Source of the DNA: Acidobacteriota bacterium
GTDB lineage: Bacteria > Acidobacteriota > Terriglobia > Terriglobales > Acidobacteriaceae
NCBI GenBank assembly: GCA_016196065.1
Contig: JACPYL010000027.1
Span: forward strand, 124,001 to 188,000
Direction of reading: 5' to 3'
DNA: 64,000 bases
The notes beneath the pieces were generated by a model. It saw only the letters and a list, made by a program, of their open reading frames with translations, had not been told where the DNA came from and searched no databases. Made by a program: the position numbers and the translations under genes. This document shows positions 1 to 64,000 of the stretch, in pieces (the stretch's first letter is position 1; every line of letters starts with the position of its first letter).

Positions 1-1
1 A

Positions 2-1828
<1,827 letters not shown>

Positions 1829-1832
1829 GAAA

Positions 1833-1856
1833 TGCCGGCGAGTCGCCGGCGCTACG
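1833..1856. repeat. Dispersed GC palindrome with CTACG tail, copy 1
   Basis: The motif tgccggcga/gtcgccggcg is followed by CTACG. It lies between the convergent ends of ligA and the DinB-like gene, so the hairpin could also help end transcription. A virtually identical copy is at 59932-59956 and a reverse-oriented relative at 19970-19994. Confidence 0.75.
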
Positions 1857-1857
1857 T

Positions 1858-2376
1858 TTACTTCTTGGCCGACGGCGGTGTGACGCCGTTCAGGCGCAGG
1901 TACATGGCCTGTGCGCCGTAGTGATCCGACCAACTGCTGGCCAGGCCGAGGGCCACCCGCGCATGCGTGACTTTTTGACCGAAGGCTTCGGTCATGTCAC
2001 CGAGTTTGGAGTCGTCCATTTTCGCAAGCGCATCGGAGCAAAAATCGAACGACGCTTTTGTTGCGGACAGAAGCTTGTCCTTGGCGTCGGTTTCCTTGGC
2101 TTCGTCGACCTTGGGAGCGGGGACATCGGAAACTTTGCTGCAGAAGGTGTAGTTGGCCTCGATGATGTGCGCGACCAGGTGTCCGTACGTCATCTGGTCA
2201 GGAGTGGGTTTGTAGTTGAACTTGTCGGCGGGCATGGCTTCCACAGCTGCGACGATATTTTTTTGGCGTCCAGTGAGGCCTTCGCGCAGAGCGGTGCTGA
2301 CCGGATTTTTGACTTGGCCGAAAGCGGTGGCAGCTGCGATCAATACTAGGGCGGAAATCCAACCAGTTTTCTTCAT
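1858..2376 (-). CDS. Secreted DinB-like four-helix protein
   Basis: A 172-residue protein with an N-terminal signal peptide (MKKTGW then a hydrophobic stretch ending A-T-A-F-G-Q) and a DinB-type helical bundle. The helix containing Y-G-H-L-V-A-H-I and the later W-S-D-H-Y-G supply candidate metal-binding histidines. DinB/YfiT proteins are often metal-dependent thiol transferases, but the substrate here is unknown. I chose the start at 2376 over the longer frame (to 2430) because GGAGGA sits just upstream and the signal peptide begins there. It is followed on the same strand by nothing but a palindrome and the ligA end. Confidence 0.8.
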   Translation of the reverse strand: MKKTGWISALVLIAAATAFGQVKNPVSTALREGLTGRQKNIVAAVEAMPADKFNYKPTPDQMTYGHLVAHIIEANYTFCSKVSDVPAPKVDEAKETDAKDKLLSATKASFDFCSDALAKMDDSKLGDMTEAFGQKVTHARVALGLASSWSDHYGAQAMYLRLNGVTPPSAKK

Positions 2377-2405
2377 AGAATCCTCCGATGGGCCGGGACA
2401 GGATA

Positions 2406-2433
2406 ACGCGGGCGAGGGCGCCCGCGCCACATG
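2406..2433. repeat. GGGCGCCC-centred dispersed palindrome, intergenic copy
   Basis: A copy of the element whose core reads gcgagggcgcccgcgccaca. It lies between the YceI and DinB-like genes. Closely matching copies occur inside prmC (7191-7214), trmFO (21083-21109) and moeA (59518-59543), where they are translated. Confidence 0.8.
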
Positions 2434-2435
2434 GG

Positions 2436-3023
2436 CTATTTGCCGGCGACGATTTCTAATACGATTTCGATTACGTCCTTCACCTTCACTGCTCCACCGG
2501 CAATGCTTACTGGAGCAATTCCAAAATCCGTCTGTTTGAGTCTTACCGATCCGGTGTATCGGCCGTTAGACTCGGCAATCGGGAACTCGATAGCATGTGT
2601 CGTTCCATGGAGGGTGAGATCGCCCTTCACCTGGTAGCGGCCGCCGTCCTGCGGCGTGATGGAAGTTGAGGCGAAACGTATCTCGGGAAACTTCTGGACG
2701 TCGAGCACTTTCTCGCTCTTCATGGTCTGCTCGATTTCGGCGCGCTCGGATTCCTTGACACCTTCGTCGATGACCTTCATGTCTTTCGTGTTGAGTGTCA
2801 ACGAGATGGTTCGCTTTTGTGCGTCCATGCGGCTGGTAGCGAGCGGCGCCTGAATCGTATGGTTATGGGCAAAGGCTGAGAACAATCCTGATTTCTCCAC
2901 TTTCACCGTGATGCTTGAGCGCGCATGGTCAATGTCAACCGCCTGCGCGCCAGCGAAGTGGCACGCCATGGCTACTACTACACCGCAGATGAAATTTCGC
3001 ATGATGGCTAAGTCTATTCTCAT
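2436..3023 (-). CDS. YceI family secreted lipocalin-like protein
   Basis: About 195 residues: a signal peptide (ending A-G-A-Q-A) followed by the YceI fold. The opening A-V-D-I-D-H-A-R-S-S-I-T-V-K-V strand and the V-K-G-D-L-T-L-H-G-T-T strand near the middle are characteristic. YceI proteins are periplasmic beta-barrels that bind polyisoprenoid or amphiphilic ligands; the ligand here cannot be inferred. AGAGGTG upstream supports the start at 3023. A start at 3002 would also leave a usable signal peptide but lacks a ribosome site. It is divergent from the CDF transporter. Confidence 0.85.
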   Translation of the reverse strand: MRIDLAIMRNFICGVVVAMACHFAGAQAVDIDHARSSITVKVEKSGLFSAFAHNHTIQAPLATSRMDAQKRTISLTLNTKDMKVIDEGVKESERAEIEQTMKSEKVLDVQKFPEIRFASTSITPQDGGRYQVKGDLTLHGTTHAIEFPIAESNGRYTGSVRLKQTDFGIAPVSIAGGAVKVKDVIEIVLEIVAGK

Positions 3024-3103
3024 TGGACGGCACCTCTGACCAGTTGGATGCATCTACCTGACATAGGCTTGATGACACTCTTCCCACGCCTTAGACTTGA
3101 AAC

Positions 3104-4036
3104 ATGCATGTCCATGCCGGCCACGGACATTCCGAGCGGACGGGGCGAGTACTGCGTATCTCCCTGATCGCGACCGCGCTCTACATTGTCTTGCTGGTTG
3201 TGGCCGGAATCCGCGCCCATTCTCTGGCGCTGCTTTCCGAGGCTGGACATAACCTCTCTGATTTTCTCGCATTGCTGCTTTCTCTCCTCGCCGTCTATTT
3301 CGAAGGCCGTCCGCCCAGCGCCACCAAGACCTACGGATACCGCCGTGCCGGTGTTTTGGCGGCTCTCGTCAATGCGCTCTCGTTGATCGTAGTCGCGTTC
3401 TTTATTTTTTACGAAGCATTCCAGCGTTGGCGGACGCCGGAGCATGTTCACGCCGAAACCATGATCGGCGTAGCTGCTGCCGGAGTGGTCATGAACGGCG
3501 CGATTGCCATCCTGTTGTGGCGAGCGGGACGCGACGTGAACCTGCGCAGCGCGTTTATCCACGAGATTGGCGACACGCTATCGACCGCCGCCGTGATCGC
3601 GGGTGGATGGGCCATCCTGCTCACCGGACAATACTGGATCGATGCGGCCCTGTCGTTCGGAATCGGCGCGCTCATTCTGTGGTCGAGTTTCGGGATCGTT
3701 CGCGAGACGCTTAACATTCTGCTCGAAGGCACGCCCCGCGGGATGTCCCTGCGTGGAGTGGAGCAGGCGATGCGATCGATTGCCGGAGTGAGTGACGTTC
3801 ACGATCTGCACGTGTGGTGTATTGGATCGGAAAATTATGCGCTGTCGGCGCATGTGAAAATTGCCGACATCACCACTTCCGAGAGTGACACGATTTTGCG
3901 CGCCATCAACGATCGGCTGGGACACGAATTTGAAATTCACCACACGACGATCCAGTTCGAACATGTGGCGTGTGAAACGGTTCACGGCTGCGTGGGCGTG
4001 GTGAGCGAGCAGCACGAGCACAGCCACGGAAGTTGA
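3104..4036 (+). CDS. Cation diffusion facilitator (Zn/Cd/Co) transporter
   Basis: A 310-residue inner-membrane antiporter of the CDF/CzcD family that exports divalent metal ions against protons. It has a His-rich N-terminus (H-V-H-A-G-H-G-H) and six predicted membrane segments. The two intramembrane metal sites are H49-x3-D53 (in E-A-G-H-N-L-S-D) and H152-x3-D156 (in H-E-I-G-D). The cytoplasmic C-terminal ferredoxin-like domain includes D-V-H-D-L-H-V-W. A second His-rich stretch closes the protein (E-Q-H-E-H-S-H-G-S). Metal specificity is not fixed by sequence; zinc is most common for this subgroup. Confidence 0.93.
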   Translation: MHVHAGHGHSERTGRVLRISLIATALYIVLLVVAGIRAHSLALLSEAGHNLSDFLALLLSLLAVYFEGRPPSATKTYGYRRAGVLAALVNALSLIVVAFFIFYEAFQRWRTPEHVHAETMIGVAAAGVVMNGAIAILLWRAGRDVNLRSAFIHEIGDTLSTAAVIAGGWAILLTGQYWIDAALSFGIGALILWSSFGIVRETLNILLEGTPRGMSLRGVEQAMRSIAGVSDVHDLHVWCIGSENYALSAHVKIADITTSESDTILRAINDRLGHEFEIHHTTIQFEHVACETVHGCVGVVSEQHEHSHGS

Positions 4037-4196
4037 TGTTGCTTCTTCTTCGCCTAAGCATCTGAAACACAACCAGATAGCTGGCCGAAGCCCTGTTTGG
4101 CCAAGTCATTTTCTCCGAGATCGCGTTGCGAAAAATCGGCCTCCGTGTGGTACCCTCACTAGGAGTCGTTCCTCCCCGAAGGATCATCTAATTTCC

Positions 4197-5183
4197 ATGC
4201 GTCGTTGGCGGCAACATTTACGGTTTCTGGCGGCTGTGCAACTCCTTCCTGCGCTTGAGAGTGGCGAGGAAATCCTCGTCGGCGGTCAAGCCGTGATGGA
4301 AGGCGTGATGATGCGCTCCCCGCACGCCTGGGGAATTGCTGTCCGCAAGGCCTCCGGCGAAATTGTGACGCATAGCGAGCCGCTCGAACGACCTTCCGAA
4401 AAGCACAAGTGGATGGGCTGGCCCGTCGTTCGTGGCGTAATGACGCTCGGGCACGCTATGTCGCTCGGCTTCCGCGCACTGAAATTTTCGGCGAATGCTG
4501 CCCTGGATGAAATCCCTCCCAATGAAGATGGCAAGAAGTTTGAAATCAGCGGCTGGGTCGCGGGCATCAACATCGCATTTTCGGTGGCGTTCTTCATTTT
4601 GATGTACAAATTTCTGCCCCTGCTGGCGACCACGGAACTGAAGAAAGTCAATCCGATCTTCGGCGAGCAGTTTGTCTTCAACTTCGTGGATGGCATGATC
4701 AGGATTGCGCTCTTCCTGCTCTTTGTCTGGGGTGTGTCGTTGTGGAAGGATATCCGCCGCGTTTACGAATATCACGGGGCGGAGCACAAGACTGTTTTTG
4801 CGTTTGAAAATGGCGATCCGCTGAATACGGGCGCGATCCAGAAATATTCGACTTACCATCCGCGCTGCGGGACGAGCTTCCTGATGACCGTGATGATCAT
4901 CTCCATGCTGGTGTACATGGCGATTCCGGTCCATACATTCTGGGCGCGCTTTGGAATTCGCATCGCGCTGTTGCCGCTGATTGCCGGAGCGTCCTACGAG
5001 ATCATTCGATTCGCCGCCAAGCATCGCGGATCGCTGTTCGCGCTCATGACGGCTCCCGGCCTCTGGCTGCAGCGAATCACCACGCAACCTCCCGACGACC
5101 GCCAGGTAGAATGCGCGATCATCGCCCTCGATCAAGCTATGGCGCTTGAGAAAGAGCGCGGCGGCGAGTTGGTGATTGCTTAG
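4197..5183 (+). CDS. DUF1385 / YqhQ family membrane protein
   Basis: A 328-residue multi-pass membrane protein. The signature V-G-G-Q-A-V-M-E-G-V-M-M-R begins near residue 28, and the conserved Y-H-G-A-E-H-K-T ... H-P-R-C-G-T-S-F region is in the middle. The molecular function of the family is not established. In many bacteria, including acidobacteria, it sits immediately before prfA and prmC, which fits the layout here except for the inserted four-helix-bundle gene. The first 25 residues are poorly conserved, so the exact start is less certain. Confidence 0.88.
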   Translation: MRRWRQHLRFLAAVQLLPALESGEEILVGGQAVMEGVMMRSPHAWGIAVRKASGEIVTHSEPLERPSEKHKWMGWPVVRGVMTLGHAMSLGFRALKFSANAALDEIPPNEDGKKFEISGWVAGINIAFSVAFFILMYKFLPLLATTELKKVNPIFGEQFVFNFVDGMIRIALFLLFVWGVSLWKDIRRVYEYHGAEHKTVFAFENGDPLNTGAIQKYSTYHPRCGTSFLMTVMIISMLVYMAIPVHTFWARFGIRIALLPLIAGASYEIIRFAAKHRGSLFALMTAPGLWLQRITTQPPDDRQVECAIIALDQAMALEKERGGELVIA

Positions 5184-5184
5184 G

Positions 5185-5216
5185 CGTCGTTCGCGGTTCG
5201 TCCTTCGCTATTCGCC
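5185..5216 (+). repeat. Heptad-repeat arm, left side of the four-helix-bundle unit (H1-L)
   Basis: Four consecutive 7-nt units of the form C-G-Y-N-N-T-T (5185-5191, 5192-5198, 5199-5205, 5206-5212) plus a partial fifth. They start two bases after the yqhQ stop. The reverse complement of 5705-5732 is also exactly four such units. Aligned unit by unit, the arms differ at six bases, all at unit positions 3, 4 or 5. Confidence 0.85.
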
Positions 5217-5322
5217 CAATGACTTAGCGTCTCCAACTCGGAACTGATTCATCACAAAATGCGTGGTCAGATGTCGCTGCGGAACATGGCACGGCTCGCT
5301 TACTTTTTGAGCGGAGGCGTAC

Positions 5323-5697
5323 ATGGCGACAAAATGTTCGTATCGAGACCTGCGCATCTGGCAAGAGGCGGTCGAACTAGCGCTAACGATCTACCGTGCT
5401 ACGGCGACGTTCCCCAGGCACGAGCTGTATGGGTTGACTTCTCAAATGCGGCGGGCGGCGGTCTCTGTATCGAGTAACATAGCCGAGGGCAAGGGCTACA
5501 ACTCTGACGGAGATTTCGGACGGTTTCTGTTTCATGCGCGCGGGTCGCTACTGGAGCTTCAGACTCAGATTGTGATCGCGGGCGGTTTAGAATATTTGCA
5601 GAAAGACGACATATCGAAGCTCACATTGGTCACCGACAGGCTGGGCCGCGGCTTGAACGGTTTGATCCAATCGGTTCGAGGAGCAAAAGCGGCTTAG
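5323..5697 (+). CDS. Four-helix-bundle protein (S23 / bAvd-like, TIGR02436 type)
   Basis: A 124-residue all-helical protein. The family signature is clear: Y-R-D-L-x-I-W-Q-E-A near the start, [19 protein letters not shown] at about residues 38-56, then [14 protein letters not shown]. Relatives are encoded in intervening sequences of 23S rRNA genes. The structurally similar Avd protein assists the reverse transcriptase of diversity-generating retroelements by binding RNA. No rRNA or reverse transcriptase is present here. GCGGAGG lies 5 bases before the ATG. The gene interrupts the usual yqhQ-prfA order and sits between two heptad-repeat arms, so I infer it belongs to a mobile or selfish unit. 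Cargo-independent function is unknown. Confidence 0.9.
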
Positions 5698-5704
5698 CCC
5701 TCGG

Positions 5705-5732
5705 AATCGCGAACGACGAAGGACGAAGGACG
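5705..5732 (-). repeat. Heptad-repeat arm, right side of the four-helix-bundle unit (H1-R)
   Basis: Exactly four 7-nt units when read on the minus strand. The arm ends on the base before the prfA start codon, and its aaggacg (5726-5732) is the apparent Shine-Dalgarno region of prfA. The element therefore appears to have supplied the translation signal of an essential gene. Confidence 0.85.
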
Positions 5733-6812
5733 ATGTTTGAACGCTTAGACCAAACCGAGAAGCGGTACGAAGAACTGACGCAGTTACTCTCCTTGCCGGA
5801 GACGATGAATGACTCCGCCAAATTCCAGAAGACTGCCAAGGCGCACAGCGAAGTTGCGCCCATCGTCGAGAAGTATCGCGAGTACAAGGATCTGAAACGC
5901 GGCATCGCTGAAAGCAAGGCCATGCTCGCGGATGAATCCGATGCGGAGATGCGCGCTTACGCTGAAGAGGAACTCGCGAAGCTCGAGCCGCGTGTGAGCG
6001 GTGTTGAAGAGGAACTCAAGGTCCTGCTGCTGCCGAAAGATCCTAACGACGAAAAGAACGTCATCCTCGAAATCCGCGCCGGCACCGGGGGAGACGAATC
6101 GACGCTCTTTGTCGCCGAAGTCTTTCGCATGTATAACCGCTACGCGGAAGCGCAGAAGTGGAAAGTTGAGGTGCTGTCTACGTCGGAATCAGGCGTGGGC
6201 GGCATGAAAGAAGTGATCGCTTTAATCGAGGGCGACCGGGTCTATTCGCGTCTGAAATATGAAAGCGGCGTGCATCGCGTGCAGCGCGTACCCGCCACCG
6301 AGCAGCAGGGACGGGTGCATACTTCCGCGATCACCGTGGCCGTGCTGCCGGAAGCGGAAGATGTCGACGTCAAGATCGAAGCCAAGGATCTTCGTATCGA
6401 CACGTTCTGTTCTTCGGGTCCGGGCGGACAGTCGGTGAACACGACGTATTCGGCCGTGCGCATTACGCATATCCCTACCAATACCGTTGTCAGTTGCCAG
6501 GACGAAAAATCGCAGATCAAGAACCGCGAAAAAGGGATGCGCGTTTTGCGTTCGCGCCTGTATGAAATCGAAATGCAGAAACAGCAGGATGCGCTCGCCA
6601 AGGAACGCAAGCAGATGGTTGGCTCCGGCGATCGCTCCGAGAAAATCCGCACCTATAACTTCCCGCAGAACCGTCTCACCGATCACCGCATCGGGTTCAC
6701 CATCCACCAGCTCGAGCAAGTGATGGACGGCAAGATCCAGCCACTGATCGATGCGCTCATCAGCCACTACCAGGCGGAGAAGATGAAACAGGAATCCGAA
6801 GTCGCCGTATGA
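5733..6812 (+). CDS. prfA: Peptide chain release factor 1
   Basis: A 359-residue cytoplasmic protein that recognises UAA and UAG stop codons and triggers hydrolysis of the peptidyl-tRNA. The stop-codon tripeptide P-A-T (residues 187-189, in R-V-P-A-T-E) marks it as RF1 rather than RF2. The catalytic G-G-Q is at 231-233. PrmC, which methylates this glutamine, is the next gene 16 bases downstream, so the two are probably co-transcribed. The start codon directly abuts a heptad-repeat arm. Confidence 0.97.
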
Positions 6813-6828
6813 GCGTGAGACGTAATTC

Positions 6829-7713
6829 ATGCAGCTCCGCGAATCCCTAACTTCCGCGATCGCCCGCCTGACCGCGGAGCATGTTCCTTCGCCGCGCATG
6901 AATGCCGAGTTGCTCATCATGTTCACGCTCGATTGCGATCGGGCTTATCTCTACGCGCATCCGGAGCGCGAACTAACGGCCAACGAAAGCGAGCGCTACA
7001 ACGAGGCGATTGCCCGCCGCGCCACTGGTGTTCCCGCGCAGTACATCACTGGACATCAGGAATTCTGGGGACTGGATCTGATCGTCTCTCCCGCTGTCTT
7101 GATTCCACGGCCAGAGACGGAGCATGTGGTTGAGACGGTTCTGGAACTGATACGGATGAGGGACGAAGAGACAAAGCAGGATCAACTCCAGGGGGCGGGG
7201 GCGCCCGCTCCACTTTTTCGCGTCGTCGACGTTGGCACTGGCTCCGGAGCCATCGCGCTGGCGCTGGCCAAGGAACTTCCGAACGCCGAAATCCACGCGA
7301 CCGATATTTCTGCGGTGGCGCTCGAGGTAGCGCAGACCAACGCTGCGCGTCACGAGTTCACCTTGCGAACTACTTTCCATCACACGGACCTGTTGAGCGG
7401 ACTGCCCCGTGGAGAATTCGATTTCGTGGTTTCCAATCCGCCCTATGTGGGGGAGTCTGAAGAAGAACAAGTGCAGCTCGAAGTGCGGAAGTTCGAGCCC
7501 CGAAATGCTGTGTTTTCCGGGCGAACGGGTCTGGAAGTCATTGAAAAGCTGATTCCTCAGGCCCGCGAGGCGCTTCGCCCTGGGGGGTGGCTTGTATTCG
7601 AAATCAGCGGCACCATCGTCGAGCGGGTGCGGGCGCTGCTCACTGGTTGGACCGACATCAAAATTACAAATGATCTGCAAGGAATTGCACGTGTGGCAAG
7701 GGCCCGCAGGTAG
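6829..7713 (+). CDS. prmC: Release factor glutamine methyltransferase PrmC/HemK
   Basis: A 294-residue SAM-dependent methyltransferase that modifies the GGQ glutamine of release factors. It shows the N-terminal helical substrate domain with the motif T-G-H-Q-E-F-W-G at about 74-81, I-P-R-P-E-T-E at 92-98, SAM-binding D-V-G-T-G-S-G at 134-140, and catalytic N-P-P-Y at 203-206. Oddly, residues about 108-130 carry an extra segment containing Q-G-A-G-A-P-A-P. It is encoded by a dispersed palindrome (7191-7214) placed just before the SAM-binding strand, and the frame is preserved. Confidence 0.96.
   Translation: MQLRESLTSAIARLTAEHVPSPRMNAELLIMFTLDCDRAYLYAHPERELTANESERYNEAIARRATGVPAQYITGHQEFWGLDLIVSPAVLIPRPETEHVVETVLELIRMRDEETKQDQLQGAGAPAPLFRVVDVGTGSGAIALALAKELPNAEIHATDISAVALEVAQTNAARHEFTLRTTFHHTDLLSGLPRGEFDFVVSNPPYVGESEEEQVQLEVRKFEPRNAVFSGRTGLEVIEKLIPQAREALRPGGWLVFEISGTIVERVRALLTGWTDIKITNDLQGIARVARARR
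7191..7214 (+). repeat. GGGCGCCC palindrome inserted in frame in prmC
   Basis: The core reads gcgggggcgcccgctccac and is translated as A-G-A-P-A-P. It is the same element, orientation and reading frame as the copies in trmFO and moeA. It lies at a domain boundary, where an extra loop would be tolerated. Confidence 0.85.
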
Positions 7714-7782
7714 TTCGGTCTCGCCCGATCTCGCGTGACTCACCCGTCTTTGCCATAGACCAGCGCTCCTGAATTTGCCATA

Positions 7783-8238
7783 ATGCAAAGGCTTCACGAG
7801 GTTAAGCGTTTGAAAAGAATTTTCCCATTTTTCGGAGCGGCGTCCGGTACCCAGCTGGGACCTCTCGAACAACAGCTGCTGGAAGCGCTGTGGATGCGCG
7901 GCAATGCCACGGTCCGCGAACTGCTTGACGATGAAAAAATCACGCAGGCGTACACCACCGTCATGACCACGCTCGACCGCCTGTACAAGAAGAAGTTTCT
8001 CGATCGCGTGTCTGAAGGCCGGGCGTTCCGCTATTCTCCGTGTCAAAGCGCCGATGAACTTCGCCGCGTTGCTGCGGTCGAAGGCATCCGGCAGCTGATC
8101 GGATCTGCCGAAGCGTCTTCGTTGCCGCTTTCCTATCTGGTCGAAGCTCTCAGCACGCATGACGCGCAGTTACTCGATGAACTGCAGATCCTGGTCGAAC
8201 GCAAACGCAAAGAACTGAGGAAAGCGGAGCAGGAATAA
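7783..8238 (+). CDS. BlaI/MecI/CopY family transcriptional repressor
   Basis: A 151-residue winged-helix repressor. The DNA-binding domain covers about residues 24-95 (G-P-L-E-Q-Q-L-L-E-A-L-W ... Y-T-T-V-M-T-T-L-D-R-L-Y-K-K-K-F-L), the standard BlaI recognition-helix region. A C-terminal dimerisation helix follows. Its stop codon overlaps the ATG of the M56 metallopeptidase by one base, the normal arrangement for a repressor cleaved after its membrane protease senses a signal. The 24-residue N-terminal tail is longer than usual, so a slightly later start is possible. The direct repeat ttgccata (7749-7756 and 7774-7781) upstream could be an operator, which is speculative. Confidence 0.92.
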   Translation: MQRLHEVKRLKRIFPFFGAASGTQLGPLEQQLLEALWMRGNATVRELLDDEKITQAYTTVMTTLDRLYKKKFLDRVSEGRAFRYSPCQSADELRRVAAVEGIRQLIGSAEASSLPLSYLVEALSTHDAQLLDELQILVERKRKELRKAEQE

Positions 8239-9176
8239 TGTTCGCTCTTCGCGGCATCGCCGTTTCGCTGACGTTCTTCGTCGTTTTGTACTGCCTGTTG
8301 TCTCTGATCGTGGTTTCTTCGTGGCGCGTTGTAAATCTCTTGCGTGGAATCTCGGCGCATGCCCAAGCGAGCTTGCTGTTCTGGACGCGAGTCTTTCCCT
8401 TGCTGGCCGCTGGTTTGATTACGCTAGTCTTTGCGGTACCTTCCTTCATTATTTTTGAACCCCGCTCGATCGACGAAGACATCGCATTGCCTCTGGTTCT
8501 CGGCCTCGGATGTCTGCTCTTGTTTGCCTTGGGTATATACCGTGTTATCGCGGCACAGCGAAAAGCCACGCATGTGATTGCAGGCTGGCTGAGGGGAGCG
8601 ACCGTGGTTGACGCCGGCGTGAATATGCCCACCTTCTGCACCAGCCGGGGGACACCGCCCCTTACGCTCGTCGGCGTACGCTCACCCCGAGTAGTCGTTT
8701 CGGGGACGACCGTTGCTTTGCTGAGTTCCGACGAGCTACGGGTTGCCGTGCGACACGAAGTCGCGCACATGCGCTCGCGCGATAACCTGAAGAAGCTGGC
8801 CTTTCATTGTTCCCCATTCCCAGGGATGGCCGGCCTGGAAAGTGCATGGCACGAAGCTGCGGAACTGGCCGCGGATGATGGCGCGGTTGCCAGCCTGAGC
8901 GATGCCCTCGACCTGGCCGCCGCTCTGATCAAGCTTTCGCGCCTGCTGCCCGTCGGCAACGCGCCCGCTTTTACGATGACCCTGGTGGGCTCGCCCGGCT
9001 CTGTCACGAGCAGAGTGGAACGTCTTTTGGCCTGGAACCGCTTGCGGCCCCACGCCGTGCAAACGCGCTGGCACTACGCCGCTCCCGTGGCGCTCGCGGC
9101 GATCGTTTGCGCCGCCGCTGTTTATAGTCCTGCGCTCGCCCAGACCCACCGAATTACGGAGTGGCTGGTCCGCTAA
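8238..9176 (+). CDS. M56 (BlaR1-type) membrane metallopeptidase
   Basis: A 312-residue membrane protein with four or so predicted transmembrane segments. The gluzincin motif H-E-V-A-H is near residue 174 (V-R-H-E-V-A-H-M-R-S-R-D-N), and A-E-L-A-A-D-D-G supplies the third zinc ligand region. It lacks the penicillin-binding sensor domain of BlaR1, so the signal it senses is unknown. It is translationally coupled to the BlaI-type repressor and presumably inactivates it. Both may regulate a distant target, or the TonB receptor downstream beyond a palindrome island. Confidence 0.88.
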   Translation: MFALRGIAVSLTFFVVLYCLLSLIVVSSWRVVNLLRGISAHAQASLLFWTRVFPLLAAGLITLVFAVPSFIIFEPRSIDEDIALPLVLGLGCLLLFALGIYRVIAAQRKATHVIAGWLRGATVVDAGVNMPTFCTSRGTPPLTLVGVRSPRVVVSGTTVALLSSDELRVAVRHEVAHMRSRDNLKKLAFHCSPFPGMAGLESAWHEAAELAADDGAVASLSDALDLAAALIKLSRLLPVGNAPAFTMTLVGSPGSVTSRVERLLAWNRLRPHAVQTRWHYAAPVALAAIVCAAAVYSPALAQTHRITEWLVR

Positions 9177-9239
9177 GGCGCGCTTTATTTTCCCGTTAGG
9201 CTTGCTCAAATCTAAGTGGTGCCTCAATTTTCAAGCAGA

Positions 9240-9486
9240 TGTCCCGAAGGGACAATTGAAAGTAACCCGCCAGTTTACTGGCGGGTTGGGGCCATTTCTG
9301 AAGTCAAGTGCCGTGGGCACGACTGAATTTTCACTGGCCGCATCCCCGAGATCAGTCGTCCCTCTCGGGACTTTTTCATCCTTACGCGGGCCTGACCCGG
9401 CGTTGAAACGCCGGGCTATTGTCAGCTGTCCCTCCGGGACGGTTTCAGACTGAGCTCCTGCTCAAAACTACTACTACTGGTAGTAG
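9240..9486. repeat. Palindrome island (REP-like cluster) in the 338-bp gap before the TonB receptor
   Basis: The gap 9177-9514 holds no gene but at least seven short perfect hairpins: TGTCCC/GGGACA (9240-9254), AACCCGCCAG/CTGGCGGGTT (9264-9287), GTGCC/GGCAC (9308-9320), GTCCC/GGGAC followed by TTTTT (9358-9376), CCCGGCG/CGCCGGG (9396-9415), GTCCC/GGGAC (9428-9440) and CTACTAC/GTAGTAG (9468-9486). The GTCCC-TCC-GGGAC and CCCGGCG-TTGAAA-CGCCGGG modules look like REP-type units. The one with a T run could end transcription of the M56 gene. No RAYT transposase is in the window. Confidence 0.8.
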
Positions 9487-9514
9487 AAATGGCTTCCTCT
9501 GTAAGCTGCCACCC

Positions 9515-11638
9515 ATGAATAGGCCGCATTTCCTGATTTCTTTCCTCCTTCTTACATCGTGTGTTTTTGCTCAGACCACGACTCCAGCGCCCAAGAGCCA
9601 GGGAGAAGAACTCCCGGTCGTAAAAGAGTCGGTGGAAGTGACCGCGACCCGGCTGCCGGAGGATCCCGAAACTGTTCCCACGGCGATCGAGGTGTTCTCG
9701 GGCGAGGAGTTGCAGGCTCGAGGTGCTCGCGACTTGCGCGGCGCGATGGCGGCAGCCTTAGGGGTAGAGATTGCACCAGGCGGGGACTCCGGGCCAGCCA
9801 GTTCCGTTCCTGATTTTTGGGGCCTCAAGGAGTTTGACGCGTTTCTTCTCGTCGTCGATGGCGTGCCTTGGGGAGGCGCCTTCAACCCGGCATTGACGAA
9901 CCTGGACCTCAATGACCTCGACCGTATCGAAGTGTTGCGTGGGCCTGCCCCAGTAACCTACGGGGCCACGTCGTTTGTGGGAGTGATCCAGGTTGTCCAC
10001 AAAGACGCAGCGGCCGATGGCCGATCATTGAGTTTGCATGGCGGAAGCTATGGCAGCGGTGGGGGCTCGTTCTCCACGCCCATTCCTCTGCTAGGCAATT
10101 GGTCCTCGCGCCTGACCGTGAACGGAGATCACGTAGGATTCAACGACGATCGCACCGACTATCGCCGCGGTCATGCCCTGTGGCGGTTGGGATCGAAGCC
10201 TGTTGAAGAAAATCGCACCTGGTTCAATATCGATGTGAACTGGCTGGATCAGAACCCGGCCAGCCCGCGAGTGCGCGAGGGAACGTCACTTTCTCCCAAC
10301 AATCCTGTGGACACAAATTACAACCCCCAGGGCGCTTTCCTGGACAACCATCGATTTACCGGGTCGGGCGGATTTGACAGGAAAGTTGCAGGAGCCCTGT
10401 GGTCTACCTCGGCGAGCGTATCGCACAACCGATTCGATAGCTTCCGGGGTTTTATTACGACGCTTGCGGAGCCTGATCCCGAGGTTCTTCCCGACAACGC
10501 TCACGGCGTCAAAGAGCGGATTCATTTCACCGACGTCTATGTTGATTCACACCTTTCATGGAAGTTGCCGCATGCCGTCACCTTCCTGGCCGGCGCTGAC
10601 TACATCCACGGAACGGGGAATGCCGAGGGAGCCGATTTCGACTACGCCGTGCATCTCAACGGCACCTTCGATACGCCGGTCCCCAAGCCTGATGTTCTTG
10701 ACGTGACCATCAAGGATCGTCGTGACTTCTTCGGACCCTACGCGGCTGTGGAATGGAAGCCCCTGGACCGGCTTCGTATCGACGCCGGAATCCGACTGAA
10801 CGTCACACATGAAAATCGGAAAGACGCTGACCCGGGCGCGGAAACTTCTTCCGATTTCAGCGACACCAACGTTCGCGCCTCTGCCAACGTGGGCGCTATC
10901 CTAACGGTGTGGCAACACGACCTGGATGCGCTCAATCTGTACGTAAACTATCGCGATACGTATAAGCCCGCCGCAATCGATTTCGGAATTGGCGAAGACG
11001 AAGGCGGCCCCGAGGGCGCCTCAACGATATTGAAGCCTGAAACGTCCCGCAGCGTCGAAGGCGGGGCTAAGGGCAGGTTCTGGAAACGCCGTGTGGAGTG
11101 GGAAGCATCCGGCTTCTTCATGGACTTCTCCAACCTCGTGGTTCCAACCGAAACCGGCGGGTTGGTCAATGCGGGCGTCGAGCACTTCAAGGGGTTTGAA
11201 TCCGAGGTCTCGCTCTTTCTTCCTCATGATGTGATCGCGCGTGCGAATTACAGCTACCACGATGCACGATTCATTAATGTCCTGTTCGATTTTGGCGACG
11301 GTGGTCTGACGCAACTTGCCGGCAAGCGAATTGAGATGTCAGCCCACAACCTGGCGGCGGTTGGCCTCTACTACACGCCAACTCGCGGAATCACGGGTGG
11401 AGTGTCGATGAACTACACGGGCAGTCGTTTCCTGAACAAACGCAATACCGCGCTCGCCGAGGGCTTCGCAACCGTCGACCTGACCGCCGGATACCGCACG
11501 CCTCGTTGGGAAATCCGTTTGGATGCCCGTAACCTGAGCGACCGCCGGGACCCAGTGGCCGAAAGCGAGTTTGGCGACGCACAGTATTACCTGATGAACA
11601 GCCGAACCGTGGAAGGTGGATTCACAGTCCACTTCTAG
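9515..11638 (+). CDS. TonB-dependent outer-membrane receptor
   Basis: A 707-residue outer-membrane receptor. It has a signal peptide (MNRPHFLISFLLL ending C-V-F-A-Q), a plug domain (about 45-180, with V-T-A-T-R-L, I-E-V-L-R-G-P and A-T-S-F-V-G-V-I-Q-V) and a 22-strand type barrel. It ends in an aromatic residue (G-F-T-V-H-F), as required for outer-membrane insertion. Such receptors import siderophores, cobalamin or sugars using TonB/ExbBD energy. The ligand is not identifiable here. I placed the start at 9515 rather than the in-frame 9419 because the signal peptide begins there. A CTACTAC/GTAGTAG hairpin just upstream may be an operator. Confidence 0.93.
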   Translation: MNRPHFLISFLLLTSCVFAQTTTPAPKSQGEELPVVKESVEVTATRLPEDPETVPTAIEVFSGEELQARGARDLRGAMAAALGVEIAPGGDSGPASSVPDFWGLKEFDAFLLVVDGVPWGGAFNPALTNLDLNDLDRIEVLRGPAPVTYGATSFVGVIQVVHKDAAADGRSLSLHGGSYGSGGGSFSTPIPLLGNWSSRLTVNGDHVGFNDDRTDYRRGHALWRLGSKPVEENRTWFNIDVNWLDQNPASPRVREGTSLSPNNPVDTNYNPQGAFLDNHRFTGSGGFDRKVAGALWSTSASVSHNRFDSFRGFITTLAEPDPEVLPDNAHGVKERIHFTDVYVDSHLSWKLPHAVTFLAGADYIHGTGNAEGADFDYAVHLNGTFDTPVPKPDVLDVTIKDRRDFFGPYAAVEWKPLDRLRIDAGIRLNVTHENRKDADPGAETSSDFSDTNVRASANVGAILTVWQHDLDALNLYVNYRDTYKPAAIDFGIGEDEGGPEGASTILKPETSRSVEGGAKGRFWKRRVEWEASGFFMDFSNLVVPTETGGLVNAGVEHFKGFESEVSLFLPHDVIARANYSYHDARFINVLFDFGDGGLTQLAGKRIEMSAHNLAAVGLYYTPTRGITGGVSMNYTGSRFLNKRNTALAEGFATVDLTAGYRTPRWEIRLDARNLSDRRDPVAESEFGDAQYYLMNSRTVEGGFTVHF

Positions 11639-11646
11639 AACACTGC

Positions 11647-11685
11647 TTGCAAAGAGATGCGGCGTGTTGCCGTGTCTCTTTGCAA
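11647..11685. terminator. Probable bidirectional terminator between TonB receptor and purF
   Basis: A perfect 11-bp inverted repeat, TTGCAAAGAGA (11647-11657) and TCTCTTTGCAA (11675-11685), sits between two converging genes. There is no strong T run, so termination is inferred from position. A degenerate CTACG-type palindrome (11704-11731) follows it. Confidence 0.5.
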
Positions 11686-11745
11686 CGCGCATGGGCTTCG
11701 CGAGGGAGACGGGGGCAAGCCCGCCTCTACAGATGATCTTGGTGT

Positions 11746-13191
11746 TTATTCCACTTGAACGGGTTGTATGTCGTCCACATCGACCAGGGTGGTTGGATAT
11801 TTTCCCGTGTAACAGGCGGAGCAGTAGGTAGCTGTCTCGCCCTCACCGCAGGCTTTCTTCAATCCTTCGAGGGATAGATACGCGAGCGAATCCGCGCCGA
11901 TGAATTCGCGAATTTCTTCGATGCTTTTGTTGGCTGCAATCAGATGTTTCTTCGACGGAGTGTCCACTCCATAGAAACATGGCGAGATCGTGGGCGGACA
12001 GGAAATCCGCATGTGGACTTCTTTGGCGCCGGCGTTGCGGATCAAGCGTACGATCTTCCGGCTGGTTGTACCGCGCACCAACGAGTCGTCAATCAGCGCT
12101 ACCCGCTTGCCTTCCAGCAAACTTCGCACCGGATTCAGCTTCAGTTTCACGCCGAAATCGCGGACCGACTGGCTCGGCTCAATGAACGTTCGACCAATGT
12201 AGTGGTTGCGAATCAGGCCCAATCGAAACGGGATGCCGCTCTCGGTGGAGAATCCCAAAGCGGCGGTGTTGCCGGAATCGGGAACCGGCACAACGATGTC
12301 AGCATCTGCCGGAGACTCAATGGCCAGTTGCCGGCCCATCAGGTCGCGGCTCTGGTCGACGGATCTTCCGAAGACGTAACTGTCTGGACGCGAAAAATAT
12401 ACGTGCTCAAAAATGCAGCTCGATTGTGCCGGGGACGGTGAATAGAATCGCGAACTGATTCCCTCGGGCCCGACGATTACGAGTTCTCCGGGCTTCACGT
12501 CGCGCTCGTAATGCGCGCCCAGCAAATCGAATGCGCAGGTTTCTGAAGCGAAGACGACGGTGTCTTTTTTCTCTCCGGTCAGGGCTGGAATCCGCCCCAT
12601 GGCCAGCGGGCGAAAGCCGCGCGGATCACGGGCTGCAAAGATGCGGTCCCGGCTGATCATGACCAGGGAGAATGCGCCCTCGACGCGCCGCAATGCGTCG
12701 GCTATCGCGTCCGGCAGAGTCTGTTCCCGTGAAAGCGCGATCAGGTGAACCAGGACTTCGGTATCGCTGTTGGTCTGGAAAATTGAACCTTGCGCTTCGA
12801 GCTTCGCCCGAATCGCGTGGGCGTTGACCAGGTTGCCGTTGTGGGCAATCGCAATCGCACCCTTGTTCGATTGCACCATGATCGGCTGTGCATTGAGCAA
12901 TGCCGAGTCGCCTGCCGTGGAATAGCGGGTGTGTCCGATGGCAAGAATGCCGCGCAACGAAGCCAGGACATCTTCGGTGAAGATGTCTGCCACCAGTCCC
13001 ATGGACCGATGGACGTGCAGACGCTCGCCGTTCGACGTGACCATGCCGGCTGACTCTTGTCCGCGATGCTGCAGGGCATGCAAGCCGAGGTAAGCGAGCT
13101 TCTCCGCCTCGGGATGCGCATGGATGGCGACGACCCCGCACTCTTCACGAAATTTATCGAAATTCAGCAATTGGCTCTTAGCCTTCAGCAT
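11746..13191 (-). CDS. purF: Amidophosphoribosyltransferase
   Basis: A 481-residue enzyme of purine synthesis that makes phosphoribosylamine from PRPP and glutamine. The N-terminal nucleophile cysteine is C18 (E-E-C-G-V-V-A), exposed after removal of a 17-residue propeptide. Glutaminase motifs H-A-L-Q-H-R-G-Q-E-S-A-G and G-H-T-R-Y-S-T follow. The PRPP-binding loop is V-A-L-I-D-D-S-L-V-R-G-T-T near residue 365. CX-type iron-sulfur ligand cysteines occur in the C-terminal part. The ATG and most of the propeptide lie inside heptad-repeat-like DNA (13173-13197). purL is 18 bases upstream, so purL-purF is an operon. Confidence 0.97.
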   Translation of the reverse strand: MLKAKSQLLNFDKFREECGVVAIHAHPEAEKLAYLGLHALQHRGQESAGMVTSNGERLHVHRSMGLVADIFTEDVLASLRGILAIGHTRYSTAGDSALLNAQPIMVQSNKGAIAIAHNGNLVNAHAIRAKLEAQGSIFQTNSDTEVLVHLIALSREQTLPDAIADALRRVEGAFSLVMISRDRIFAARDPRGFRPLAMGRIPALTGEKKDTVVFASETCAFDLLGAHYERDVKPGELVIVGPEGISSRFYSPSPAQSSCIFEHVYFSRPDSYVFGRSVDQSRDLMGRQLAIESPADADIVVPVPDSGNTAALGFSTESGIPFRLGLIRNHYIGRTFIEPSQSVRDFGVKLKLNPVRSLLEGKRVALIDDSLVRGTTSRKIVRLIRNAGAKEVHMRISCPPTISPCFYGVDTPSKKHLIAANKSIEEIREFIGADSLAYLSLEGLKKACGEGETATYCSACYTGKYPTTLVDVDDIQPVQVE

Positions 13192-13197
13192 TCAGCT
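13173..13197 (+). repeat. Single heptad-repeat arm overlapping the purF start
   Basis: Read on the plus strand, 13173-13197 is three 7-nt units (for example AGCCTTC and AGCATTC) plus AGCT. It matches the AGCT-type units of the hairpins at 17952 and 32782. No matching second arm is seen nearby, so this is a half-element. It overlaps the purF initiation codon and propeptide codons. Confidence 0.6.
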
Positions 13198-13208
13198 AAA
13201 ACAACTTA

Positions 13209-15518
13209 TCAGTCGGCGGCAGCCGTCGCCGGCTCCGCTCGCAGCGCCACTTCCAGCGCGCTTTCGTATCCCTTGCTCAACTCGGTGATGCTGGCGGAGA
13301 TGGCGGGTTTTCCGTCGAGCGCAATTTCGACCCGGTCGCCGCCGGTCTCGCCGAGTACTTCGGCGAACAGATCGTATTCCTGGGCCACTTGTTGGATTCG
13401 GGCCAGCTTCGCCGGGTCGCAAGACAATACGACGCGGCTGGCATCTTCGCCGAACAGCGCAAACTCAGCCGGAAGTTTATGGGATGCCAACTGGACGTTG
13501 AGGCCCACACCTTTCAGCATGGCTGCTTCCGCCAGCGCCACCGTCAGCCCGCCATCGGCGCAGTCATGCGCGGATTCAACCAGCCCATCCTGAATCAGCG
13601 CGACCAGCGCGCGCTGCAGAGTGGCTTCCTTTTCGAGGTCAAGCTCGGGGGGATAGCCCCACACCGCTCCGAGAATTTCTTTCGCGTATTCCGACGAGCC
13701 AAATTCTGATTCCGCGTCCACCGCGTCGCCGAATTCGCTGGCCCGCAACAGCACAATCTTCCGTCCCGGCTGCGAAAAATGCATCTTCGCGGCTTTGTGG
13801 ACGTCCTGGAGAATTCCGACTACTCCCAGAACTGGCGTCGGATAAATCCCCTCGCCTAAAGTCTCGTTGTAGAAGCTGACATTACCGCCCGTGATCGGGA
13901 CTTCGAGTTCTTCGCAAGCCTTCGTGATTCCGTCGATGACTTGTGAGAACTGCCACATGATGTGCGGCTTCTCGGGATTGCCGAAGTTGAGGCAGTTCGT
14001 CGCCGCCACGGGGGTCGCACCTGAGCACGCCACCTTGCGGGACGCTTCCGCCACCGCATGCATCGCGCCGAGTCGCGGGTCGAGATAGCACCAGCGCCCG
14101 TTGCCATCGAGGGCCATGGCCAGGCCGCGGTTGGAACCCTTGATGCGAATTACGCCCGCATCACCAGCGCCGGGCGCATTAACTGTATTGGTTTGTACCA
14201 TGTGGTCATACTGCTGCCACACCCAGCGCTTCGAACAAATATTGGGACTTGCCAGTAGGCGCTTGAAATTCGCAGTGAAGTCGCCGCCCGCAGTGAGTCG
14301 AACCGTGCCCGGCATCTCCCGCTCCACGGGAGGCTCCCACCGCGCCAGCGGGCGCTTGTAGACCGGAGCGTCATCGGTCAACGCTGCGTTCGGAATCTCC
14401 GCGACAACCTGGCCGTGTTCCAATACGCGCATCTTCGCTTCGCGGGTGACGCGGCCGACTTCTACCGCGTCCAGTCCCCATTTTTCGAAGACGCGGAACA
14501 CTTCGTCCTCGCGGCCCTTCTGCGCGACCAGCAACATGCGCTCCTGCGATTCGCTCAGCATGATCTCGTATGGAGTCATGCCCGTCTCGCGCTGCGGAAC
14601 GCGATCCAGTTCGATTTCAACGCCTGTCCCGCCACGCGCGCCCATTTCACAAGTCGAACACGTGAGCCCGGCCGCGCCCATATCCTGAATGCCGACAATG
14701 GCGCCGGTTTGCATCGCTTCAAGGCAGGCCTCAAGTAATAGTTTTTCGAGGAACGGATCGCCCACTTGCACGTTGGGACGTTTCGCCTCGGAACCTTCGC
14801 TGAATTCTTCACTGGCCATGGTCGCGCCGTGGATCCCGTCGCGCCCTGTCTTCGAGCCGATGTAAATCACCGGATTACCTTCGCCGGAAGCGCGCCCGTA
14901 GAAAATTTCGTCGCTCTTCACCAGGCCGAGCGCGAATGCATTCACCAGAGGGTTGCCGTTATAGCAGGGCTCGAATTTCACTTCGCCGCCTAGGTTCGGC
15001 ACGCCGAAGCAATTTCCGTAGGACGCGACACCGCTGACGACGCCTTCCATAACGGAATGATTCTTGTGCAGTTCCGCAGTGGTCGCCGTCTTGCCTGCTT
15101 CAATCGGGCCGAAGCGCAGCGAGTCCATCACCGCCACCGGACGCGCGCCCATCGTGAAAATGTCGCGCAGGATGCCACCTACACCTGTGGCCGCACCCTG
15201 AAAGGGCTCGATGAAGGACGGGTGATTATGCGACTCGATCTTGAAGGCGCAGCCCCAGCCGTCGCCGATATCGATGATGCCGGCGTTCTCTCCCGGACCT
15301 TGCAGCACGAGCTTGCTGCGAGTCGGCAGGCGCTTCAAATGCACGCGGGACGATTTATACGAGCAGTGCTCGCTCCACATCACGCTGAAGATGCCGAGTT
15401 CGGTGCGCGTGGGTTCGCGTCCGCCGAGCAGCTCTTTGATTTTCTCGAATTCGTCCGGAGTCAGGCCGTGTTCCCGTATCATCTCCGGGGTAATAGATGG
15501 GATCGCAGAAGTGGTCAT
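13209..15518 (-). CDS. purL: Phosphoribosylformylglycinamidine synthase subunit PurL
   Basis: A 769-residue small-type PurL that converts FGAR to FGAM with ATP, acting with PurS and PurQ, which are not in this window. It starts with the linker region [10 protein letters not shown] and then [14 protein letters not shown]-site residues follow, including [10 protein letters not shown] and G-V-G-G-I-L-R-D. The duplicated second half carries N-C-L-N-F-G-N-P and [11 protein letters not shown] chose the ATG at 15518 over the adjacent GTG at 15521. It lies 17 bases upstream of purF on the same strand. Confidence 0.97.
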
Positions 15519-15609
15519 CACGGGGAAGTTCTATTGTCGCATTTTCGTCGATTTTGCGCAGAAGGATTCCGCTATAGGGGCGATTCAAAGTTCTTATCGC
15601 CGCGCGAAT

Positions 15610-16233
15610 CTATTTACGGGCAAAGATGAAGCTGGGGTTTGGCTTGAACACCTCGCGATTGTCGGCATACCTACGGCAGAAGGCTTTGAGATCCTTCGGT
15701 GATGCGGTCAACATATCCGTGTCGCCTGGCCTTGTGGCCAGCGTCACGGTCTTCTGTTCCAAGGCACTATTCAGCCACTCGGAATTAATCGGAGTGAGCG
15801 ACAGCAAGTCTTTTTCGGGCTTGGCGAGAAGAATCGAATGCAGAGGCAGGCACATCTCACAAACGTCATCTGGCTTTGGAGACACGTCAAGGAAGAGGTG
15901 ATCGTCGAGTTTGAAGAGCTGAGCGCTGTAGTAGTTGGGCTTGCTCTCGGCCGCGCTGCAGCCCGCTCCTCGATGATCGGCCTTCAGATCATACCCTTGA
16001 TGTTCGGTGGTCACGGTTAGGGTCGTTGTGCATTTGTCTTCCCTGACCTCCCATGTTCCGATCAAGCTCGGGTCGAACGTGATATCCGCGTCACGGTGGA
16101 GATAGTCTCCTTCCTGGAGCCCTTCCGTTGAGGACACCCAGCAACCCGAAAGCAGAACGAGAGATGCGAAAACCAGAACGACCCATACGACTCTGGCCCG
16201 AATGAAGCTACGGCTGGATTTTAAGAGAATCAT
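15610..16233 (-). CDS. Predicted lipoprotein of unknown function
   Basis: A 207-residue protein with a basic N-terminus, a hydrophobic stretch and a lipobox L-L-S-G-C near residue 31, so it is probably lipid-anchored in the periplasm. The mature part opens with a motif suggesting a small beta-barrel (I-G-T-W-E-V-R-E-D-K-C). It has further cysteines (C-E-M-C-L-P), possibly disulfide-bonded. I do not recognise a named family. It is transcribed toward purL with about 90 bp between them. Function cannot be assigned. Confidence 0.7.
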   Translation of the reverse strand: MILLKSSRSFIRARVVWVVLVFASLVLLSGCWVSSTEGLQEGDYLHRDADITFDPSLIGTWEVREDKCTTTLTVTTEHQGYDLKADHRGAGCSAAESKPNYYSAQLFKLDDHLFLDVSPKPDDVCEMCLPLHSILLAKPEKDLLSLTPINSEWLNSALEQKTVTLATRPGDTDMLTASPKDLKAFCRRYADNREVFKPNPSFIFARK

Positions 16234-16366
16234 GACACCCTCCTAGGAAGAAGGTTGTACTGCCACTCGATGATTGGTTAGCTTCGACGTAACGGAGCGA
16301 CACTCCAATGATACTCCGTCGCGCTGTGGCATGACACATCCGCCGCTTTGTTATGCTTTCCCTGCC

Positions 16367-17938
16367 ATGAACAGCACAACACCTAACTTGCACCAGGAGC
16401 GCGTCGAGCAAAAGGGCCTTGCCGCAAGCGGGATGCTCGCAGTGATCGCCATCGCCGCCGCAAGCTTTGTCATGCACATGATCTTCAATAACCGTTACGG
16501 ATATTTCCGCGACGAGTTTGACTACATCATGTGCGGACGTCACCTGGCGTGGGGATACGTGGACCAGCCTCCGCTTGTGCCCGCATTGAGCCGCATATTC
16601 GTGGCAGTGTTTGGAGAATCCCTGCGCGCGGTTCGACTGATGCCAGCCCTCGCAGTGTCGGCCGTGATCGTTCTGAGCGGCATGATTGCGCGCGAGTTGG
16701 GAGGGAAGCGTTTCGGAGTGATTCTCACTTCGATCGCGGTACTCATCGCGCCGATTTATCTTTCGAATGCGAGCCTGCTGACCAGCAATTGCCTGGAGCC
16801 ACTGCTCTGGATGGGCTGCGCGTTCTTCGCCATCCTAGCCGTGCAGCGCAACCCACGTTACTGGCTGTGGTTTGGAGTGGTTGCCGGTATCGGCATGCAG
16901 GAAAAATATTCCATCGGAGTTTTCGGATTCGCAATCGTGGTTGGCCTGCTCCTGACCGCGCAGCGTCGCGTCTTCCTCGAGAAATGGATCTGGCTCGGCG
17001 GCATTGCCGCGTTCCTGATCTTCCTGCCCAACCTGCTCTGGAACGTGGCCCACGACTGGCCTTTTGTGCAGCTCATGCGCAACATCAAAGCCGACGGCCG
17101 CGACGTCGTCCTTTCGCCGTGGGAATATTTCTCGCAACAGATACTGATCGTCCATCCTGTGAACGCGCTGCTCTGGATCACCGGTGTGGTCGCGTTGCTG
17201 GTGGCTGCGCGGTTCCGTCCGTACCGCTTTCTCGGATGGGCTTACGTCGTTGCCTTCACAACTTTCGTCATCCTGAAAGGAAAGAACTACTACCTCGGCC
17301 CGATCTATCCCGTGTACTTCGCTGCCGGCTGTATCGTGATCGATTCTGCGATCGACCGCATTCGCCAGTCGTGGCTGAAGCCCGCGCTCGCAATCGTCGT
17401 GCTGGCCGCCGGCGCCTACTTCGCGCCGCTCGTCGTGCCCGTCCTGCCGGTCGACTCCTTTCTGAATTACATGACCAAGCTTCCCATCAAGGTTCCGCGC
17501 ACGGAGCGCAGCCATGCGCGTGCGGCTTTACCGCAACACTATGCGGACCAGTTCGGGTGGAACGAAGTTGTGATGGGAGTCGTCGGCGCATGGAATCGTA
17601 TTCCTGCCGCCGAGCGGGCCGATTGCGGCATCTTCGCGCAGGACTACGGTCAAGCCGGGGCCATCGATTTTCTCGGGCCGCAATATGGCCTGCCGCAATC
17701 GCTCAGCGGACATCAAACATGGTGGCTCTGGGGACCGCGTCAATACTCCGGAAACTGCATGATCGTGCTCGATGACGATCAACAGACTTTGGAAAAATAT
17801 TGGACCAGCGTGGAATACGTCGGCCTCACGCCTGACAACCCTTACGCGCTGGAAAAACAACTGCCGATCTTCATCTGCCACGGATTCAAACAAGGCACAT
17901 GGGCCGAACTGTGGCCCCGACTCAAGAAGTGGCGGTAG
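16367..17938 (+). CDS. GT39-type membrane glycosyltransferase (ArnT/PMT-like)
   Basis: A 523-residue inner-membrane protein with about eleven hydrophobic segments. The first periplasmic loop carries R-D-E-F-D-Y and W-G-Y-V-D-Q-P-P-L, the acidic catalytic-loop pattern of the PMT_2/ArnT superfamily. These enzymes move a sugar from a polyprenyl-phosphate donor to a lipid or protein acceptor outside the cytoplasm. The soluble C-terminal part after residue about 370 has no clear motif. The start at 16367 is preferred over 16274 because the earlier codons are unlike the family. Acceptor unknown. Confidence 0.85.
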   Translation: MNSTTPNLHQERVEQKGLAASGMLAVIAIAAASFVMHMIFNNRYGYFRDEFDYIMCGRHLAWGYVDQPPLVPALSRIFVAVFGESLRAVRLMPALAVSAVIVLSGMIARELGGKRFGVILTSIAVLIAPIYLSNASLLTSNCLEPLLWMGCAFFAILAVQRNPRYWLWFGVVAGIGMQEKYSIGVFGFAIVVGLLLTAQRRVFLEKWIWLGGIAAFLIFLPNLLWNVAHDWPFVQLMRNIKADGRDVVLSPWEYFSQQILIVHPVNALLWITGVVALLVAARFRPYRFLGWAYVVAFTTFVILKGKNYYLGPIYPVYFAAGCIVIDSAIDRIRQSWLKPALAIVVLAAGAYFAPLVVPVLPVDSFLNYMTKLPIKVPRTERSHARAALPQHYADQFGWNEVVMGVVGAWNRIPAAERADCGIFAQDYGQAGAIDFLGPQYGLPQSLSGHQTWWLWGPRQYSGNCMIVLDDDQQTLEKYWTSVEYVGLTPDNPYALEKQLPIFICHGFKQGTWAELWPRLKKWR

Positions 17939-17951
17939 GCTGCTGAGAAAC

Positions 17952-18044
17952 AGCTGCGAGCCCCGAGCTACGAGCCCCGCGCAACCGGATCGCCCGTGGT
18001 TCGAAGATCGTAGCTCGTAGCTCGAGGCTCGAAGCTTCGCAGCT
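17952..18044. repeat. Heptad-repeat hairpin H2 (GT39 gene - selB gap)
   Basis: The left arm (17952-17979) has four units such as AGCTGCG and AGCCCCG. The right arm (18009-18044), read on the other strand, has five units beginning with the same AGCTGCG and including AGCTACG twice. The arms therefore differ by one unit as well as by point changes. The intervening 29 bases share nothing obvious with other loops. Confidence 0.85.
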
Positions 18045-18057
18045 ATACTTGTCCGCA

Positions 18058-19953
18058 ATGAAGTCCGTCATCGTCGGCACGGCCGGCCACATTGATCATG
18101 GCAAGACTTCGCTGGTGAAGGCGCTCACCGGTATCGACGCCGATCGGCTCGAGGAAGAAAAGCGCCGCGGCATCACGATCGACATTGGATTCGCGCATCT
18201 GGAGTTGCCAGCTCCCAACGGCGATGTGCTGCGCTTTGGATTCGTCGATGTCCCCGGCCACGAGCGCTTTGTCCGGAACATGCTCGCCGGGGTGGGCGGG
18301 ATCGACCTCGTGCTACTCGTGATCGCCGCCGACGAGGGCATCAAGCCGCAGACGCGCGAGCACTTCGATATCTGCCGCCTGCTCGAAGTGCGGCGCGGCA
18401 TCACCGTGATCACCAAGTCCGATGCCGTTGATGCGGATACCCTCGAAGTTGTCCGCCTCGAAGTCGAGGATTTTCTGCGCGGATCATTTCTCGAAGCATC
18501 CCACTCGCCGATCGTTGCCGTGAGTTCGCTGACTGGCGCCGGCCTCGACGAATTGCGCTCGCAGCTCGCCAACATTGCAGTGGAAGTTTCCGCCAAAGAC
18601 TCTACCGCGCTTGCACGCCTGCCGATCGACCGCGTCTTCACGATGAAAGGCTTCGGCACGGTTGTGACGGGCACGCTGGTCTCGGGAACAATTTCGAAAG
18701 AAGAGGAACTGGAAGTATTTCCATCGGGCAAACTTCTGCGCGTCCGCGGAGTGCAAGTACATGGATCTGCAGCGGAACAGGCCAGCGCCGGTCAGAGAAC
18801 GGCACTGAACCTGGCCGCCGTCGCCACCGAAGAGCTGGCGCGCGGCATGACTCTCGCTCCGCCCAACACTTTCAAATCTACATCGCGCCTTGACGTCTCA
18901 CTCACCCTGCTTCCGACCGCCAAAGCTCTCAAAGACCGCGCCCGTGTGCACTTTCACGCTTACACCATGGAGGCCTTGGCGGAAGTTCGTCTATACGGAG
19001 CGAAGCAAATTGCGCCGGGGGCGCAGGGCTATGCGCAGCTCCGATTGACGGAACCGACGCTGCTGCTGCCTGGCGATCGCTTTATTCTGCGGCAGTTTTC
19101 GCCGGTCGTGACCATTGGAGGCGGAGCTGTGCTGGACGCAAGTCCGCAGCTGAAAGCAAAGAACGTGCCGAATTTTTTGCAACAACTCTCGGGAGCTTCC
19201 GCCGAAGCGATACTCGAAGCGCGCATCGCTCGACGCAGCGCCAGCGGGTTCTCGCTGTCCCAAGCCACGATTGAAACCGGTTGGCGCAGGGATTTCATCC
19301 TCCAGCAACTGGCCCGAGCTTTACAAACGGGTACCGTGATCCGTATTGCGGACACTTTTATGCACGCCTCGGCATTCTCAGCGCTTACGTCGTCCTTAAA
19401 GAATCTGACCGCAGAATTTCACAAGGCGAATCCGCTGGTTGCGGGAATCAGCAAAGAAGAACTGCGCGACAAGTGTGGAGTCAGCCCAGAGGTTTTCTCC
19501 GCTGCCCTCGACCTGCTGGTTCGAGACAAGAAGCTGTCAGTCTCCAGTGAACTCGTCCATCTTCCCGGACGCGGTGTTGTCATGAAAGACGAAGAGTCGG
19601 AATCGAAGCAGATCATCGAGAATGCTTTTGCTTCCGCGGGATTGAAAGTACCGGCGCTGAAGGAAGTGCTCGCCGGCCTCAAAGTCGACAAGGTCCGAGC
19701 GCAAAAAATTGTGACTCTCCTGCTGCGCGAAAAGCTTCTGGTGAAAATATCGGACGATCTTGTCTTCCATCAAAGCGCGCTCAGCGATCTTCGCCAGAAA
19801 ATTGCCGCACTCAAGAGCACCACGCCCAAAATCGATGTCGCCCGCTTCAAGGATCTGACCGGAGTGAGCCGCAAATACGCTATCCCATTGCTCGAATATC
19901 TCGATCGCGAACGAGTCACACGCCGCGTCGGAGACGAACGGGTCATCCTGTAA
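18058..19953 (+). CDS. selB: Selenocysteine-specific elongation factor SelB
   Basis: A 631-residue translation GTPase that delivers selenocysteyl-tRNA to in-frame UGA codons marked by a SECIS hairpin. The G1 motif G-H-I-D-H-G-K-T is at residues 10-17, with the switch region [18 protein letters not shown] and T-K-S-D. EF-Tu-like beta-barrels come next, and the C-terminal third is a chain of winged helices that bind the SECIS RNA. The ATG at 18058 is chosen over TTG 18049. selA, selD and the Sec tRNA are not in the window. Its presence implies that this organism makes selenoproteins. Confidence 0.95.
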
Positions 19954-19969
19954 TCAGCAACGCCCTCAA

Positions 19970-20018
19970 CCGTAGCGCCGGCACCTTGCCGGCAGTCCCG
20001 AGGGCAAATTGCCCTCGG
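19970..20018. repeat. Two adjacent dispersed palindromes after selB
   Basis: CGTAGCGCCGGC...GCCGGCA (19971-19994) is a reverse-oriented relative of the CTACG-tailed palindrome. It is followed directly by a perfect hairpin CCGAGGGCAA/TTGCCCTCGG (19998-20018). It lies 16 bp past the selB stop and could serve as its 3' end. Confidence 0.7.
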
Positions 20019-20083
20019 TTGTCTGCACCCACTCGCCTCTATAATGGGTGTCAGAAATCCTGGGTTCCCCGAAACCACCGACC

Positions 20084-20563
20084 ATGTTGAAAATAAGACC
20101 CGCCACCGTTGAGGATGCCGCCCTGCTCCGCGCCCTCATCTGGGAACTCGCCGACTTCGAAAAAGAGCCCGATGAAGTCCGGGTCACCGCCGAAGACCTC
20201 GCCCGCGACGGCTTTGGTCCTTCTCCAAAATTTCGCGCCCTTATCGCCGAGTGGGAAGGCCATCCCGCCGGATACGCTCTGTTCTTCCACTACTATTCGA
20301 CCTGGCGCGGCCCCGGTCTTTATCTCGAAGACGTATTCGTGCGGCCCACCTATCGCGGACGCGGCATCGGCACCACCCTGCTCGCCAAAGTGGCGCGCAT
20401 CGCCCGTCAGGAAAACTGCGTCCTCATGAAATGGGAAGTCCTGCACTGGAACCAGCCGGCTATCGACCTGTACAAAACCATGGGCGGGCAGTTCATGGAA
20501 GAGTGGCGCAGCGTTCTGTTGACGGGAGACGCTCTGCAGAAACTAGCGGACAAAGCCTCTTGA
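20084..20563 (+). CDS. GNAT N-acetyltransferase (spermidine/diamine acetyltransferase-like)
   Basis: A 159-residue acetyl-CoA-dependent acetyltransferase. The order I-R-P-A-T ... L-A-D-F-E-K, then L-E-D-V-F-V-R-P-T-Y-R-G-R-G-I-G (the acetyl-CoA pyrophosphate loop) and W-N-Q-P-A-I-D-L-Y-K is typical of the SSAT-like group that acetylates polyamines or related amines. Substrate remains a guess. The start at 20084 begins exactly at the fold. Its TGA stop overlaps the TTG start of trmFO, so the two are translationally coupled. Confidence 0.85.
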   Translation: MLKIRPATVEDAALLRALIWELADFEKEPDEVRVTAEDLARDGFGPSPKFRALIAEWEGHPAGYALFFHYYSTWRGPGLYLEDVFVRPTYRGRGIGTTLLAKVARIARQENCVLMKWEVLHWNQPAIDLYKTMGGQFMEEWRSVLLTGDALQKLADKAS

Positions 20564-21993
20564 CGACCAGAATCCAAGTCATCGGTGCCGGATTGGCCGG
20601 ATCGGAGGCCGCGTGGCAATGCGCTCGGCGAGGCATCTCCGTCGATCTGTTTGAGATGCGTCCCGTGCGGACTACGCCCGCCCACCAGACGGCCGATTTC
20701 GCCGAACTCGTCTGCTCGAATTCCTTGAAGTCCGAAAGCGAGAACACCGCACCCTGGGTGCTCAAAGAAGAGATGCGCCGCGCTGGATCGCTTCTTCTCG
20801 AACTTGCGCGCGCAACCGCCGTCCCGGCCGGTCACGCACTCGCCGTCGATCGCGAAGAATTCTCGCGCAAGGTGACCGAGGCAATTTCCCGCGAGCCCCT
20901 GATTCGCATTCGTCGCGAAGAGGCCGTGGCTATCGAAGCAGGGCAGATCACGATCATCGCCACGGGGCCGCTGACGTCCGACGCACTGGCCCGAGAGATT
21001 GAGAAACTGTGTGCGCCGCCCGATGAGCTGTCCCCGGATGCGCCAGCCGTGGGCCTCGACGACCGTTCCGCTCCGGACGTTCCGCGGGCGGGGGCGCCCG
21101 CGCCACATGAGCCACGCGGCCACCAACTGTTTTTTTACGATTCGATCAGCCCTATTGTCGAGGCGGATTCCATCGACATGAGCAAGGTTTACCTGGCTGC
21201 GCGGTACGACAAAGGGTCTGCTGATTACATCAACTGTCCGATGTCAAAAGATGAGTACGACGATTTCTACGACGGATTACTGGCCGCGCAGTCGGTCGAA
21301 GAAAAGGATTGGGAGAAGCTCAACTATTTCGAAAGCTGCCTGCCTATTGAGGAAATTGCACGTCGTGGCCGCGACACTTTGCGTTTTGGTCCAATGAAGC
21401 CTGTTGGCCTGAAAGACCCGCGCACGGGACGCATTCCTTACGCTGCCGTCCAATTGCGGCAGGAGAACTTGCGGGCGGATTCCTACAATCTGGTTGGCTT
21501 CCAGAATCACCTGAAATTCGGAGAACAGGCGCGCGTGTTGCGCCTCATCCCAGGTCTTGAACAGGCTCGCTTTCTTCGCTACGGACAGATTCACCGCAAC
21601 ACCTACATCAATTCGCCTACGCTGCTTACTCCCACGTTGCAGATGAAGAATCATCCTGCGGTATTTTTCGCGGGGCAGATTTGTGGAGTCGAAGGCTACG
21701 TGGAATCGATCGCGACGGGATTGCTTTCCGGAGTGAACGCCGCCGCCCTCGCTGCCGACAGCGAACCGGTTCCTCCGCCTCGGAGCAGCGCCTTCGGATC
21801 GTTGGTCCACTACGTAACCCAGGCGGATCCCAAGAATTTCCAGCCGACCAACATAACATTTGATCTCCTGCCTGCTCTCGAGACTCGTGTCCGCGATCGC
21901 AAGGAACGGCATCGCCTGCAATGCGCGGCCGCGCTCAATAGCTTCCAGGGCTGGTGGGATCGTGTGTCGGCCGCCACTGTCCCAGGTCCCTGA
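20560..21993 (+). CDS. trmFO: tRNA (uracil-54-C5) methyltransferase TrmFO, folate/FAD dependent
   Basis: A 477-residue enzyme that makes ribothymidine at tRNA position 54 using methylenetetrahydrofolate and FAD. The FAD dinucleotide fold I-G-A-G-L-A-G-S-E-A-A is at 8-18. The signature E-L-V-C-S-N-S-L-K-S-E contains the catalytic cysteine (C52). P-I-V-E-A-D-S-I-D-M-S-K-V and the C-terminal N-P-T/S-P-T-L-L-type region are present. It initiates at TTG 20560, overlapping the preceding stop; no ATG fits. Residues about 152-188 are an extra segment relative to the family. It ends with R-A-G-A-P-A-P-H encoded by a dispersed palindrome. Confidence 0.95.
   Translation: MTTRIQVIGAGLAGSEAAWQCARRGISVDLFEMRPVRTTPAHQTADFAELVCSNSLKSESENTAPWVLKEEMRRAGSLLLELARATAVPAGHALAVDREEFSRKVTEAISREPLIRIRREEAVAIEAGQITIIATGPLTSDALAREIEKLCAPPDELSPDAPAVGLDDRSAPDVPRAGAPAPHEPRGHQLFFYDSISPIVEADSIDMSKVYLAARYDKGSADYINCPMSKDEYDDFYDGLLAAQSVEEKDWEKLNYFESCLPIEEIARRGRDTLRFGPMKPVGLKDPRTGRIPYAAVQLRQENLRADSYNLVGFQNHLKFGEQARVLRLIPGLEQARFLRYGQIHRNTYINSPTLLTPTLQMKNHPAVFFAGQICGVEGYVESIATGLLSGVNAAALAADSEPVPPPRSSAFGSLVHYVTQADPKNFQPTNITFDLLPALETRVRDRKERHRLQCAAALNSFQGWWDRVSAATVPGP
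21083..21109 (+). repeat. GGGCGCCC palindrome inserted in frame in trmFO
   Basis: The core gcgggcgggggcgcccgc is followed by gccacat and translated as R-A-G-A-P-A-P-H. It is nearly base-for-base the same as the moeA copy, and in the same frame and orientation as in prmC. It sits between the first FAD-domain block and the F-F-Y-D-S-I-S-P block. Confidence 0.88.
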
Positions 21994-22131
21994 ATTTTTG
22001 TTGACGGGCATAGCTTTACGCAAGTATCTGAAAACTCCCATCTCCCCAGGGAACCATTTCCCGTTTCCGCTCGTATCTATTGCGCAGAGTAGTTGCGCTT
22101 TCGTATTCGTGCTGGCTGCGTCGAATCTTGC

Positions 22132-23391
22132 ATGTCGTTCCGCGACCTTATCTACGATGTCTTTCGTACTCTGTGGGCACATCGCGTTCGGACCCTGCTC
22201 ACCATGTTCGGAATCGCCTGGGGAGTGGTGTCGATCGTCCTGATGACGGCAGCCGGAGAGGGTCTGCGGGTTGGGCAGGCCAAGCAAGCGGAATCTCTTG
22301 GCAAAGACCTGATGATCGTCTTCCACGGCCGCACCAGCCTGCAAGCCGGTGGAACTCGCGCGGGACGGCTGGTTCACTGGGTCGACTCCGATCTGCCGTA
22401 TCTGCGGGAAGAAGCGCCCGACTGCCAGCATGCCATCCCCGAACTCGAGCAGAACGACGTCCGCTCTCACACCGCATATAACGCCGCTGCTTTCACCGTC
22501 TCTGGCTCCATGCCGGAATTCGCGGAAATCCGCAGCCTGGGGGTGGGGGAAGGGCGTTTTTATAATTTCGATGACATCAAGGAAGGCCGTCGCGTAGCGT
22601 TCCTGGGCTCCGACGCGAAGAAGCAATTGTTCGGCAGCCGGCCGGCGGTCGATCAACTCGTTTATCTCAACGACGTTCCCTTTACTGTGATCGGCGTCAT
22701 GTCGGCCAAGAAGCAGAACTCCAGTTACGACGGATGGGACGTGAACAAGATCTTCCTGCCGTACGCCGCGATGCGCCGCGACTTTCCCGACAAACCGCCC
22801 GGCACACCGGAAACCTTCGATCAACTGCTGGTCGCGCCCCGCTCGGTGGAACAACACGAAGCCTGCAAGTCGCAGGTTCGCCACGTGCTGGCCCGGCTGC
22901 ACAACTACGATCCTGCGGACAAAGAAGCCTGCCCCATCTGGGACACAATCCAGGAAGCCAAGGCGTTCCGTACCATGACCGACGGCATGAAATATTTCCT
23001 GGGCGCGGTCGGCATCGTGACGTTGTTTCTGGGCGGACTGGGAGTGATGAACGTGATGCTGGTGGCGGTCCGGGAACGCACGCGTGAAATTGGCGTGCGC
23101 AAAGCCATGGGAGCGCCCTCGCATAGCATCCTTCGACAATTCTTCCTGGAGGCGTTGATCGTCGCGCTGGTCAGCGGAGGATTCGGTCTGATCCTCGCAT
23201 TCGGTTTCTGCGCGCTCGTCAACTTGCTTCCCATGCCGGACTTCTTCGCGGGACTTCTGCCCACATGGCAGACGGGAGTCCTATCGCTTGGCGTACTTGG
23301 GACGATCGCCATTCTCTCGGCACTGTATCCAGCACGGCGCGCGGCGGCCATTGATCCGATTGAGGCGCTGCGGCACGAGGCGGGAGGCTAG
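22132..23391 (+). CDS. ABC transporter permease, MacB/FtsX family (1)
   Basis: A 419-residue permease with the MacB architecture: one N-terminal membrane helix (R-T-L-L-T-M-F-G-I-A-W-G), a large periplasmic MacB_PCD domain (about 45-250) and three C-terminal helices. The FtsX core contains T-R-E-I-G-V-R-K-A-M-G-A. Such proteins use ATP hydrolysis in a partner to drive periplasmic export of lipoproteins, peptides or drugs. No ATPase gene is adjacent. The second permease begins 6 bases after this stop. The start at 22132 is chosen because the first helix follows immediately. Confidence 0.9.
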   Translation: MSFRDLIYDVFRTLWAHRVRTLLTMFGIAWGVVSIVLMTAAGEGLRVGQAKQAESLGKDLMIVFHGRTSLQAGGTRAGRLVHWVDSDLPYLREEAPDCQHAIPELEQNDVRSHTAYNAAAFTVSGSMPEFAEIRSLGVGEGRFYNFDDIKEGRRVAFLGSDAKKQLFGSRPAVDQLVYLNDVPFTVIGVMSAKKQNSSYDGWDVNKIFLPYAAMRRDFPDKPPGTPETFDQLLVAPRSVEQHEACKSQVRHVLARLHNYDPADKEACPIWDTIQEAKAFRTMTDGMKYFLGAVGIVTLFLGGLGVMNVMLVAVRERTREIGVRKAMGAPSHSILRQFFLEALIVALVSGGFGLILAFGFCALVNLLPMPDFFAGLLPTWQTGVLSLGVLGTIAILSALYPARRAAAIDPIEALRHEAGG

Positions 23392-23397
23392 CCGGCG

Positions 23398-24654
23398 ATG
23401 CTGATCCAAATCTTCAACGAAGCCTGGGCCGCGCTTAGCCGTAACCGCACGCGCACCGCTCTCACCATGCTCGGGATCGTGTGGGGCATCGCGACCGTAA
23501 CGCTCCTGATCGCCTATGGCGGCAGCTTCCGGGCGATTCTGGTCGGCGGCTTCAATGCCTTCGGCAAGGGCGCGGTGATTTGCTGGCCGCAGCAGACCAG
23601 CGAGCAGCCGGGAGGCCAGCGCGCCGGCAAGAAAGTGATATTCGAGCAAGCTGACCTCGACATGGTCAAGGAAACCGCCAACTTCGTAAAACATGCGTGC
23701 CTCGAAACCGTCCGGCGGCCCGGCATCGCCTATGGTGACCGCATGGTGGGGACCGCTGCCGTCCGAGGCGTTTGCCCCGAATACGGCGAGATGCGCAACG
23801 AAGAAGCCTCCGAAGGCCGCTGGATCAATTCACTCGACGAACTCGAACGCCGCCGCGTCGTCTTCATGGGGGCCCGCGTGCGCGAACAATTATTCTCGGG
23901 ACGCCCCGCCATCGGGGAAACCGTCCTCATCGGCGGCGTGAGATTCACAGTCATCGGCACGATGGGCCGCAAGATTCAGCTCAGCAACTATTTCTCCAGC
24001 GATGACGAGTCCGTCTGGATCCCCTACTCCGCGGCGGGCGACCTGTGGAACACCAAGCAGGCCGCCGTACTCCTGTTCGAACCTGTCGCCCCGCAATTCG
24101 AACAGCGCGCCATGGCGCAGGTGCTCGCGGCCGTCGCGACACGACAGCAGTTCTCTCCTACCGACAAAAAAGCGATTCAGATGTTCGGCCGCGAGGAATT
24201 TCGCCCTGTCATCAACGGCATCACCATCGGACTGCAAGTGCTGCTGATCTTCATCGGTATCCTCACGCTTGGCATCGGCGGGGTCGGCGTCATGAACATC
24301 ATGCTGGTTTCGGTGGACGAGCGAATCCGCGAGATCGGACTGCGGCGAGCGTTGGGAGCCCGCAAGTGGCACATCAAGGCACAATTCCTTGCCGAGACGC
24401 TGCTGATCATGTTGCTCGGCGGATTGATCGGCATCGTTGTGTCTTACGTTGTTGCGGCGGCGGTCGGTACCTTGCCGCTCATGGGCCCGCTGTTCGAAGA
24501 CGATTCCGGCAAAGCCGATATCCACCTGAAAATTTCTCTGTTCACGCTCATGATTTCCACCGTGGTGTTGCTGGTGGTCGGAGTGATGAGTGCCATGATT
24601 CCAGCGTCCCGCGCTGCGAATCTCGATCCCGTGGAGGCGCTGCGCTACGAGTAG
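23398..24654 (+). CDS. ABC transporter permease, MacB/FtsX family (2)
   Basis: A 418-residue paralogue of the preceding gene with the same order of segments: an N-terminal helix (A-L-T-M-L-G-I-V-W-G), a periplasmic MacB_PCD domain, and three C-terminal helices after R-E-I-G-L-R-R-A-L-G-A. The two proteins diverge strongly in the periplasmic domain, so they probably form a heterodimer rather than being a recent duplication. Cargo is unknown, and the ATP-binding subunit must be encoded elsewhere. Confidence 0.9.
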   Translation: MLIQIFNEAWAALSRNRTRTALTMLGIVWGIATVTLLIAYGGSFRAILVGGFNAFGKGAVICWPQQTSEQPGGQRAGKKVIFEQADLDMVKETANFVKHACLETVRRPGIAYGDRMVGTAAVRGVCPEYGEMRNEEASEGRWINSLDELERRRVVFMGARVREQLFSGRPAIGETVLIGGVRFTVIGTMGRKIQLSNYFSSDDESVWIPYSAAGDLWNTKQAAVLLFEPVAPQFEQRAMAQVLAAVATRQQFSPTDKKAIQMFGREEFRPVINGITIGLQVLLIFIGILTLGIGGVGVMNIMLVSVDERIREIGLRRALGARKWHIKAQFLAETLLIMLLGGLIGIVVSYVVAAAVGTLPLMGPLFEDDSGKADIHLKISLFTLMISTVVLLVVGVMSAMIPASRAANLDPVEALRYE

Positions 24655-24729
24655 GCGCGGCAGGTCTACATTCGCGGTTGACGCCCACGCCCCGCCGAAT
24701 TAACCTGCGCGTGTCGAGGAGAGTGCTCC

Positions 24730-25848
24730 GTGTCCGTATCCGCCGTCGATTGCGTCCAGCCTGCGATTCAACACACCCGCCAGCAGATGTTTACAGGATT
24801 TCGATTTGGGCAGTGGTCCCGCCTGGCGCTGGTTGGCATTCTGGCCGGAGAACTGCACGTCGGTGGATGTGGAGGCTTCGGCAACTGGGCACAACTTGCG
24901 CAGCCGCGGCAGAAAAGCGGCGGCCAGGAATTCATGGCGCAAGCATTTCCGCACATCGATCCAGCGCGCATCGCACAATTTGCGGGCCTGATCGCTGTGC
25001 TGGTGCTGCTTGCGATCTTGATGTTTTTTATCTTTCTGTACATTAACAGCGTCTTCCGGTTCATCCTGTTTGAGTCTGTGCTGCGCCGGGAATGCTCGAT
25101 TGGCGACGGCTGGCAGCGCTGGCATGGTGCTGGAAAGCGCTATTTCCTGTGGCAACTTGTGCTGGCAGTTTCCACGTGGCTGTTTTTTGGGTTGCTGATC
25201 GGCATTCCTTTGCTCTTCATGGGTGCCGCAGGTTGGTTGAAAGACGGCAGTCATCATGTCGCCGGCATCGCGGTCTCCATCGTTCTTGGCCTCGGAGTTC
25301 TGCTGATTGTTGCGTTGGCGCTGGTCGCCATTCAGATCTCCGCCAAAGATTTTCTCGTCCCCATCATGGCGCTCGAAGGCCTCGATTTTGCGGACGGCTG
25401 GAGCCGCCTGATCGGAATGATTCGCACCGAGCCCGGCCGCTATGTGGTCTACATCCTGTTGAAGTTTGCCCTGCTGATTGCCGCTGGAATCCTGTTCACG
25501 ATCGTCGCCATGATTCCCGCTCTGATCATCATCATTCCGACGGTCTTGCTCGTGATCGCCGCTGTAGCGGCCGGGCTGACGTGGAACGTAGCTACCATCA
25601 GTTTGACCGTCATCTTCGGGACCATCGCATTTGTAGTATTGATGTACCTGATTGCGCTCGTCGCTTCTCCCGCCACGGTGTTCTTTCCGGCCTACGCGAT
25701 GTATTTTTTTGCGGCTCGCTATCCGCAGCTCGGCGCACTGCTCAACCCAGCACCGGCGCCGGCTCCACCTGCACCGGAGGCCACGCCCACATCCGAGCCG
25801 CCGCCATTCTCGCCACCATTGCCTCCTTCTCCGGCACCCATCGGATAA
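24730..25848 (+). CDS. Multi-pass membrane protein of unknown function
   Basis: A 372-residue protein with six to seven strongly hydrophobic segments between residues 90 and 330. Its C-terminal tail is proline- and alanine-rich (repeated P-A-P, P-P). The composition of the helices resembles the membrane domain found in some glycerophosphodiesterases and DUF4013-type proteins, but I cannot assign a family. Initiation is at GTG 24730, preceded by GAGGAGAG. It follows the permeases by 75 bp and precedes exbD, so it may belong to the same envelope module. Confidence 0.75.
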   Translation: MSVSAVDCVQPAIQHTRQQMFTGFRFGQWSRLALVGILAGELHVGGCGGFGNWAQLAQPRQKSGGQEFMAQAFPHIDPARIAQFAGLIAVLVLLAILMFFIFLYINSVFRFILFESVLRRECSIGDGWQRWHGAGKRYFLWQLVLAVSTWLFFGLLIGIPLLFMGAAGWLKDGSHHVAGIAVSIVLGLGVLLIVALALVAIQISAKDFLVPIMALEGLDFADGWSRLIGMIRTEPGRYVVYILLKFALLIAAGILFTIVAMIPALIIIIPTVLLVIAAVAAGLTWNVATISLTVIFGTIAFVVLMYLIALVASPATVFFPAYAMYFFAARYPQLGALLNPAPAPAPPAPEATPTSEPPPFSPPLPPSPAPIG

Positions 25849-26033
25849 CGCTCGGGAACTCGCGCGCCGCCGACAGTGTCAAATCCCTCAAGACACGCGC
25901 GTGCCGAACGCAAACCTGATTCAGCCCGTTGGTAGCTGGCGAGGCTCGGAAAAAGACATGGTCTCGCCATGCCGCCGTAGCCCACTGCAGAACGGCTCTA
26001 ATCGTTGAGCATGAATCAGCCAGGAGTCATACG

Positions 26034-26474
26034 ATGTCATTCTCAACGGCAGGCGGTGGTCCGCAGATGAACGTCACTCCTTTGATCGACGTTCTCCTGG
26101 TACTCATCATTATTTTCATGATTGTCGTGATCGAGCAGAAGCCGGCCGGGCTGGAGGCGCAGATCCCGCAGCAACCAGACCCCAAGGATCATTCCATCCC
26201 GCCGCCCGATCGCACGATCGTGATCCAGGTGCGCGATGGGAAAGCTGTCGACCATCCTGACATCAAGATCAACGATGAAGTGGTCCTCTGGAGCAACCTG
26301 CGCCAGCGGCTCTTCGACATCTTCAGTAGCCGGGTCGAGCGAATCGCGTACGTCGAAGCCGACGACGACATTGATTTCCAGCAAGTGGCTGAGGTCATCA
26401 ATACCGCCCACGAAGCGGGCATTGACCGCCTCGGCCTGCTCCACGATGAAGCGGCCGCAGCGCATGCGCACTGA
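26034..26474 (+). CDS. ExbD/TolR family biopolymer transport protein
   Basis: A 146-residue protein with a short cytoplasmic start. Its single membrane helix contains the ExbD signature N-V-T-P-L-I-D-V-L-L-V-L, whose aspartate carries protons for the ExbB-ExbD-TonB or TolQ-TolR motor. A periplasmic domain follows. No ExbB or TolQ lies nearby. CAGGAG precedes the ATG at 26034; the in-frame sequence back to 25929 has no hallmark of the family. It could energise the TonB receptor and the TonB-domain protein elsewhere in this window, which is inference. Confidence 0.9.
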   Translation: MSFSTAGGGPQMNVTPLIDVLLVLIIIFMIVVIEQKPAGLEAQIPQQPDPKDHSIPPPDRTIVIQVRDGKAVDHPDIKINDEVVLWSNLRQRLFDIFSSRVERIAYVEADDDIDFQQVAEVINTAHEAGIDRLGLLHDEAAAAHAH

Positions 26475-26494
26475 GTCTGCCCGTCAACGATAAA

Positions 26495-26929
26495 ATGGAG
26501 CGCATGCCAGATCCATTGCAACGCGTTCACGAGAATTTCGCGCAGCAACGATTCATGGGTACGCTGGGCGCATCGCTACTCGCCGTGAAGGCCGGCGCGG
26601 TTGAAATCGAGATCCCATTTCGCGCTGACCTCACGCAGCAGAACGGTTTTCTGCATGCGGGAGCCATCACCAGCGTGCTCGACTCAGCCTGTGGATATGC
26701 CGCCCTCAGCGTTGCGCCCGAAAATGCCGACGTCCTCAGCGTGGAGTTCAAGGTGAACCTGTTGTCTCCCGCGGTAGGAGAGAAATTCGTGGCCCGTGCC
26801 CATGTGAAGCGAGCGGGAAGAAATATTACGGTGTGCGCGGCAGATGTGTTTGCCGTGAAGGCGGGAGAAGAAAAATTGGTCGCGACGATGCTCGCAACCA
26901 TTATTACGATCAATCCCAACCAAGAATAA
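26495..26929 (+). CDS. PaaI-type hotdog thioesterase
   Basis: A 144-residue acyl-CoA thioesterase of the hotdog fold. The motif Q-Q-N-G-F-L-H-A-G-A-I-T-S-V-L-D-S-A-C-G-Y-A-A is the PaaI/YigI catalytic segment (residues about 48-70), with the strand S-V-E-F-K-V-N-L-L-S-P next. PaaI enzymes clear phenylacetyl-CoA or other aromatic acyl-CoAs; no paa genes are nearby, so the substrate is open. It starts 20 bp after exbD and converges on der. Confidence 0.88.
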   Translation: MERMPDPLQRVHENFAQQRFMGTLGASLLAVKAGAVEIEIPFRADLTQQNGFLHAGAITSVLDSACGYAALSVAPENADVLSVEFKVNLLSPAVGEKFVARAHVKRAGRNITVCAADVFAVKAGEEKLVATMLATIITINPNQE

Positions 26930-26952
26930 TGAGAGGGTGTGAGACGGCGCTG

Positions 26953-28380
26953 CTAGCTCGCCCGGCTTCTGATCCAGATCGGCGTCCCCATGAAACCAAA
27001 CGCTTCACGAATCTGATTTTCCAAAAACCGCTCGAAGGAAAAATGCAGCTTTACCTGGCGGTCGGTGAATAGCACGAATGTTGGCGGAGCCACGCCGGCC
27101 TGCGTCATGTAGTAAATCCGGACGCGTTTGCTCATCGGAACCGAAGCTCGATCGAAATCAACGCGCTTCACGAAGCGGTTCATTTCTCCTGTCGAGATGC
27201 GCTTGTTACGTTCAGCAGAAACCTTCTCGATCAGCGGCAGGATCTTGTCGGTGCCAGCCCCGGTCTGGGCAGAAATAAAAAGTACCGGAGCATATGCCAG
27301 AAATTTCAATCCATAGCGCAATCGCTCTTCAAACAGCGCGCGGTCATGCGGACGCTTCGAATCCTGAATGCGTGCCGCTTTGGCCTGGCTGATGGCACGC
27401 TTTTCGCCACTCGTAATCAGGTCCCATTTATTGACCACGATGATTACGGATCGCCCGCTCTCGTGCGCGTATCCAGCGATCGACGCATCGAGGCCGCTCG
27501 CGCCCTCCGTCGCGTCCACCATGAACAGGACGATGTCGGCAGCCTCGAGATTCTTGCGCGACATCACCACGGAAAGCTTCTCCGCCATCAAGTGCGTCTT
27601 GCCTTTACGCCGGATGCCCGCCGTATCGATGAAGCGAATATGTTGGCCGTGGTAGTCGAGCACTTCGTCCACCGAGTCGCGCGTCGTCCCGGGAATGGGC
27701 GAGACAATCGCGCGCGACGTGCCCGTAAGCTGATTCAGCAGGGTCGACTTGCCAACGTTCGGATGCCCAATGATCGCCACCTTGATCTCGCGGGGTTGTG
27801 GGGCCGGCGCGGGCGCGTCTGTCCCTGCATCTTCCCCGGTGCCTTCCTCTGCGACCTTCAGCTCCTCAGGCACTACGAGTTTGACTTCGGGTGCAATCGC
27901 AAGAAAAGCATCGAGCAAGTCATCAATCCCATTTCCATTTTCCGCGGAAATCGGGAACCATTTGTGAATGCCTAGCCGGTGAATTTCGGCGTCGAGAACC
28001 ATCTCCTTCGCGGAATCCGTTTTGTTCACCGCCAGAAAAAGGGGTTTGCCGCTCCTCTTCAGGAGTTGCGCCAACTCCATATCCGGAGCCGCGAGTTCGG
28101 TCCGGCCATCGACCACCATTACGATGGCGATGGCCTGATCCAGCGCAACCCGCGCCTGGCGGAAGATCTCGGCCGGGATGAATTCTTTGTCATCGGGAAC
28201 GATGCCGCCCGTATCGACCACTCGGAAATCGCGGCCCCGCCACTCGGCCTGACCGTAGAGCCGGTCGCGAGTGATGCCGGGCTCGTCGCCGACGATCGCG
28301 CGCCGCGATCCTGTCAACCGGTTAAACAGCGTGGACTTCCCCACATTGGGGCGGCCGACGATGGCGAGCAGCGGCAGCAT
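26953..28380 (-). CDS. der: Ribosome biogenesis GTPase Der (EngA)
   Basis: A 475-residue protein with two tandem GTPase domains required for 50S subunit assembly. The first P-loop G-R-P-N-V-G-K-S is at residues 9-16 with D-T-G-G and N-K-T-D. The second, G-H-P-N-V-G-K-S, is at about 205-212 with D-T-A-G and N-K-W-D. A KH-like C-terminal domain follows. An acidic and Pro/Ala-rich linker joins the two domains. I set the start at 28380. The longer frame to 28617 runs through repeat DNA (28487-28532) and would add 79 residues unlike the family. Confidence 0.96.
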   Translation of the reverse strand: MLPLLAIVGRPNVGKSTLFNRLTGSRRAIVGDEPGITRDRLYGQAEWRGRDFRVVDTGGIVPDDKEFIPAEIFRQARVALDQAIAIVMVVDGRTELAAPDMELAQLLKRSGKPLFLAVNKTDSAKEMVLDAEIHRLGIHKWFPISAENGNGIDDLLDAFLAIAPEVKLVVPEELKVAEEGTGEDAGTDAPAPAPQPREIKVAIIGHPNVGKSTLLNQLTGTSRAIVSPIPGTTRDSVDEVLDYHGQHIRFIDTAGIRRKGKTHLMAEKLSVVMSRKNLEAADIVLFMVDATEGASGLDASIAGYAHESGRSVIIVVNKWDLITSGEKRAISQAKAARIQDSKRPHDRALFEERLRYGLKFLAYAPVLFISAQTGAGTDKILPLIEKVSAERNKRISTGEMNRFVKRVDFDRASVPMSKRVRIYYMTQAGVAPPTFVLFTDRQVKLHFSFERFLENQIREAFGFMGTPIWIRSRAS

Positions 28381-28486
28381 TCCGGCGTCAGCGAGTTCCT
28401 GGGCTGGCCGCCGTGCTTCTGATTGATGAGCGAGTTTACGTCTGGTTTTCTTCAATGCTGGATTCTTCTCAGTGATGATTAGAACA

Positions 28487-28532
28487 CGAGCGCCCAGCCG
28501 CGTCCCCGGCCGGGCGCTTACGCCGGCGCTCC
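28487..28532. repeat. Compound GC palindrome between der and the helicase gene
   Basis: GCGCCC and GGGCGC arms (within 28487-28518) are followed by an acgccggcgct segment resembling the CTACG-tailed family. It lies in the 173-bp divergent promoter region of two genes, der and the DinG-type helicase, so it may affect their expression. Confidence 0.55.
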
Positions 28533-28553
28533 CAGGCCTTATGATAGGAATTC

Positions 28554-30587
28554 GTGCCTTCCACTTCTCATCCAGCGTCTCCCGCGGCCGGGTTCTCGCT
28601 CCACCAGTTTTTTGCACCCGGCGGGGTACTTTCGAAGACGCATCCCGCCTATGAATTCCGCCGCGGCCAACTCCAGATGGCGCAGTCCGTCGAAGAAGCC
28701 ATCGCCGAAAAGCGGCACCTGATCGTGGAAGCGGGCACCGGCACAGGCAAAACTCTCGCTTACCTTTTGCCCGTGTTGCGCTCCGGCAAGCGCGTCATCA
28801 TTTCGACCGGCACCAAGAATCTTCAGGAGCAGCTTTTTCAGAAAGACGTCCCATTTCTGGAGCGTGCTCTATTCGGCGATGGCAGCGGCAAATTGAACGT
28901 CTGTTACATGAAGGGGCGCAACAATTATCTCTGCCGCAAGAAGCTTTACGACCAGACCAACGAGCCCATCCTCAGCGGGCTGGAAGAGATCGAACAGTTC
29001 GGCGCCATTGCCGCCTGGGAGAAGACAACCTCGACGGGCGACAAATCCGAACTCGCCGAACTGCCCGAGGCCAGCCCCCTCTGGCATAAACTCGACGCCC
29101 GCGCCGACACTTGCACGGGCCAGAAGTGCACCGAGTTTGAGCGTTGTTTCATCACCGAGATGCGCCGGCGCGCTGCGGAAAGTGACATCGTCATCGTCAA
29201 TCACCATCTCTTCTTCGCCGACCTCGCCATCAAACTCGAAGCCGACAAGGCGCCCGACGCTGGGATCCTGCCCGATTGTGGCGTGGTCATCTTTGACGAA
29301 GCCCACGAACTGGAAGAAGTAGCCGGCAACTATTTCGGCATCTCCGTCAGCAACACGCGCATGGACGAACTGGCGCGTGACCTCGAAAGTCTCCTGCAGC
29401 GCGAAAAGCTCTACACAGCAGGCGTTTCCGGCGCTATCAAGGCGTTGCGCGAGCGCTCGCAACTCTTTTTCTCCCTGATGCCCGCGGGCGATGGACGGTT
29501 TGCCTTCGACGCGCGCCGTGAATTTCTCGAAGAAAACGGCGAAGAATATGACGCGCTGAACAATGCGCTACGCCGCATCGGCGCGGAGCTCGAGCAGCTT
29601 CCGCAAAAGCCGGACCAGGTCTTCAGCATCGCCCGTCGCGCGCAGCAGTTGCAGGTGCAGCTTAGCTTCGTGATGGAAGACGAGAATCCCAACACAGTGT
29701 TCTGGATCGAGCGCCGAGGTTTTCGCGGAACCGTTCGCTCCCGCCGATCCTCGGACGAAGGCCATGCCGGCGGCCGCACCAACGTCTTTCTGCAGGCCAC
29801 GCCGATTGAAGTCGGGCCTATCCTGCGTGAGTGCCTGTGGTCGCAGATGGAGACTGCTGTCCTTACCTCGGCCACGCTCGCCGTCGGCGGGGGATTTGAA
29901 TACATCCGGCAACGTCTCGGGCTGGACCATGCGCGCGAGTTGGTCGTACCGTCGCACTACGATTATCAGAGCCAGGTCATTTTTTATGTGCCGCCCGACC
30001 TGCCTGATCCGCGCACGCCGCAATTTGTCACGCAAGCGTCGGACCGCGTGAAGCGCCTGCTGGAAATCACGCGCGGGCGGGCATTCGTCCTCTTCACCAG
30101 CTACGCGCAGATGAACGAAATTTACGACCGCCTGCTGGGGGTGTTGGACTTCCCCCTACTGAGGCAAGGCGATGCGCCGAAGTCCGCGCTGCTCGAGGAG
30201 TTCCGCATCACGCCGCACGCCGTCCTGTTTGGCACGTCATCCTTCTGGCAAGGCGTTGACGTGCAAGGCGAGCAACTGAGTTGCGTCATCATCGACCGTT
30301 TGCCCTTCGCGGTGCCAAGCGATCCGGTGGTCGCGGCGCGAGTAAAAGCCATCGACGCCGGCGGCGGCAACGCGTTTTTCGACTACCAGGTGCCGAGCGC
30401 GGTGATTACGCTGAAACAAGGCTTTGGAAGGTTGATCCGCTCTCTCCACGATCGCGGACTGCTGGCACTACTCGATAACCGCATCCTGAAAAAGCAATAT
30501 GGGAAAGTGTTTGTAGAGAGTCTGCCGAGTTACAGCCGGACAACTGACTTGCGGAAAGTGGAAGAATTCTTCGGTGCGGATTCCTAA
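28554..30587 (+). CDS. DinG/XPD-family ATP-dependent DNA helicase
   Basis: A 677-residue superfamily 2 helicase with an iron-sulfur cluster. Walker A A-G-T-G-T-G-K-T is at 60-67. Four spaced cysteines (C-Y-M-K-G-R-N-N-Y-L-C, then T-C-T-G-Q-K-C and R-C-F) fall between about 122 and 200, as in XPD/DinG/YoaA. The DEAH box is in V-I-F-D-E-A-H-E. The second motor domain ends with D-R-L-P-F-A-V-P and Q-G-F-G-R-L-I-R. These enzymes unwind 5'-to-3' and act on R-loops or damaged DNA. Initiation is at GTG 28554. It lacks the exonuclease domain of some Gram-positive DinG proteins. Confidence 0.92.
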   Translation: MPSTSHPASPAAGFSLHQFFAPGGVLSKTHPAYEFRRGQLQMAQSVEEAIAEKRHLIVEAGTGTGKTLAYLLPVLRSGKRVIISTGTKNLQEQLFQKDVPFLERALFGDGSGKLNVCYMKGRNNYLCRKKLYDQTNEPILSGLEEIEQFGAIAAWEKTTSTGDKSELAELPEASPLWHKLDARADTCTGQKCTEFERCFITEMRRRAAESDIVIVNHHLFFADLAIKLEADKAPDAGILPDCGVVIFDEAHELEEVAGNYFGISVSNTRMDELARDLESLLQREKLYTAGVSGAIKALRERSQLFFSLMPAGDGRFAFDARREFLEENGEEYDALNNALRRIGAELEQLPQKPDQVFSIARRAQQLQVQLSFVMEDENPNTVFWIERRGFRGTVRSRRSSDEGHAGGRTNVFLQATPIEVGPILRECLWSQMETAVLTSATLAVGGGFEYIRQRLGLDHARELVVPSHYDYQSQVIFYVPPDLPDPRTPQFVTQASDRVKRLLEITRGRAFVLFTSYAQMNEIYDRLLGVLDFPLLRQGDAPKSALLEEFRITPHAVLFGTSSFWQGVDVQGEQLSCVIIDRLPFAVPSDPVVAARVKAIDAGGGNAFFDYQVPSAVITLKQGFGRLIRSLHDRGLLALLDNRILKKQYGKVFVESLPSYSRTTDLRKVEEFFGADS

Positions 30588-30614
30588 CCGGACTACCTGA
30601 GAGTGGAAAAGGGA

Positions 30615-30692
30615 ACGGCTTCAGCTCCTGAAGTCATAACAGTGGCTGAAGCCGTCAACATTTATCGTTTGGTCGCAGCGGTGAACCGCTGC
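30615..30692. repeat. Two palindromes between convergent helicase gene and rplI
   Basis: ACGGCTTCAGC/GCTGAAGCCGT (30615-30625 and 30645-30655, 11 bp perfect) and GCAGCGGT/ACCGCTGC (30675-30692) lie in the 129-bp gap where two genes converge. They could end transcription from both sides; no T run is evident. Confidence 0.65.
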
Positions 30693-30716
30693 GCCGCCCA
30701 AAAGCCGGTGACAAGC

Positions 30717-31169
30717 CTACTCTGCGGCTTCTTTCCCGATCACAACTTTCAGGTGCGTGGTCACGTCCTTGTGCAGTTTGATCGGAATGGTGAATTCACC
30801 AACCGTCTTCAACGGTTCGTGCACTTGGATCTTGCGACGGTCGATGTGGAAGCTCTTCTTCTCCAGCGCGTCCGCGATGTCTCCCGACGTGACCGACCCG
30901 AAGAGTTGATCATTCTCGCCCGACTTGCGCGTGAACGAAACCTCGAGCCCGTCAAACTGCTTGGCGAGTGATTCGGCCTCTGATTTTTCCTTAGCCGAGC
31001 GGCGCACAGCAGCAGCCTTCATCTGGGCGATGACTGCCTTGTTGGCGGCGTTCGCTTCGATCGCCAGCTTGTGCGGAAGCAGAAAATTCCGTCCATAACC
31101 TTCGGCGACCTTGATTACGTCGCCGCGATTGCCCAGCTTGGGCACGTCTTCTTTCAGGATGACTTCCAT
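30717..31169 (-). CDS. rplI: 50S ribosomal protein L9
   Basis: 150 residues. The N-terminal rRNA-binding domain M-E-V-I-L-K-E-D-V-P-K-L-G-N-R-G-D-V-I-K-V is unmistakable. A long connecting helix (about 40-75) and the C-terminal domain follow, the usual L9 length. It is the last gene of the minus-strand block rpsF-rpsR-rplI and is separated from rpsR by heptad hairpin H3. Confidence 0.97.
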   Translation of the reverse strand: MEVILKEDVPKLGNRGDVIKVAEGYGRNFLLPHKLAIEANAANKAVIAQMKAAAVRRSAKEKSEAESLAKQFDGLEVSFTRKSGENDQLFGSVTSGDIADALEKKSFHIDRRKIQVHEPLKTVGEFTIPIKLHKDVTTHLKVVIGKEAAE

Positions 31170-31185
31170 GAATGACTCCGTAACT

Positions 31186-31287
31186 CGTCGTTAGTCGTTC
31201 GTCCTTCGTCGTTCGCAATTCGCCGGGCCCAGGTTCAACCGCGCTGCGCGGCTTTTGCGAAGGACCAACGACGAACGGCCAACGACG
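31186..31287. repeat. Heptad-repeat hairpin H3 (rpsR-rplI gap)
   Basis: Two 31-nt arms (31186-31216 and 31257-31287), each four units plus CGC, with a 40-nt loop. Units include CGTCGTT, AGTCGTT, CGTCCTT and GGCCGTT. The arms align without gaps and differ at five bases, at unit positions 1, 3 and 5 only. It occupies nearly the whole gap between two ribosomal protein genes, so it is part of their mRNA. Confidence 0.9.
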
Positions 31288-31296
31288 TTCTTGAAA

Positions 31297-31650
31297 TTAC
31301 TGTGCGCGTCCTGCAAATGGCAGCAGCGCGATATTGCGAGCCTGCTTGATGGCGGCGGACAGCCTGCGCTGGTGCCGCGTACAAACGCCCGTCAGGCGGC
31401 GCGGAACAATCTTTCCGCTCTCGGCAACAAACCCTGCCAGTAGCCGGACGTCCTTGTAGTTGATCGATTCAATCTTCTCGGTGCAGAACTTGCAGACCTT
31501 CTTGCGCCGAAAATACTTGCGACCGCCTTCGCGAGAACCGCCGGGACCGCCGCCCGGACGCGGGCCACGCGGACCGCCACGATCCGGCCGATCGCCGCCG
31601 CTTCGTTCCGGGCGCGAATCGCTTGATGGTGCTTTCGTTTCCTCTGCCAT
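31297..31650 (-). CDS. rpsR: 30S ribosomal protein S18, with extended N-terminus
   Basis: 117 residues, against about 75-90 in most bacteria. The conserved core begins near residue 45: [13 protein letters not shown], then I-N-Y-K-D-V-R-L-L, the tail R-R-L-T-G-V-C and R-H-Q-R-R-L. The extra 40 or so N-terminal residues are rich in Gly, Pro, Arg and Asp and look disordered. The start at 31650 is kept because no later start gives a better upstream site and the extension reads cleanly. Confidence 0.95.
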
Positions 31651-31727
31651 AGTGCTCCTTAAACTTGATTGTCTTTGGGGTGGCGCAACGCTTCAACGCT
31701 GCGAACAGTCCCTCACTCGTGAACTGC

Positions 31728-32150
31728 CTAAACCGCCGCTGGCGCAGGTTCCGTGCCCGCTTCTGGTGCAGGCGGCGCTGGAGCCGCCGCGGGAACCGGG
31801 GGCGCCGCGCTGGCTTTCTTCTTCGAATCCCGAAGCTTCTTGACCTTGTCCAGGCGCTTCAATTCTTCGTCGGTGCGAACCGTCAGGAACTTGATCACGG
31901 GTTCTGTTACGCGCAGGCGCCGTTCCAGTTCGTGAACCATCGCACCCGTGCCTTCCAGCAACAGCAGGACGAAAATTCCGTCGTTGAACCGCCGCACGCT
32001 GTAGGCCAGCCGACGCTTGCCCCAGACTTCGCTCTTCATCGTCCCGTGTGCCGAAGCAACCGACGCTTCCAATGTGGAAAGGAGCTTGTTCAGGTCGTCT
32101 TCCACCATGTCAGGACGAACAATAAACATCAGTTCATAAGTACGATTCAT
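31728..32150 (-). CDS. rpsF: 30S ribosomal protein S6, with Ala/Pro-rich tail
   Basis: 140 residues. The opening M-N-R-T-Y-E-L-M-F-I-V-R-P and the G-K-R-R-L-A-Y segment near 45 identify S6, partner of S18 in the platform of the small subunit. The ordered fold ends near residue 110, and the rest is a low-complexity A-P-P-x tail not found in E. coli, which instead has a glutamate tail. It is followed on the same strand by rpsR. Confidence 0.96.
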   Translation of the reverse strand: MNRTYELMFIVRPDMVEDDLNKLLSTLEASVASAHGTMKSEVWGKRRLAYSVRRFNDGIFVLLLLEGTGAMVHELERRLRVTEPVIKFLTVRTDEELKRLDKVKKLRDSKKKASAAPPVPAAAPAPPAPEAGTEPAPAAV

Positions 32151-32186
32151 TCGTTGTCTCCAAACTTTCGGACTGCCAACCGCAAC

Positions 32187-32768
32187 TTACTCGGGCGAAT
32201 CCGGCTTGCGATTGAATTTGTTCATCGCTGCCGCTGGCCCGTCTTTCAAAATCATCTCGACTGCATTCGCGGCCGAGTCCAGTATTTCGTCGACCACTTT
32301 CAATTGCGCCTTGCGAAACGGTGTCAGTACAAATTTCACCGAGTCTGAAATCTTCTTCTCCGGCGCAATCCCCAACCGAATCCTCAGAAACTCGTCGGTG
32401 CCTAAAGCACCCAGGATCGACTCGATCCCGTTATGCCCCGCCGAGCTGCCCCGCTGGCGAACTCGCATCGTGCCCAGCGGAAAATCCAGTTCGTCGTAAA
32501 TTACGATCAGGTCTGACTTCACGTCCGCCTGATATTCCGCAGCCAGTTCGCTTACCGAAAGCCCGCTCAAGTTCATGAACGTTTCTGGCTTGGCCAGGAG
32601 CACCGCTTGTCCAGCGATTTCTGCCCGCGCCGTCAACGCGCGACACTGACGATTCCGTATTTCCACACCCAGATTTGCTGCGATCCGATCGATCGCCAGA
32701 AAGCCGAGGTTATGCGGCGTGAACTGATACTCGATTCCAGGATTTCCCAAACCGATAATCAGTTTCAC
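32187..32768 (-). CDS. pth: Peptidyl-tRNA hydrolase
   Basis: A 193-residue enzyme that frees tRNA from prematurely released peptidyl-tRNA. L-G-N-P-G at 7-11, the catalytic His in P-H-N-L-G-F (residue 19), K-P-x-T-F-M-N-L-S-G near 60 and the conserved D-E-L-D-F-P-L-G near 92-99 are all present. Length and order match the family. It lies between rplY and rpsF on the same strand, with heptad hairpin H4 in the gap upstream. Confidence 0.97.
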   Translation of the reverse strand: MKLIIGLGNPGIEYQFTPHNLGFLAIDRIAANLGVEIRNRQCRALTARAEIAGQAVLLAKPETFMNLSGLSVSELAAEYQADVKSDLIVIYDELDFPLGTMRVRQRGSSAGHNGIESILGALGTDEFLRIRLGIAPEKKISDSVKFVLTPFRKAQLKVVDEILDSAANAVEMILKDGPAAAMNKFNRKPDSPE

Positions 32769-32781
32769 GAAGTCAGCTCTT

Positions 32782-32827
32782 AGCTTCTAGCCGCTGGCTC
32801 CTAGCTAGCAGCTAGAAGCCAGTAGCT
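32782..32827. repeat. Heptad-repeat hairpin H4 (rplY-pth gap)
   Basis: Two 25-nt arms that meet in a shared AGCT (32803-32806), so there is essentially no loop. Units are AGCT-type, for example AGCTTCT, AGCCGCT and GGCTCCT. The arms differ at six bases, all at unit positions 1, 4 or 5. Confidence 0.88.
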
Positions 32828-32828
32828 C

Positions 32829-33545
32829 TTATTTCTTATCTTTCTTCTCGGCTTTGCCCTCGGGTTTCCCCTCGGCCTCGGCACCCTCGGCATCCTGCTT
32901 GCCCTTCTTGATAACTTCAGGCTCAGCCGGAGTCGCCGCAGCGTCGGCAACTGCTTCCGGAGCCGCCACCACTTCTTCCTTCACGGTCGTGATGTGCGCG
33001 ACCATGCGATCTTCGTCGGTCAGGAACTTCAGCTTGTCGCCATGCGCCAGATCCTTCACGCGCAAATCGACGCCGAACACAAGGTGGCTGATATCGGCTT
33101 CGATCGACTTCGGGATGTCGGCCGGCAAGCATTCCAGTTCGACTTCGCGCAGCAACTGTTCAAGAATGCCGCCGTCGGTCTTCACGCCCACCGCTTCGCC
33201 CTTCAGGACGATCGGCACCGTGACTTTCAGCTTCTTGTCCATCGCGATGCGTAAGAGATCGATGTGCAGGAGCTTTCCCTTGATCGGTTCGAACTGCCAG
33301 TCCACGATCATCGCTTTCACGCGATCGCTGCCCAGCGCCAGGTCGAAAATCGTGTTGTGTCCGCTTTCTGACTTGAGAATGCGCATCACCTGGCGAGGAT
33401 CGACCGAAATGACGGCCGTATCTTTTCCGGCGCCGTACACTACCGCCGGGACCTTGCCCGCCACGCGTACTCGGCGCGCCGCATTCTTGTTGCCTGGCTC
33501 GCGCTCTTGCGCTTCCAGAATGTTCACATCCGTTGCTGTAGCCAT
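32829..33545 (-). CDS. rplY: 50S ribosomal protein L25 / general stress protein Ctc
   Basis: 238 residues: an N-terminal 5S-rRNA-binding L25 domain (about 1-95, with R-R-V-R-V-A-G-K-V-P-A-V-V-Y-G), then the TL5/Ctc C-terminal domain to about 190. The low-complexity tail alternates Ala/Glu/Lys and ends K-A-E-K-K-D-K-K. It lies in the order prs-rplY-pth that is common in bacteria. The stop codon is two bases from hairpin H4. Confidence 0.96.
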   Translation of the reverse strand: MATATDVNILEAQEREPGNKNAARRVRVAGKVPAVVYGAGKDTAVISVDPRQVMRILKSESGHNTIFDLALGSDRVKAMIVDWQFEPIKGKLLHIDLLRIAMDKKLKVTVPIVLKGEAVGVKTDGGILEQLLREVELECLPADIPKSIEADISHLVFGVDLRVKDLAHGDKLKFLTDEDRMVAHITTVKEEVVAAPEAVADAAATPAEPEVIKKGKQDAEGAEAEGKPEGKAEKKDKK

Positions 33546-33592
33546 AATTCCGTTCCGTCCTTTAAACAGCCTGCTGATCTGTCTTAGGTGCT

Positions 33593-33674
33593 AGTCGTTG
33601 GTTGTTAGTCGTTCGCGACGTTCCATACTGTTGACAGCGTTGCTGTCCCGCGAACGACGAGCGACCAAACGACG
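33593..33674. repeat. Heptad-repeat hairpin H5 (prs-rplY gap)
   Basis: The left arm (33593-33617) has three units (AGTCGTT, GGTTGTT, AGTCGTT) plus CGCG. The right arm (33649-33674), on the other strand, has three units plus CGCG with one single-base insertion. The loop is about 31 nt. Confidence 0.85.
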
Positions 33675-33680
33675 CTCTAC

Positions 33681-34709
33681 CTAGAGAAACAGTTTGCTGA
33701 CCGAAGTTTCTTCGTGAATGGACTGGATTGCCCGTCCAATCAATCCCGCGATCGTCAGCACCTTGATCTTCGGGACTTGCCTCGCCGCCTCAGTCAGCGG
33801 GATGGTATTGGTCACCACCACCTCTGTGATCGGAGAGTTCACAATATTCTGCACCGCCGGCCCGGACAGCACCGGGTGCGAGCAGCACGCATAAACCGAG
33901 AGCGCGCCGTTGTTCAGCAAAGCCTGCGCCGTTTTTACCAGCGTCCCGGCCGTGTCAATCAAATCGTCAATCACTAAGCAAGTACGTCCGTGGACATCGC
34001 CGATGACGTGCATCACTTCCGCCACGTTCATCTCGACGCGCCGTTTGTCGACGATGGCCAAGGCTGCGTCCATCTTCTTTGCGAAGAAGCGGGCACGCTC
34101 CACGCCGCCTGCATCCGGCGATACCACGGTCAGGTTCGGCAGGCTCAACTTCTTGAAGTAGTCCACCAGCACCGGCGAAGCGAATAAGTGGTCGACCGGG
34201 ATATTAAAAAATCCCTGCAACTGCGCCGTGTGCGGATCGATGACTAACGCTCGGTGCGCGCCCGCGGCGGTCAGCAAATCCGCCACCAGCTTGGACGAAA
34301 TCGGCACTCGCGGCTTATCTTTTCGGTCCTGCCGCGCATACCCGTAATACGGGATGACCGCGGTGATGCGCCGTGCCGACGCGCGCTTCAGCGCATCCAG
34401 CATGAGCAGCACTTCCATCAGGTGCATGTCCACCGGATGGCAGGTCGGCTGCATGACGAAGACGTCAGCGCCGCGGACATTCTCCTGAATCTGCACGTAG
34501 GCTTCGCCGTCGGCAAAGCGAGTCACCATCGCTTGTCCGCGCGTCATACCTAGAAAATGGCAGACTTCATCACAGAGCGGCTCATTGGCCGTTCCGCAAA
34601 ATATCTTGAACTTGTCATCCACCCGGACGCGCTGGGGCTTGCGCTCCGGCTTTTCGTCCGCCATCGGCAGTTTCTCCGTTTTTTCCGCGGTCGTTGTCGC
34701 AGTGGCCAT
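33681..34709 (-). CDS. prs: Ribose-phosphate pyrophosphokinase (PRPP synthetase)
   Basis: A 342-residue enzyme that makes PRPP for purine, pyrimidine and histidine synthesis, feeding PurF encoded in the same window. The family core begins near residue 33 (F-K-I-F-C-G-T-A-N). It has the flexible loop with R-Q-D-R-K-D-K-P-R-V and the PRPP motif L-V-I-D-D-L-I-D-T-A-G-T near residue 239. The first 30 residues (M-A-T-A-T-T-T-A-E-K...) are extra. A later ATG (P-M-A-D-E-K) could be the real start. Confidence 0.96.
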   Translation of the reverse strand: MATATTTAEKTEKLPMADEKPERKPQRVRVDDKFKIFCGTANEPLCDEVCHFLGMTRGQAMVTRFADGEAYVQIQENVRGADVFVMQPTCHPVDMHLMEVLLMLDALKRASARRITAVIPYYGYARQDRKDKPRVPISSKLVADLLTAAGAHRALVIDPHTAQLQGFFNIPVDHLFASPVLVDYFKKLSLPNLTVVSPDAGGVERARFFAKKMDAALAIVDKRRVEMNVAEVMHVIGDVHGRTCLVIDDLIDTAGTLVKTAQALLNNGALSVYACCSHPVLSGPAVQNIVNSPITEVVVTNTIPLTEAARQVPKIKVLTIAGLIGRAIQSIHEETSVSKLFL

Positions 34710-34712
34710 ATG

Positions 34713-34795
34713 CAGTTCTCAGTTCCCGGTTCTCAGTTCTCAGTCTCTGGGCTCCAGTTTCTCTCTGAGAACTGAGAACTGGGAACCGAGAACTG
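34713..34795. repeat. Heptad-repeat hairpin H6 (tRNA-Gln - prs gap)
   Basis: 31-nt arms (34713-34743 and 34765-34795) match at 29 positions. Units are AGTTCTC, AGTTCCC and GGTTCTC. The two mismatches are at unit position 1 of adjacent units. The 21-nt loop is itself made of degenerate units. It fills the gap between the tRNA 3' end and prs, on the same transcript if these are co-transcribed. Confidence 0.92.
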
Positions 34796-34800
34796 TTTTC

Positions 34801-34874
34801 TGGCTGGGCCGCTAGGATTCGAACCTAGACAAAGTGCTCCAAAGGCACTTGACCTACCATTAGTCGACGGCCCA
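34801..34874 (-). tRNA. tRNA-Gln (anticodon TTG)
   Basis: Folds as a full cloverleaf on the minus strand. The acceptor stem is TGGGCCG pairing with CGGCCCA, the D-arm GAC...GTC, the anticodon stem AGTGC/GCACT around loop CTTTGGA (anticodon TTG, reading CAA), and the T-arm CTAGG-TTCGAAT-CCTAG. The discriminator is G and the CCA end is encoded. It has heptad hairpins on both sides (H6 and H7). Confidence 0.97.
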
Positions 34875-34880
34875 AAAATC

Positions 34881-34965
34881 AGTTTCTAGTTGCTGGTTTC
34901 TAGTTTTGCAGACCGAGCCCGCAACATGCAATTTCGATTTCACTCGCAACTAAAAACTAGAGACT
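34881..34965. repeat. Heptad-repeat hairpin H7 (ispE - tRNA-Gln gap)
   Basis: The left arm (34881-34908) has units AGTTTCT, AGTTGCT and GGTTTCT plus a partial. The right arm (34946-34965), on the other strand, has AGTCTCT, AGTTTTT and AGTTGC, one unit shorter. Its outer end supplies the last codons and stop of ispE. Confidence 0.82.
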
Positions 34966-35964
34966 CTTCCAATACTGCTTGCGCGTCAACGTGGTCGTCG
35001 CCACCGCCTGCAGACCCTGCTTTCGCAGGCGACTCACTGCCCGGGTAGCCGCAGCACGATTCTGGAACAACCCATACAGAGTTGACCCTGATCCGGAGAG
35101 GGAAGCATACACCGCTCCCGCTCGTTCCAACGCACCTTTCATGTCTCGCAGTTCGGGATATTGCGGAAAGACGACTCGTTCAAAGTCGTTTTCAATCCCG
35201 GTACGGACAAGGTCGGGAAGCAGGCTCCCGGCCCGGCTCCTGCCTAACGCAGAAGCACCGGTGTTAGGTGAAACGAGCCACGCCGACATCGCGCGGCCAA
35301 CCTCAAGTAGTCTATCGGACCCATCCGATGCCGTCAATTGCGTGGGGACAGGTCTCTGACCTGTCCAAGCCGAGCGCAGCTCGGCAGGCTCTCCGTTGCT
35401 AACCAGCGCATCCCAATCCGCGAACGCCCGGGGTGTCGAGACGCCAATATCAGGAGTGACGACCACCATCGGCGTAGCCGGAAAATCCGCCAGCGGATAC
35501 ACTTCTTCCCCGCGTCCAACTCCCAGCACGGTCCCGCCCACCAGGAACAGCGGGAGATCCGATCCCACCGCCGCCGCCACGCGCAGCCGTCGCGCTTGCG
35601 TCATCCGTTTCTTGAGCGCGCGCTCCATCCCGATCATGGTTGCGACCGCGTTCGACGATCCGGCGCCCAGGCCGCCTTGCACCGGCAGCCGCTTTTCGAT
35701 TTCGATCTCGACTCGCTTCGAACTATCGAGTTCCTCCAACACCCGCTCCGCCATCCGGTAACAGGTGTTGGACGAATCGCAAGGCACACGCGGGTCTGCA
35801 CAGGTAATCGCAATCCCGGTTCCGCGCCCAATCCGTACCCGGATCACATCATGCAGCGCGATCGTCTGATACACCGTGCGCAGATCATGGAATCCATCCG
35901 CCCGTGGCGGACCGATGTACAGGCCGAGATTGATTTTCGCGAACGAACGGATCGTGACTGGCAT
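34957..35964 (-). CDS. ispE: 4-diphosphocytidyl-2-C-methyl-D-erythritol kinase
   Basis: A 335-residue GHMP kinase of the MEP isoprenoid pathway. S-F-A-K-I-N-L-G-L at 7-15 and the ATP-binding loop P-V-Q-G-G-L-G-A-G-S-S-N at 94-105 are diagnostic. The G-S-G-S-T motif near 300 closes the site. The start at 35964 (M-P-V-T-I-R-S-F-A-K) is preferred over 36024. Residues about 193-209 (A-E-L-R-S-A-W-T-G-Q-R-P-V-P-T) are encoded by two perfect hairpins in tandem (35346-35385), an in-frame insertion. The last codons overlap hairpin H7. Confidence 0.95.
   Translation of the reverse strand: MPVTIRSFAKINLGLYIGPPRADGFHDLRTVYQTIALHDVIRVRIGRGTGIAITCADPRVPCDSSNTCYRMAERVLEELDSSKRVEIEIEKRLPVQGGLGAGSSNAVATMIGMERALKKRMTQARRLRVAAAVGSDLPLFLVGGTVLGVGRGEEVYPLADFPATPMVVVTPDIGVSTPRAFADWDALVSNGEPAELRSAWTGQRPVPTQLTASDGSDRLLEVGRAMSAWLVSPNTGASALGRSRAGSLLPDLVRTGIENDFERVVFPQYPELRDMKGALERAGAVYASLSGSGSTLYGLFQNRAAATRAVSRLRKQGLQAVATTTLTRKQYWKSL
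35346..35385 (-). repeat. Two tandem palindromes inserted in frame in ispE
   Basis: GGACAGGTC/GACCTGTCC (35346-35354 and 35358-35366) and GCCGAGC/GCTCGGC (35369-35375 and 35379-35385), both perfect. They are translated as part of IspE without breaking the frame. They are unrelated in sequence to the GGGCGCCC element in prmC, trmFO and moeA, but the situation is the same. Confidence 0.8.
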
Positions 35965-35989
35965 GGAAGAGGAATTGTAAGCGAAAACA

Positions 35990-36094
35990 CGCTGTTCGCT
36001 GTTCGTCCTTCGGCGGGAACGCAAGCAACGGGACTTCGAGGCGTTGGACTGGGCACGCTAGAAGCGAACGACGAACGGCGAACAGCGAAGGACG
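35990..36094. repeat. Heptad-repeat hairpin H8 (PEGA gene - ispE gap)
   Basis: The left arm (35990-36010 plus tail) has CGCTGTT twice and CGTCCTT. The right arm (36061-36094), on the other strand, has CGTCCTT, CGCTGTT, CGCCGTT and CGTCGTT plus a partial. The right arm ends on the base before the stop codon complement of the PEGA gene. Confidence 0.85.
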
Positions 36095-36820
36095 TTACTT
36101 CTTCTCCAGATTAGCGTCCAGAGTCAACTCCGATCCAACTGTGATCGCGATCTCTTTCGTCCAGGGCTTGTATCCGGCCTTCTCCACTCGAAACGAATGT
36201 TTCCCGGGAGGCAGGCTCACCTTGGCCGGCGTGTATCCCATCGAATCGCCGTCCACGAAGACTTCGGAAAGATAAGGCGTAGACCGCACCGTCACCACGC
36301 CCGTTGTTGGCGGCAAGGCGACCGGCTCTGGCGGCGGAGTGTTTTCCGCGGGAGGAGCAGCCGCTCCAGCAGTCTTTTCGGTGGAAAATCCAACCATCGA
36401 TCCAGCCGGCGCTTCTATCTGTTCCAGCTGTTTCTTTTCATCGGCGGTGAGGGGCGTCATGATCTTGCCCGCCTTGCGGCGAGTAATATGCAGCCGGATT
36501 TCGCCCGTTGGCCCACGTACAAACAGCCGATCCGCCGCGATCTGGATCTTCACCGGATAATTGGTCGTCCACTCCTCCGGCGGTGCGGACTCTTCCGGAG
36601 TCAGCTCGTACGTCCCCATGATGATCTTGTCCTGCGCCTGCACGGAGATTGTGTAAGTGATCAGATCCTCGGTGATCGGGGTGTTCACAACCCAAGCCTT
36701 GGTCTTGGTTTCCACCGACTTGCGAACGTCGACAATGCGGGCATATTGCCAGGGCGTTTGCGCCACACAGATCGCCGCGCATCCGACCAGCGCTAGCAAG
36801 ATAAGAAAAGTCCGCTTCAT
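36095..36820 (-). CDS. Secreted PEGA-domain protein
   Basis: 241 residues with a signal peptide (MKRTFLILLALVGC ending C-V-A-Q). It has an N-terminal beta-rich region of unknown type, a proline-rich linker (about 150-168) and a C-terminal PEGA domain (V-F-V-D-G-D-S-M-G-Y-T-P-A-K-V-S-L-P-P-G-K-H-S-F-R region, about 188-240). PEGA domains occur in surface-layer and envelope proteins and may bind polysaccharide. Cellular role unknown. It precedes ispE on the same strand, separated by hairpin H8. Confidence 0.85.
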   Translation of the reverse strand: MKRTFLILLALVGCAAICVAQTPWQYARIVDVRKSVETKTKAWVVNTPITEDLITYTISVQAQDKIIMGTYELTPEESAPPEEWTTNYPVKIQIAADRLFVRGPTGEIRLHITRRKAGKIMTPLTADEKKQLEQIEAPAGSMVGFSTEKTAGAAAPPAENTPPPEPVALPPTTGVVTVRSTPYLSEVFVDGDSMGYTPAKVSLPPGKHSFRVEKAGYKPWTKEIAITVGSELTLDANLEKK

Positions 36821-37027
36821 TTCTTCTTTTCCAGTTTACAAGGTATGGGAAGCAGGCTTCTAGCAGGAACTTGGTCTCGCGCTTTTTTCCGCATTCTTGG
36901 GATCAAGTCATCGTGCCCTGTCCCGGAATATTTCCCTCCAACTACACCCTTGGCTGTACAGACACCTCCGCGCCGACCGCCTACGCTGAGTCTGGTTTTC
37001 CCAGGGGTCTTTGAAAGGAGTCAACAC

Positions 37028-37426
37028 ATGAACATGAAAATCGTTTTGCAGCGGGTTGCGTTCGGATGTCTGCTCGCGGGTTCGGTGGTCTGGGCCAGTG
37101 CGCAGGATTCCTCCGCGCCGGCGCCCGCTCCCGATAATACGAAGGTCAACCAGCGCGACAAAGCCGCCTCCGAGCCCACGGCGGATCAACAGAAAAACAA
37201 TCGCTCCGACCTCGACATCACCAAGCAGATTCGCCATTCGATCATGAGCGACAAATCGCTCTCCACCTACGCACACAACGTGAAGATCATTTCGCAGAAC
37301 GGAATGGTCACGCTCAAGGGCGTGGTGCGATCCGACGACGAAAAGCAACTGATCGAAGCCAAGGCTGCGGAAGTCGTCGGCAAAGACAAAGTCACCAGCG
37401 AACTCGACGTTAAACCGGCGAAGTAG
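37028..37426 (+). CDS. Periplasmic BON-domain protein (OsmY-like)
   Basis: 132 residues: a signal peptide ending A-S-A-Q-D, a disordered Ala/Pro/Asn stretch, then one BON domain (about 60-130) with I-T-K-Q-I-R-H-S-I-M and N-G-M-V-T-L-K-G-V-V-R-S. BON domains bind phospholipid or membranes and are typical of osmotic-stress proteins. GAAAGGAG is 7 bases before ATG 37028. The two following genes are also small stress-type proteins in the same direction, so they probably share a promoter. Confidence 0.9.
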   Translation: MNMKIVLQRVAFGCLLAGSVVWASAQDSSAPAPAPDNTKVNQRDKAASEPTADQQKNNRSDLDITKQIRHSIMSDKSLSTYAHNVKIISQNGMVTLKGVVRSDDEKQLIEAKAAEVVGKDKVTSELDVKPAK

Positions 37427-37467
37427 TTTCAATCGCTCCACGTTTCAAACATAAAGGAGATTTCAAT

Positions 37468-38022
37468 ATGGGTAACAACACGTCAGTATTCGGTATCTAC
37501 AAGGATCGCGCGGGTGTGGAACGCGCCGTCGACTCTCTGAAGGCCGCAGGATTTTCCAATGCGGACATTTCCGCCCTGTTCCCCGAGAACGAAGGCACTC
37601 GGGACTTTGCCACCGAAAAGAGCACCAAGGCTCCAGAAGGCGCAACCGCAGGTGCGGGCACCGGCGCGGTTCTCGGCGGAGGCTTGGGCTGGCTAATGGG
37701 CATCGGGGCGCTTGCCATCCCCGGCCTCGGACCTTTCATCGCCGCCGGCCCGATCGTAGCCGCGTTGGCGGGCGCGGGTGTTGGAGGCGCGCTCGGCGGT
37801 CTCACGGGCGCACTCGTCGGTATGGGCATTCCGGAATACGAAGCCAAGCGCTACGAAGGCCGCGTGAAAGACGGCGGCATCCTGGTCTCGGTTCACTCGG
37901 AGAGTTCGGACGAGACCAAGCGCGCCAAGGAGATCCTGGAGCAGACCGGCGCGCAGGATATTTCCTCCACCGGCGAAGCCAGTGGCGCCAAGGAAGGGAA
38001 TTTCGAACGGCGAATTGCCTAA
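37468..38022 (+). CDS. General stress protein 17M-like, glycine-zipper membrane-associated
   Basis: 184 residues. The N-terminal part (V-F-G-I-Y-K-D-R-A-G-V-E-R-A-V-D-S-L, about 7-45) matches the GSP17M/YflT fold. The middle (about 58-120) is a very glycine/alanine-rich segment able to form a glycine zipper hairpin in the membrane. The C-terminal strand-helix repeats the first half's fold (G-G-I-L-V-S-V-H-S). Biochemical function is unknown; homologues are induced by stress in Bacillus. AAAGGAGA precedes the ATG. Confidence 0.85.
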   Translation: MGNNTSVFGIYKDRAGVERAVDSLKAAGFSNADISALFPENEGTRDFATEKSTKAPEGATAGAGTGAVLGGGLGWLMGIGALAIPGLGPFIAAGPIVAALAGAGVGGALGGLTGALVGMGIPEYEAKRYEGRVKDGGILVSVHSESSDETKRAKEILEQTGAQDISSTGEASGAKEGNFERRIA

Positions 38023-38068
38023 GGGCAGCTCGCATTCATCCTCAACAGCAGCGGCAAAGGAGAAAACG

Positions 38069-38224
38069 ATGAGTATCTGGACAATCCTGTTCGTGATTTT
38101 GTTGATCGCCTGGTTGGGCGGTTTCACGGTGTTCCATGTAGCCGGTGGACTCATTCATCTGCTGCTGGTGTTCGCGGTGATCTCCCTAATCCTGCACTTT
38201 GTCATGGGACGGCGCACCGTTTAG
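38069..38224 (+). CDS. lmo0937-family small membrane protein
   Basis: 51 residues, two hydrophobic helices (I-W-T-I-L-F-V-I-L-L-I-A-W-L-G-G-F and I-H-L-L-L-V-F-A-V-I) and the family's conserved G-G-L-I-H-L-L-L-V. It is a frequent partner of stress proteins such as BON and GSP17M types. AAAGGAG lies 5 bases before ATG 38069. Function unknown. Confidence 0.85.
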   Translation: MSIWTILFVILLIAWLGGFTVFHVAGGLIHLLLVFAVISLILHFVMGRRTV

Positions 38225-38336
38225 AGAGAGAGCAAGGCGGTCGGGGGAAGAACCTGTCCCCCGGCACGCGTTGCCCATTGCGGGTCGTTCGCGCTCGTGC
38301 TGTCGTCATTCCGCCCTCCCTTGTTACACTCCTCAC

Positions 38337-39311
38337 GTGCCAACCGTGACCTATCTCGAAGCCATCCGCCAGGGAATCTGGGAGGAAATGGAGCGCGACC
38401 CTACGGTCTTCTGTATCGGAGAAGACATCGGCATTTACGGCGGCGCGTTTAAAGTCACGGACGGCTTCATCGATCGATTCGGTCCTGAGCGTGTCATCGA
38501 CACTCCCATCGCAGAGTCTGCCATCGTGGGCGCGGCGTTTGGCGCGGCCCTCACAGGATTGCGTCCCGTTGCCGAGTTTCAGTTCATGGACTTCATCGGC
38601 TGCGCCTTCAACCAGATCGTGAACATGGTTGCCAAAGCGCACTATCGCTGGGGAGCGCCTGCGCCCATGGTGATTCGCGGTCCGAGCGGCGGCAACGTCC
38701 ATGGCGGGCCGTTTCACTCGCAGAATCCGGAGATGTGGTTCGTGCACGCACCCGGACTGAAAGTCGTCTGCCCGGCGACGGCCTATGACGCTAAGGGGCT
38801 GATGAAGGCAGCGATTCGCGACAGCAATCCCGTGATTTTCTTCGAGCACAAATATCTATATCGCCGGATCAAGGAAGAAATTCCGTCCGATGACTACGTT
38901 GTCCCAATCGGGAAGGCGCGCGTCGCCCGTGAAGGACGCCATCTGAGCGTCATCACCTACGCCGCCATGGTGTATGTCGCGCTCGAAGCGGCAGAGATAC
39001 TAAGTAGAGAAGGCATCGAAATTGAAATCATCGATCTGCGCACCGTGTCCCCGCTCGACCGCGAAGCCATCGCTTCGACCGTAAAGAAGACCAACAAGGT
39101 GATCGTCCTTCACGAGCACGCACGAACCGGCGGCCTGGCCGGAGAAATCTCCGCGATCGTCAACGAAGAAGCCTTTGACGATCTCGACGGGCCCATTGTG
39201 CGGATCACGTCGCTGGATACGCCCGTGCCGTTCTCGCCGCCGCAGGAAGAATTCTTTCTGCCGAAAGTGAGCGACGTCGTTCGCGAAGCACGCCGCCTGC
39301 ACGCGTACTGA
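38337..39311 (+). CDS. 2-oxoacid dehydrogenase E1 component, beta subunit
   Basis: A 324-residue thiamine-diphosphate enzyme subunit. E-D-I-G-I-Y-G-G-A-F-K-V-T (residues about 28-40) and the transketolase-type fold with H-E-H-A-R-T-G-G-L-A-G-E are typical of pyruvate or branched-chain dehydrogenase E1-beta. It would need an alpha subunit and E2/E3, none of which is adjacent. GTG at 38337 is the likely start. There is no clear Shine-Dalgarno sequence, and a possible -10 (TACACT, 38325-38330) is only a few bases upstream, so the mRNA may be nearly leaderless. Confidence 0.92.
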   Translation: MPTVTYLEAIRQGIWEEMERDPTVFCIGEDIGIYGGAFKVTDGFIDRFGPERVIDTPIAESAIVGAAFGAALTGLRPVAEFQFMDFIGCAFNQIVNMVAKAHYRWGAPAPMVIRGPSGGNVHGGPFHSQNPEMWFVHAPGLKVVCPATAYDAKGLMKAAIRDSNPVIFFEHKYLYRRIKEEIPSDDYVVPIGKARVAREGRHLSVITYAAMVYVALEAAEILSREGIEIEIIDLRTVSPLDREAIASTVKKTNKVIVLHEHARTGGLAGEISAIVNEEAFDDLDGPIVRITSLDTPVPFSPPQEEFFLPKVSDVVREARRLHAY

Positions 39312-39439
39312 CGCCCGGCTGCTTGGCATCAGCACGATCGTTGGTGCGTCGAAAATAGGCTCCAGAGCAGCATTTCCCGCCGCCTGCGCCGCCAACCTAT
39401 GTTCGATATACTTGTTGTTTCGCACGTCGGAGGTAATTC

Positions 39440-40000
39440 ATGCGCAATTTCCTGCTTGGGGTGATCGTCACTCTTGTCCTTATAGCGATTGGCCTGGCCG
39501 GAGTTGTGCTTCTCGGAATGGCGCCCACGCGTGCCGACAGCGCACCCCCTGGCTGGGAAATGCGCCTTGCCCATACCGCCCTGGACCGTGCTATCGACCG
39601 CAATGCCCCGCGCGTTAACAATCCGATCCCTCCCACCGATGCCAACCTCATCGATGGCATGAAAACCTACGTCATGGCTTGTGCGGAATGCCATGGAGGA
39701 CTGGATCGCAAGCCCTCCGCGATGGCCCATTCGTTCTACCCGCCCGCTCCCAGCCTTATCGTGCGTCCTCTTGATGATCCGGAGTGGCAGGTCTTCTACA
39801 CCGTCCAGACGGGTGTCCGGAACACTGGCATGCCGGCGTGGAACAAGACTATGTCCGAAACGGATATGTGGAAAGTCGTCGCGTTTCTAACGCGTGTCGA
39901 GAAGCTGCCGCCCGCTGCGCAGGACTATTGGCAAAAATCGGCCGGGGTCGCTCCTCCCGCCGAGGGCGAAGACCACCACGATCACTCGCACCACGAATAG
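39440..40000 (+). CDS. Membrane-anchored c-type cytochrome
   Basis: 186 residues: an N-terminal hydrophobic anchor (about 4-28), then one class I cytochrome c domain with heme-binding C-A-E-C-H near residue 81-85 and distal methionine in G-M-P-A-W near 131. The tail is rich in histidine and acid residues (D-H-H-D-H-S-H-H-E). It probably passes electrons in the periplasm; partner unknown. GGAGG is 6 bases before ATG 39440. Confidence 0.92.
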   Translation: MRNFLLGVIVTLVLIAIGLAGVVLLGMAPTRADSAPPGWEMRLAHTALDRAIDRNAPRVNNPIPPTDANLIDGMKTYVMACAECHGGLDRKPSAMAHSFYPPAPSLIVRPLDDPEWQVFYTVQTGVRNTGMPAWNKTMSETDMWKVVAFLTRVEKLPPAAQDYWQKSAGVAPPAEGEDHHDHSHHE

Positions 40001-40018
40001 TTTGAGTAGGACCAGTCG

Positions 40019-41377
40019 TCAGCTGGGTGGATAGCCGAAATTCACGGTGATCACGGTCTGTGCTTCCACCGGATGGCCGCCGCTCACGCTGGGTTTGAAT
40101 CGCCATTGCTTGACCGCAGCGATGGCCGCTTTCGCCAGCACAAAATATCCCCGCACCAGTTTCAGTTCCTGCACGCTGCCGTCGCGTCCGATGGCCACTT
40201 GTAACACGACCGCCCCTTGAAGTTTTTGCGGCAACGCCTCCGGCGGATACACCGGATTCACCGACTGCAACATCAGCGCGCGAGCGGCAGGCTCGCTTAG
40301 TTGGATCGGCTCTCCAGTCTGTTGCCAGGATGCTGGTGGCGGTGGAGTGGACACCGGCATCATCTGCGCCGGGTTCACAGTCATGGAAACGGGGCGAGCA
40401 ACGGGAGCCGACGCTCGAATGCTGTCAGGTACTGCAGAGCGGTGGGGACGGGCAGCAACCGGATCGACGTGAAGCTCCGGTGTCGGGAGAGGGAAGTCAA
40501 AGGGAGGCGGCAAACGCATCGGCGCATCGGAAAAGTTGATGTCGGACGCGACCACCCCCAAGTTGCTTGGCGAAGAGTTGCCGTTTGAGGGAGTTCTGGT
40601 AAAGTACGCATCCTGTTGCGAATCGGTCATGGCGGTGCCGACCGACTGGGTGCCTGATTTGTCCGCGAAGAAGAGTGCGGCCACGGATTCCTGTAGAACG
40701 CGTTTCGTTCCTTCCGGAGTGTGGTTCAAATACTGGAATGCATCGCGCGATCTCCAGAAGAAAAAGACGGCGGCGAGAACGAGTGCGGCGGCGAGTGCGC
40801 TCTTGAATTTCAGAGGCGACGAAGATCCACGGTCGCGAGAGTCGTCATAGACGCTTTGCTCGCCCTGTTCCTCGGTGTTAGCCAGCAGATTTGTGTCGGG
40901 CAATTCGCTGGCGATGGAAACGAGATCAGGTTCTTCGGAGGCTGGCTCCACTGGCTCGGAGATTTCCGGGCGGTCGAGAGCGCCAGCATCGCCAGCGTAG
41001 GCGGTCCCGTGCACCTGCATCTGCTGACAGGCCTTCGCGAGAACAGCGCGGGCTTCGTCGGCGACGATCGGGCGGTAGATCAGGAAATCAAGGCGATGTT
41101 CGCGTTCTTCTTCGGGAGTTGGATCATCCCCGACGATCGCAATCACGGTGGCGGTGCGATTGACTCCGGATTCGCGGGCGCGTTTCAGCAGGAAACCTGC
41201 CTCCGGCTGTTCCGACCAGTCCACGATCACGGACGAAAACGGCTGCTTGGTGCCTTTCTCCATGGCCGCGAAGATATCCGTGCAAAGCTCGGCACGAATA
41301 CCGGCCTCCTGCAGGACCGCGGTCAAGGCATCCGTCGTTTCGGGACTCTTTGAAAACAGCAACGCGCGCAGAGCCAT
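40019..41377 (-). CDS. Pseudo-receiver / transmembrane / TonB C-terminal domain fusion
   Basis: 452 residues. The N-terminal 115 residues fold like a response-regulator receiver. The phosphate-acceptor-like D is kept in S-S-V-I-V-D-W, but the acidic pair and the conserved lysine are missing (L-I-Y-R-P-I has Arg). A single membrane helix is near residue 195-215, then a Pro-rich periplasmic stretch, and a TonB C-terminal domain (V-N-P-V-Y-P-P-E-A ... V-V-L-Q-V-A-I-G-R-D-G-S-V ... W-R-F-K-P) at the end. The domain order implies cytoplasmic signal input and periplasmic output. The start at 41377 is chosen over 41431 because the receiver fold begins there. Confidence 0.85.
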   Translation of the reverse strand: MALRALLFSKSPETTDALTAVLQEAGIRAELCTDIFAAMEKGTKQPFSSVIVDWSEQPEAGFLLKRARESGVNRTATVIAIVGDDPTPEEEREHRLDFLIYRPIVADEARAVLAKACQQMQVHGTAYAGDAGALDRPEISEPVEPASEEPDLVSIASELPDTNLLANTEEQGEQSVYDDSRDRGSSSPLKFKSALAAALVLAAVFFFWRSRDAFQYLNHTPEGTKRVLQESVAALFFADKSGTQSVGTAMTDSQQDAYFTRTPSNGNSSPSNLGVVASDINFSDAPMRLPPPFDFPLPTPELHVDPVAARPHRSAVPDSIRASAPVARPVSMTVNPAQMMPVSTPPPPASWQQTGEPIQLSEPAARALMLQSVNPVYPPEALPQKLQGAVVLQVAIGRDGSVQELKLVRGYFVLAKAAIAAVKQWRFKPSVSGGHPVEAQTVITVNFGYPPS

Positions 41378-41523
41378 TCTGCGTATAAGCCTATCGGGAT
41401 TCCTGCAACGGGGGCAGGTAACCAGTGGCACAGCACCTAGGGGAGGTTTCGGAAATGATTGGGCGAGAAGGGACTTGTACCGTTAGGCCATTACTTCAGT
41501 CACCTGCGCGTTTCTGAGCAAAG

Positions 41524-41546
41524 GGACACGCGGAAGCCGCGTCCTA
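41524..41546. repeat. CTACG-tailed palindrome, copy 2
   Basis: GGACACGCGG and CCGCGTCC arms around AAG, followed by TACGGCG. It lies in the 200-bp gap upstream of the pseudo-receiver gene and downstream of the PDZ gene. Confidence 0.6.
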
Positions 41547-41578
41547 CGGCGAACTTCAGGGCCATCAAGGGAATCGAG

Positions 41579-42631
41579 TTAGATCTCGGTCCACTCGCCG
41601 GAAAATTCGTGCCGGATCTTCTCGGTACGTTCCTGAAGCATCTTCTTGGAGTCCTCCAGGCGGTGTTGCAGCTTGTCGAAACAGGGTTTGTTGAGCTGCA
41701 TTTTCTCGATTGCTGGAGCCATACGCGCGATTTCATCGCCAACGCGGCTGAGTTCCATCTGGGTGTCCGCGGCGAGAGGCGCATCAAGGCTTTCTTCGAG
41801 AAGGTTGCCGGAGTCTTTCTTGTCGGGGAGAGTGAGCGTCAAGTTCTGCTCGCGCTTGTCGCGAATCACGGTCACGGCGGCGGTACCGCTCGCGGTCGCA
41901 CGGATAGCGCGGGTAAAGTCGGAAGTATCGTGCACCGATTCTTTGTTCACGCGGACGATCACGTCTCCAGCGTGGAACCCGGCTTTTTCGGAGCGGCTGC
42001 CTTTCTCCACGGAACGCACGAGTACTCCGCTGCCACCTTTCACTCCAAAGAAGTCACCCAGTTGAGGAGTGATATTTTCCACCATCAGTCCGCTGCGCAG
42101 CGAGGAGTGGGCGATTACGACTGAGACTGGCATGTCGAAGTCTGCCAAAGCGGGCATGGCGGGCATCGCGAGTTTGATCTCGGGGATCACAGGCCAATCC
42201 TTACTTTTGCTGCGGTTCGCGAGCTGCACTTTAAGCGACTGAGGCTGGCCATCGCGGCTGATGCCGAGAGTGACGACTCTTCCGGCTGGTGTTTCTTTGA
42301 TCATCCGGCGTAACTGCGCGGCACTTTCCACTGCGGCGCCGTTGAGGCTGACGATGACGTCATGCTGTTTCAAGCCAGCCTTGCCGGCAGGTGCATCCTG
42401 ATCGACCATCGTGACTTCGGCGCCATGTTCTTCTTTCAGCTTGAGCGTGCTCAGCCGCTCGGTGGTGACGTCGGCGATGTCGACTCCCAGGTACGAGGAA
42501 CCACCACCGCCTTCTTCCACTCCGTAGCCCCAATTCCAGTTTTCTCCGGGACGGTCAAAAGGGACCTCCGCTGATTGGGCGCCGGCAACGAGCGCCAAAA
42601 TGGAGATACACAGCAGGATTCGAGATGACAT
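41579..42631 (-). CDS. Secreted protein with two PDZ domains
   Basis: 350 residues with a signal peptide (ending G-A-Q-S-A). PDZ domain 1 is at about 45-140 (Y-L-G-V-D-I-A-D-V and D-A-P-A-G-K-A-G-L-K-Q-H-D-V-I) and PDZ domain 2 at about 185-275 (G-V-L-V-R-S-V-E and A-G-F-H-A-G-D-V-I). A helical C-terminal tail follows. No serine protease domain is present, so it resembles a DegP/HtrA PDZ module on its own. It is the last of four same-strand genes starting with the sigma factor. Confidence 0.88.
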   Translation of the reverse strand: MSSRILLCISILALVAGAQSAEVPFDRPGENWNWGYGVEEGGGGSSYLGVDIADVTTERLSTLKLKEEHGAEVTMVDQDAPAGKAGLKQHDVIVSLNGAAVESAAQLRRMIKETPAGRVVTLGISRDGQPQSLKVQLANRSKSKDWPVIPEIKLAMPAMPALADFDMPVSVVIAHSSLRSGLMVENITPQLGDFFGVKGGSGVLVRSVEKGSRSEKAGFHAGDVIVRVNKESVHDTSDFTRAIRATASGTAAVTVIRDKREQNLTLTLPDKKDSGNLLEESLDAPLAADTQMELSRVGDEIARMAPAIEKMQLNKPCFDKLQHRLEDSKKMLQERTEKIRHEFSGEWTEI

Positions 42632-42673
42632 GGGGCCTCCTAAAAAACAGCGATCGTCAAAACATGATCTCCG

Positions 42674-43876
42674 CTAACGGCTGACGCGGACGAACTTGAT
42701 ATTTCCAGAACTGGTCCGAACCTTGAGCACTGGCCCTCCCCCGTTTAACTGGCCTTCGGCGGTAACGGTTCGCGGTCCCCACTGTCCACCTTCGCTGTTT
42801 ACGTGGATGTCCGGGAACTCACTGGCTTGAATGTTGTGGCCGTTCGCGAGTTCGATATTCGCTCGAATCGAGATGGACAGATCGCCGGCAAGGTACACGG
42901 TGATATCACCGGCCGTGGTCTGCAGGGTTGAATCAACTCGCTCACTGGATGTGAGGAACTTGGCGATGATGCCTCCGCCGCCCGTTTCGGCTCGCGCAGA
43001 AGGGACTCCGTTCAACTCGATGCAACCGCCACCCGTTTCTGCTTTCACGGGACCCTTGGCGGAACTCAAGCGAATGCTGCCACCGCCAGTTTCAATCTGG
43101 ACTGGACCGCCAATGTCGCCGAGTTCGACTCCGCCGCCGCCGGTGGTTACGTGCACGCTTCCCTGGCAACGATCGACCTGGATGTTGCCGCCTCCGGTGT
43201 CGAGGTTTGCACCTTGCAGGCAAGAAGCGACGACGATGCTGCCACCGCCACTTTCGGCTGTCAGTTTGCCTTTGGCAGAAGCGACCTTGATGTTGCCGCC
43301 ACCGGTGCGAACGGTTACGTCGCTGCCCCCGGTTCCGACGTCGATGGTGCCGCCGCCAGTCTCTACGTCGATCGCGCCGGCAATGTCATCGGCGTGAATG
43401 GTGCCGCCGCCGCTCTGGATCTCGACCCGCCCGGCAATGCCGGAGGTGCGGACATTGCCGCCATCGGTCTGTATTTTTGCAAGCTCAAGATTTCGGGGGA
43501 CGGTGATGATAAATTCACCGGAAAATTTCCGGTCGCGATTGCGGCCGCCCTGCCAGTCGCCGACTACCCATGCGGTGTCGCCCTTGGAGTAGGTGCTGAT
43601 CTTGTAGCGTTCGAATTCGCCACGCGCCTGCTTTTCGGAGGAAGTATAGGCCCGACTATGAATGACGTAGCTGATCCCAGGCTGCGGTCCACCCTCGACC
43701 CGCACCGATCCCATGTCCACTTTCACGTGCAACGTGCGCGCAGCGCCGAGGCTGCCAGTAATTTCCTGGACCCAGTTGCCGCCTTCGCGATAGACGCGCG
43801 CTTCCTGGCTTATCGCCAGGGAAGCCAGCGTCAGAAGCACAATCGCGATGCCGGCTGGTTTGACAATGCGTGTCAA
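42674..43876 (-). CDS. DUF4097-type beta-solenoid protein (putative adhesin)
   Basis: 400 residues: a signal peptide, then a beta-helix of about ten coils. Each coil has a T-G-G-G-x-I or S-G-G-G-x-I turn spaced about 17-20 residues apart (for example E-T-G-G-G-T-I-D-V). DUF4097 proteins are predicted cell-surface adhesins or envelope sensors. It follows the anti-sigma gene in the transcribed direction with hairpin H9 between them, and the PDZ gene comes after it. Confidence 0.88.
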   Translation of the reverse strand: MTRIVKPAGIAIVLLTLASLAISQEARVYREGGNWVQEITGSLGAARTLHVKVDMGSVRVEGGPQPGISYVIHSRAYTSSEKQARGEFERYKISTYSKGDTAWVVGDWQGGRNRDRKFSGEFIITVPRNLELAKIQTDGGNVRTSGIAGRVEIQSGGGTIHADDIAGAIDVETGGGTIDVGTGGSDVTVRTGGGNIKVASAKGKLTAESGGGSIVVASCLQGANLDTGGGNIQVDRCQGSVHVTTGGGGVELGDIGGPVQIETGGGSIRLSSAKGPVKAETGGGCIELNGVPSARAETGGGGIIAKFLTSSERVDSTLQTTAGDITVYLAGDLSISIRANIELANGHNIQASEFPDIHVNSEGGQWGPRTVTAEGQLNGGGPVLKVRTSSGNIKFVRVSR

Positions 43877-43894
43877 TTCATTGCTCCTAAAAAT

Positions 43895-43969
43895 CGTCGT
43901 TCGTCGTTCGCTATTCGCTCCTGCGGCCCGCTGCGGTTGCGAACAGCGAAGGACGCGCAGCGAACGGCG
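43895..43969. repeat. Heptad-repeat hairpin H9 (anti-sigma - DUF4097 gap)
   Basis: The left arm (43895-43922) has CGTCGTT twice, CGCTATT and CGCTCCT. The right arm (43939-43969), on the other strand, has CGCCGTT, CGCTGCG, CGTCCTT and CGCTGTT plus CGC. The loop is a 16-nt GC palindrome (CTGCGG ... CTGCGG type). Confidence 0.85.
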
Positions 43970-43975
43970 GGGTTC

Positions 43976-44923
43976 CTAATCCATTTCCGGAACTTGCGCC
44001 ATCATGGCTTTGGCTTGCGACCGGATCGAGGTGTTCTGATCCGATTGCGAGAGCCTGGTCAGGACGGTTCGAACACTGCTGTCGGCCTTCATCGGTTCCA
44101 CCAGATGAAGTGCCTGCATGCGTACGCCAATATTGGTGTCGTTGATTAGCGATTGCAGGACGGCATCGCGTACGCGTACGTCCTGGCGAACGAAGCCACT
44201 CAATCCATCGAGCGCCTTCAGGCGAACGCCGGGGTTCGTGTCACTCTGCAGCGAGTACATCAGTACTTCGCGAACGTTGTTCTCGTTGGGCGCCTGCGTC
44301 AGTTTTTCTACTGCATCCATGCGCACGCCGGAGTTGTAGTTATTGCGGGCCGCGAACAGCAAAAGTTGCTGAATGCGCTGGTCGTTCAGCGATCCTTGAA
44401 TGTCTTTGGTGGAAACCGTGTCGTACTTGATGTTGACCTGATTCGAGCCCGGGTCCTGTGTGATGGAACGAATGCCGGTAATGGAAGCTTCGAGCGGCGA
44501 AACAGTCGAGGACGAGTTCGTGGCCGTCAGATCGGTGGGAGTAGAACGGCCTCCCATGAAGTTGTAGGTCGTGGCGATGCCGCCGCCGAAGCCCACGATG
44601 AAGATCGCTGCGACCATCGCCGGAGCCATGCGTACTTGCCGCAGCCAGTGGCCCGGATCGAAGACCAGGCGTTGCCACCATCCACCCTGAGTGGTGGTTT
44701 CGAGCGCTTCCTGCAGGCGCATCCGCGAAGCCGCCAGCAGGTTCGGGCTGGGCTCTGCAACCGGAGCTTGCGAAAGCGTCGCGTGGAACTTGCGGGCCGC
44801 CTTCAATTCCGCGGCACACTCCGGACAGCGAGCGAGGTGCTGTTCTACTTCATAACGAGCATCGTCTTCGAGCTCGTTGTAAACGTAGAACACGATATTG
44901 TCTTTTACCCAATCACACTTCAT
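43976..44923 (-). CDS. Anti-sigma factor with zinc-finger and HEAT repeats
   Basis: 315 residues. The N-terminal anti-sigma zinc-binding domain carries H29-x3-C33-x2-C36 (H-L-A-R-C-P-E-C). A membrane helix spans about 99-119. The C-terminal periplasmic part contains HEAT-like repeats of about 35 residues (V-R-M-D-A-V-E-K-L ... V-R-L-K-A-L-D-G-L ... V-R-M-Q-A-L-H-L-V). The cytoplasmic domain should hold the ECF sigma factor encoded 88 bp upstream on the same strand, and the HEAT part is a candidate stress sensor. TGGAGTT precedes ATG 44923. Confidence 0.9.
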   Translation of the reverse strand: MKCDWVKDNIVFYVYNELEDDARYEVEQHLARCPECAAELKAARKFHATLSQAPVAEPSPNLLAASRMRLQEALETTTQGGWWQRLVFDPGHWLRQVRMAPAMVAAIFIVGFGGGIATTYNFMGGRSTPTDLTATNSSSTVSPLEASITGIRSITQDPGSNQVNIKYDTVSTKDIQGSLNDQRIQQLLLFAARNNYNSGVRMDAVEKLTQAPNENNVREVLMYSLQSDTNPGVRLKALDGLSGFVRQDVRVRDAVLQSLINDTNIGVRMQALHLVEPMKADSSVRTVLTRLSQSDQNTSIRSQAKAMMAQVPEMD

Positions 44924-44937
44924 TTGCAACTCCAGAA

Positions 44938-45001
44938 AGCTTCGAGCGACGAGCTTCGAGCTTCGAACAACCCACATACCGGTTGCCCGGAGCTCGCAGC
45001 G
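44938..45001. repeat. Heptad-repeat hairpin, partial right arm (sigma - anti-sigma gap)
   Basis: The left arm has four units AGCTTCG, AGCGACG, AGCTTCG, AGCTTCG (44938-44965). The right side keeps only a short matching piece (44989-45001). It lies in the 88-bp gap between the ECF sigma and anti-sigma genes. Confidence 0.6.
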
Positions 45002-45011
45002 TTTTTGATTC

Positions 45012-45722
45012 TCATCGCATCTCCAACAACGCGCTGCGCAGTTTCTGCGTGGCGCGGAACAGCGTATTTTTTGCGGTCTCTTCCGTCGTGTTCAACATCT
45101 CGCCAACGGTCCGCAATTTCAGGCCGTGATAGTGCTTCAACTCAAAAACCATGCGCTCGCGAGGAGTGAGGCGCGAAAGGGCTGCGCCGATTTTGCGTCC
45201 CAGTTCGCGACGCATCAGGTCGCGTTCGGGATTGGCTCCAGAGCGGCCATCCGCCACTTGCTCGATCAGGCTGTACTCTTCGCCCGAACGATCGGTTGCG
45301 ACCGGAGCATCTTCCTTACGAACATTTCTCTTGCGAAGGTGATCGAGGCAGAGGTTGGTGACGATCCGGTAAATCCAGGTGTAGAACGAACACTCGAAGC
45401 GAAAACTGCCGAGGTTTTTGTAGGCCTTGAGGAAAGCGTCCTGATGGATGTCCTGCGCGTCGGCTTCGGATCCGGTGAGGTGAAGAGCCAGTCGCAGAAC
45501 GGACTGATCGTAATGACGAACGAGGACCTCGAAGGCCGCACGGTTACCCTGCTGCGCCTCCCGTATCAGAGTCGTGTCGTCAATGCGGTTGCCCTGTGCT
45601 GCCACGGAGCCCCTCAAGCTGGGGTTCTGGGTACCGCTGCCCCGCTCTCCCCGGGCCCCGCTTGTCTGCCCCCGAGAAAGCTCGCCAACCGGAATTGTAG
45701 CTGCGTACGAGTCGGCCGGCAT
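45012..45722 (-). CDS. ECF-type RNA polymerase sigma factor
   Basis: 236 residues. It has region 2 (E-V-L-V-R-H-Y-D-Q-S-V-L-R-L-A with D-A-Q-D-I-H-Q-D-A-F) and region 4 (L-S-R-L-T-P-R-E-R-M-V-F-E-L-K-H-Y-H-G-L and T-E-E-T-A-K-N-T-L-F-R), and lacks region 1.1 and most of region 3, as in group 4 sigma factors. The first 45 residues are extra. It heads an apparent operon with its anti-sigma factor and envelope proteins, so it likely governs an envelope-stress regulon. Confidence 0.92.
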   Translation of the reverse strand: MPADSYAATIPVGELSRGQTSGARGERGSGTQNPSLRGSVAAQGNRIDDTTLIREAQQGNRAAFEVLVRHYDQSVLRLALHLTGSEADAQDIHQDAFLKAYKNLGSFRFECSFYTWIYRIVTNLCLDHLRKRNVRKEDAPVATDRSGEEYSLIEQVADGRSGANPERDLMRRELGRKIGAALSRLTPRERMVFELKHYHGLKLRTVGEMLNTTEETAKNTLFRATQKLRSALLEMR

Positions 45723-45799
45723 TGTGCCTCTATTTCCTTTACAAGTGAACCAACCTGTCTTGCAAGGAGTAGACGAGGCAGCAACCAGATGGTTAGCAG

Positions 45800-45805
45800 A
45801 TTATA
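45800..45805 (-). promoter_or_regulatory. Candidate -10 element for the ECF sigma operon
   Basis: A perfect TATAAT on the minus strand, 77 bases before the sigma gene start, in an otherwise AT-richer stretch. A convincing -35 is not visible (best match GTGAAG about 19 bases upstream), so this is tentative. Confidence 0.4.
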
Positions 45806-45839
45806 GGGGTTAGTCCTTTATTTGCTTCACAGTAAAACA

Positions 45840-46334
45840 TTAAGCCTGTGTCTCCCCGGGTTTGCCGAGCCAGAGGCGCATCTCGTTGGTGGGGACAAAA
45901 CCCATCGACTCATATAGGTGCTGCCCTTCGTCGCTGGCATGCAGCACGACGGAGAGGAAGCCCTGATCTTTTAACCATTGGATAATCAACAACATGAGCT
46001 GCCGAGCCAGACCCCGCTTGCGGAACTCAGGTTCCGTGAAGACGTTGATGATCAAGGCGCGGCGGGTGTTGAGGTCTCCGGGACGAGCCGGACACCCGGC
46101 GATCAGCACGCCGCCACCGGCAACGACTCTGCGGTTCTTGTCTTCGGCCAGGAAGCCCCGATACGAGCCGTCGGCCAGGGCTGTTGCCAGCCATGGAGAG
46201 GTCACTTCTGTCATGGCGTCAAGTTCTTGTTTGGTGCCTTTGCCCATGTCGCGAAACATCCCTCGCCGGTGGTGCAAGATCACGTCGCGATCGTTCGGTG
46301 TGGCGAGACGAAAAGTGATGTCGTTTGAAACCAT
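45840..46334 (-). CDS. GNAT N-acetyltransferase
   Basis: 164 residues with the GNAT order: an early strand I-T-F-R-L-A-T, the acetyl-CoA loop F-R-K-R-G-L-A-R-Q-L near 110-120, and the last helix-strand Y-E-S-M-G-F-V-P. It is not close enough to a characterised member for substrate assignment. It is divergent from queD, with hairpin H10 in the gap. Confidence 0.85.
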   Translation of the reverse strand: MVSNDITFRLATPNDRDVILHHRRGMFRDMGKGTKQELDAMTEVTSPWLATALADGSYRGFLAEDKNRRVVAGGGVLIAGCPARPGDLNTRRALIINVFTEPEFRKRGLARQLMLLIIQWLKDQGFLSVVLHASDEGQHLYESMGFVPTNEMRLWLGKPGETQA

Positions 46335-46417
46335 GTCGAGTTCCCCATCAATAAGTCGGGCTGATTTTGAAAGGGTACAATATCGGAAGTGTCGATGGTC
46401 GCTAGAGGGTAGACGCC

Positions 46418-46502
46418 ATTCGCTGTTCGTCCTTCGCCTTTCGCGATTTGTGCGGTGAGGAACGGCTGAGCTTTCGCGAAGGACGAACGACCAACGACGA
46501 AT
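46418..46502. repeat. Heptad-repeat hairpin H10 (GNAT - queD gap)
   Basis: 29-nt arms (46418-46446 and 46474-46502) align without gaps. There are six mismatches, all at unit positions 1, 3, 4 or 5. Units include CGCTGTT, CGTCCTT and CGTCGTT. The loop is 27 nt. The right arm ends 11 bp before the queD start. Confidence 0.9.
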
Positions 46503-46513
46503 TAAGGGGATTC

Positions 46514-46891
46514 ATGTACGAAGTCACTGTCGACGATACGTTTGCTGCGGGGCACTATCTGCGCAACTACAAGGGCAAGTGCGAGAACCCGCACGGTCAT
46601 AACTACAAAGTCCGGGTAACGCTGGCGGGCGCGGAACTCGACAAGGCTGGCCTGCTGCTTGATTTCAAAGATCTGAAAGAAGTCATGAAACACGTCATCG
46701 ACCGACTGGATCATCAGATGATCAATGACATTGAGCCGTTCACGGTCCTGAATCCCTCGGCCGAAAATCTCGCAAAATATTTTTACGACGAAACCAATTC
46801 GCGGCTGCAGAGCGTCACCAACGGACGAGTCGCAGTGCGAGATGTGACGATTTTCGAGACGGACACAACTACCGCGAAGTACTCGGAGTAG
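46514..46891 (+). CDS. queD: 6-carboxy-5,6,7,8-tetrahydropterin synthase
   Basis: A 125-residue enzyme making the second intermediate of 7-deazaguanine (queuosine) synthesis from dihydroneopterin triphosphate. Zinc ligands H14, H27 and H29 (H-Y-L and H-G-H), the catalytic C23 region and D-F-K-D-L-K are as in QueD. The later E-T glutamate is conserved. The ATG at 46514 is preceded by AAGGGGA. queE and queC follow in the same direction, so three consecutive steps are clustered. Confidence 0.95.
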   Translation: MYEVTVDDTFAAGHYLRNYKGKCENPHGHNYKVRVTLAGAELDKAGLLLDFKDLKEVMKHVIDRLDHQMINDIEPFTVLNPSAENLAKYFYDETNSRLQSVTNGRVAVRDVTIFETDTTTAKYSE

Positions 46892-46897
46892 CACGTG

Positions 46898-46994
46898 AGT
46901 TTCTAGTGTCTGAGTTGCTTGTTTCTTGTCACAGGAGCAACATCCTGTGCTCGGCAGTCGGCGAACGAGAAACCAGAAACTGGCGACAGGAAAC
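46898..46994. repeat. Heptad-repeat hairpin H11 (queD-queE gap)
   Basis: The left arm (46898-46930) has AGTTTCT, AGTGTCT, AGTTGCT and TGTTTCT with a one-base slip. The right arm (46962-46994), on the other strand, has GGTTTCC, TGTCGCC, AGTTTCT and GGTTTCT. It is the third locus of the AGTTTCT flavour after H6 and H7. Confidence 0.78.
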
Positions 46995-47005
46995 CTCTTC
47001 TTCCC

Positions 47006-47689
47006 ATGCAGATTTCGGAAATCTACAAATCGTTGCAGGGCGAGTCGACCCACGCGGGCTTGGCGTGCGTGTTCGTGCGGCTGACGGGATGCAACCTGCG
47101 TTGCTCGTGGTGTGACAGCGAGTTCAGTTTCCAAGGTGGGAAGAAGATGTCGTCCGCCGAGGTGTTCAGCGAAGTGGAGCGGCTGAGTCCGAATGGCGGA
47201 TTGGTCGAGATCACGGGTGGCGAGCCGATGTTGCAAGAGCGCGAAGTGGTTGCGCTGATGCAGCAACTGCTGAATGCAGAGTACAAAGTTCTGTTGGAGA
47301 CGAGTGGAGAACGTCCGTTGGAACGGGTGCCCACGCCGGTGGTGAAGATTGTCGATGTGAAATGCCCTCATTCGGGCGAGCCGGACACATTCACAATCGA
47401 AAACCTGGAAGTGCTCCAGCCGCATGACGAAATAAAATTTGTGCTGAGCGATCGCACGGATTATGAATATGCGCGGGAGTTTGTGCGCCGGCACCGGCTT
47501 GAGCAGCGGGTGCATGCGATCCTGTTCTCGCCTGCGTTTCGGAAAGATGCGTCGGGCGCTCGGGACTCTTCACACTGCCTGCTCGATCCGGAAGAACTCG
47601 CACAGTGGATACTCGCCGACGATGTGCCAGCCCGCTTGAGCCTCCAGATTCACAAGCTGATCTGGGATCCTGCCGCGAAGGGCGTGTAG
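47006..47689 (+). CDS. queE: 7-carboxy-7-deazaguanine synthase (radical SAM)
   Basis: A 227-residue radical-SAM enzyme converting carboxytetrahydropterin to carboxydeazaguanine. The Fe-S cluster cysteines are C29, C33 and C36 (C-N-L-R-C-S-W-C). The substrate-binding opening E-I-Y-K-S-L-Q-G-E-S and the T-G-G-E-P segment near residue 71 are present. It is in the Gram-negative QueE size range. The start at 47006 is chosen because the longer frame to 46919 reads through hairpin H11. Confidence 0.95.
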   Translation: MQISEIYKSLQGESTHAGLACVFVRLTGCNLRCSWCDSEFSFQGGKKMSSAEVFSEVERLSPNGGLVEITGGEPMLQEREVVALMQQLLNAEYKVLLETSGERPLERVPTPVVKIVDVKCPHSGEPDTFTIENLEVLQPHDEIKFVLSDRTDYEYAREFVRRHRLEQRVHAILFSPAFRKDASGARDSSHCLLDPEELAQWILADDVPARLSLQIHKLIWDPAAKGV

Positions 47690-47799
47690 GGATTGGCTCA
47701 TTGAGTGCTTGAGTCAACCTGATTGAACGGTTCGCCCGATTCTATCCAACTGTCATAGAATCAAGTAGAAGGCCTTGACCCCAACCACCGATTCGATTC

Positions 47800-48504
47800 A
47801 TGCCATCTAATACTACGAGTGGAAAAACCCGTGCTGTCGTGCTCTTGAGCGGTGGGATGGACTCGTGCGTGTGCGCGGCTTTGGCGGTGCGCGACCATGA
47901 CGCGGCAGCCGTGCATGTCAGCTATGGACAGCGGACTGAGGCGCGGGAAAGGCGCGCGTTCGACGGCATCTGTGATCGGCTGGGAATCCGCGCGCGGCTG
48001 GCGGTGCGGAACGATGCTTTGCGGGCAATTGGAGGATCGGCGTTGACGGATACGAACATCGCGGTGCCGGAGTCGCATGCCATCGGAACGGGCGTTCCAG
48101 TTACGTATGTTCCTTTCCGTAATGCGCACTTTCTTTCGGTGGCGGTCAGTTGGGCGGAAGTGCTGGGAGCGGAGAAAGTGTATATCGGTGCCGTCGAGCC
48201 GGACAGTTCGGGATATCCCGATTGCCGTCCGGCTTACTATCGTGCTTTCAACGAGGTAGTGAAGGCCGGGACGAAGGATGGCGGGATTGAAATTGTGACT
48301 CCATTGATCGCGATGCGAAAAGTGGAGATTGTGACGCAAGGCCTTGAATTGGGCGCGCCCTTCGATTTAACGTGGTCATGCTATCAGGGGCAGGACCTGG
48401 CTTGTGGCGTTTGTGACAGCTGTGTGCTTCGGCTGCGAGCGTTTCGCGAAGCAGGTGTGCGGGATCCGATCCCGTATGCGAAGGCGGCCGGCGGAGTGGT
48501 GTGA
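47800..48504 (+). CDS. queC: 7-cyano-7-deazaguanine synthase
   Basis: A 234-residue PP-loop ATP pyrophosphatase that turns carboxydeazaguanine into preQ0 with ammonia and ATP. The PP-loop S-G-G-M-D-S is at 17-22 and Y-G-Q-R at about 48. The C-terminal zinc site is in W-S-C-Y-Q-G and C-G-V-C-D-S-C. It follows queE by 110 bp. Later steps (queF, tgt) are not in the window. Confidence 0.96.
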   Translation: MPSNTTSGKTRAVVLLSGGMDSCVCAALAVRDHDAAAVHVSYGQRTEARERRAFDGICDRLGIRARLAVRNDALRAIGGSALTDTNIAVPESHAIGTGVPVTYVPFRNAHFLSVAVSWAEVLGAEKVYIGAVEPDSSGYPDCRPAYYRAFNEVVKAGTKDGGIEIVTPLIAMRKVEIVTQGLELGAPFDLTWSCYQGQDLACGVCDSCVLRLRAFREAGVRDPIPYAKAAGGVV

Positions 48505-48639
48505 ACCTGATGGCAGAAAATTTCTGTTTCTCAATTACCGGAACTGCGGCATTCCGGCAGATGAAAAGCGGAAATCGTCGATGTCGGATTTTCGCAAGTC
48601 AGGTTTTGTAAATTCGGGTTTTGTGCCGGGAGGCAAGCT

Positions 48640-49776
48640 ATGAAGAAGTTATTCATCATTCCCCTGTTGCTCGTGCTGGCGGCGGTCCTGAGTGCTCCCG
48701 CTGCGTTCGCGCAGGCGACGGGTACCGTGAAGGGCGTGTGCCGGGATGCAGAAGGTAAGCCGCTGGTCGGAGTAGTAGTCGAATGGGCGGGAATAGAAAC
48801 CGGACGCAAGTACACTCTCAAGACGAACGCCAAGGGCGAATATTTTTCCCTGGGTATCAGTCCGGGCAAGTACAAAGTGACGGTCACCAGAGACGGCCAG
48901 CAGATTTTCTTTCTGAACGGCATTCCAGTCGGGCTGGATGAAGTAGTACAGGACGTCGATCTCAAGCAGGAAGCTGAAAAAGCCGCCCAGGGTCAGGGCA
49001 TGACCGCCGCCCAGGTCAAGGAGATGCAGGAGCGGCAAGCGCAGGCGGCCAAGGAAACAAATACTGTCAAGGCCCTCAATGACAAGCTCAATATTGCCAA
49101 AACCGCAAGCGATGGTGGCGACTTCGAGACTGCGATCACGACCTTGACGGAAGCAACCCAGATGGACGCGAGCCGGGATTTGCTCTGGTTCAAGCTCGGC
49201 GATGCGTATAGGATGTCGGCGCCCAAGCAGACCGATCCCGCGGAAAAACAGAAGCGCTTTGAATCCGCGGTCACGAACTATCAGAAGGCGATCGAACTGC
49301 GCGCGAATTCCGAGGCGGCCAAGAAGGAAGCGGACAACAACCTCAAGACTGCGGCCTACCTTAACAACCTGGCGGAAGTTTTTTCCAAATCCAACAAGAT
49401 CGACGACGCCGTGGCCACCTATGCGAAGGCCGCTGAACTCGATCCTGCTCACACTGCACAATACATGTTCAATACCGGAGCCGTGTTGACGAATGCCGGC
49501 AAAGTCGACGCCGCGATCGTGGCTTTCGACAAAGTGATTGCTGCCGATCCCACCAAAGCGGCGGCTTATTACTGGAAAGGCGTCAACATGATCGGCAAAG
49601 CTACCCTCAAGGGCGACAAGATGGTTGCGCCGGAAGGGACAGCCGATGCTTTCCAGAAGTACCTCGAAATCGAGCCCACCGGTACCTTTGCCCAGCCTGC
49701 CAAAGACATGCTGGCGAGCATTGGCGCGAACATCGAAACCACCTACGGCACGAAGAAGAAAGCGGTTAAGAAGTAG
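48640..49776 (+). CDS. Secreted TPR protein with carboxypeptidase-regulatory-like domain
   Basis: 378 residues. It has a signal peptide (ending A-F-A-Q), then an Ig-like carboxypeptidase-regulatory domain (G-T-V-K-G-V-C-R-D-A-E-G-K-P-L-V-G-V-V, about 28-105). A coiled linker follows, then four or five TPR-type helical repeats (A-I-T-T-L-T-E-A, Y-Q-K-A-I-E-L, Y-A-K-A-A-E-L-D-P). The common acidobacterial role is unknown; the architecture suggests a periplasmic scaffold. GGGAGG precedes the ATG and a terminator follows closely. Confidence 0.85.
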   Translation: MKKLFIIPLLLVLAAVLSAPAAFAQATGTVKGVCRDAEGKPLVGVVVEWAGIETGRKYTLKTNAKGEYFSLGISPGKYKVTVTRDGQQIFFLNGIPVGLDEVVQDVDLKQEAEKAAQGQGMTAAQVKEMQERQAQAAKETNTVKALNDKLNIAKTASDGGDFETAITTLTEATQMDASRDLLWFKLGDAYRMSAPKQTDPAEKQKRFESAVTNYQKAIELRANSEAAKKEADNNLKTAAYLNNLAEVFSKSNKIDDAVATYAKAAELDPAHTAQYMFNTGAVLTNAGKVDAAIVAFDKVIAADPTKAAAYYWKGVNMIGKATLKGDKMVAPEGTADAFQKYLEIEPTGTFAQPAKDMLASIGANIETTYGTKKKAVKK

Positions 49777-49798
49777 CATTCACAGGGTTTGCACGAAG

Positions 49799-49827
49799 AC
49801 GGCCCTGCGGGGCCGTTTTTCTTTTCC
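49799..49827 (+). terminator. Rho-independent terminator of the TPR gene
   Basis: ACGGCCC and GGGCCGT arms (49799-49805 and 49810-49816) around a TGCG loop, followed by a T-rich run to 49827. It lies 23 bp after the stop. The best-formed intrinsic terminator in the window. Confidence 0.85.
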
Positions 49828-49959
49828 TTTCAGTTACTTAGGTCTATGGCCTTGCTGTCCTTCGCTTCCCTCTCTGTTCGCGTTACATTGCTTGCATAGC
49901 ATTCCGTCGTCCTCCTTGATTGTTCTGTGGCGTCAATCCAATTTTGCAGGGAGTGTGAA

Positions 49960-51108
49960 ATGGCAGCTCCGGGGAGTTCCCCGATTGCGATTGCCTTCGA
50001 GGGCGTAAGCGGATCGGGCTTGGTGTCGACGCCGGTGCTTTTATCCGGCATGCTGCGGGCGCATGAAAAAGTCAGTGATCTGATTTTTTCGCCGGGACGA
50101 CCGCCACAGGTGGAAATCTATGGCCAGCTCACGGCCGTCGAAATCTCCGGCGCCAGCGCTCTCACTGCGGATGATACCCGGCGTATTGCCGCGGATCTGA
50201 TCGGTACCAACAAGCAGGCCATTAACACGCTTCGCGAACAAGGCTCCTGCGATGTTTCCTACGGACTTCCTGGCATGGCGCGGTTTCGCGTGAACGTGTT
50301 TATTCAGCGCGGCAGCTGCGCGATCGTCATGCGCGTGATTCCCACTGTGATTCCCAGTTTTTCCTCGCTGCGTTTGCCGGCCCAGCTGGAAGGGGTGGCC
50401 GAGGTTCGCAACGGGATTGTCCTGGTTGCAGGAGGCAGCGGTTCGGGAAAATCTTCCACCGTTGCGGCGCTGCTCGACCGCATCAACAACCAGCACTGTT
50501 ATCACATCTTGACAGTGGAAGATCCGATCGAGTTTCTGCATAACCACAAGAAGTCGACGGTTCACCAGCGCGAACTGCACAGCGATGCGCCGAACTTCGT
50601 GCTCGCCTTACGGGCGGCATTGCGGCAAGCGCCGCGCGTGATCATGGTGGGAGAGATTCGCGATCGCGAGACGCTTGAAATTGTTCTGGAAGCAGCAGAG
50701 AACGGACACCTGGTTTTGTCGAGCATGAATACGGTCGACGCTTCGAAGACGGTGGAGCGTATTGTGACCAGCTTTCCAGCAACGGATCATCAATCGGTCC
50801 GCGACCGGCTGGCAAAAACCTTCCGCTACATCATTGCGCAGCGCCTTGTCCCGAGGACGGATAACGGAGGGCGCGCCGCAGTTGTCGAAATCCTCAAGTC
50901 GAATTCGCGCACACGGGATTGCATTGAACAAGGCGAACGTCCGGGCCGCACCTTGCTCGACGCGATGAAGTCGAGCGAGAACGAAGGGATGCAGCACTTC
51001 GACGGCGAGATAGCTAAACTCGTGCGCACTGGAGTCGTCGATCTGGAAACAGGATTGTGCTTCGCCAGCAACGCCACCGTCCTGGGACAAGAACTCGCGC
51101 GGAACTAA
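49960..51108 (+). CDS. PilT-like type II/IV secretion ATPase
   Basis: A 382-residue hexameric motor ATPase. Walker A G-G-S-G-S-G-K-S is at 158-165. The Asp box (T-V-E-D-P-I-E-F) is near 186. Walker B V-I-M-V-G-E-I-R-D is near 223-231, followed by the His box region (N-G-H-L-V-L-S-S-M-N-T-V). This is PilT/PilU-like, a pilus-retraction type motor. No other pilus gene is nearby. I chose ATG 49960 (GGGAG upstream) over the in-frame GTG at 49927. Confidence 0.9.
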   Translation: MAAPGSSPIAIAFEGVSGSGLVSTPVLLSGMLRAHEKVSDLIFSPGRPPQVEIYGQLTAVEISGASALTADDTRRIAADLIGTNKQAINTLREQGSCDVSYGLPGMARFRVNVFIQRGSCAIVMRVIPTVIPSFSSLRLPAQLEGVAEVRNGIVLVAGGSGSGKSSTVAALLDRINNQHCYHILTVEDPIEFLHNHKKSTVHQRELHSDAPNFVLALRAALRQAPRVIMVGEIRDRETLEIVLEAAENGHLVLSSMNTVDASKTVERIVTSFPATDHQSVRDRLAKTFRYIIAQRLVPRTDNGGRAAVVEILKSNSRTRDCIEQGERPGRTLLDAMKSSENEGMQHFDGEIAKLVRTGVVDLETGLCFASNATVLGQELARN

Positions 51109-51213
51109 GCGCCGCATCCGATACCTCACAACTGAAGCGGAGCATAGGTCGCGGACCGGGAGGCCTACGGCGCCGATCAGCACTCCCGGTTCGCAAATCT
51201 AGAACGCACCCGG

Positions 51214-53148
51214 CTACTTAGCCACTGCTGAGGAATGGTCCTGATCGGCAGGGCGCGGTCGCATTTTGGCGCGATGGACCGCGGTGATCCCGAGTTCGTT
51301 TGGCTGTCCGAACTCTTCCGGATGCAAATAGTGGCCGCGTTCGTCTCCCTGTTTTTCGGATTCGACCACCAGGGGATGAGCTTTGGCGTAGGCGTCGTGG
51401 CGAGTGCCCGTAACTTGCCAGGAAACCTTCATGCCGCCTGTCCCGCCGGCAATGCGGAACCGGTTGTTGGAAATTTCCTGCGCAACATAAACTGGGGCGA
51501 ACGATCCCATGCACGTGAGTTGGTAGCGGAACTCGCCGTTCAGTGCCTCGACGTAGGCTGGCAGTTTGACCCACGCTTGGCCGTCTGCATCCAGCACCGT
51601 CACGCCGTCGTACACGGTCTTCATGTCCGGAGATTCGATCGAGGCGTGTACCAGGTACTTGTTTGCAGGATCGAGCGGATGGTCAATCTTGAAATTCTTG
51701 GCGGCTCCACTGAGAGTGCCGGAACAGTGAAGATTTCCAAGGACGTCAATATCGCAAAAATTCGTTGTTCCAAGCGTAGTGAACACATGGCCCGAAGGAG
51801 CGGTTGTATCGTTTACCACCTCCATTGTCGGGGCCCCCGGACTATTGTTGGTAGCTTGGAGAGCCGTGCCAGAGTCGTTCGTGGCAAAAACACCCGCAAA
51901 ACCACCCGCGCTATCACCCCAAACGCCAACCGGAACGACCCCAATCAGTCTGCTCAGAGTCGCGCTTAAACTCGAGCCAAACCCGATCACGCCGATACCG
52001 CGGCTACTGTTGGACTGGCCCGCAACTCCCTGCGAGGGTCCGGCGCTTGGGTCGGCGCTGGATGCGACGCCGAACACTCCAGCGGCGCCGCCAGTCCCCA
52101 AGCTGTCCGTGACGCCTTTCACGCCGATAGTCAGACCGGTGGCGGAATTGGCTTCGCCGTAAGAACCGATTCCAGTCGGACTCGTAGACAAAGCGAACAT
52201 ACCGTACGGGTTTGTTGTCTCGGTCACGAACGTTCCCGTGCCAGTGATGGCGTTCACCCAGAAGTCGCCGTTGGCGTCGCGCTTAACGATGGCATTGGCC
52301 GCACTCGCGCTGCTCGGGGACACTTTCCAGTTCAGTCCCAGCGTTCCGCTGGTCGTGACTGGCGAGCCGCTCACGGTGAAGTCGGAAGCGGGGGCGCTCA
52401 ACCCCACGCTGGTCACCGTCCCGCTTCCGCTCACCGACTTGCATGCCCAGGCAGTCCCATTCCAGGAGAGGATCTGACCGGAACTGCAACTCGTCAGCAG
52501 GCTCAGATTGGCGACGCCTTTGTTTGTCCCGCCGATCAGGCCGCTGCCTGAAGCAGTGGTGATGCCGGTGATCGTGCCACCGCCGCTGAACACGATGTCC
52601 AATTCCGGCGGATGGCTCTGCGCCGTGTTTTCCTTGCTGTCAAATGTCGCCGAAAGTGGACTGTTCGCCACCAGCGCGATGCCGTCATTGGCCTGCGTGC
52701 CGTTGAGCCACGCTCCCACGGCCGCAGTCACATCAATCAGCAGGTAGTCTTTTGCGTTCGCACCAGTCAGCGGCACGCTGGGCGCGATGGTGCTACCCAA
52801 AGCGGGCGCAAGATTGGCGGTGATCGTCTTTTCCGACCACGTGCCGTTGACAAAGTCCACATTGAAACTCCCAGCGGAGGGCACGGTGTTGACGTAGAGC
52901 TTCAGCGTCGCCTTGGCAATGCTGGCGCTGGTGTAGCCAGCCGGAATAGACGACAAGTCAAACTGGATGTAGGCCGACTGTGATGGACTGACGACGCCGA
53001 GCGTCGTTTTCGCGCCGAAGTTTGTAGTTGGCGTCGCGGTGCTGGTGTAAGAGTCGTCGCTGGGCGTGATCTGGGCATACGCAGTAGTCAGCGCGCTCAT
53101 CATGAGCAGCACGACTGCAAATAACGGTTGTGTCCTGAAGTTCTTCAT
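51214..53148 (-). CDS. Secreted DNRLRE-domain protein with tail-fibre-like repeats
   Basis: 644 residues: a signal peptide, then an N-terminal DNRLRE beta-sandwich domain (about 25-190, with S-A-Y-I-Q-F-D-L-S-S-I-P and L-L-I-D-V-T-A-A-V-G-A-W). Repetitive Gly/Ser/Thr-rich segments (G-V-x-G, 200-480) recall phage tail-fibre and collagen-like head regions, and a conserved C-terminal domain ends the protein. Probably cell-surface or secreted. Function unknown. Confidence 0.8.
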   Translation of the reverse strand: MKNFRTQPLFAVVLLMMSALTTAYAQITPSDDSYTSTATPTTNFGAKTTLGVVSPSQSAYIQFDLSSIPAGYTSASIAKATLKLYVNTVPSAGSFNVDFVNGTWSEKTITANLAPALGSTIAPSVPLTGANAKDYLLIDVTAAVGAWLNGTQANDGIALVANSPLSATFDSKENTAQSHPPELDIVFSGGGTITGITTASGSGLIGGTNKGVANLSLLTSCSSGQILSWNGTAWACKSVSGSGTVTSVGLSAPASDFTVSGSPVTTSGTLGLNWKVSPSSASAANAIVKRDANGDFWVNAITGTGTFVTETTNPYGMFALSTSPTGIGSYGEANSATGLTIGVKGVTDSLGTGGAAGVFGVASSADPSAGPSQGVAGQSNSSRGIGVIGFGSSLSATLSRLIGVVPVGVWGDSAGGFAGVFATNDSGTALQATNNSPGAPTMEVVNDTTAPSGHVFTTLGTTNFCDIDVLGNLHCSGTLSGAAKNFKIDHPLDPANKYLVHASIESPDMKTVYDGVTVLDADGQAWVKLPAYVEALNGEFRYQLTCMGSFAPVYVAQEISNNRFRIAGGTGGMKVSWQVTGTRHDAYAKAHPLVVESEKQGDERGHYLHPEEFGQPNELGITAVHRAKMRPRPADQDHSSAVAK

Positions 53149-53260
53149 AACGCACCTCTGCTCCTCATGGTTCTGCAATCCCATCGAATGGGTTGGCAAG
53201 TTTGGATTGATCGGAACGGGCGCAGCGTCGAACTGCGCCCGATTCCCGAGCCACCACGGC

Positions 53261-54088
53261 TTAGATCCCGCGGTATTTGAGAACCACGGTTGCAGTCTTC
53301 CCGGCTCCGATGGTCATTCCGTGATTGAAATAGATGACTCCGTCCGCACCGGACAACAGTCCGGTATAGCCGACATTGATGGAACAACCGGCGCTGGCTA
53401 GTTGGGTGGCGTAGCCAACGTGGTCGAAGGTGTTGGCCGCTGCCAGGGAGAGCTGCAACCCTTTTTGTGCCGAGGCGCTGTAGCCGAAGGCAGAGTTGTA
53501 TGTGCCGTCCAGGATGTTATTGGTTGCATCGTTGGCATCCACGTCGGCAACGCGGGCGAACCAGACCGTTTTGGCGCCGCTCGAGTTGTTCTTCAGCGCC
53601 ATCGTAACCTTCGCACTGGAATCAGTAGCATTCTGCGCAATGGTCTGGGTGAGCGTGAATCTGCCGTCGGTGGTAGTGCGGGCAATCTTCACGGTGGTGG
53701 CGGTCTGACTGAGCTTCGTGGCCGGACCCCAACTCCCGTTGTCCGCGTCGCCGAAGCCGGCGTAATCGTGGTAGCCCACGCCGGAAGAAAAGTCGCAGAC
53801 GGCGTATCCCTCACCGATAATGCCGTGCTTGATGTGCTCGACGCCGGCGGGACTTTGAAACTCGACGATGTTGCCGTTGACGGACACGCAGTATTGCAGG
53901 AATTGTTTGGTCGCGGTGCCGCCCGACGTGAACTGGTAGGTGCAGACGTCGGTCGAATCAGGGCCAAGGGATAAATCGGGATTCTGGCTCGCGGGCGCTG
54001 ATTGAACGGCGACTGGAATGGACTTTTGGCCAAAGGCGGCCACGCACAACACGAGGACGATAGCGAGAGGAATTGTTTTTTTCGACAT
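53261..54088 (-). CDS. Secreted protein of unknown family
   Basis: 275 residues with a signal peptide (ending A-A-F-G-Q) and a long beta-rich mature part (G-G-T-A-T-K-Q-F-L-Q-Y-C-V-S, V-V-L-K-Y-R-G-I at the end). Two or three cysteines could form disulfides. I do not recognise a family. GGAGAAA precedes ATG 54088. It lies between the DNRLRE gene and the arylsulfotransferase gene on the same strand. Confidence 0.7.
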   Translation of the reverse strand: MSKKTIPLAIVLVLCVAAFGQKSIPVAVQSAPASQNPDLSLGPDSTDVCTYQFTSGGTATKQFLQYCVSVNGNIVEFQSPAGVEHIKHGIIGEGYAVCDFSSGVGYHDYAGFGDADNGSWGPATKLSQTATTVKIARTTTDGRFTLTQTIAQNATDSSAKVTMALKNNSSGAKTVWFARVADVDANDATNNILDGTYNSAFGYSASAQKGLQLSLAAANTFDHVGYATQLASAGCSINVGYTGLLSGADGVIYFNHGMTIGAGKTATVVLKYRGI

Positions 54089-54227
54089 GACATTTCTCCA
54101 AAATGGTTGATTGAACTTGCGATTGGTGTCGAATACTTCGACGCTGCCTCGGGCGGCGGGAATCCTTGAATAGACCGCGACTGCCGGACTCACGCCCTCG
54201 AGAATAGTTACCGGATGCTGGGTCGAT

Positions 54228-56030
54228 TCATTTCGATATGCCGCCATACAGCCCGACCATGCGATAGGTCCGGTATTCCCACGCCCCGCCTTCGAGCACG
54301 TACTGCTTGGTGCCATCGGGAGACACTTCAGTGGATTTGCCGATCAGCGAACCTTGCCGGGCGAGCGCACCTGACGTGAAGACAAAGTTTCCGTTGGGTA
54401 GTCTCTCGGCGCTTCCGAGAGCATCGGAGCGATTTAGGTCAACGTTGAGCCCTGACGTGGCCGTCATCGTGTGCTCGTCGATGGTCCAGGTCTGACCGCG
54501 ACTACGGCATTGTGTGACTCCCTTACAGCGGACGTTGCCGTTGTCGAAGAGCAGTAGCGTCTTGTTATCGAGATAGTGGACGTTGTGCTGATAGGAAAAC
54601 CACGGACTGGGATCCGAGGAGACAACCGCAAAATCTCCGTCTTTACCCAAGCGCCAGATGATGTGTCCATCGCCCGAGCCGTTGCGGTAGTCGATCTTGA
54701 TTTCCCAGGCCTGATGGCGAACGGACATCAAGAGGTTGCCGTCCTCAGCAGACCAGGCAATGGAATTGGTGTGCAGCCAGTCCACCGCACCCGGGATCGG
54801 GCAGGGCGCACCAGTGCATTTGTCGTGCAGGATCGGGCCACGATTAACGTCCAAGTGATCGAACGCATCCCATGTCCAGATGACCTGAAGATCATGGTCG
54901 AGCACGAGGAGCATCTGACCGACGTATTGCTTTGGCTTCCCATTGATGTCCACTGTTCTCAGAGTCCAGCCGAGCGTGGCGACATTTCCATCGGGGAGGA
55001 GCAGAACGTCGTGATGAAATCCATAAATAATCTCCTGCCCTTTGGCCTGTAACTGGGTGTTGACGGCATCAATGTTCGTTTCACGCAGCGAATTGCCGGC
55101 CAGGTCGATTTCCCGGAGCACGTTGAAACCACGCGTCCGATTTTTGTCGCGGCCCAGGAAGAAGACCGTGCCTCCCGGCTCAAGCACTCCAGGAGCGCCG
55201 TTCTGAATACCCGAATCCACTGGGTCGACATACCACTGCACGCGGCCGCTCAAATCCGTCGCGATCACGTTGACGGCATTGGGCGCGCCTCGTGCTGTGA
55301 AGTTGTGATAGACCATGCCCTGGGTGACGTCGCTTTGCGCGCTCGGTCCGCGGCGAACGGCGAAGGTGGGAAAATCCAGCGAGGGTGGCGGAGCGCCGGT
55401 GGTGAAGACCTGCGAAGGGGACGTAGTTCCGTCGCTGGTCACGTGCGCCATCTCGTACTGAGTGTTGGCCAACATTCCCGCCACCACGAAGTTTCTGCTC
55501 TGGCCGGGTGTGCAGGGTAGCTCGTTAGTGTTCGTCCAGGCATTCGTGTCGGAGACCGGCCTGAACTGCACGTGGACTGATCCACTATTGCAGGCAGGTG
55601 CGCTGTACAGAGCCACCAGTGGATTCAGCGCGGGAGTAATCACCGCCTGCGTCCCACTCACACGCGAGTTGATCTCGCCGGCTACGACCGAGGATGTTGA
55701 ATCCGTCGCGCCGAAGTTGTCTTTGACCGTGACCTTCACCTGATAGGGGCCTTCCTGCATGGACGCCCAAGCCAAGGTGTTGCCAAGATTGAAGTCGCGC
55801 ACCACTTTGAAGCCAGCGGTGGTAGACACTCTGTATTGGTAGACGGGTGCTGCCCCGCAATTTGCGGCGACGGCTGTCCAGACCACTCGTTCTCCGAGGA
55901 GTTGGGGAGACGGCTTGCTCGGCGTCAGTGAAATTGTGCAACTGTTGGACTCCGCCCTCCCGATTGCCGGGGAGAGGAGCACGAGGACGGCAGCTGAGGC
56001 TGCCAGTACCGCGAATCTCAAAGGTTTCAT
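54228..56030 (-). CDS. Arylsulfotransferase (ASST) family protein
   Basis: 600 residues: a signal peptide, an Ig-like N-terminal region (about 30-115), then the six-bladed beta-propeller of aryl-sulfate sulfotransferases. Catalytic-type histidines and arginine appear as F-H-H-D-V-L-L-L-P, H-T-N-S-I-A-W, R-H-Q and Q-H-N-V-H-Y-L, matching the E. coli ASST active-site order. ASST moves sulfate between phenols without PAPS; whether this member keeps that activity needs assay. It precedes the two unknown secreted proteins on the same strand. Confidence 0.88.
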   Translation of the reverse strand: MKPLRFAVLAASAAVLVLLSPAIGRAESNSCTISLTPSKPSPQLLGERVVWTAVAANCGAAPVYQYRVSTTAGFKVVRDFNLGNTLAWASMQEGPYQVKVTVKDNFGATDSTSSVVAGEINSRVSGTQAVITPALNPLVALYSAPACNSGSVHVQFRPVSDTNAWTNTNELPCTPGQSRNFVVAGMLANTQYEMAHVTSDGTTSPSQVFTTGAPPPSLDFPTFAVRRGPSAQSDVTQGMVYHNFTARGAPNAVNVIATDLSGRVQWYVDPVDSGIQNGAPGVLEPGGTVFFLGRDKNRTRGFNVLREIDLAGNSLRETNIDAVNTQLQAKGQEIIYGFHHDVLLLPDGNVATLGWTLRTVDINGKPKQYVGQMLLVLDHDLQVIWTWDAFDHLDVNRGPILHDKCTGAPCPIPGAVDWLHTNSIAWSAEDGNLLMSVRHQAWEIKIDYRNGSGDGHIIWRLGKDGDFAVVSSDPSPWFSYQHNVHYLDNKTLLLFDNGNVRCKGVTQCRSRGQTWTIDEHTMTATSGLNVDLNRSDALGSAERLPNGNFVFTSGALARQGSLIGKSTEVSPDGTKQYVLEGGAWEYRTYRMVGLYGGISK

Positions 56031-56255
56031 ATCGCACCTCCTGTGCGTTTGTTGGCCGCACTTTCTCGTGCCCGCCGGAAACCTTCAAGGCACAGAGCGT
56101 CGTCCGTGCATGAACCGTGAATAGCCAGCGAGGTTGCAGATATAAAGTGAGTTAGCGGGAGATGTAGCTTGCGGATCAGGGGTCAGAGTATGTGCTGCGT
56201 AGCTCGTAGCCCGCATTTACCGTGCTAAACTGCCTGCTCAAGGAAGGAAGACGCG

Positions 56256-58520
56256 ATGGCGGAAGGCGCCGCAGCCCGGCGAGTAGTTCGTTTTGGCGTC
56301 TTCGAAGTGGACTTCGGCACCGGAGAACTGCGCAAGGCCGGGGTCAAAATCAAGCTGCAGGACCAACCTTTTCAAGTTCTGGCCATGCTGCTGGAACGGC
56401 CGGGTGACCTCATCACCCGGGAAGCATTGCAAAGCCGACTTTGGCCGTCCGGCACATTCGGGGACTTCGAGCACGGACTGAACGTGGCCGTGAAAAAGCT
56501 GCGCATCGCCCTGGGCGACACCGCCGACAATCCCCGGTTCATTGAGACGCTGGCCCGACGGGGTTATCGATTTGTCGGGCAGGTCGACAATGTCGTCTCT
56601 GTCTCGAGTCGAACCGTCACAGATTCCCAAAGCGAATCGAACGCGGCTGCAGGACCTAGTCTGGTGCGCACGGCCCCGAGTGCAAAGATGGATCCGCAAC
56701 GTGAGCGGCGAGGGCTTCTCCGCTGGGCGGTAGTCGTGATTCTGGTGGTTGCGGCCGGAATCGCACTGTGGCACTGGTGGCCCTCCCGCCCGTCGCCGCG
56801 CGTGGTCACTCGGTTCACCATTCCTCTCCCGCCTTCGGACGAATTTTTCATGAAACGCGGCGGACTGGTCATCTCACCCGACGGTGGCTATCTTGTTTAT
56901 TCCGCCACGACGTCGAAGACGAAGGCCCGACAACTCTATTTGCGGCCCCTGGATCAAAACGAAGCAGTTTCAATTCCGGGGACAGACGGGGCCATCGGGC
57001 CGTTCTTCTCTCCGGATGGCCAGTGGATCGCTTTCACCGCCGGCGGCGAATTGAGAAAGGTTCCGCTGCATGGCGGATCGCCGATCACGGTGTGTGCCAA
57101 GTCAAATGCACTCCCCGGAACATGGGGGCCGGACGGCACCATATTCTTCAGCCAAGGATCGGCTGGCGACGAAGAAGCGAGATTCCTCATGCGCGTCGCA
57201 GCAACTGGAGGTACGCCCCAGGCGATCACGCTTGCCGAGAAGACGCTGACGGAATTCCCTCCACGGTGGCCGCAAGTGCTGCCGACCGGGAACGCAATTC
57301 TCTACGTTACGGGCGGCACGTGGGCTGCATACTCAGACGATGCGACGATCGTCGCGCAATCCCTCAAGACCGGAGAGCGCAAGGTTCTGATTCAGGGAGC
57401 CACGTGTCCGCGCTATGTTTCCACCGGCCACCTCGTCTATGCCCAAGGCGGCACCCTGCTTGCTGCCCCGTTTGACGTGGATCGCCTTGAGATAACTGGA
57501 CCCGCCTTCCCGGTAGCGGAAGACCTCTGGCGAGGCCCCGGCGGTTACGTTGCCTATGACATCTCGCGAGACGGTCTGCTCGTCTCTGTTAACAGTGGCG
57601 AAATGAGTGTGGGGAATCGTACGCTGAACTGGGTGGACCGCACGGGAGCGGCGCTGCCGATCAATACTCCCGCACGTCAATATAGCCAGCCCAGTCTTTC
57701 GCCGGACGGGAAACACATCGCCGTAGCCATCGGCGATCCCCTTCGCCAGTCTGACATCTGGGTCCTGGACCTGGAGCAGAACGTTGCCCGGCAGGTCACT
57801 TCGTCCCAGGCCGGTGAGAGCGCGACTGCTCCCCTATGGACACCGGATGGCAAGCGGATCATCTACGCCTCCGGCTTTCACGGAAGGTCGCTGTTCTGGC
57901 AGGCAGCCGATGGCAGTGGCAAAGCGGAGTTACTTTTCTCCAGTAGTCTCTCCCCTTCCGGAATGATTCTGGCGACGTCCTGCTCGCCCGATGGCCGGTT
58001 TCTCGTTTTTCAGCGGGGAGATACGCGCGATTTCAACTTGTGGGTATTGAACCTCGCCGGCGATCACAAACTTTCGCCGCTGCTGATGACCAGTTTCATG
58101 ACGACCTATCCACAGATCGCTCCCGACGGTCGCCGGCTCGCCTACACATCGGACGAGTCCGGGCGTCCCGAAGTTTACGTGCAGTCATTCCCAACACTTG
58201 GCGACAAACGGCTCATCTCGGTCGGCGGCGGCGAAGAAGCGCGCTGGTCGCGAGACGGCCGGCAATTGTTCTATCGGCAGGGCAATAAAATGATGGCCGT
58301 CGATATGCAAGCCGGAAGGCCGCTTCCGGGGCACGCCCCGCGGCTTCTGTTCGAAGGGATTTACCCGCGCAGCGATTTCTGGACTAACTATGACCTGTCC
58401 AGAAATGGCGATCGCTTTCTCATGTTGAAGGAAGTAGACGAAACAAGAGCAAGCCAGAAGTTGCGGGTGGTATTGAATTGGACCGAAGAACTCAAGCACC
58501 GTCGCGTGGGCAAGGATTGA
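56256..58520 (+). CDS. CadC-like winged-helix / transmembrane / PD40 repeat protein
   Basis: 754 residues. The N-terminal OmpR/CadC winged helix (about 12-105, with W-P-S-G-T-F-G-D-F-E-H-G-L-N-V-A-V-K-K-L-R) would bind DNA in the cytoplasm. A membrane helix spans about 152-174. The periplasmic part is a beta-propeller of WD40-like PD40/TolB repeats (S-P-D-G-x-Y, F-S-P-D-G-Q-W-I-A-F, L-S-P-D-G-K-H-I-A-V). This one-component design is very common in acidobacteria. The signal is unknown. Confidence 0.93.
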   Translation: MAEGAAARRVVRFGVFEVDFGTGELRKAGVKIKLQDQPFQVLAMLLERPGDLITREALQSRLWPSGTFGDFEHGLNVAVKKLRIALGDTADNPRFIETLARRGYRFVGQVDNVVSVSSRTVTDSQSESNAAAGPSLVRTAPSAKMDPQRERRGLLRWAVVVILVVAAGIALWHWWPSRPSPRVVTRFTIPLPPSDEFFMKRGGLVISPDGGYLVYSATTSKTKARQLYLRPLDQNEAVSIPGTDGAIGPFFSPDGQWIAFTAGGELRKVPLHGGSPITVCAKSNALPGTWGPDGTIFFSQGSAGDEEARFLMRVAATGGTPQAITLAEKTLTEFPPRWPQVLPTGNAILYVTGGTWAAYSDDATIVAQSLKTGERKVLIQGATCPRYVSTGHLVYAQGGTLLAAPFDVDRLEITGPAFPVAEDLWRGPGGYVAYDISRDGLLVSVNSGEMSVGNRTLNWVDRTGAALPINTPARQYSQPSLSPDGKHIAVAIGDPLRQSDIWVLDLEQNVARQVTSSQAGESATAPLWTPDGKRIIYASGFHGRSLFWQAADGSGKAELLFSSSLSPSGMILATSCSPDGRFLVFQRGDTRDFNLWVLNLAGDHKLSPLLMTSFMTTYPQIAPDGRRLAYTSDESGRPEVYVQSFPTLGDKRLISVGGGEEARWSRDGRQLFYRQGNKMMAVDMQAGRPLPGHAPRLLFEGIYPRSDFWTNYDLSRNGDRFLMLKEVDETRASQKLRVVLNWTEELKHRRVGKD

Positions 58521-58615
58521 AGCGCACTCAAGAGAGCAGGAATTAAAGACGCGCCTTGCCTCGCAGGCGAGAGGGCAAGTTTTCCGCCAGCGGGATTTCT
58601 GGGTATGATCGCTGG

Positions 58616-59881
58616 ATGTGCGCCGCGTCGTCTACTCCCGGAGTAGTCAGCTTCGAAGAAGCCCGTCACATTGTGGAGCGGCACGCCGGAACGGTCTCGC
58701 CGCGTGAGCCTGAGAGCGTAACTCTGCTCGGTGCCTCGGGCCGGATCCTTGCAGAGTCGATCGATGCCGATCGCGATTTTCCTCCATTTGCGCGCGCGGC
58801 TCGCGATGGCTACGCCGTGCGGGCAGCGGATCTGGCTACGACGCCGGCACGACTCGAACTGATTGGCGAGATCAAGGCTGGCGATATCCCAGCGACTTCC
58901 TTCCAGGTGGGTTCCGGGCTGACAGCCTCGATCATGACCGGCGCTCCATTGCCGTCCGGCGCGGATGCGGTGGTGATGGTCGAGTACACGACCCAGACAG
59001 GAAGTACGATTGCAATCAGCCGCGGCGTAAAGACGGGCGAGAATTTCGTTCCCCGAGGATCGGAGGCGCGCCAGGGCCAGAGATTACTGGATCCCGGAAC
59101 TCGCCTTGATCACGCAGCGATTGCATTGCTGGCGTCGGTCGGCAAGAGTGCGGTGCGAGTATTTCGCAAGCCGCGCATCGCAGTACTGGCTACCGGTGAT
59201 GAAATTGTTGCGATCGAAACTACTCCTGGTCCAACGCAGATTCGAAACTCGAATTCTTATTCACTGGCAGCGCAGATACAGAATGCGGGCGGGGAACCAG
59301 TGCTGCTGCCCATCGCGCCGGATGAGCGGGTGCGGTTGCGATCACTAATCGAAGAAGGGTTGGAAGCCGATCTGCTTTTGATGGCAGGCGGAGTTTCGAT
59401 GGGCAAGTACGATCTGGTGGAGCAGGTGCTCGAGGAATTGAAAGCTGAGTTCTACTTCACGGGCGCGCAGATCCAGCCCGGGAAACCTATTGTGTTCGGA
59501 TCCTGCATGCGGCCGACGCGGGCGGGGGCGCCCGCGCCACATAGGCAATATTTTTTCGGGTTGCCGGGGAATCCTGTGTCAACCATGGTGACGTTCGAAC
59601 TCTTCGTGCAGCCGATGATCCAAGCGCTGGCTGGGAGTAAGGCGCAGTCGCTGGTGTTTCTGAAGGCTCGCTTGAAGTCTGATGTGCGCGCGAAGACTGG
59701 GCTGAAGCGCTTTCTTCCAGCGGTGCTTTCGGGGGAATTCGAGAACGCGGAAATTGAGTTGGGGCGCTGGCAAGGATCGGGCGACATCGCGGCTCTGGCG
59801 GCAGCGAATTGCTACTTGGTGATTCCGCCAGATCGCGACTTGATCAGTGCAGGAGAATGGGTACCTCTGCTGATGCGTTGA
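58616..59881 (+). CDS. moeA: Molybdopterin molybdenumtransferase MoeA
   Basis: A 421-residue enzyme inserting molybdate into adenylylated molybdopterin. The order is R-D-G-Y-A-V-R at 63-69, M-T-G-A-P-L-P-S-G-A-D-A-V-V-M-V-E near 107-123, T-G-D-E-I near 193 and G-G-V-S-M-G-K-Y-D near 258-266. The C-terminal F-F-G-L-P-G-N-P-V-S-T is near 313-323. Oddly, residues about 298-311 (R-P-T-R-A-G-A-P-A-P-H-R) are an insertion from a dispersed palindrome at 59518-59543, right before F-F-G-L-P-G-N. moaC and mog follow, so this is a Moco cluster. Confidence 0.96.
   Translation: MCAASSTPGVVSFEEARHIVERHAGTVSPREPESVTLLGASGRILAESIDADRDFPPFARAARDGYAVRAADLATTPARLELIGEIKAGDIPATSFQVGSGLTASIMTGAPLPSGADAVVMVEYTTQTGSTIAISRGVKTGENFVPRGSEARQGQRLLDPGTRLDHAAIALLASVGKSAVRVFRKPRIAVLATGDEIVAIETTPGPTQIRNSNSYSLAAQIQNAGGEPVLLPIAPDERVRLRSLIEEGLEADLLLMAGGVSMGKYDLVEQVLEELKAEFYFTGAQIQPGKPIVFGSCMRPTRAGAPAPHRQYFFGLPGNPVSTMVTFELFVQPMIQALAGSKAQSLVFLKARLKSDVRAKTGLKRFLPAVLSGEFENAEIELGRWQGSGDIAALAAANCYLVIPPDRDLISAGEWVPLLMR
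59518..59543 (+). repeat. GGGCGCCC palindrome inserted in frame in moeA
   Basis: The core gcgggcgggggcgcccgc is followed by gccacat and translated as R-A-G-A-P-A-P-H-R. It has the same frame and orientation as in prmC and trmFO. Confidence 0.88.
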
Positions 59882-59931
59882 CAGGATGAATCGCAGGGTA
59901 AGATTGACGAGGCGCTTGCATGGATCTGTAT

Positions 59932-59956
59932 TGCCGGCGAGTCGCCGGCGCTACGG
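59932..59956. repeat. CTACG-tailed palindrome, copy between moeA and moaC
   Basis: Virtually identical to 1833-1856 (tgccggcga, gtcgccggcg, ctacg). It lies two bases before the moaC start and would be in its leader. Confidence 0.8.
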
Positions 59957-59958
59957 TA

Positions 59959-60450
59959 ATGCCTAAGAAACTCTCACATTACGATTCCAAAGGTCGCGCA
60001 CGAATGGTGGATGTTTCCGCCAAGGCGGCGACCGTGCGGGAAGCGGAGGCGAGCGCGTTTGTCCGGATGAAAGCGGCAGTGTTGCGGGCCTTGCCGTCGA
60101 ATCCCAAGGGCGATCCACTCGAGGTCGCGCGCACGGCCGGGATCATGGCGGCGAAGCGTACCTCCGATCTGATCCCGATGTGTCATCCACTTCCTCTGTC
60201 GTACATTGCTGTGACATTGCGCGTGTGCGAAAATGGCGTGGCTATTACCTCAAAAGTAAAGACCACTGCCGAGACCGGCGTGGAAATGGAAGCACTGGTC
60301 GCGGCAGGAGTCGCGGCGCTGACTGTCTATGACATGTGCAAGGCGCTCGACAAGGGAATTGAAATCCGGGAATTGATGTTGGAAAAGAAATCGGGCGGCA
60401 AGAGCGGCGATTATCGCCGCCCAGGCAAGCCCAACAAGAAGCGCAAGTAG
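59959..60450 (+). CDS. moaC: Cyclic pyranopterin monophosphate synthase
   Basis: A 163-residue enzyme that acts with MoaA in the first step of molybdenum cofactor synthesis. K-R-T-S-D-L-I-P-M-C-H-P-L at 66-78 contains the active-site residues, with T-A-E-T-G-V-E-M-E-A and K-A-L-D-K-G further on. The start is ATG 59959. An earlier in-frame ATG at 59920 would translate the palindrome and is unlikely. The basic Lys/Arg tail is extra. Confidence 0.96.
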   Translation: MPKKLSHYDSKGRARMVDVSAKAATVREAEASAFVRMKAAVLRALPSNPKGDPLEVARTAGIMAAKRTSDLIPMCHPLPLSYIAVTLRVCENGVAITSKVKTTAETGVEMEALVAAGVAALTVYDMCKALDKGIEIRELMLEKKSGGKSGDYRRPGKPNKKRK

Positions 60451-60456
60451 CTTTCT

Positions 60457-61212
60457 ATGCCGAGCAACGTAAAACTCCTGCTGGTGGATGACAACCCGAT
60501 GGTGCTGGGGATGCTGAAGCAGGCTCTGTCTCCGCTGGCGGAAATTTCTACGGCCGGCGATGCCGCGGATGCGTTATTGAAAGCGGTGGATGAAGCGCCC
60601 GACATGGTGATCTGCGACTACCGTATGCCGGGGATGGACGGGCGGCAGTTGCTGGAAAAGTTGAAGAGCCGTCCGGCGACCGCGGGAATCACGGTCATCC
60701 TGATGGCCAGCAAGTCGGACATCAATGAACGGCTATCGGTACACGAGTCAGCCGAAGACTACATTGAAAAGCCGTTTTTCCTGAAGCAGGCGACGCAGCG
60801 CATCAAACGCGTGATCGATCGCATTGCTTTGGAGAAGATGGCGAAAGCGGCGCCTTCCGACGGCATTCTGCGCGGCAGTTTGGCGCAGATGAATGTCGTC
60901 GACCTCGTGCAGTCGCTCGAGATGGGCCGCAAGAGCGGCTCGCTGACCATGACGCGGGCCGATGAAAAATGTGAGATGTTCTTCAGCCAGGGACAAGTGA
61001 AGCACGCCGCCTATGGCTCCATTTCAGGCGATGAGGCGGTCTTCAAAGTTCTCCGCTGGACTGACGGAAGCTTCGAAGTGGATTTCGATGGAAAGACCGC
61101 GAAAGAAAGCACGACCCTCAACACGCAAGGCTTGCTGATGGAAGGCTTGCGCCAGTTGGATGAGGCGCAACGCGATTCTACCGAGGGAGAAGATGTCCTC
61201 CTCGACACCTGA
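60457..61212 (+). CDS. Response regulator with receiver and DUF4388 domains
   Basis: 251 residues. The receiver (1-125) is intact: acidic pair D11-D12, phospho-acceptor D54 (V-I-C-D-Y), S85 and K105. The C-terminal DUF4388/PATAN domain (about 132-235, beginning L-R-G-S-L-A-Q-M-N-V-V-D-L-V-Q-S-L-E) is a protein-protein adaptor seen in gliding and two-component signalling. It sits between moaC and mog and overlaps mog by 20 bases, so it is translated with the Moco genes. The link to cofactor synthesis is unexplained. Confidence 0.9.
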   Translation: MPSNVKLLLVDDNPMVLGMLKQALSPLAEISTAGDAADALLKAVDEAPDMVICDYRMPGMDGRQLLEKLKSRPATAGITVILMASKSDINERLSVHESAEDYIEKPFFLKQATQRIKRVIDRIALEKMAKAAPSDGILRGSLAQMNVVDLVQSLEMGRKSGSLTMTRADEKCEMFFSQGQVKHAAYGSISGDEAVFKVLRWTDGSFEVDFDGKTAKESTTLNTQGLLMEGLRQLDEAQRDSTEGEDVLLDT

Positions 61213-61687
61213 GCGGACTGCGGCCGTGCTCACCGTCAGCGACTCTTGCTCGCGCGGTGAAAAGACAGATCTCTCGGGTCCTGCGGTTGCGCAGGCACTC
61301 GAGAACCGAAAATTTCGAGTGGTCGTGCGCAGCGTCGTTCCCGACGAGACTGCTGCAATCCAGGAAAAGTTGATCGAACTCTGCCGTTCCGCGCGGCTGG
61401 TCGTGACCACGGGTGGGACCGGTGTTGCGCTGCGCGATGTCACTCCTGAAGCTACGCGCGCGGTTTGCGATCGTCTGGTGGAAGGCATCGCCGAGCAGAT
61501 GCGTGCGGAAGGATTGAAAAAGACGCGGTTCGCGAGCCTGAGTCGCTCGGTGTGCGGAACGCGCGGCACAAGTCTGATTTTGAATTTGCCGGGTAGTCCC
61601 GCGGGCGCGGTGGAAGCGCTCGCTGCCGTGATCGAAGTGCTGCCGCATGCACTCGACTTGCTGGAAGGGAAGACGGAGCACGGGTAG
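61193..61687 (+). CDS. Molybdopterin adenylyltransferase (Mog/MoaB family)
   Basis: 164 residues of the MoaB/Mog fold that activate molybdopterin with ATP. V-S-D-S-C-S-R-G-E-K-T-D-L-S-G at about 17-31 and T-T-G-G-T-G at 78-83 with D-V-T-P-E-A-T are diagnostic. N-L-P-G-S-P-A-G-A near residue 140 matches the MPT-binding site. Mog and MoaB cannot be told apart by eye here. The start at 61193 overlaps the response regulator by 20 bases. Confidence 0.9.
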   Translation: MSSSTPERTAAVLTVSDSCSRGEKTDLSGPAVAQALENRKFRVVVRSVVPDETAAIQEKLIELCRSARLVVTTGGTGVALRDVTPEATRAVCDRLVEGIAEQMRAEGLKKTRFASLSRSVCGTRGTSLILNLPGSPAGAVEALAAVIEVLPHALDLLEGKTEHG

Positions 61688-61692
61688 GGAAT

Positions 61693-61789
61693 TGTCGTTA
61701 GTCGGTGGTCGTTTGCAAAATTCATTCCTTGCCGAGACTGCCAGGACTTCCGGCATAGCGAACGACTAGCGACCATCGACCAACGACTG
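61693..61789. repeat. Heptad-repeat hairpin H12 (mog - VTT gap)
   Basis: The left arm (61693-61716) has three units (TGTCGTT, AGTCGGT, GGTCGTT). The right arm (61758-61789), on the other strand, has four (AGTCGTT, GGTCGAT, GGTCGCT, AGTCGTT) plus CGC. The arms differ by one unit in number. The loop is 41 nt. Confidence 0.82.
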
Positions 61790-61815
61790 TGTTCCAAGTA
61801 AACTGCTGACACCGC

Positions 61816-62460
61816 TTGCAAACCATCAAACACATCATCAGTGCCTACGGAAAGTGGATCGGGGCAATCCTGGCTCCGCTCGGAATATGGGGAGTGTTCG
61901 CGTTCGCCGCGGTGGACGGCGCTTTCATGGGCCTGCCCCTCGATGCCATCGTGGCCAGCTACATTTATAAAGACCCGCACCGGTTCCTGTTGTATGTGCT
62001 GCTCGCGGCGTTGGGGTCAACGGTTGGGAGCATCGTGCTTTACGTCATCGGATACACCGGGGGCGAGGTGCTGCTCCGCAAGCGGCTTTCTCCCGAACGC
62101 TTCCAGAAAATTCATGCGTCGTTCGAGAAGCACGAATTCCTGGCCTTGCTGGTTCCCGTCATGATGCCGCCTCCGACTCCGCTCAAGGCAGTGATGCTGG
62201 CGGCTGCTGTCTTTGAGATGAGCCTGTGGCGGTACCTGCTGGCGATCTTTTCAGGACGCATGTTGCGATTCCTGATCCTTGGATTGCTGACCCTCAAGTT
62301 CGGCCCGACGGTCGTGGAGTTGGGAGCAAAAGTCGTTGCGAGTCACTTCAGGTGGGTCCTGCTTGCCGTGGCGGTGGGCTTGGCGATCTGGCTGATCTGG
62401 CGCAGGCAGGCTGCAAAGAAGTCGACCGCGATGGGTGCGGAAAATACAACCGCTGTGTAG
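61816..62460 (+). CDS. VTT (DedA/SNARE-associated) domain membrane protein
   Basis: 214 residues with four or five membrane segments. The order G-A-F-M-G-L-P-L-D-A ... G-S-T-V-G-S-I-V-L-Y-V-I-G-Y and the re-entrant helix region ending P-P-T-P-L-K-A-V matches VTT/DedA-type proteins linked to lipid scrambling and membrane homeostasis. Initiation appears to be TTG 61816. No ATG fits the family start. Confidence 0.8.
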   Translation: MQTIKHIISAYGKWIGAILAPLGIWGVFAFAAVDGAFMGLPLDAIVASYIYKDPHRFLLYVLLAALGSTVGSIVLYVIGYTGGEVLLRKRLSPERFQKIHASFEKHEFLALLVPVMMPPPTPLKAVMLAAAVFEMSLWRYLLAIFSGRMLRFLILGLLTLKFGPTVVELGAKVVASHFRWVLLAVAVGLAIWLIWRRQAAKKSTAMGAENTTAV

Positions 62461-62526
62461 CGCGAACTGCAGATCCCTCGCTTCTCTCGGGATGACAGTA
62501 TCTATACAACAATCTTCTTGCTAAGG

Positions 62527-62553
62527 AGAGACGGGGCAAGCCCCGTCTCTACG
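62527..62553. repeat. CTACG-tailed palindrome, copy 3
   Basis: A perfect 11-bp hairpin AGAGACGGGGC/GCCCCGTCTCT (62527-62550) with AA in the loop, followed by ACGG. It lies between convergent VTT and DUF6580-like genes, where it might act as a terminator. Confidence 0.75.
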
Positions 62554-62580
62554 GTGAAATTTGGTCAGGTCGATGGGTGA

Positions 62581-63114
62581 TCAGGCTGCGGCGGTTCCGT
62601 GTGGCTTGCTCATCGAGCGAGCGATCGCTGCGACGACGACCGGGAGTCCGAACATGATTGCGGTGTAGAGCATGTCGCCTTCAAGCGCGCGCCGGAAAAA
62701 TGGAATTCCTGCCGTGTAGCAGACCATAAGTCCCGAAAACGACTTGGGATACATGTTGGTCGAAGCCCACACGCCGAAATTGCTGATCAGGAAGAACGTG
62801 ACCGATCCGGTCAGGGCTGCGCCTGCGATCCGCAAAGGTTTCGAGTTCGGCCGCAAGAGAGTGCCGAGTCCGAGAATCGCCGCGTACCATCCCCAGGTGA
62901 GAAATAGATCCCAGGAGAAGGGATAGGCGTAGACGTACTTGTCGAGGATCAGGTCGGAAGCGATCAGCAGGGCCAGCGGCATCCACATCTGGCGTCGCGA
63001 ACCGCGCGCGCCGAAAAAGAGAAGAGCTGCGACTACCGGGGTAAAGTTCCACGGATGCGGGAAGAACGGCAAACGGGACGCGACGGCAAAGAGAACGAAT
63101 AAATAGGCCAGCAT
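62581..63114 (-). CDS. DUF6580-like membrane protein (ECF S-component-like)
   Basis: 177 residues with five membrane segments and W-N-F-T-P-V-V-A-A-L-L-F-F-G near the start, the pattern of the DUF6580 group. It is related in general shape to substrate-binding S components of ECF transporters. Substrate unknown. GAGGTGACC precedes ATG 63114; the longer frame to 63165 lacks a ribosome site. Confidence 0.75.
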   Translation of the reverse strand: MLAYLFVLFAVASRLPFFPHPWNFTPVVAALLFFGARGSRRQMWMPLALLIASDLILDKYVYAYPFSWDLFLTWGWYAAILGLGTLLRPNSKPLRIAGAALTGSVTFFLISNFGVWASTNMYPKSFSGLMVCYTAGIPFFRRALEGDMLYTAIMFGLPVVVAAIARSMSKPHGTAAA

Positions 63115-63217
63115 GGTCACCTCGTAAAATACGCGAACTAGGATTGTGGCGCTTAGGGATGGCAATGGTCAAGCGATCAGCGCGTGAATTGTTGTCAACC
63201 GACGGAATTCGCCGCGA

Positions 63218-64000
63218 CTAGTGGCGTGACATGCCAAAGTACTCGTCGACAATCCGCAGGTTCTGATCGAGCACAGCCGTTGCACCGAGTGCGGATCGCG
63301 GATCGCGTCCGGGATATGCGTAACGCAAATCAATAAAGCGAACGATGTACCGGGCGGAACCATCGTTCGCCTGAACCCGTTCAGTCTCGGTGACCGGATA
63401 CTTCGCCCAGTCCAGATACACGCGGCCGAGATATCCCTGCTTCGCGGCGAGGGTGGCGGGAGTCTCTTCCGGCTTGTAGCGGAATTTCATGTTGCCTGCT
63501 GGATCAACCAGCGGAGTCAGGGAATCGACATTCATCATTGCGAAGGCAGTAGGCGTTTCGACGACGGCATACCACCGAAACGGATTCAGCATGTACGGAT
63601 AGGCGGAGAGGCGCAACGCGTCCGCACCTTGATAGGTTTGTGTTTCCAATACTGCGACGGCACGGCGATGTTCGTAATCGCGAACACCCCAGCAGGCAAA
63701 AACGCCGAGCAACGCGAAGATCGCTCCAAGCTTTCCCTTAGGACCTTTCCGGCGGGCACCAATTTCTTCGTTGATCAAGGAAAAGAGACTGGGCAGGATC
63801 AGCCCGAGAATCAAGATCACGAGCAGCGCGGGCTCGATGATGAACACGATGTCCCAGGAATACCAGCGTTCGGAAAACGGCCAGAACGGACGCACTCCAT
63901 AATTGTTGGTGAAATCAAGCAGGATGTGACTGACTCCGGCCAGGCACGCGTAGAAAAACAGCAACCCCCAGCGCGGCGGGAGATTGGGATCTCGCGTCCG
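63218..64000 (-). CDS. YdjM-like metal-dependent hydrolase, membrane-bound (5' truncated)
   Basis: About 260 residues remain. The protein contains H-I-L-L-D-F-T-N-N-Y-G-V-R-P-F-W-P-F-S-E-R-W-Y-S, typical of the YdjM/LexA-regulated membrane-bound hydrolase family, with several membrane segments. The frame is open to the window's end without a clear start, and the family N-terminus (R-G-x-T-H motif) must lie outside. A TTG at 63964 is internal. Confidence 0.85.
   Translation of the reverse strand, partial: RTRDPNLPPRWGLLFFYACLAGVSHILLDFTNNYGVRPFWPFSERWYSWDIVFIIEPALLVILILGLILPSLFSLINEEIGARRKGPKGKLGAIFALLGVFACWGVRDYEHRRAVAVLETQTYQGADALRLSAYPYMLNPFRWYAVVETPTAFAMMNVDSLTPLVDPAGNMKFRYKPEETPATLAAKQGYLGRVYLDWAKYPVTETERVQANDGSARYIVRFIDLRYAYPGRDPRSALGATAVLDQNLRIVDEYFGMSRH

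Follow-up and report, generated by a model that had tools for sequence, protein, structure and literature searches.

The intergenic hairpins of a 64-kb stretch of Acidobacteriota DNA (the window) are best read as the heptad arms of IVP elements, relatives of the intervening sequences (IVS) of 23S rRNA and of the heptameric STRRs of cyanobacteria. One of them, at 5185–5732, is a complete element: its 490-nt loop encodes a member of the "23S rRNA intervening sequence protein" family (IVP; PF05635, E 4.6e-34; TIGR02436, E 1.5e-32). The initial annotation had recognised the hairpins as a structural class but missed this gene inside the first of them.

Hairpins of the window

The features are listed in Table 1. 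When printed out, all twelve arm pairs and both partial ones proposed in the initial annotation carried tandem 7-nt units where it had placed them. A gap-by-gap search for inverted repeats, covering 372 of 384 gaps (minimum length 35 nt), returned ten of the twelve hairpins as the top inverted repeat of their own gap (score at least 24); the two missed as best were 34881–34965, which shares its gap with the better-scoring 34713–34795, and 46898–46994. The window hairpins are intergenic and flanked by protein or tRNA genes, and no rRNA match was found within the 64 kb. The window also contains a match to RF01687, in keeping with acidobacterial DNA.

Table 1. Heptad-repeat hairpins and the IVP gene in the window
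Feature	Position	Strand	Remarks
Left heptad arm of complete IVP element, CGTCGTT flavour	5185..5213	+	1 nt past stop codon of upstream gene
IVP gene in loop (four-helix-bundle / S23p family), 124 aa	5323..5697	+	PF05635 and TIGR02436 matches
Right heptad arm of same IVP element	5704..5732	+	Last base directly precedes next start codon
Partial degenerate array, short gap	13173..13197		Arm inspection
IVP-less hairpin, AGCTTCG flavour	17952..18044	.	IVP gene with such arms in a congener (locus L112)
IVP-less hairpin, CGTCGTT flavour	31186..31287	.	S18 / L9 ribosomal protein gene gap
IVP-less hairpin, AGCTTCT flavour	32775..32827	.	L25 / peptidyl-tRNA hydrolase gene gap
IVP-less hairpin, CGTCGTT flavour	33593..33674	.	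prs (ribose-phosphate pyrophosphokinase) / rplY (L25) gap
IVP-less hairpin, AGTTCTC flavour	34713..34795	.	tRNA-Gln / prs gap; flavour differs in some congeners
Weaker IVP-less hairpin, AGTTTCT flavour	34881..34965	.	GHMP kinase gene / tRNA-Gln gap
IVP-less hairpin, CGTCGTT flavour	35990..36094	.	Arm inspection and inverted-repeat search
IVP-less hairpin, CGTCGTT flavour	43895..43969	.	Arm inspection and gap search
Partial hairpin, AGCTTCG flavour	44938..45001	.	Left array full, right arm short
IVP-less hairpin, CGTCGTT flavour	46418..46502	.	Arm inspection and gap search
Degenerate hairpin, AGTTTCT flavour	46898..46994	.	Arm inspection; not returned by gap search
IVP-less hairpin, GTCGTT flavour	61693..61789	.	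Arm inspection and gap search

As had been proposed, the tandem 7-nt arrays are inverted intergenic arms. They exceed chance: 7-periodic arms occur in 11 of the 18 inverted pairings of the window (these 11 being registers of six distinct hairpins), compared with 0–2 in shuffled sequence (0, 0, 0, 0, 0, 0, 1, 1, 2 and 0 in ten dinucleotide shuffles). Period 7 also stands out among other periods: the window has eleven arrays at lag 7, two at lag 12, and none at lags 4–6, 8–11 or 13. A 464 kb sample, made up of the window and 20 spread stretches, gave 49 lag-7 arrays, 39 of them intergenic; intergenic arrays at lags 4–6, 8–13 and 15 numbered 0–3, and there were 26 at lag 14, a multiple of 7.

IVP genes lie between inverted heptad arrays

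The same genome has eight PF05635 matches, representing seven genes (one broken), and all seven genes are enclosed by inverted arrays, six of 7-nt and one of 8-nt units, each of another flavour. Heptad arms are present at 52 of 58 scored IVP loci of relatives, and at 59 of 65 when the own genome is included, a count in which the broken gene enters twice and L119 is left out (short flank); none of 74 control genes of the own genome lies between such arms. The six loci without heptad arms above threshold are L115, L116, L125 and L142 (same order, other family), L109, whose score fell short, and the octad locus L155. A divergent IVP subfamily of 11 loci, one of them from this genome, was missed by the home-made profile, placed by coordinates and tallied apart; eight of these loci have heptads and three have octads.

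The association of gene and arms holds across phyla, and IVP elements with heptads recur in about a dozen phylum-level groups, judged by record titles. Among 80 named loci, heptad arms were found at 36 of 43 in Acidobacteriota (including L209, of the Terriglobia) and 31 of 37 in other phyla, the other 6 of the 37 being without. Ten of these genomes were searched whole, and 24 of 28 scored loci were heptad, three had no heptad arms and one was octad (about 10 of the 28 repeat the 80-locus survey, and L379 and L385, under the family cut-off, are omitted). Plasmid loci were heptad in 13 of 14 cases and octad in one; those of cyanobacterial plasmids were heptad in 12 of 13, the remaining one being octad. 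Of 75 ORFs taken as controls in the named loci, five gave a heptad score. L217 and L268 among them are the IVP gene itself, wrongly picked, and the arm pairs of L226, L245 and L270, which are of opposite polarity, are taken to come from neighbouring elements.

The AlphaFold model of the IVP (pLDDT 94.3) has 2gsc as its best Foldseek match, and the structural relatives 2gsc and 2rld comprise five chains each. It also matches 8ub7 (TM 0.80, E 8.6e-3) and 4dwl (TM 0.75, E 0.04), and the sequence scores 19.3 bits against the bAvd family, under the 40-bit cut-off. Neither a nuclease nor a polymerase is known to us in IVP. According to the available parts of the literature, S23p is a homopentameric torus (PMC4990558) and the function of IVP/S23p proteins is described as unknown (PMC4990558, PMC11270868).

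Units, polarity and loops

Taken over 124 elements, the unit profile (A 0.76, G 0.95, T 0.59, n, n, T/C 0.77, C/T 0.87) is close to the V-G-Y-N-N-Y-T/C/G pattern proposed initially; the set leaves out nine named loci taken as repeats of loci from the G-numbered genomes, L096, which is the gene of L095 again, and loci with a best period other than 7. In a leave-one-out test 118 of the 124 have a first arm of the common orientation, and three of the six exceptions have the near-palindromic unit AGCTACT; by a cruder count of AG versus CT, 94 agreed, 22 disagreed and 8 were tied. The pyrimidine-rich arm had been said always to come first: a shared polarity exists, but not as pyrimidine richness, since the AGGTCAG and AAGGCAA flavours are purine-rich. 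The flavours, likewise, share a frame and a structural class but represent distinct families, each linked with an IVP gene of its own, and not the single family first supposed.

Units are alike inside one element and the arms of copies are alike, while their loops mostly are not. For five of six flavours, the loops of copies within one genome are no more alike than the shuffled baseline, unlike the copies of an ordinary transposon, and this counts against the proposed elements; the loops of the single AGTTCTC pair are somewhat alike. The claim that loops share nothing is correct for most copies inside the genome but fails across species, the loops of one hairpin being 72% alike in 11 species. 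A derivation of the short hairpins from complete elements by way of common loops was unsupported within the genome, and one truncated intermediate (L301) was seen. Upkeep of perfect pairing was not seen across species, where mismatches without compensation occur in several arms. Long arrays also exist (L282).

Flavour follows the IVP gene, also in trans

The distance between flavours rises with that between IVPs (57 elements, rho 0.24, reached in 0 of 2000 permutations), a correlation that by itself could be linkage. IVP-less hairpins match in trans: 30 of 41 have the flavour of an IVP resident in the same genome, against 15.9 expected, and this was reached in 0 of 10,000 label shuffles; for the other 11 of 41 the nearest flavour is not a resident one. 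No PF05635 match was found in G022, the sole congener lacking IVP genes, which has 1 and 0 matches to two array patterns, compared with 26–292 and 45–247 in the remaining 23 congeneric genomes. IVP matches per Mb and array matches per Mb are correlated (Spearman 0.79 over 41 genomes and 0.69 within the genus, uncorrected for kinship). Ten of the 36 flavour-sorted heptad hairpins of the own genome are AGCTTCG or AGGTCAG, for which no resident IVP was found; G001 and G014, drafts that may miss copies, have many AGTTCTC and GTCGTT arrays and no matching IVP was found in them. Coevolution of residues and units was rejected: a mutual-information z of 9.35 (permutation maximum 7.92) was lost once relatedness was controlled, with a maximum z of 2.69 in 56 phylogenetically independent pairs (permutation median 2.88), and the uncontrolled signal is likely kinship.

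Elements come, go and change site between species

Filled and empty sites are both seen at orthologous gaps, and, as the initial annotation had anticipated, the loci are not perfectly conserved between species: of 21 species of the genus, the own included, 12 have the prs–rplY hairpin. A gap compared over 22 congener loci holds nine complete-length elements, one with a truncated gene (its 5′ part missing), five IVP-less hairpins of another flavour and seven heptad-less sequences; REP-like palindromes are separately present there in other species. These orthologous-gap comparisons were classed by eye. Flavour at an orthologous gap can also be swapped between species. Gene conversion is unlikely for such a switch in the tRNA-Gln/prs gap because the loop changes with the flavour (judged by eye). 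Of 57 close IVP pairs (<30% apart), 33 share the same site, so inheritance among them is mostly vertical; the other 24, 70–91% identical, are at unrelated sites, with a mean flavour distance of 0.24 compared with 0.45 over all pairs. Two Calothrix brevissima plasmids carry IVP genes that are identical (L350, L351) as part of a longer identical block, which therefore gives no evidence of element movement.

Hairpins between co-directional genes start a median of 7 nt past the stop codon (29 gaps), and several in the window lie in a co-directional run of ribosomal-protein, tRNA and prs genes. Both observations would suit a regulon that is not mobile, with IVP as an RNA-binding regulator, the inter-cistron hairpins of each flavour as its binding sites in processing, stability or coupling, and its own arms autoregulatory. 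The flavour match in trans fits this too, as do the fold that IVP has in common with Avd of the ribonucleoprotein of diversity-generating retroelements (DGR; 8ub7) and the effects on transcript stability or coupling suggested for cyanobacterial STRR hairpins in the available part of PMC2670836. We nevertheless consider a regulon unlikely, given that the hairpins show no significant enrichment in co-directional gaps (16/22 vs 164/246 gaps, p 0.64; all stretches, 29/36 vs 254/372, p 0.13), presence at a given gap varies by species, flavour is swapped at one gap and related elements occur at unrelated sites. Much less probable is pure mutation, i.e., 7-nt slipped-strand expansion with template switching between arms, creating and homogenising the hairpins, and the IVP genes as passengers: it would account for units alike within an element, long arrays and copies with similar arms and mostly different loops, but slippage predicts neither the association with one gene family, nor the near-invariant G of a skeleton shared across phyla, nor the match with resident IVPs. 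That the hairpins are simply terminators, attenuators or RNase III sites served by no protein of their own would agree with inverted repeats adjoining stop codons and with RNase III excision of the related 23S IVS (PMC4990558, as far as available), but is about as improbable in view of the common period and flavours, their changes at orthologous gaps and the near absence of two flavours from IVP-less G022.

Relation to known systems

The hairpins had been said to match no named class. They are indeed not fixed-end MITEs, the loops of their copies being mostly unlike, but named relatives exist. The available text on one 23S IVS (PMC4990558) describes tandem heptameric repeats upstream of an S23p/IVP gene, a terminal stem of 28 bp and excision by RNase III; 28 bp is the length of four heptads. 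The complete element resembles it in having a PF05635 ORF in the hairpin loop and terminal inverted repeats that form a stem around the ORF; the differences are the short hairpins without an ORF, the intergenic rather than rRNA location, the many IVP-less copies per genome and the several flavours side by side. Cyanobacterial STRRs are, in the part of PMC2670836 available, tandem 7-bp units between genes that can form hairpins, with function unknown; that description shares these traits with the present arrays, comes from a different host group and is silent on an IVP gene.

Avd is predicted to share its four-helix-bundle fold with IVP, but the DGR architecture is not seen here: the single RVT_1 match in the genome is on another contig, C29. 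REP/REPIN sequences are tagged palindromes with a RAYT transposase gene; they too are short, palindromic, intergenic and present in many copies, but the present repeats are tandem 7-nt units and not one tagged palindrome. GxxExxY genes (PF13366) also lie between inverted repeats, at 26 of 29 scored loci (L325 dropped, short flank), and 17 of these have a best period of 8–10 (autocorrelation at least 0.45) with units like CACAGAGA. Some congeners have hairpins with units resembling these in the rpsR–rplI gap. GxxExxY is another protein family with another unit length (8–10 nt).

Proposed explanation

We think it probable that the window hairpins belong, as arms, to minimal elements of one family, the IVP elements. 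In its complete form such an element would consist of a left array of about 3–6 heptads, a loop with one IVP/S23p gene, and a like array inverted; the commoner short hairpins would be IVP-less members, with arms and a non-coding loop. A heptad flavour of its own, built on the common skeleton aGtnnyy, would mark each IVP lineage, and the short hairpins would tend toward those flavours whose IVPs are resident in the genome. A pentameric IVP ring, structural kin of Avd, may bind tandem heptads as RNA or single strand, perhaps with one heptad per subunit. Such binding may help the ring's own element to spread or persist and may do the same, in trans, for IVP-less hairpins. A more sweeping version is tentative and, in our estimate, doubtful: that the ring is a sequence-reading pentamer with a seven-base register and a diversifying code, mobilising pan-bacterial hairpin elements that include the 23S IVS and STRRs and are parasitised by IVP-less hairpins, with GxxExxY and its 8–10-nt units as a second, convergent system.

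No statement linking heptad repeats to IVP genes was found in the literature searched, which covered few subscription papers and part of the papers that mention IVP. If the explanation is true, cyanobacterial tandem heptamers and S23p-bearing 23S IVS would be cases of one element class, and the same class would explain a large set of acidobacterial hairpins. IVP/S23p proteins would gain a concrete candidate ligand, their own heptad, and the heptad repeats a candidate trans-acting partner, IVP.

Heptad Hairpins and Their Repeat Unit

All twelve of the intergenic hairpins that the initial annotation described, with arms made of tandem 7-nt units (heptads), are present in the window as stated. 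Period 7 is the signal that stands out most: the window holds eleven arrays at this lag, compared with two at lag 12 and none at lags 4–6, 8–11 and 13. The number of intergenic lag-7 arrays in 464 kb was 39, and 0–3 for lags 4–6, 8–13 and 15. A comparison with shuffled sequence, a kind of check proposed in the initial annotation, gave 11 periodic inverted pairings in the window (six distinct hairpins) versus 0–2 in ten shuffles of the window. Whole-genome pattern matches, in counts that take in overlapping registers, were 161 for GTCGTT x3 and 160 for AGTTCTC x3.

The 124 heptad elements have 78 distinct consensus units that share one skeleton, A (0.76)–G (0.95)–T (0.59)–n–n–T/C–C/T, with a total information of 4.14 bits versus at most 2.24 bits for position-shuffled units. 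Polarity is shared by 118 of them, and the median arm is 31 nt or 4.4 heptads (10th–90th percentile, 3.3–6.1). Among 56 independent pairs the G at position 2 was never changed, while the other positions of the unit changed in 12–30%.

IVP Genes Mostly Lie between Heptad Arms

One of these hairpins is a complete element, i.e., its loop carries a gene for a four-helix-bundle "23S rRNA intervening sequence protein" (IVP or S23p, PF05635), which matches TIGR02436 with an E-value of 1.5e-32. The eight PF05635 matches of the genome are read as seven genes, one of them broken into two matches, and all seven are flanked by inverted tandem arrays. The unit sequence (flavour) differs in each case: AGGTGTC, AGTTCTC, AGTGGTT, AGTTTCT, CGTCGTT, AGCTACT and the octad GTAATTTT. 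When 36 heptad hairpins from 674 kb of this genome were sorted by flavour (window complete element counted), 26 had a flavour of these genes and ten were AGCTTCG or AGGTCAG, for which a matching IVP gene was not found there.

IVP genes are associated with such arms well beyond this genome. The 41 genomes covered were the own genome, its congeners, and relatives at the level of order and class; 33 of them had PF05635 matches. Of the 77 loci examined, 66 were placed by profile and 65 were scorable. Inverted repeats scoring at least 27 were found at 63 of the 65, and heptad repeats at 59 (52 of 58 without the own genome). A further eleven loci, which were divergent and were located by their coordinates, had inverted repeats without exception (8 heptad, 3 octad). 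Among 74 similar-sized control genes there was one inverted repeat of that score and no heptad inverted repeat. In a scan of named genomes, in which the best 80 of at least 571 relatives were kept, heptad arms occurred at 36/43 acidobacterial and 31/37 non-acidobacterial loci. By record title, 14 of the latter were from Planctomycetota, seven from Delta-, Beta- and unplaced Proteobacteria and two from Chloroflexi, the others being single loci from Chlorobiota, Synergistota, Ozemobacter, Verrucomicrobiota, Cyanobacteria, Omnitrophota, Hydrogenedentota and Bacteroidota. Ten of these genomes, searched whole, gave 28 loci, about ten of them repeated from the best-80 set, with 24 heptad and one octad. 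Plasmid records (25) provided 14 loci, 13 cyanobacterial and one from Azospirillum, two being one identical block; 13 were heptad and one octad. Some of these separate genes of the same function (two ribonucleotide reductase subunits; cas6/cas4; cas10 and a Cmr3-family gene).

Tandem arms could not be detected around six IVP genes (L115, L116, L125, L142, L383 and L384), of which L115, L116, L125 and L142 belong to the neighbouring family of the same order. At L282 the IVP gene lies between very long AGTTCTC arrays, with some 22 units in each arm, which may have expanded recently. The order-level relative with the unpaired octad array of L045 also carries an octad-armed IVP gene (L155).

Flavour and IVP Correspond in Cis and in Trans

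Flavour is coupled to the IVP gene it surrounds. Flavour distance grows with IVP distance (Mantel rho 0.24, 57 elements, 0/2000 permutations), with a mean of 0.12 at protein distances below 15% (11 pairs) and 0.42–0.53, the level of unrelated pairs, above 30%. Linkage alone could explain this correlation, so short hairpins (arms with a non-coding loop) elsewhere in the genome were tested. The test set was 41 short heptad hairpins, drawn from 674, 420 and 411 kb of three genomes that belong to different genera. For 30 of these hairpins the nearest flavour was that of an IVP resident in the same genome, compared with 15.9 when labels were shuffled, and none of 10,000 shuffles reached 30. Hairpins of the own genome's AGGTCAG family are among the 11 that were not nearest a resident flavour; the unit series of this family, ATTGCAG included, is also found around the IVP gene L163 of congener G008.

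Congener G022 (95% complete) is the sole genome of 24 in the genus without a PF05635 match, and has 1 and 0 matches to two tested arrays; the other 23 have 26–292 and 45–247. Seven order-level relatives showed neither IVP match nor the two arrays. Six relatives with IVP matches showed neither of the two flavours, as expected if flavours differ. Congeners G001 and G014 are a counter-case, having many arrays, and a matching IVP was not found in them.

Turnover of the Elements

The elements turn over. Orthologous gaps of congeners, whose comparison the initial annotation had suggested, were classified by eye, and the heptad hairpins vary in both presence and flavour. In the gap of the window's complete element, 22 congener loci comprised nine elements of complete length (some with broken genes), five IVP-less AGTTCTC hairpins, seven without heptads, and one (L301) in which both arms are kept but the 5′ part of the IVP gene is missing and its 3′ part remains, a state intermediate between a complete element and a short hairpin. 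By eye also, 12 of 21 species have a heptad hairpin between prs (ribose-phosphate pyrophosphokinase) and rplY, the remaining nine having either a short gap or different sequence there, and the rpsR–rplI gap has, depending on species, heptads of two flavours, hairpins of 9-nt units, or neither.

Flanks were common (same site) in 33 of 57 IVP pairs closer than 30%, and not in 24. The proteins of these 24 are 70–91% identical, and are therefore related, not fresh copies; their mean flavour distance is 0.24 (13 below 0.25) versus 0.45 for all pairs. Loops of same-flavour copies within one genome are alike only at the level of shuffled loops, a single AGTTCTC pair excepted, which counts against simple transposition. 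For one orthologous hairpin, the similarity of the loop across 11 species is 72%. Either the same-flavour copies are old and share only their arms, or the arms spread without carrying the loop along.

Other Repeats and Features

GxxExxY (PF13366) genes are flanked by inverted repeats at 26 of 29 scored loci (L127, L319–L347), often of 8–10-nt units (CACAGAGA, CACGGAGA and similar). With the gene-less hairpins of like units, they are perhaps a parallel system. REP-like palindromes (GTAGAGACGCGGC... and relatives; also at L291, L292, L303, L305, L307, L308 and L310) occupy the same types of gap as heptad hairpins. From its Acido-Lenti-1 RNA match (RF01687) the genome appears to be acidobacterial. 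The ARAGORN tRNA-Ser call is probably false; Rfam gave no tRNA there at gathering score.

Positions of individual features in the window and in other loci
Feature	Stretch	Position	Remarks
Complete element	window	5185–5732	heptad arms
IVP gene	window	5323–5697	in loop of complete element
Acido-Lenti-1 RNA (RF01687)	window	9396–9441	5′ end of 739-aa ORF
tRNA-Ser call	window	14283–14354	within 770-aa ORF 13209–15521
Gene-less hairpin, GxxExxY-like units	L058	16982–17083	
Gene-less hairpin, GxxExxY-like units	L017	18762–18858	
Gene-less hairpin, GxxExxY-like units	L073		
Gene-less hairpin, GxxExxY-like units	L075		
REP-like palindrome	L010	4443–4526	
Intergenic palindrome family	L011	12239–12326	TTGTCATCCTGAGCGAAGCGAAGGACCTG
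Intergenic palindrome family	L062	18048–18126	TTGTCATCCTGAGCGAAGCGAAGGACCTG
Intergenic palindrome family	L060	5258–5352	TTGTCATCCTGAGCGAAGCGAAGGACCTG
Unpaired 8-nt-period array	L045	~1435–1476	ACTGAAAT/ACTGATGT; directly upstream of prs

Possible Mechanism and Relationship to Known Repeats

The Xanthomonas S23p is described as a homopentameric torus of four-helix bundles (PMC4990558). The predicted model of the window IVP has four helices (pLDDT 94.3) and matches two structures of five chains each, 2gsc (E down to 7.8e-8) and 2rld (E down to 3.9e-4). With weaker E-values it also matches Avd, the accessory protein of diversity-generating retroelements (DGR), alone and in the DGR ribonucleoprotein; PF05635 has been noted as Avd-like (PMC10053308). 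An IVP ring may bind tandem heptads, and such binding would benefit all hairpins of matching flavour. One heptad per subunit is our guess, based on a putative ring of five subunits and on 3.3–6.1 heptads per arm. Arrays with far more units than five exist (L282), and a residue-level code from IVP to heptad, looked for in 56 independent pairs, was not found.

Going by the title of one cited study, the RNase P RNA of cyanobacteria contains a short tandemly repeated repetitive sequence (STRR). Filamentous cyanobacteria carry hairpin-forming 7-bp STRRs, described as of unknown function (PMC2670836). The TAACTGA heptamers of Beggiatoaceae differ in being direct repeats, and the passages on them mention no IVP (PMC4679880). 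In CPR bacteria, insertions in 16S and 23S are reported to carry IVP genes, with function uncharacterised (PMC11270868). One S23p-bearing 23S intervening sequence is described as excised by RNase III, with a terminal stem of 28 bp, three heptameric repeats in tandem directly upstream of its S23p gene, and an RNase III site where the first of these repeats begins (PMC4990558); its repeats, stem and cleavage site fit the heptad arms. A general link between heptads and the IVP gene was not found in the part of the literature covered. The class is not without relatives, because 23S intervening sequences and STRRs were already described, and it would unify these known kinds.
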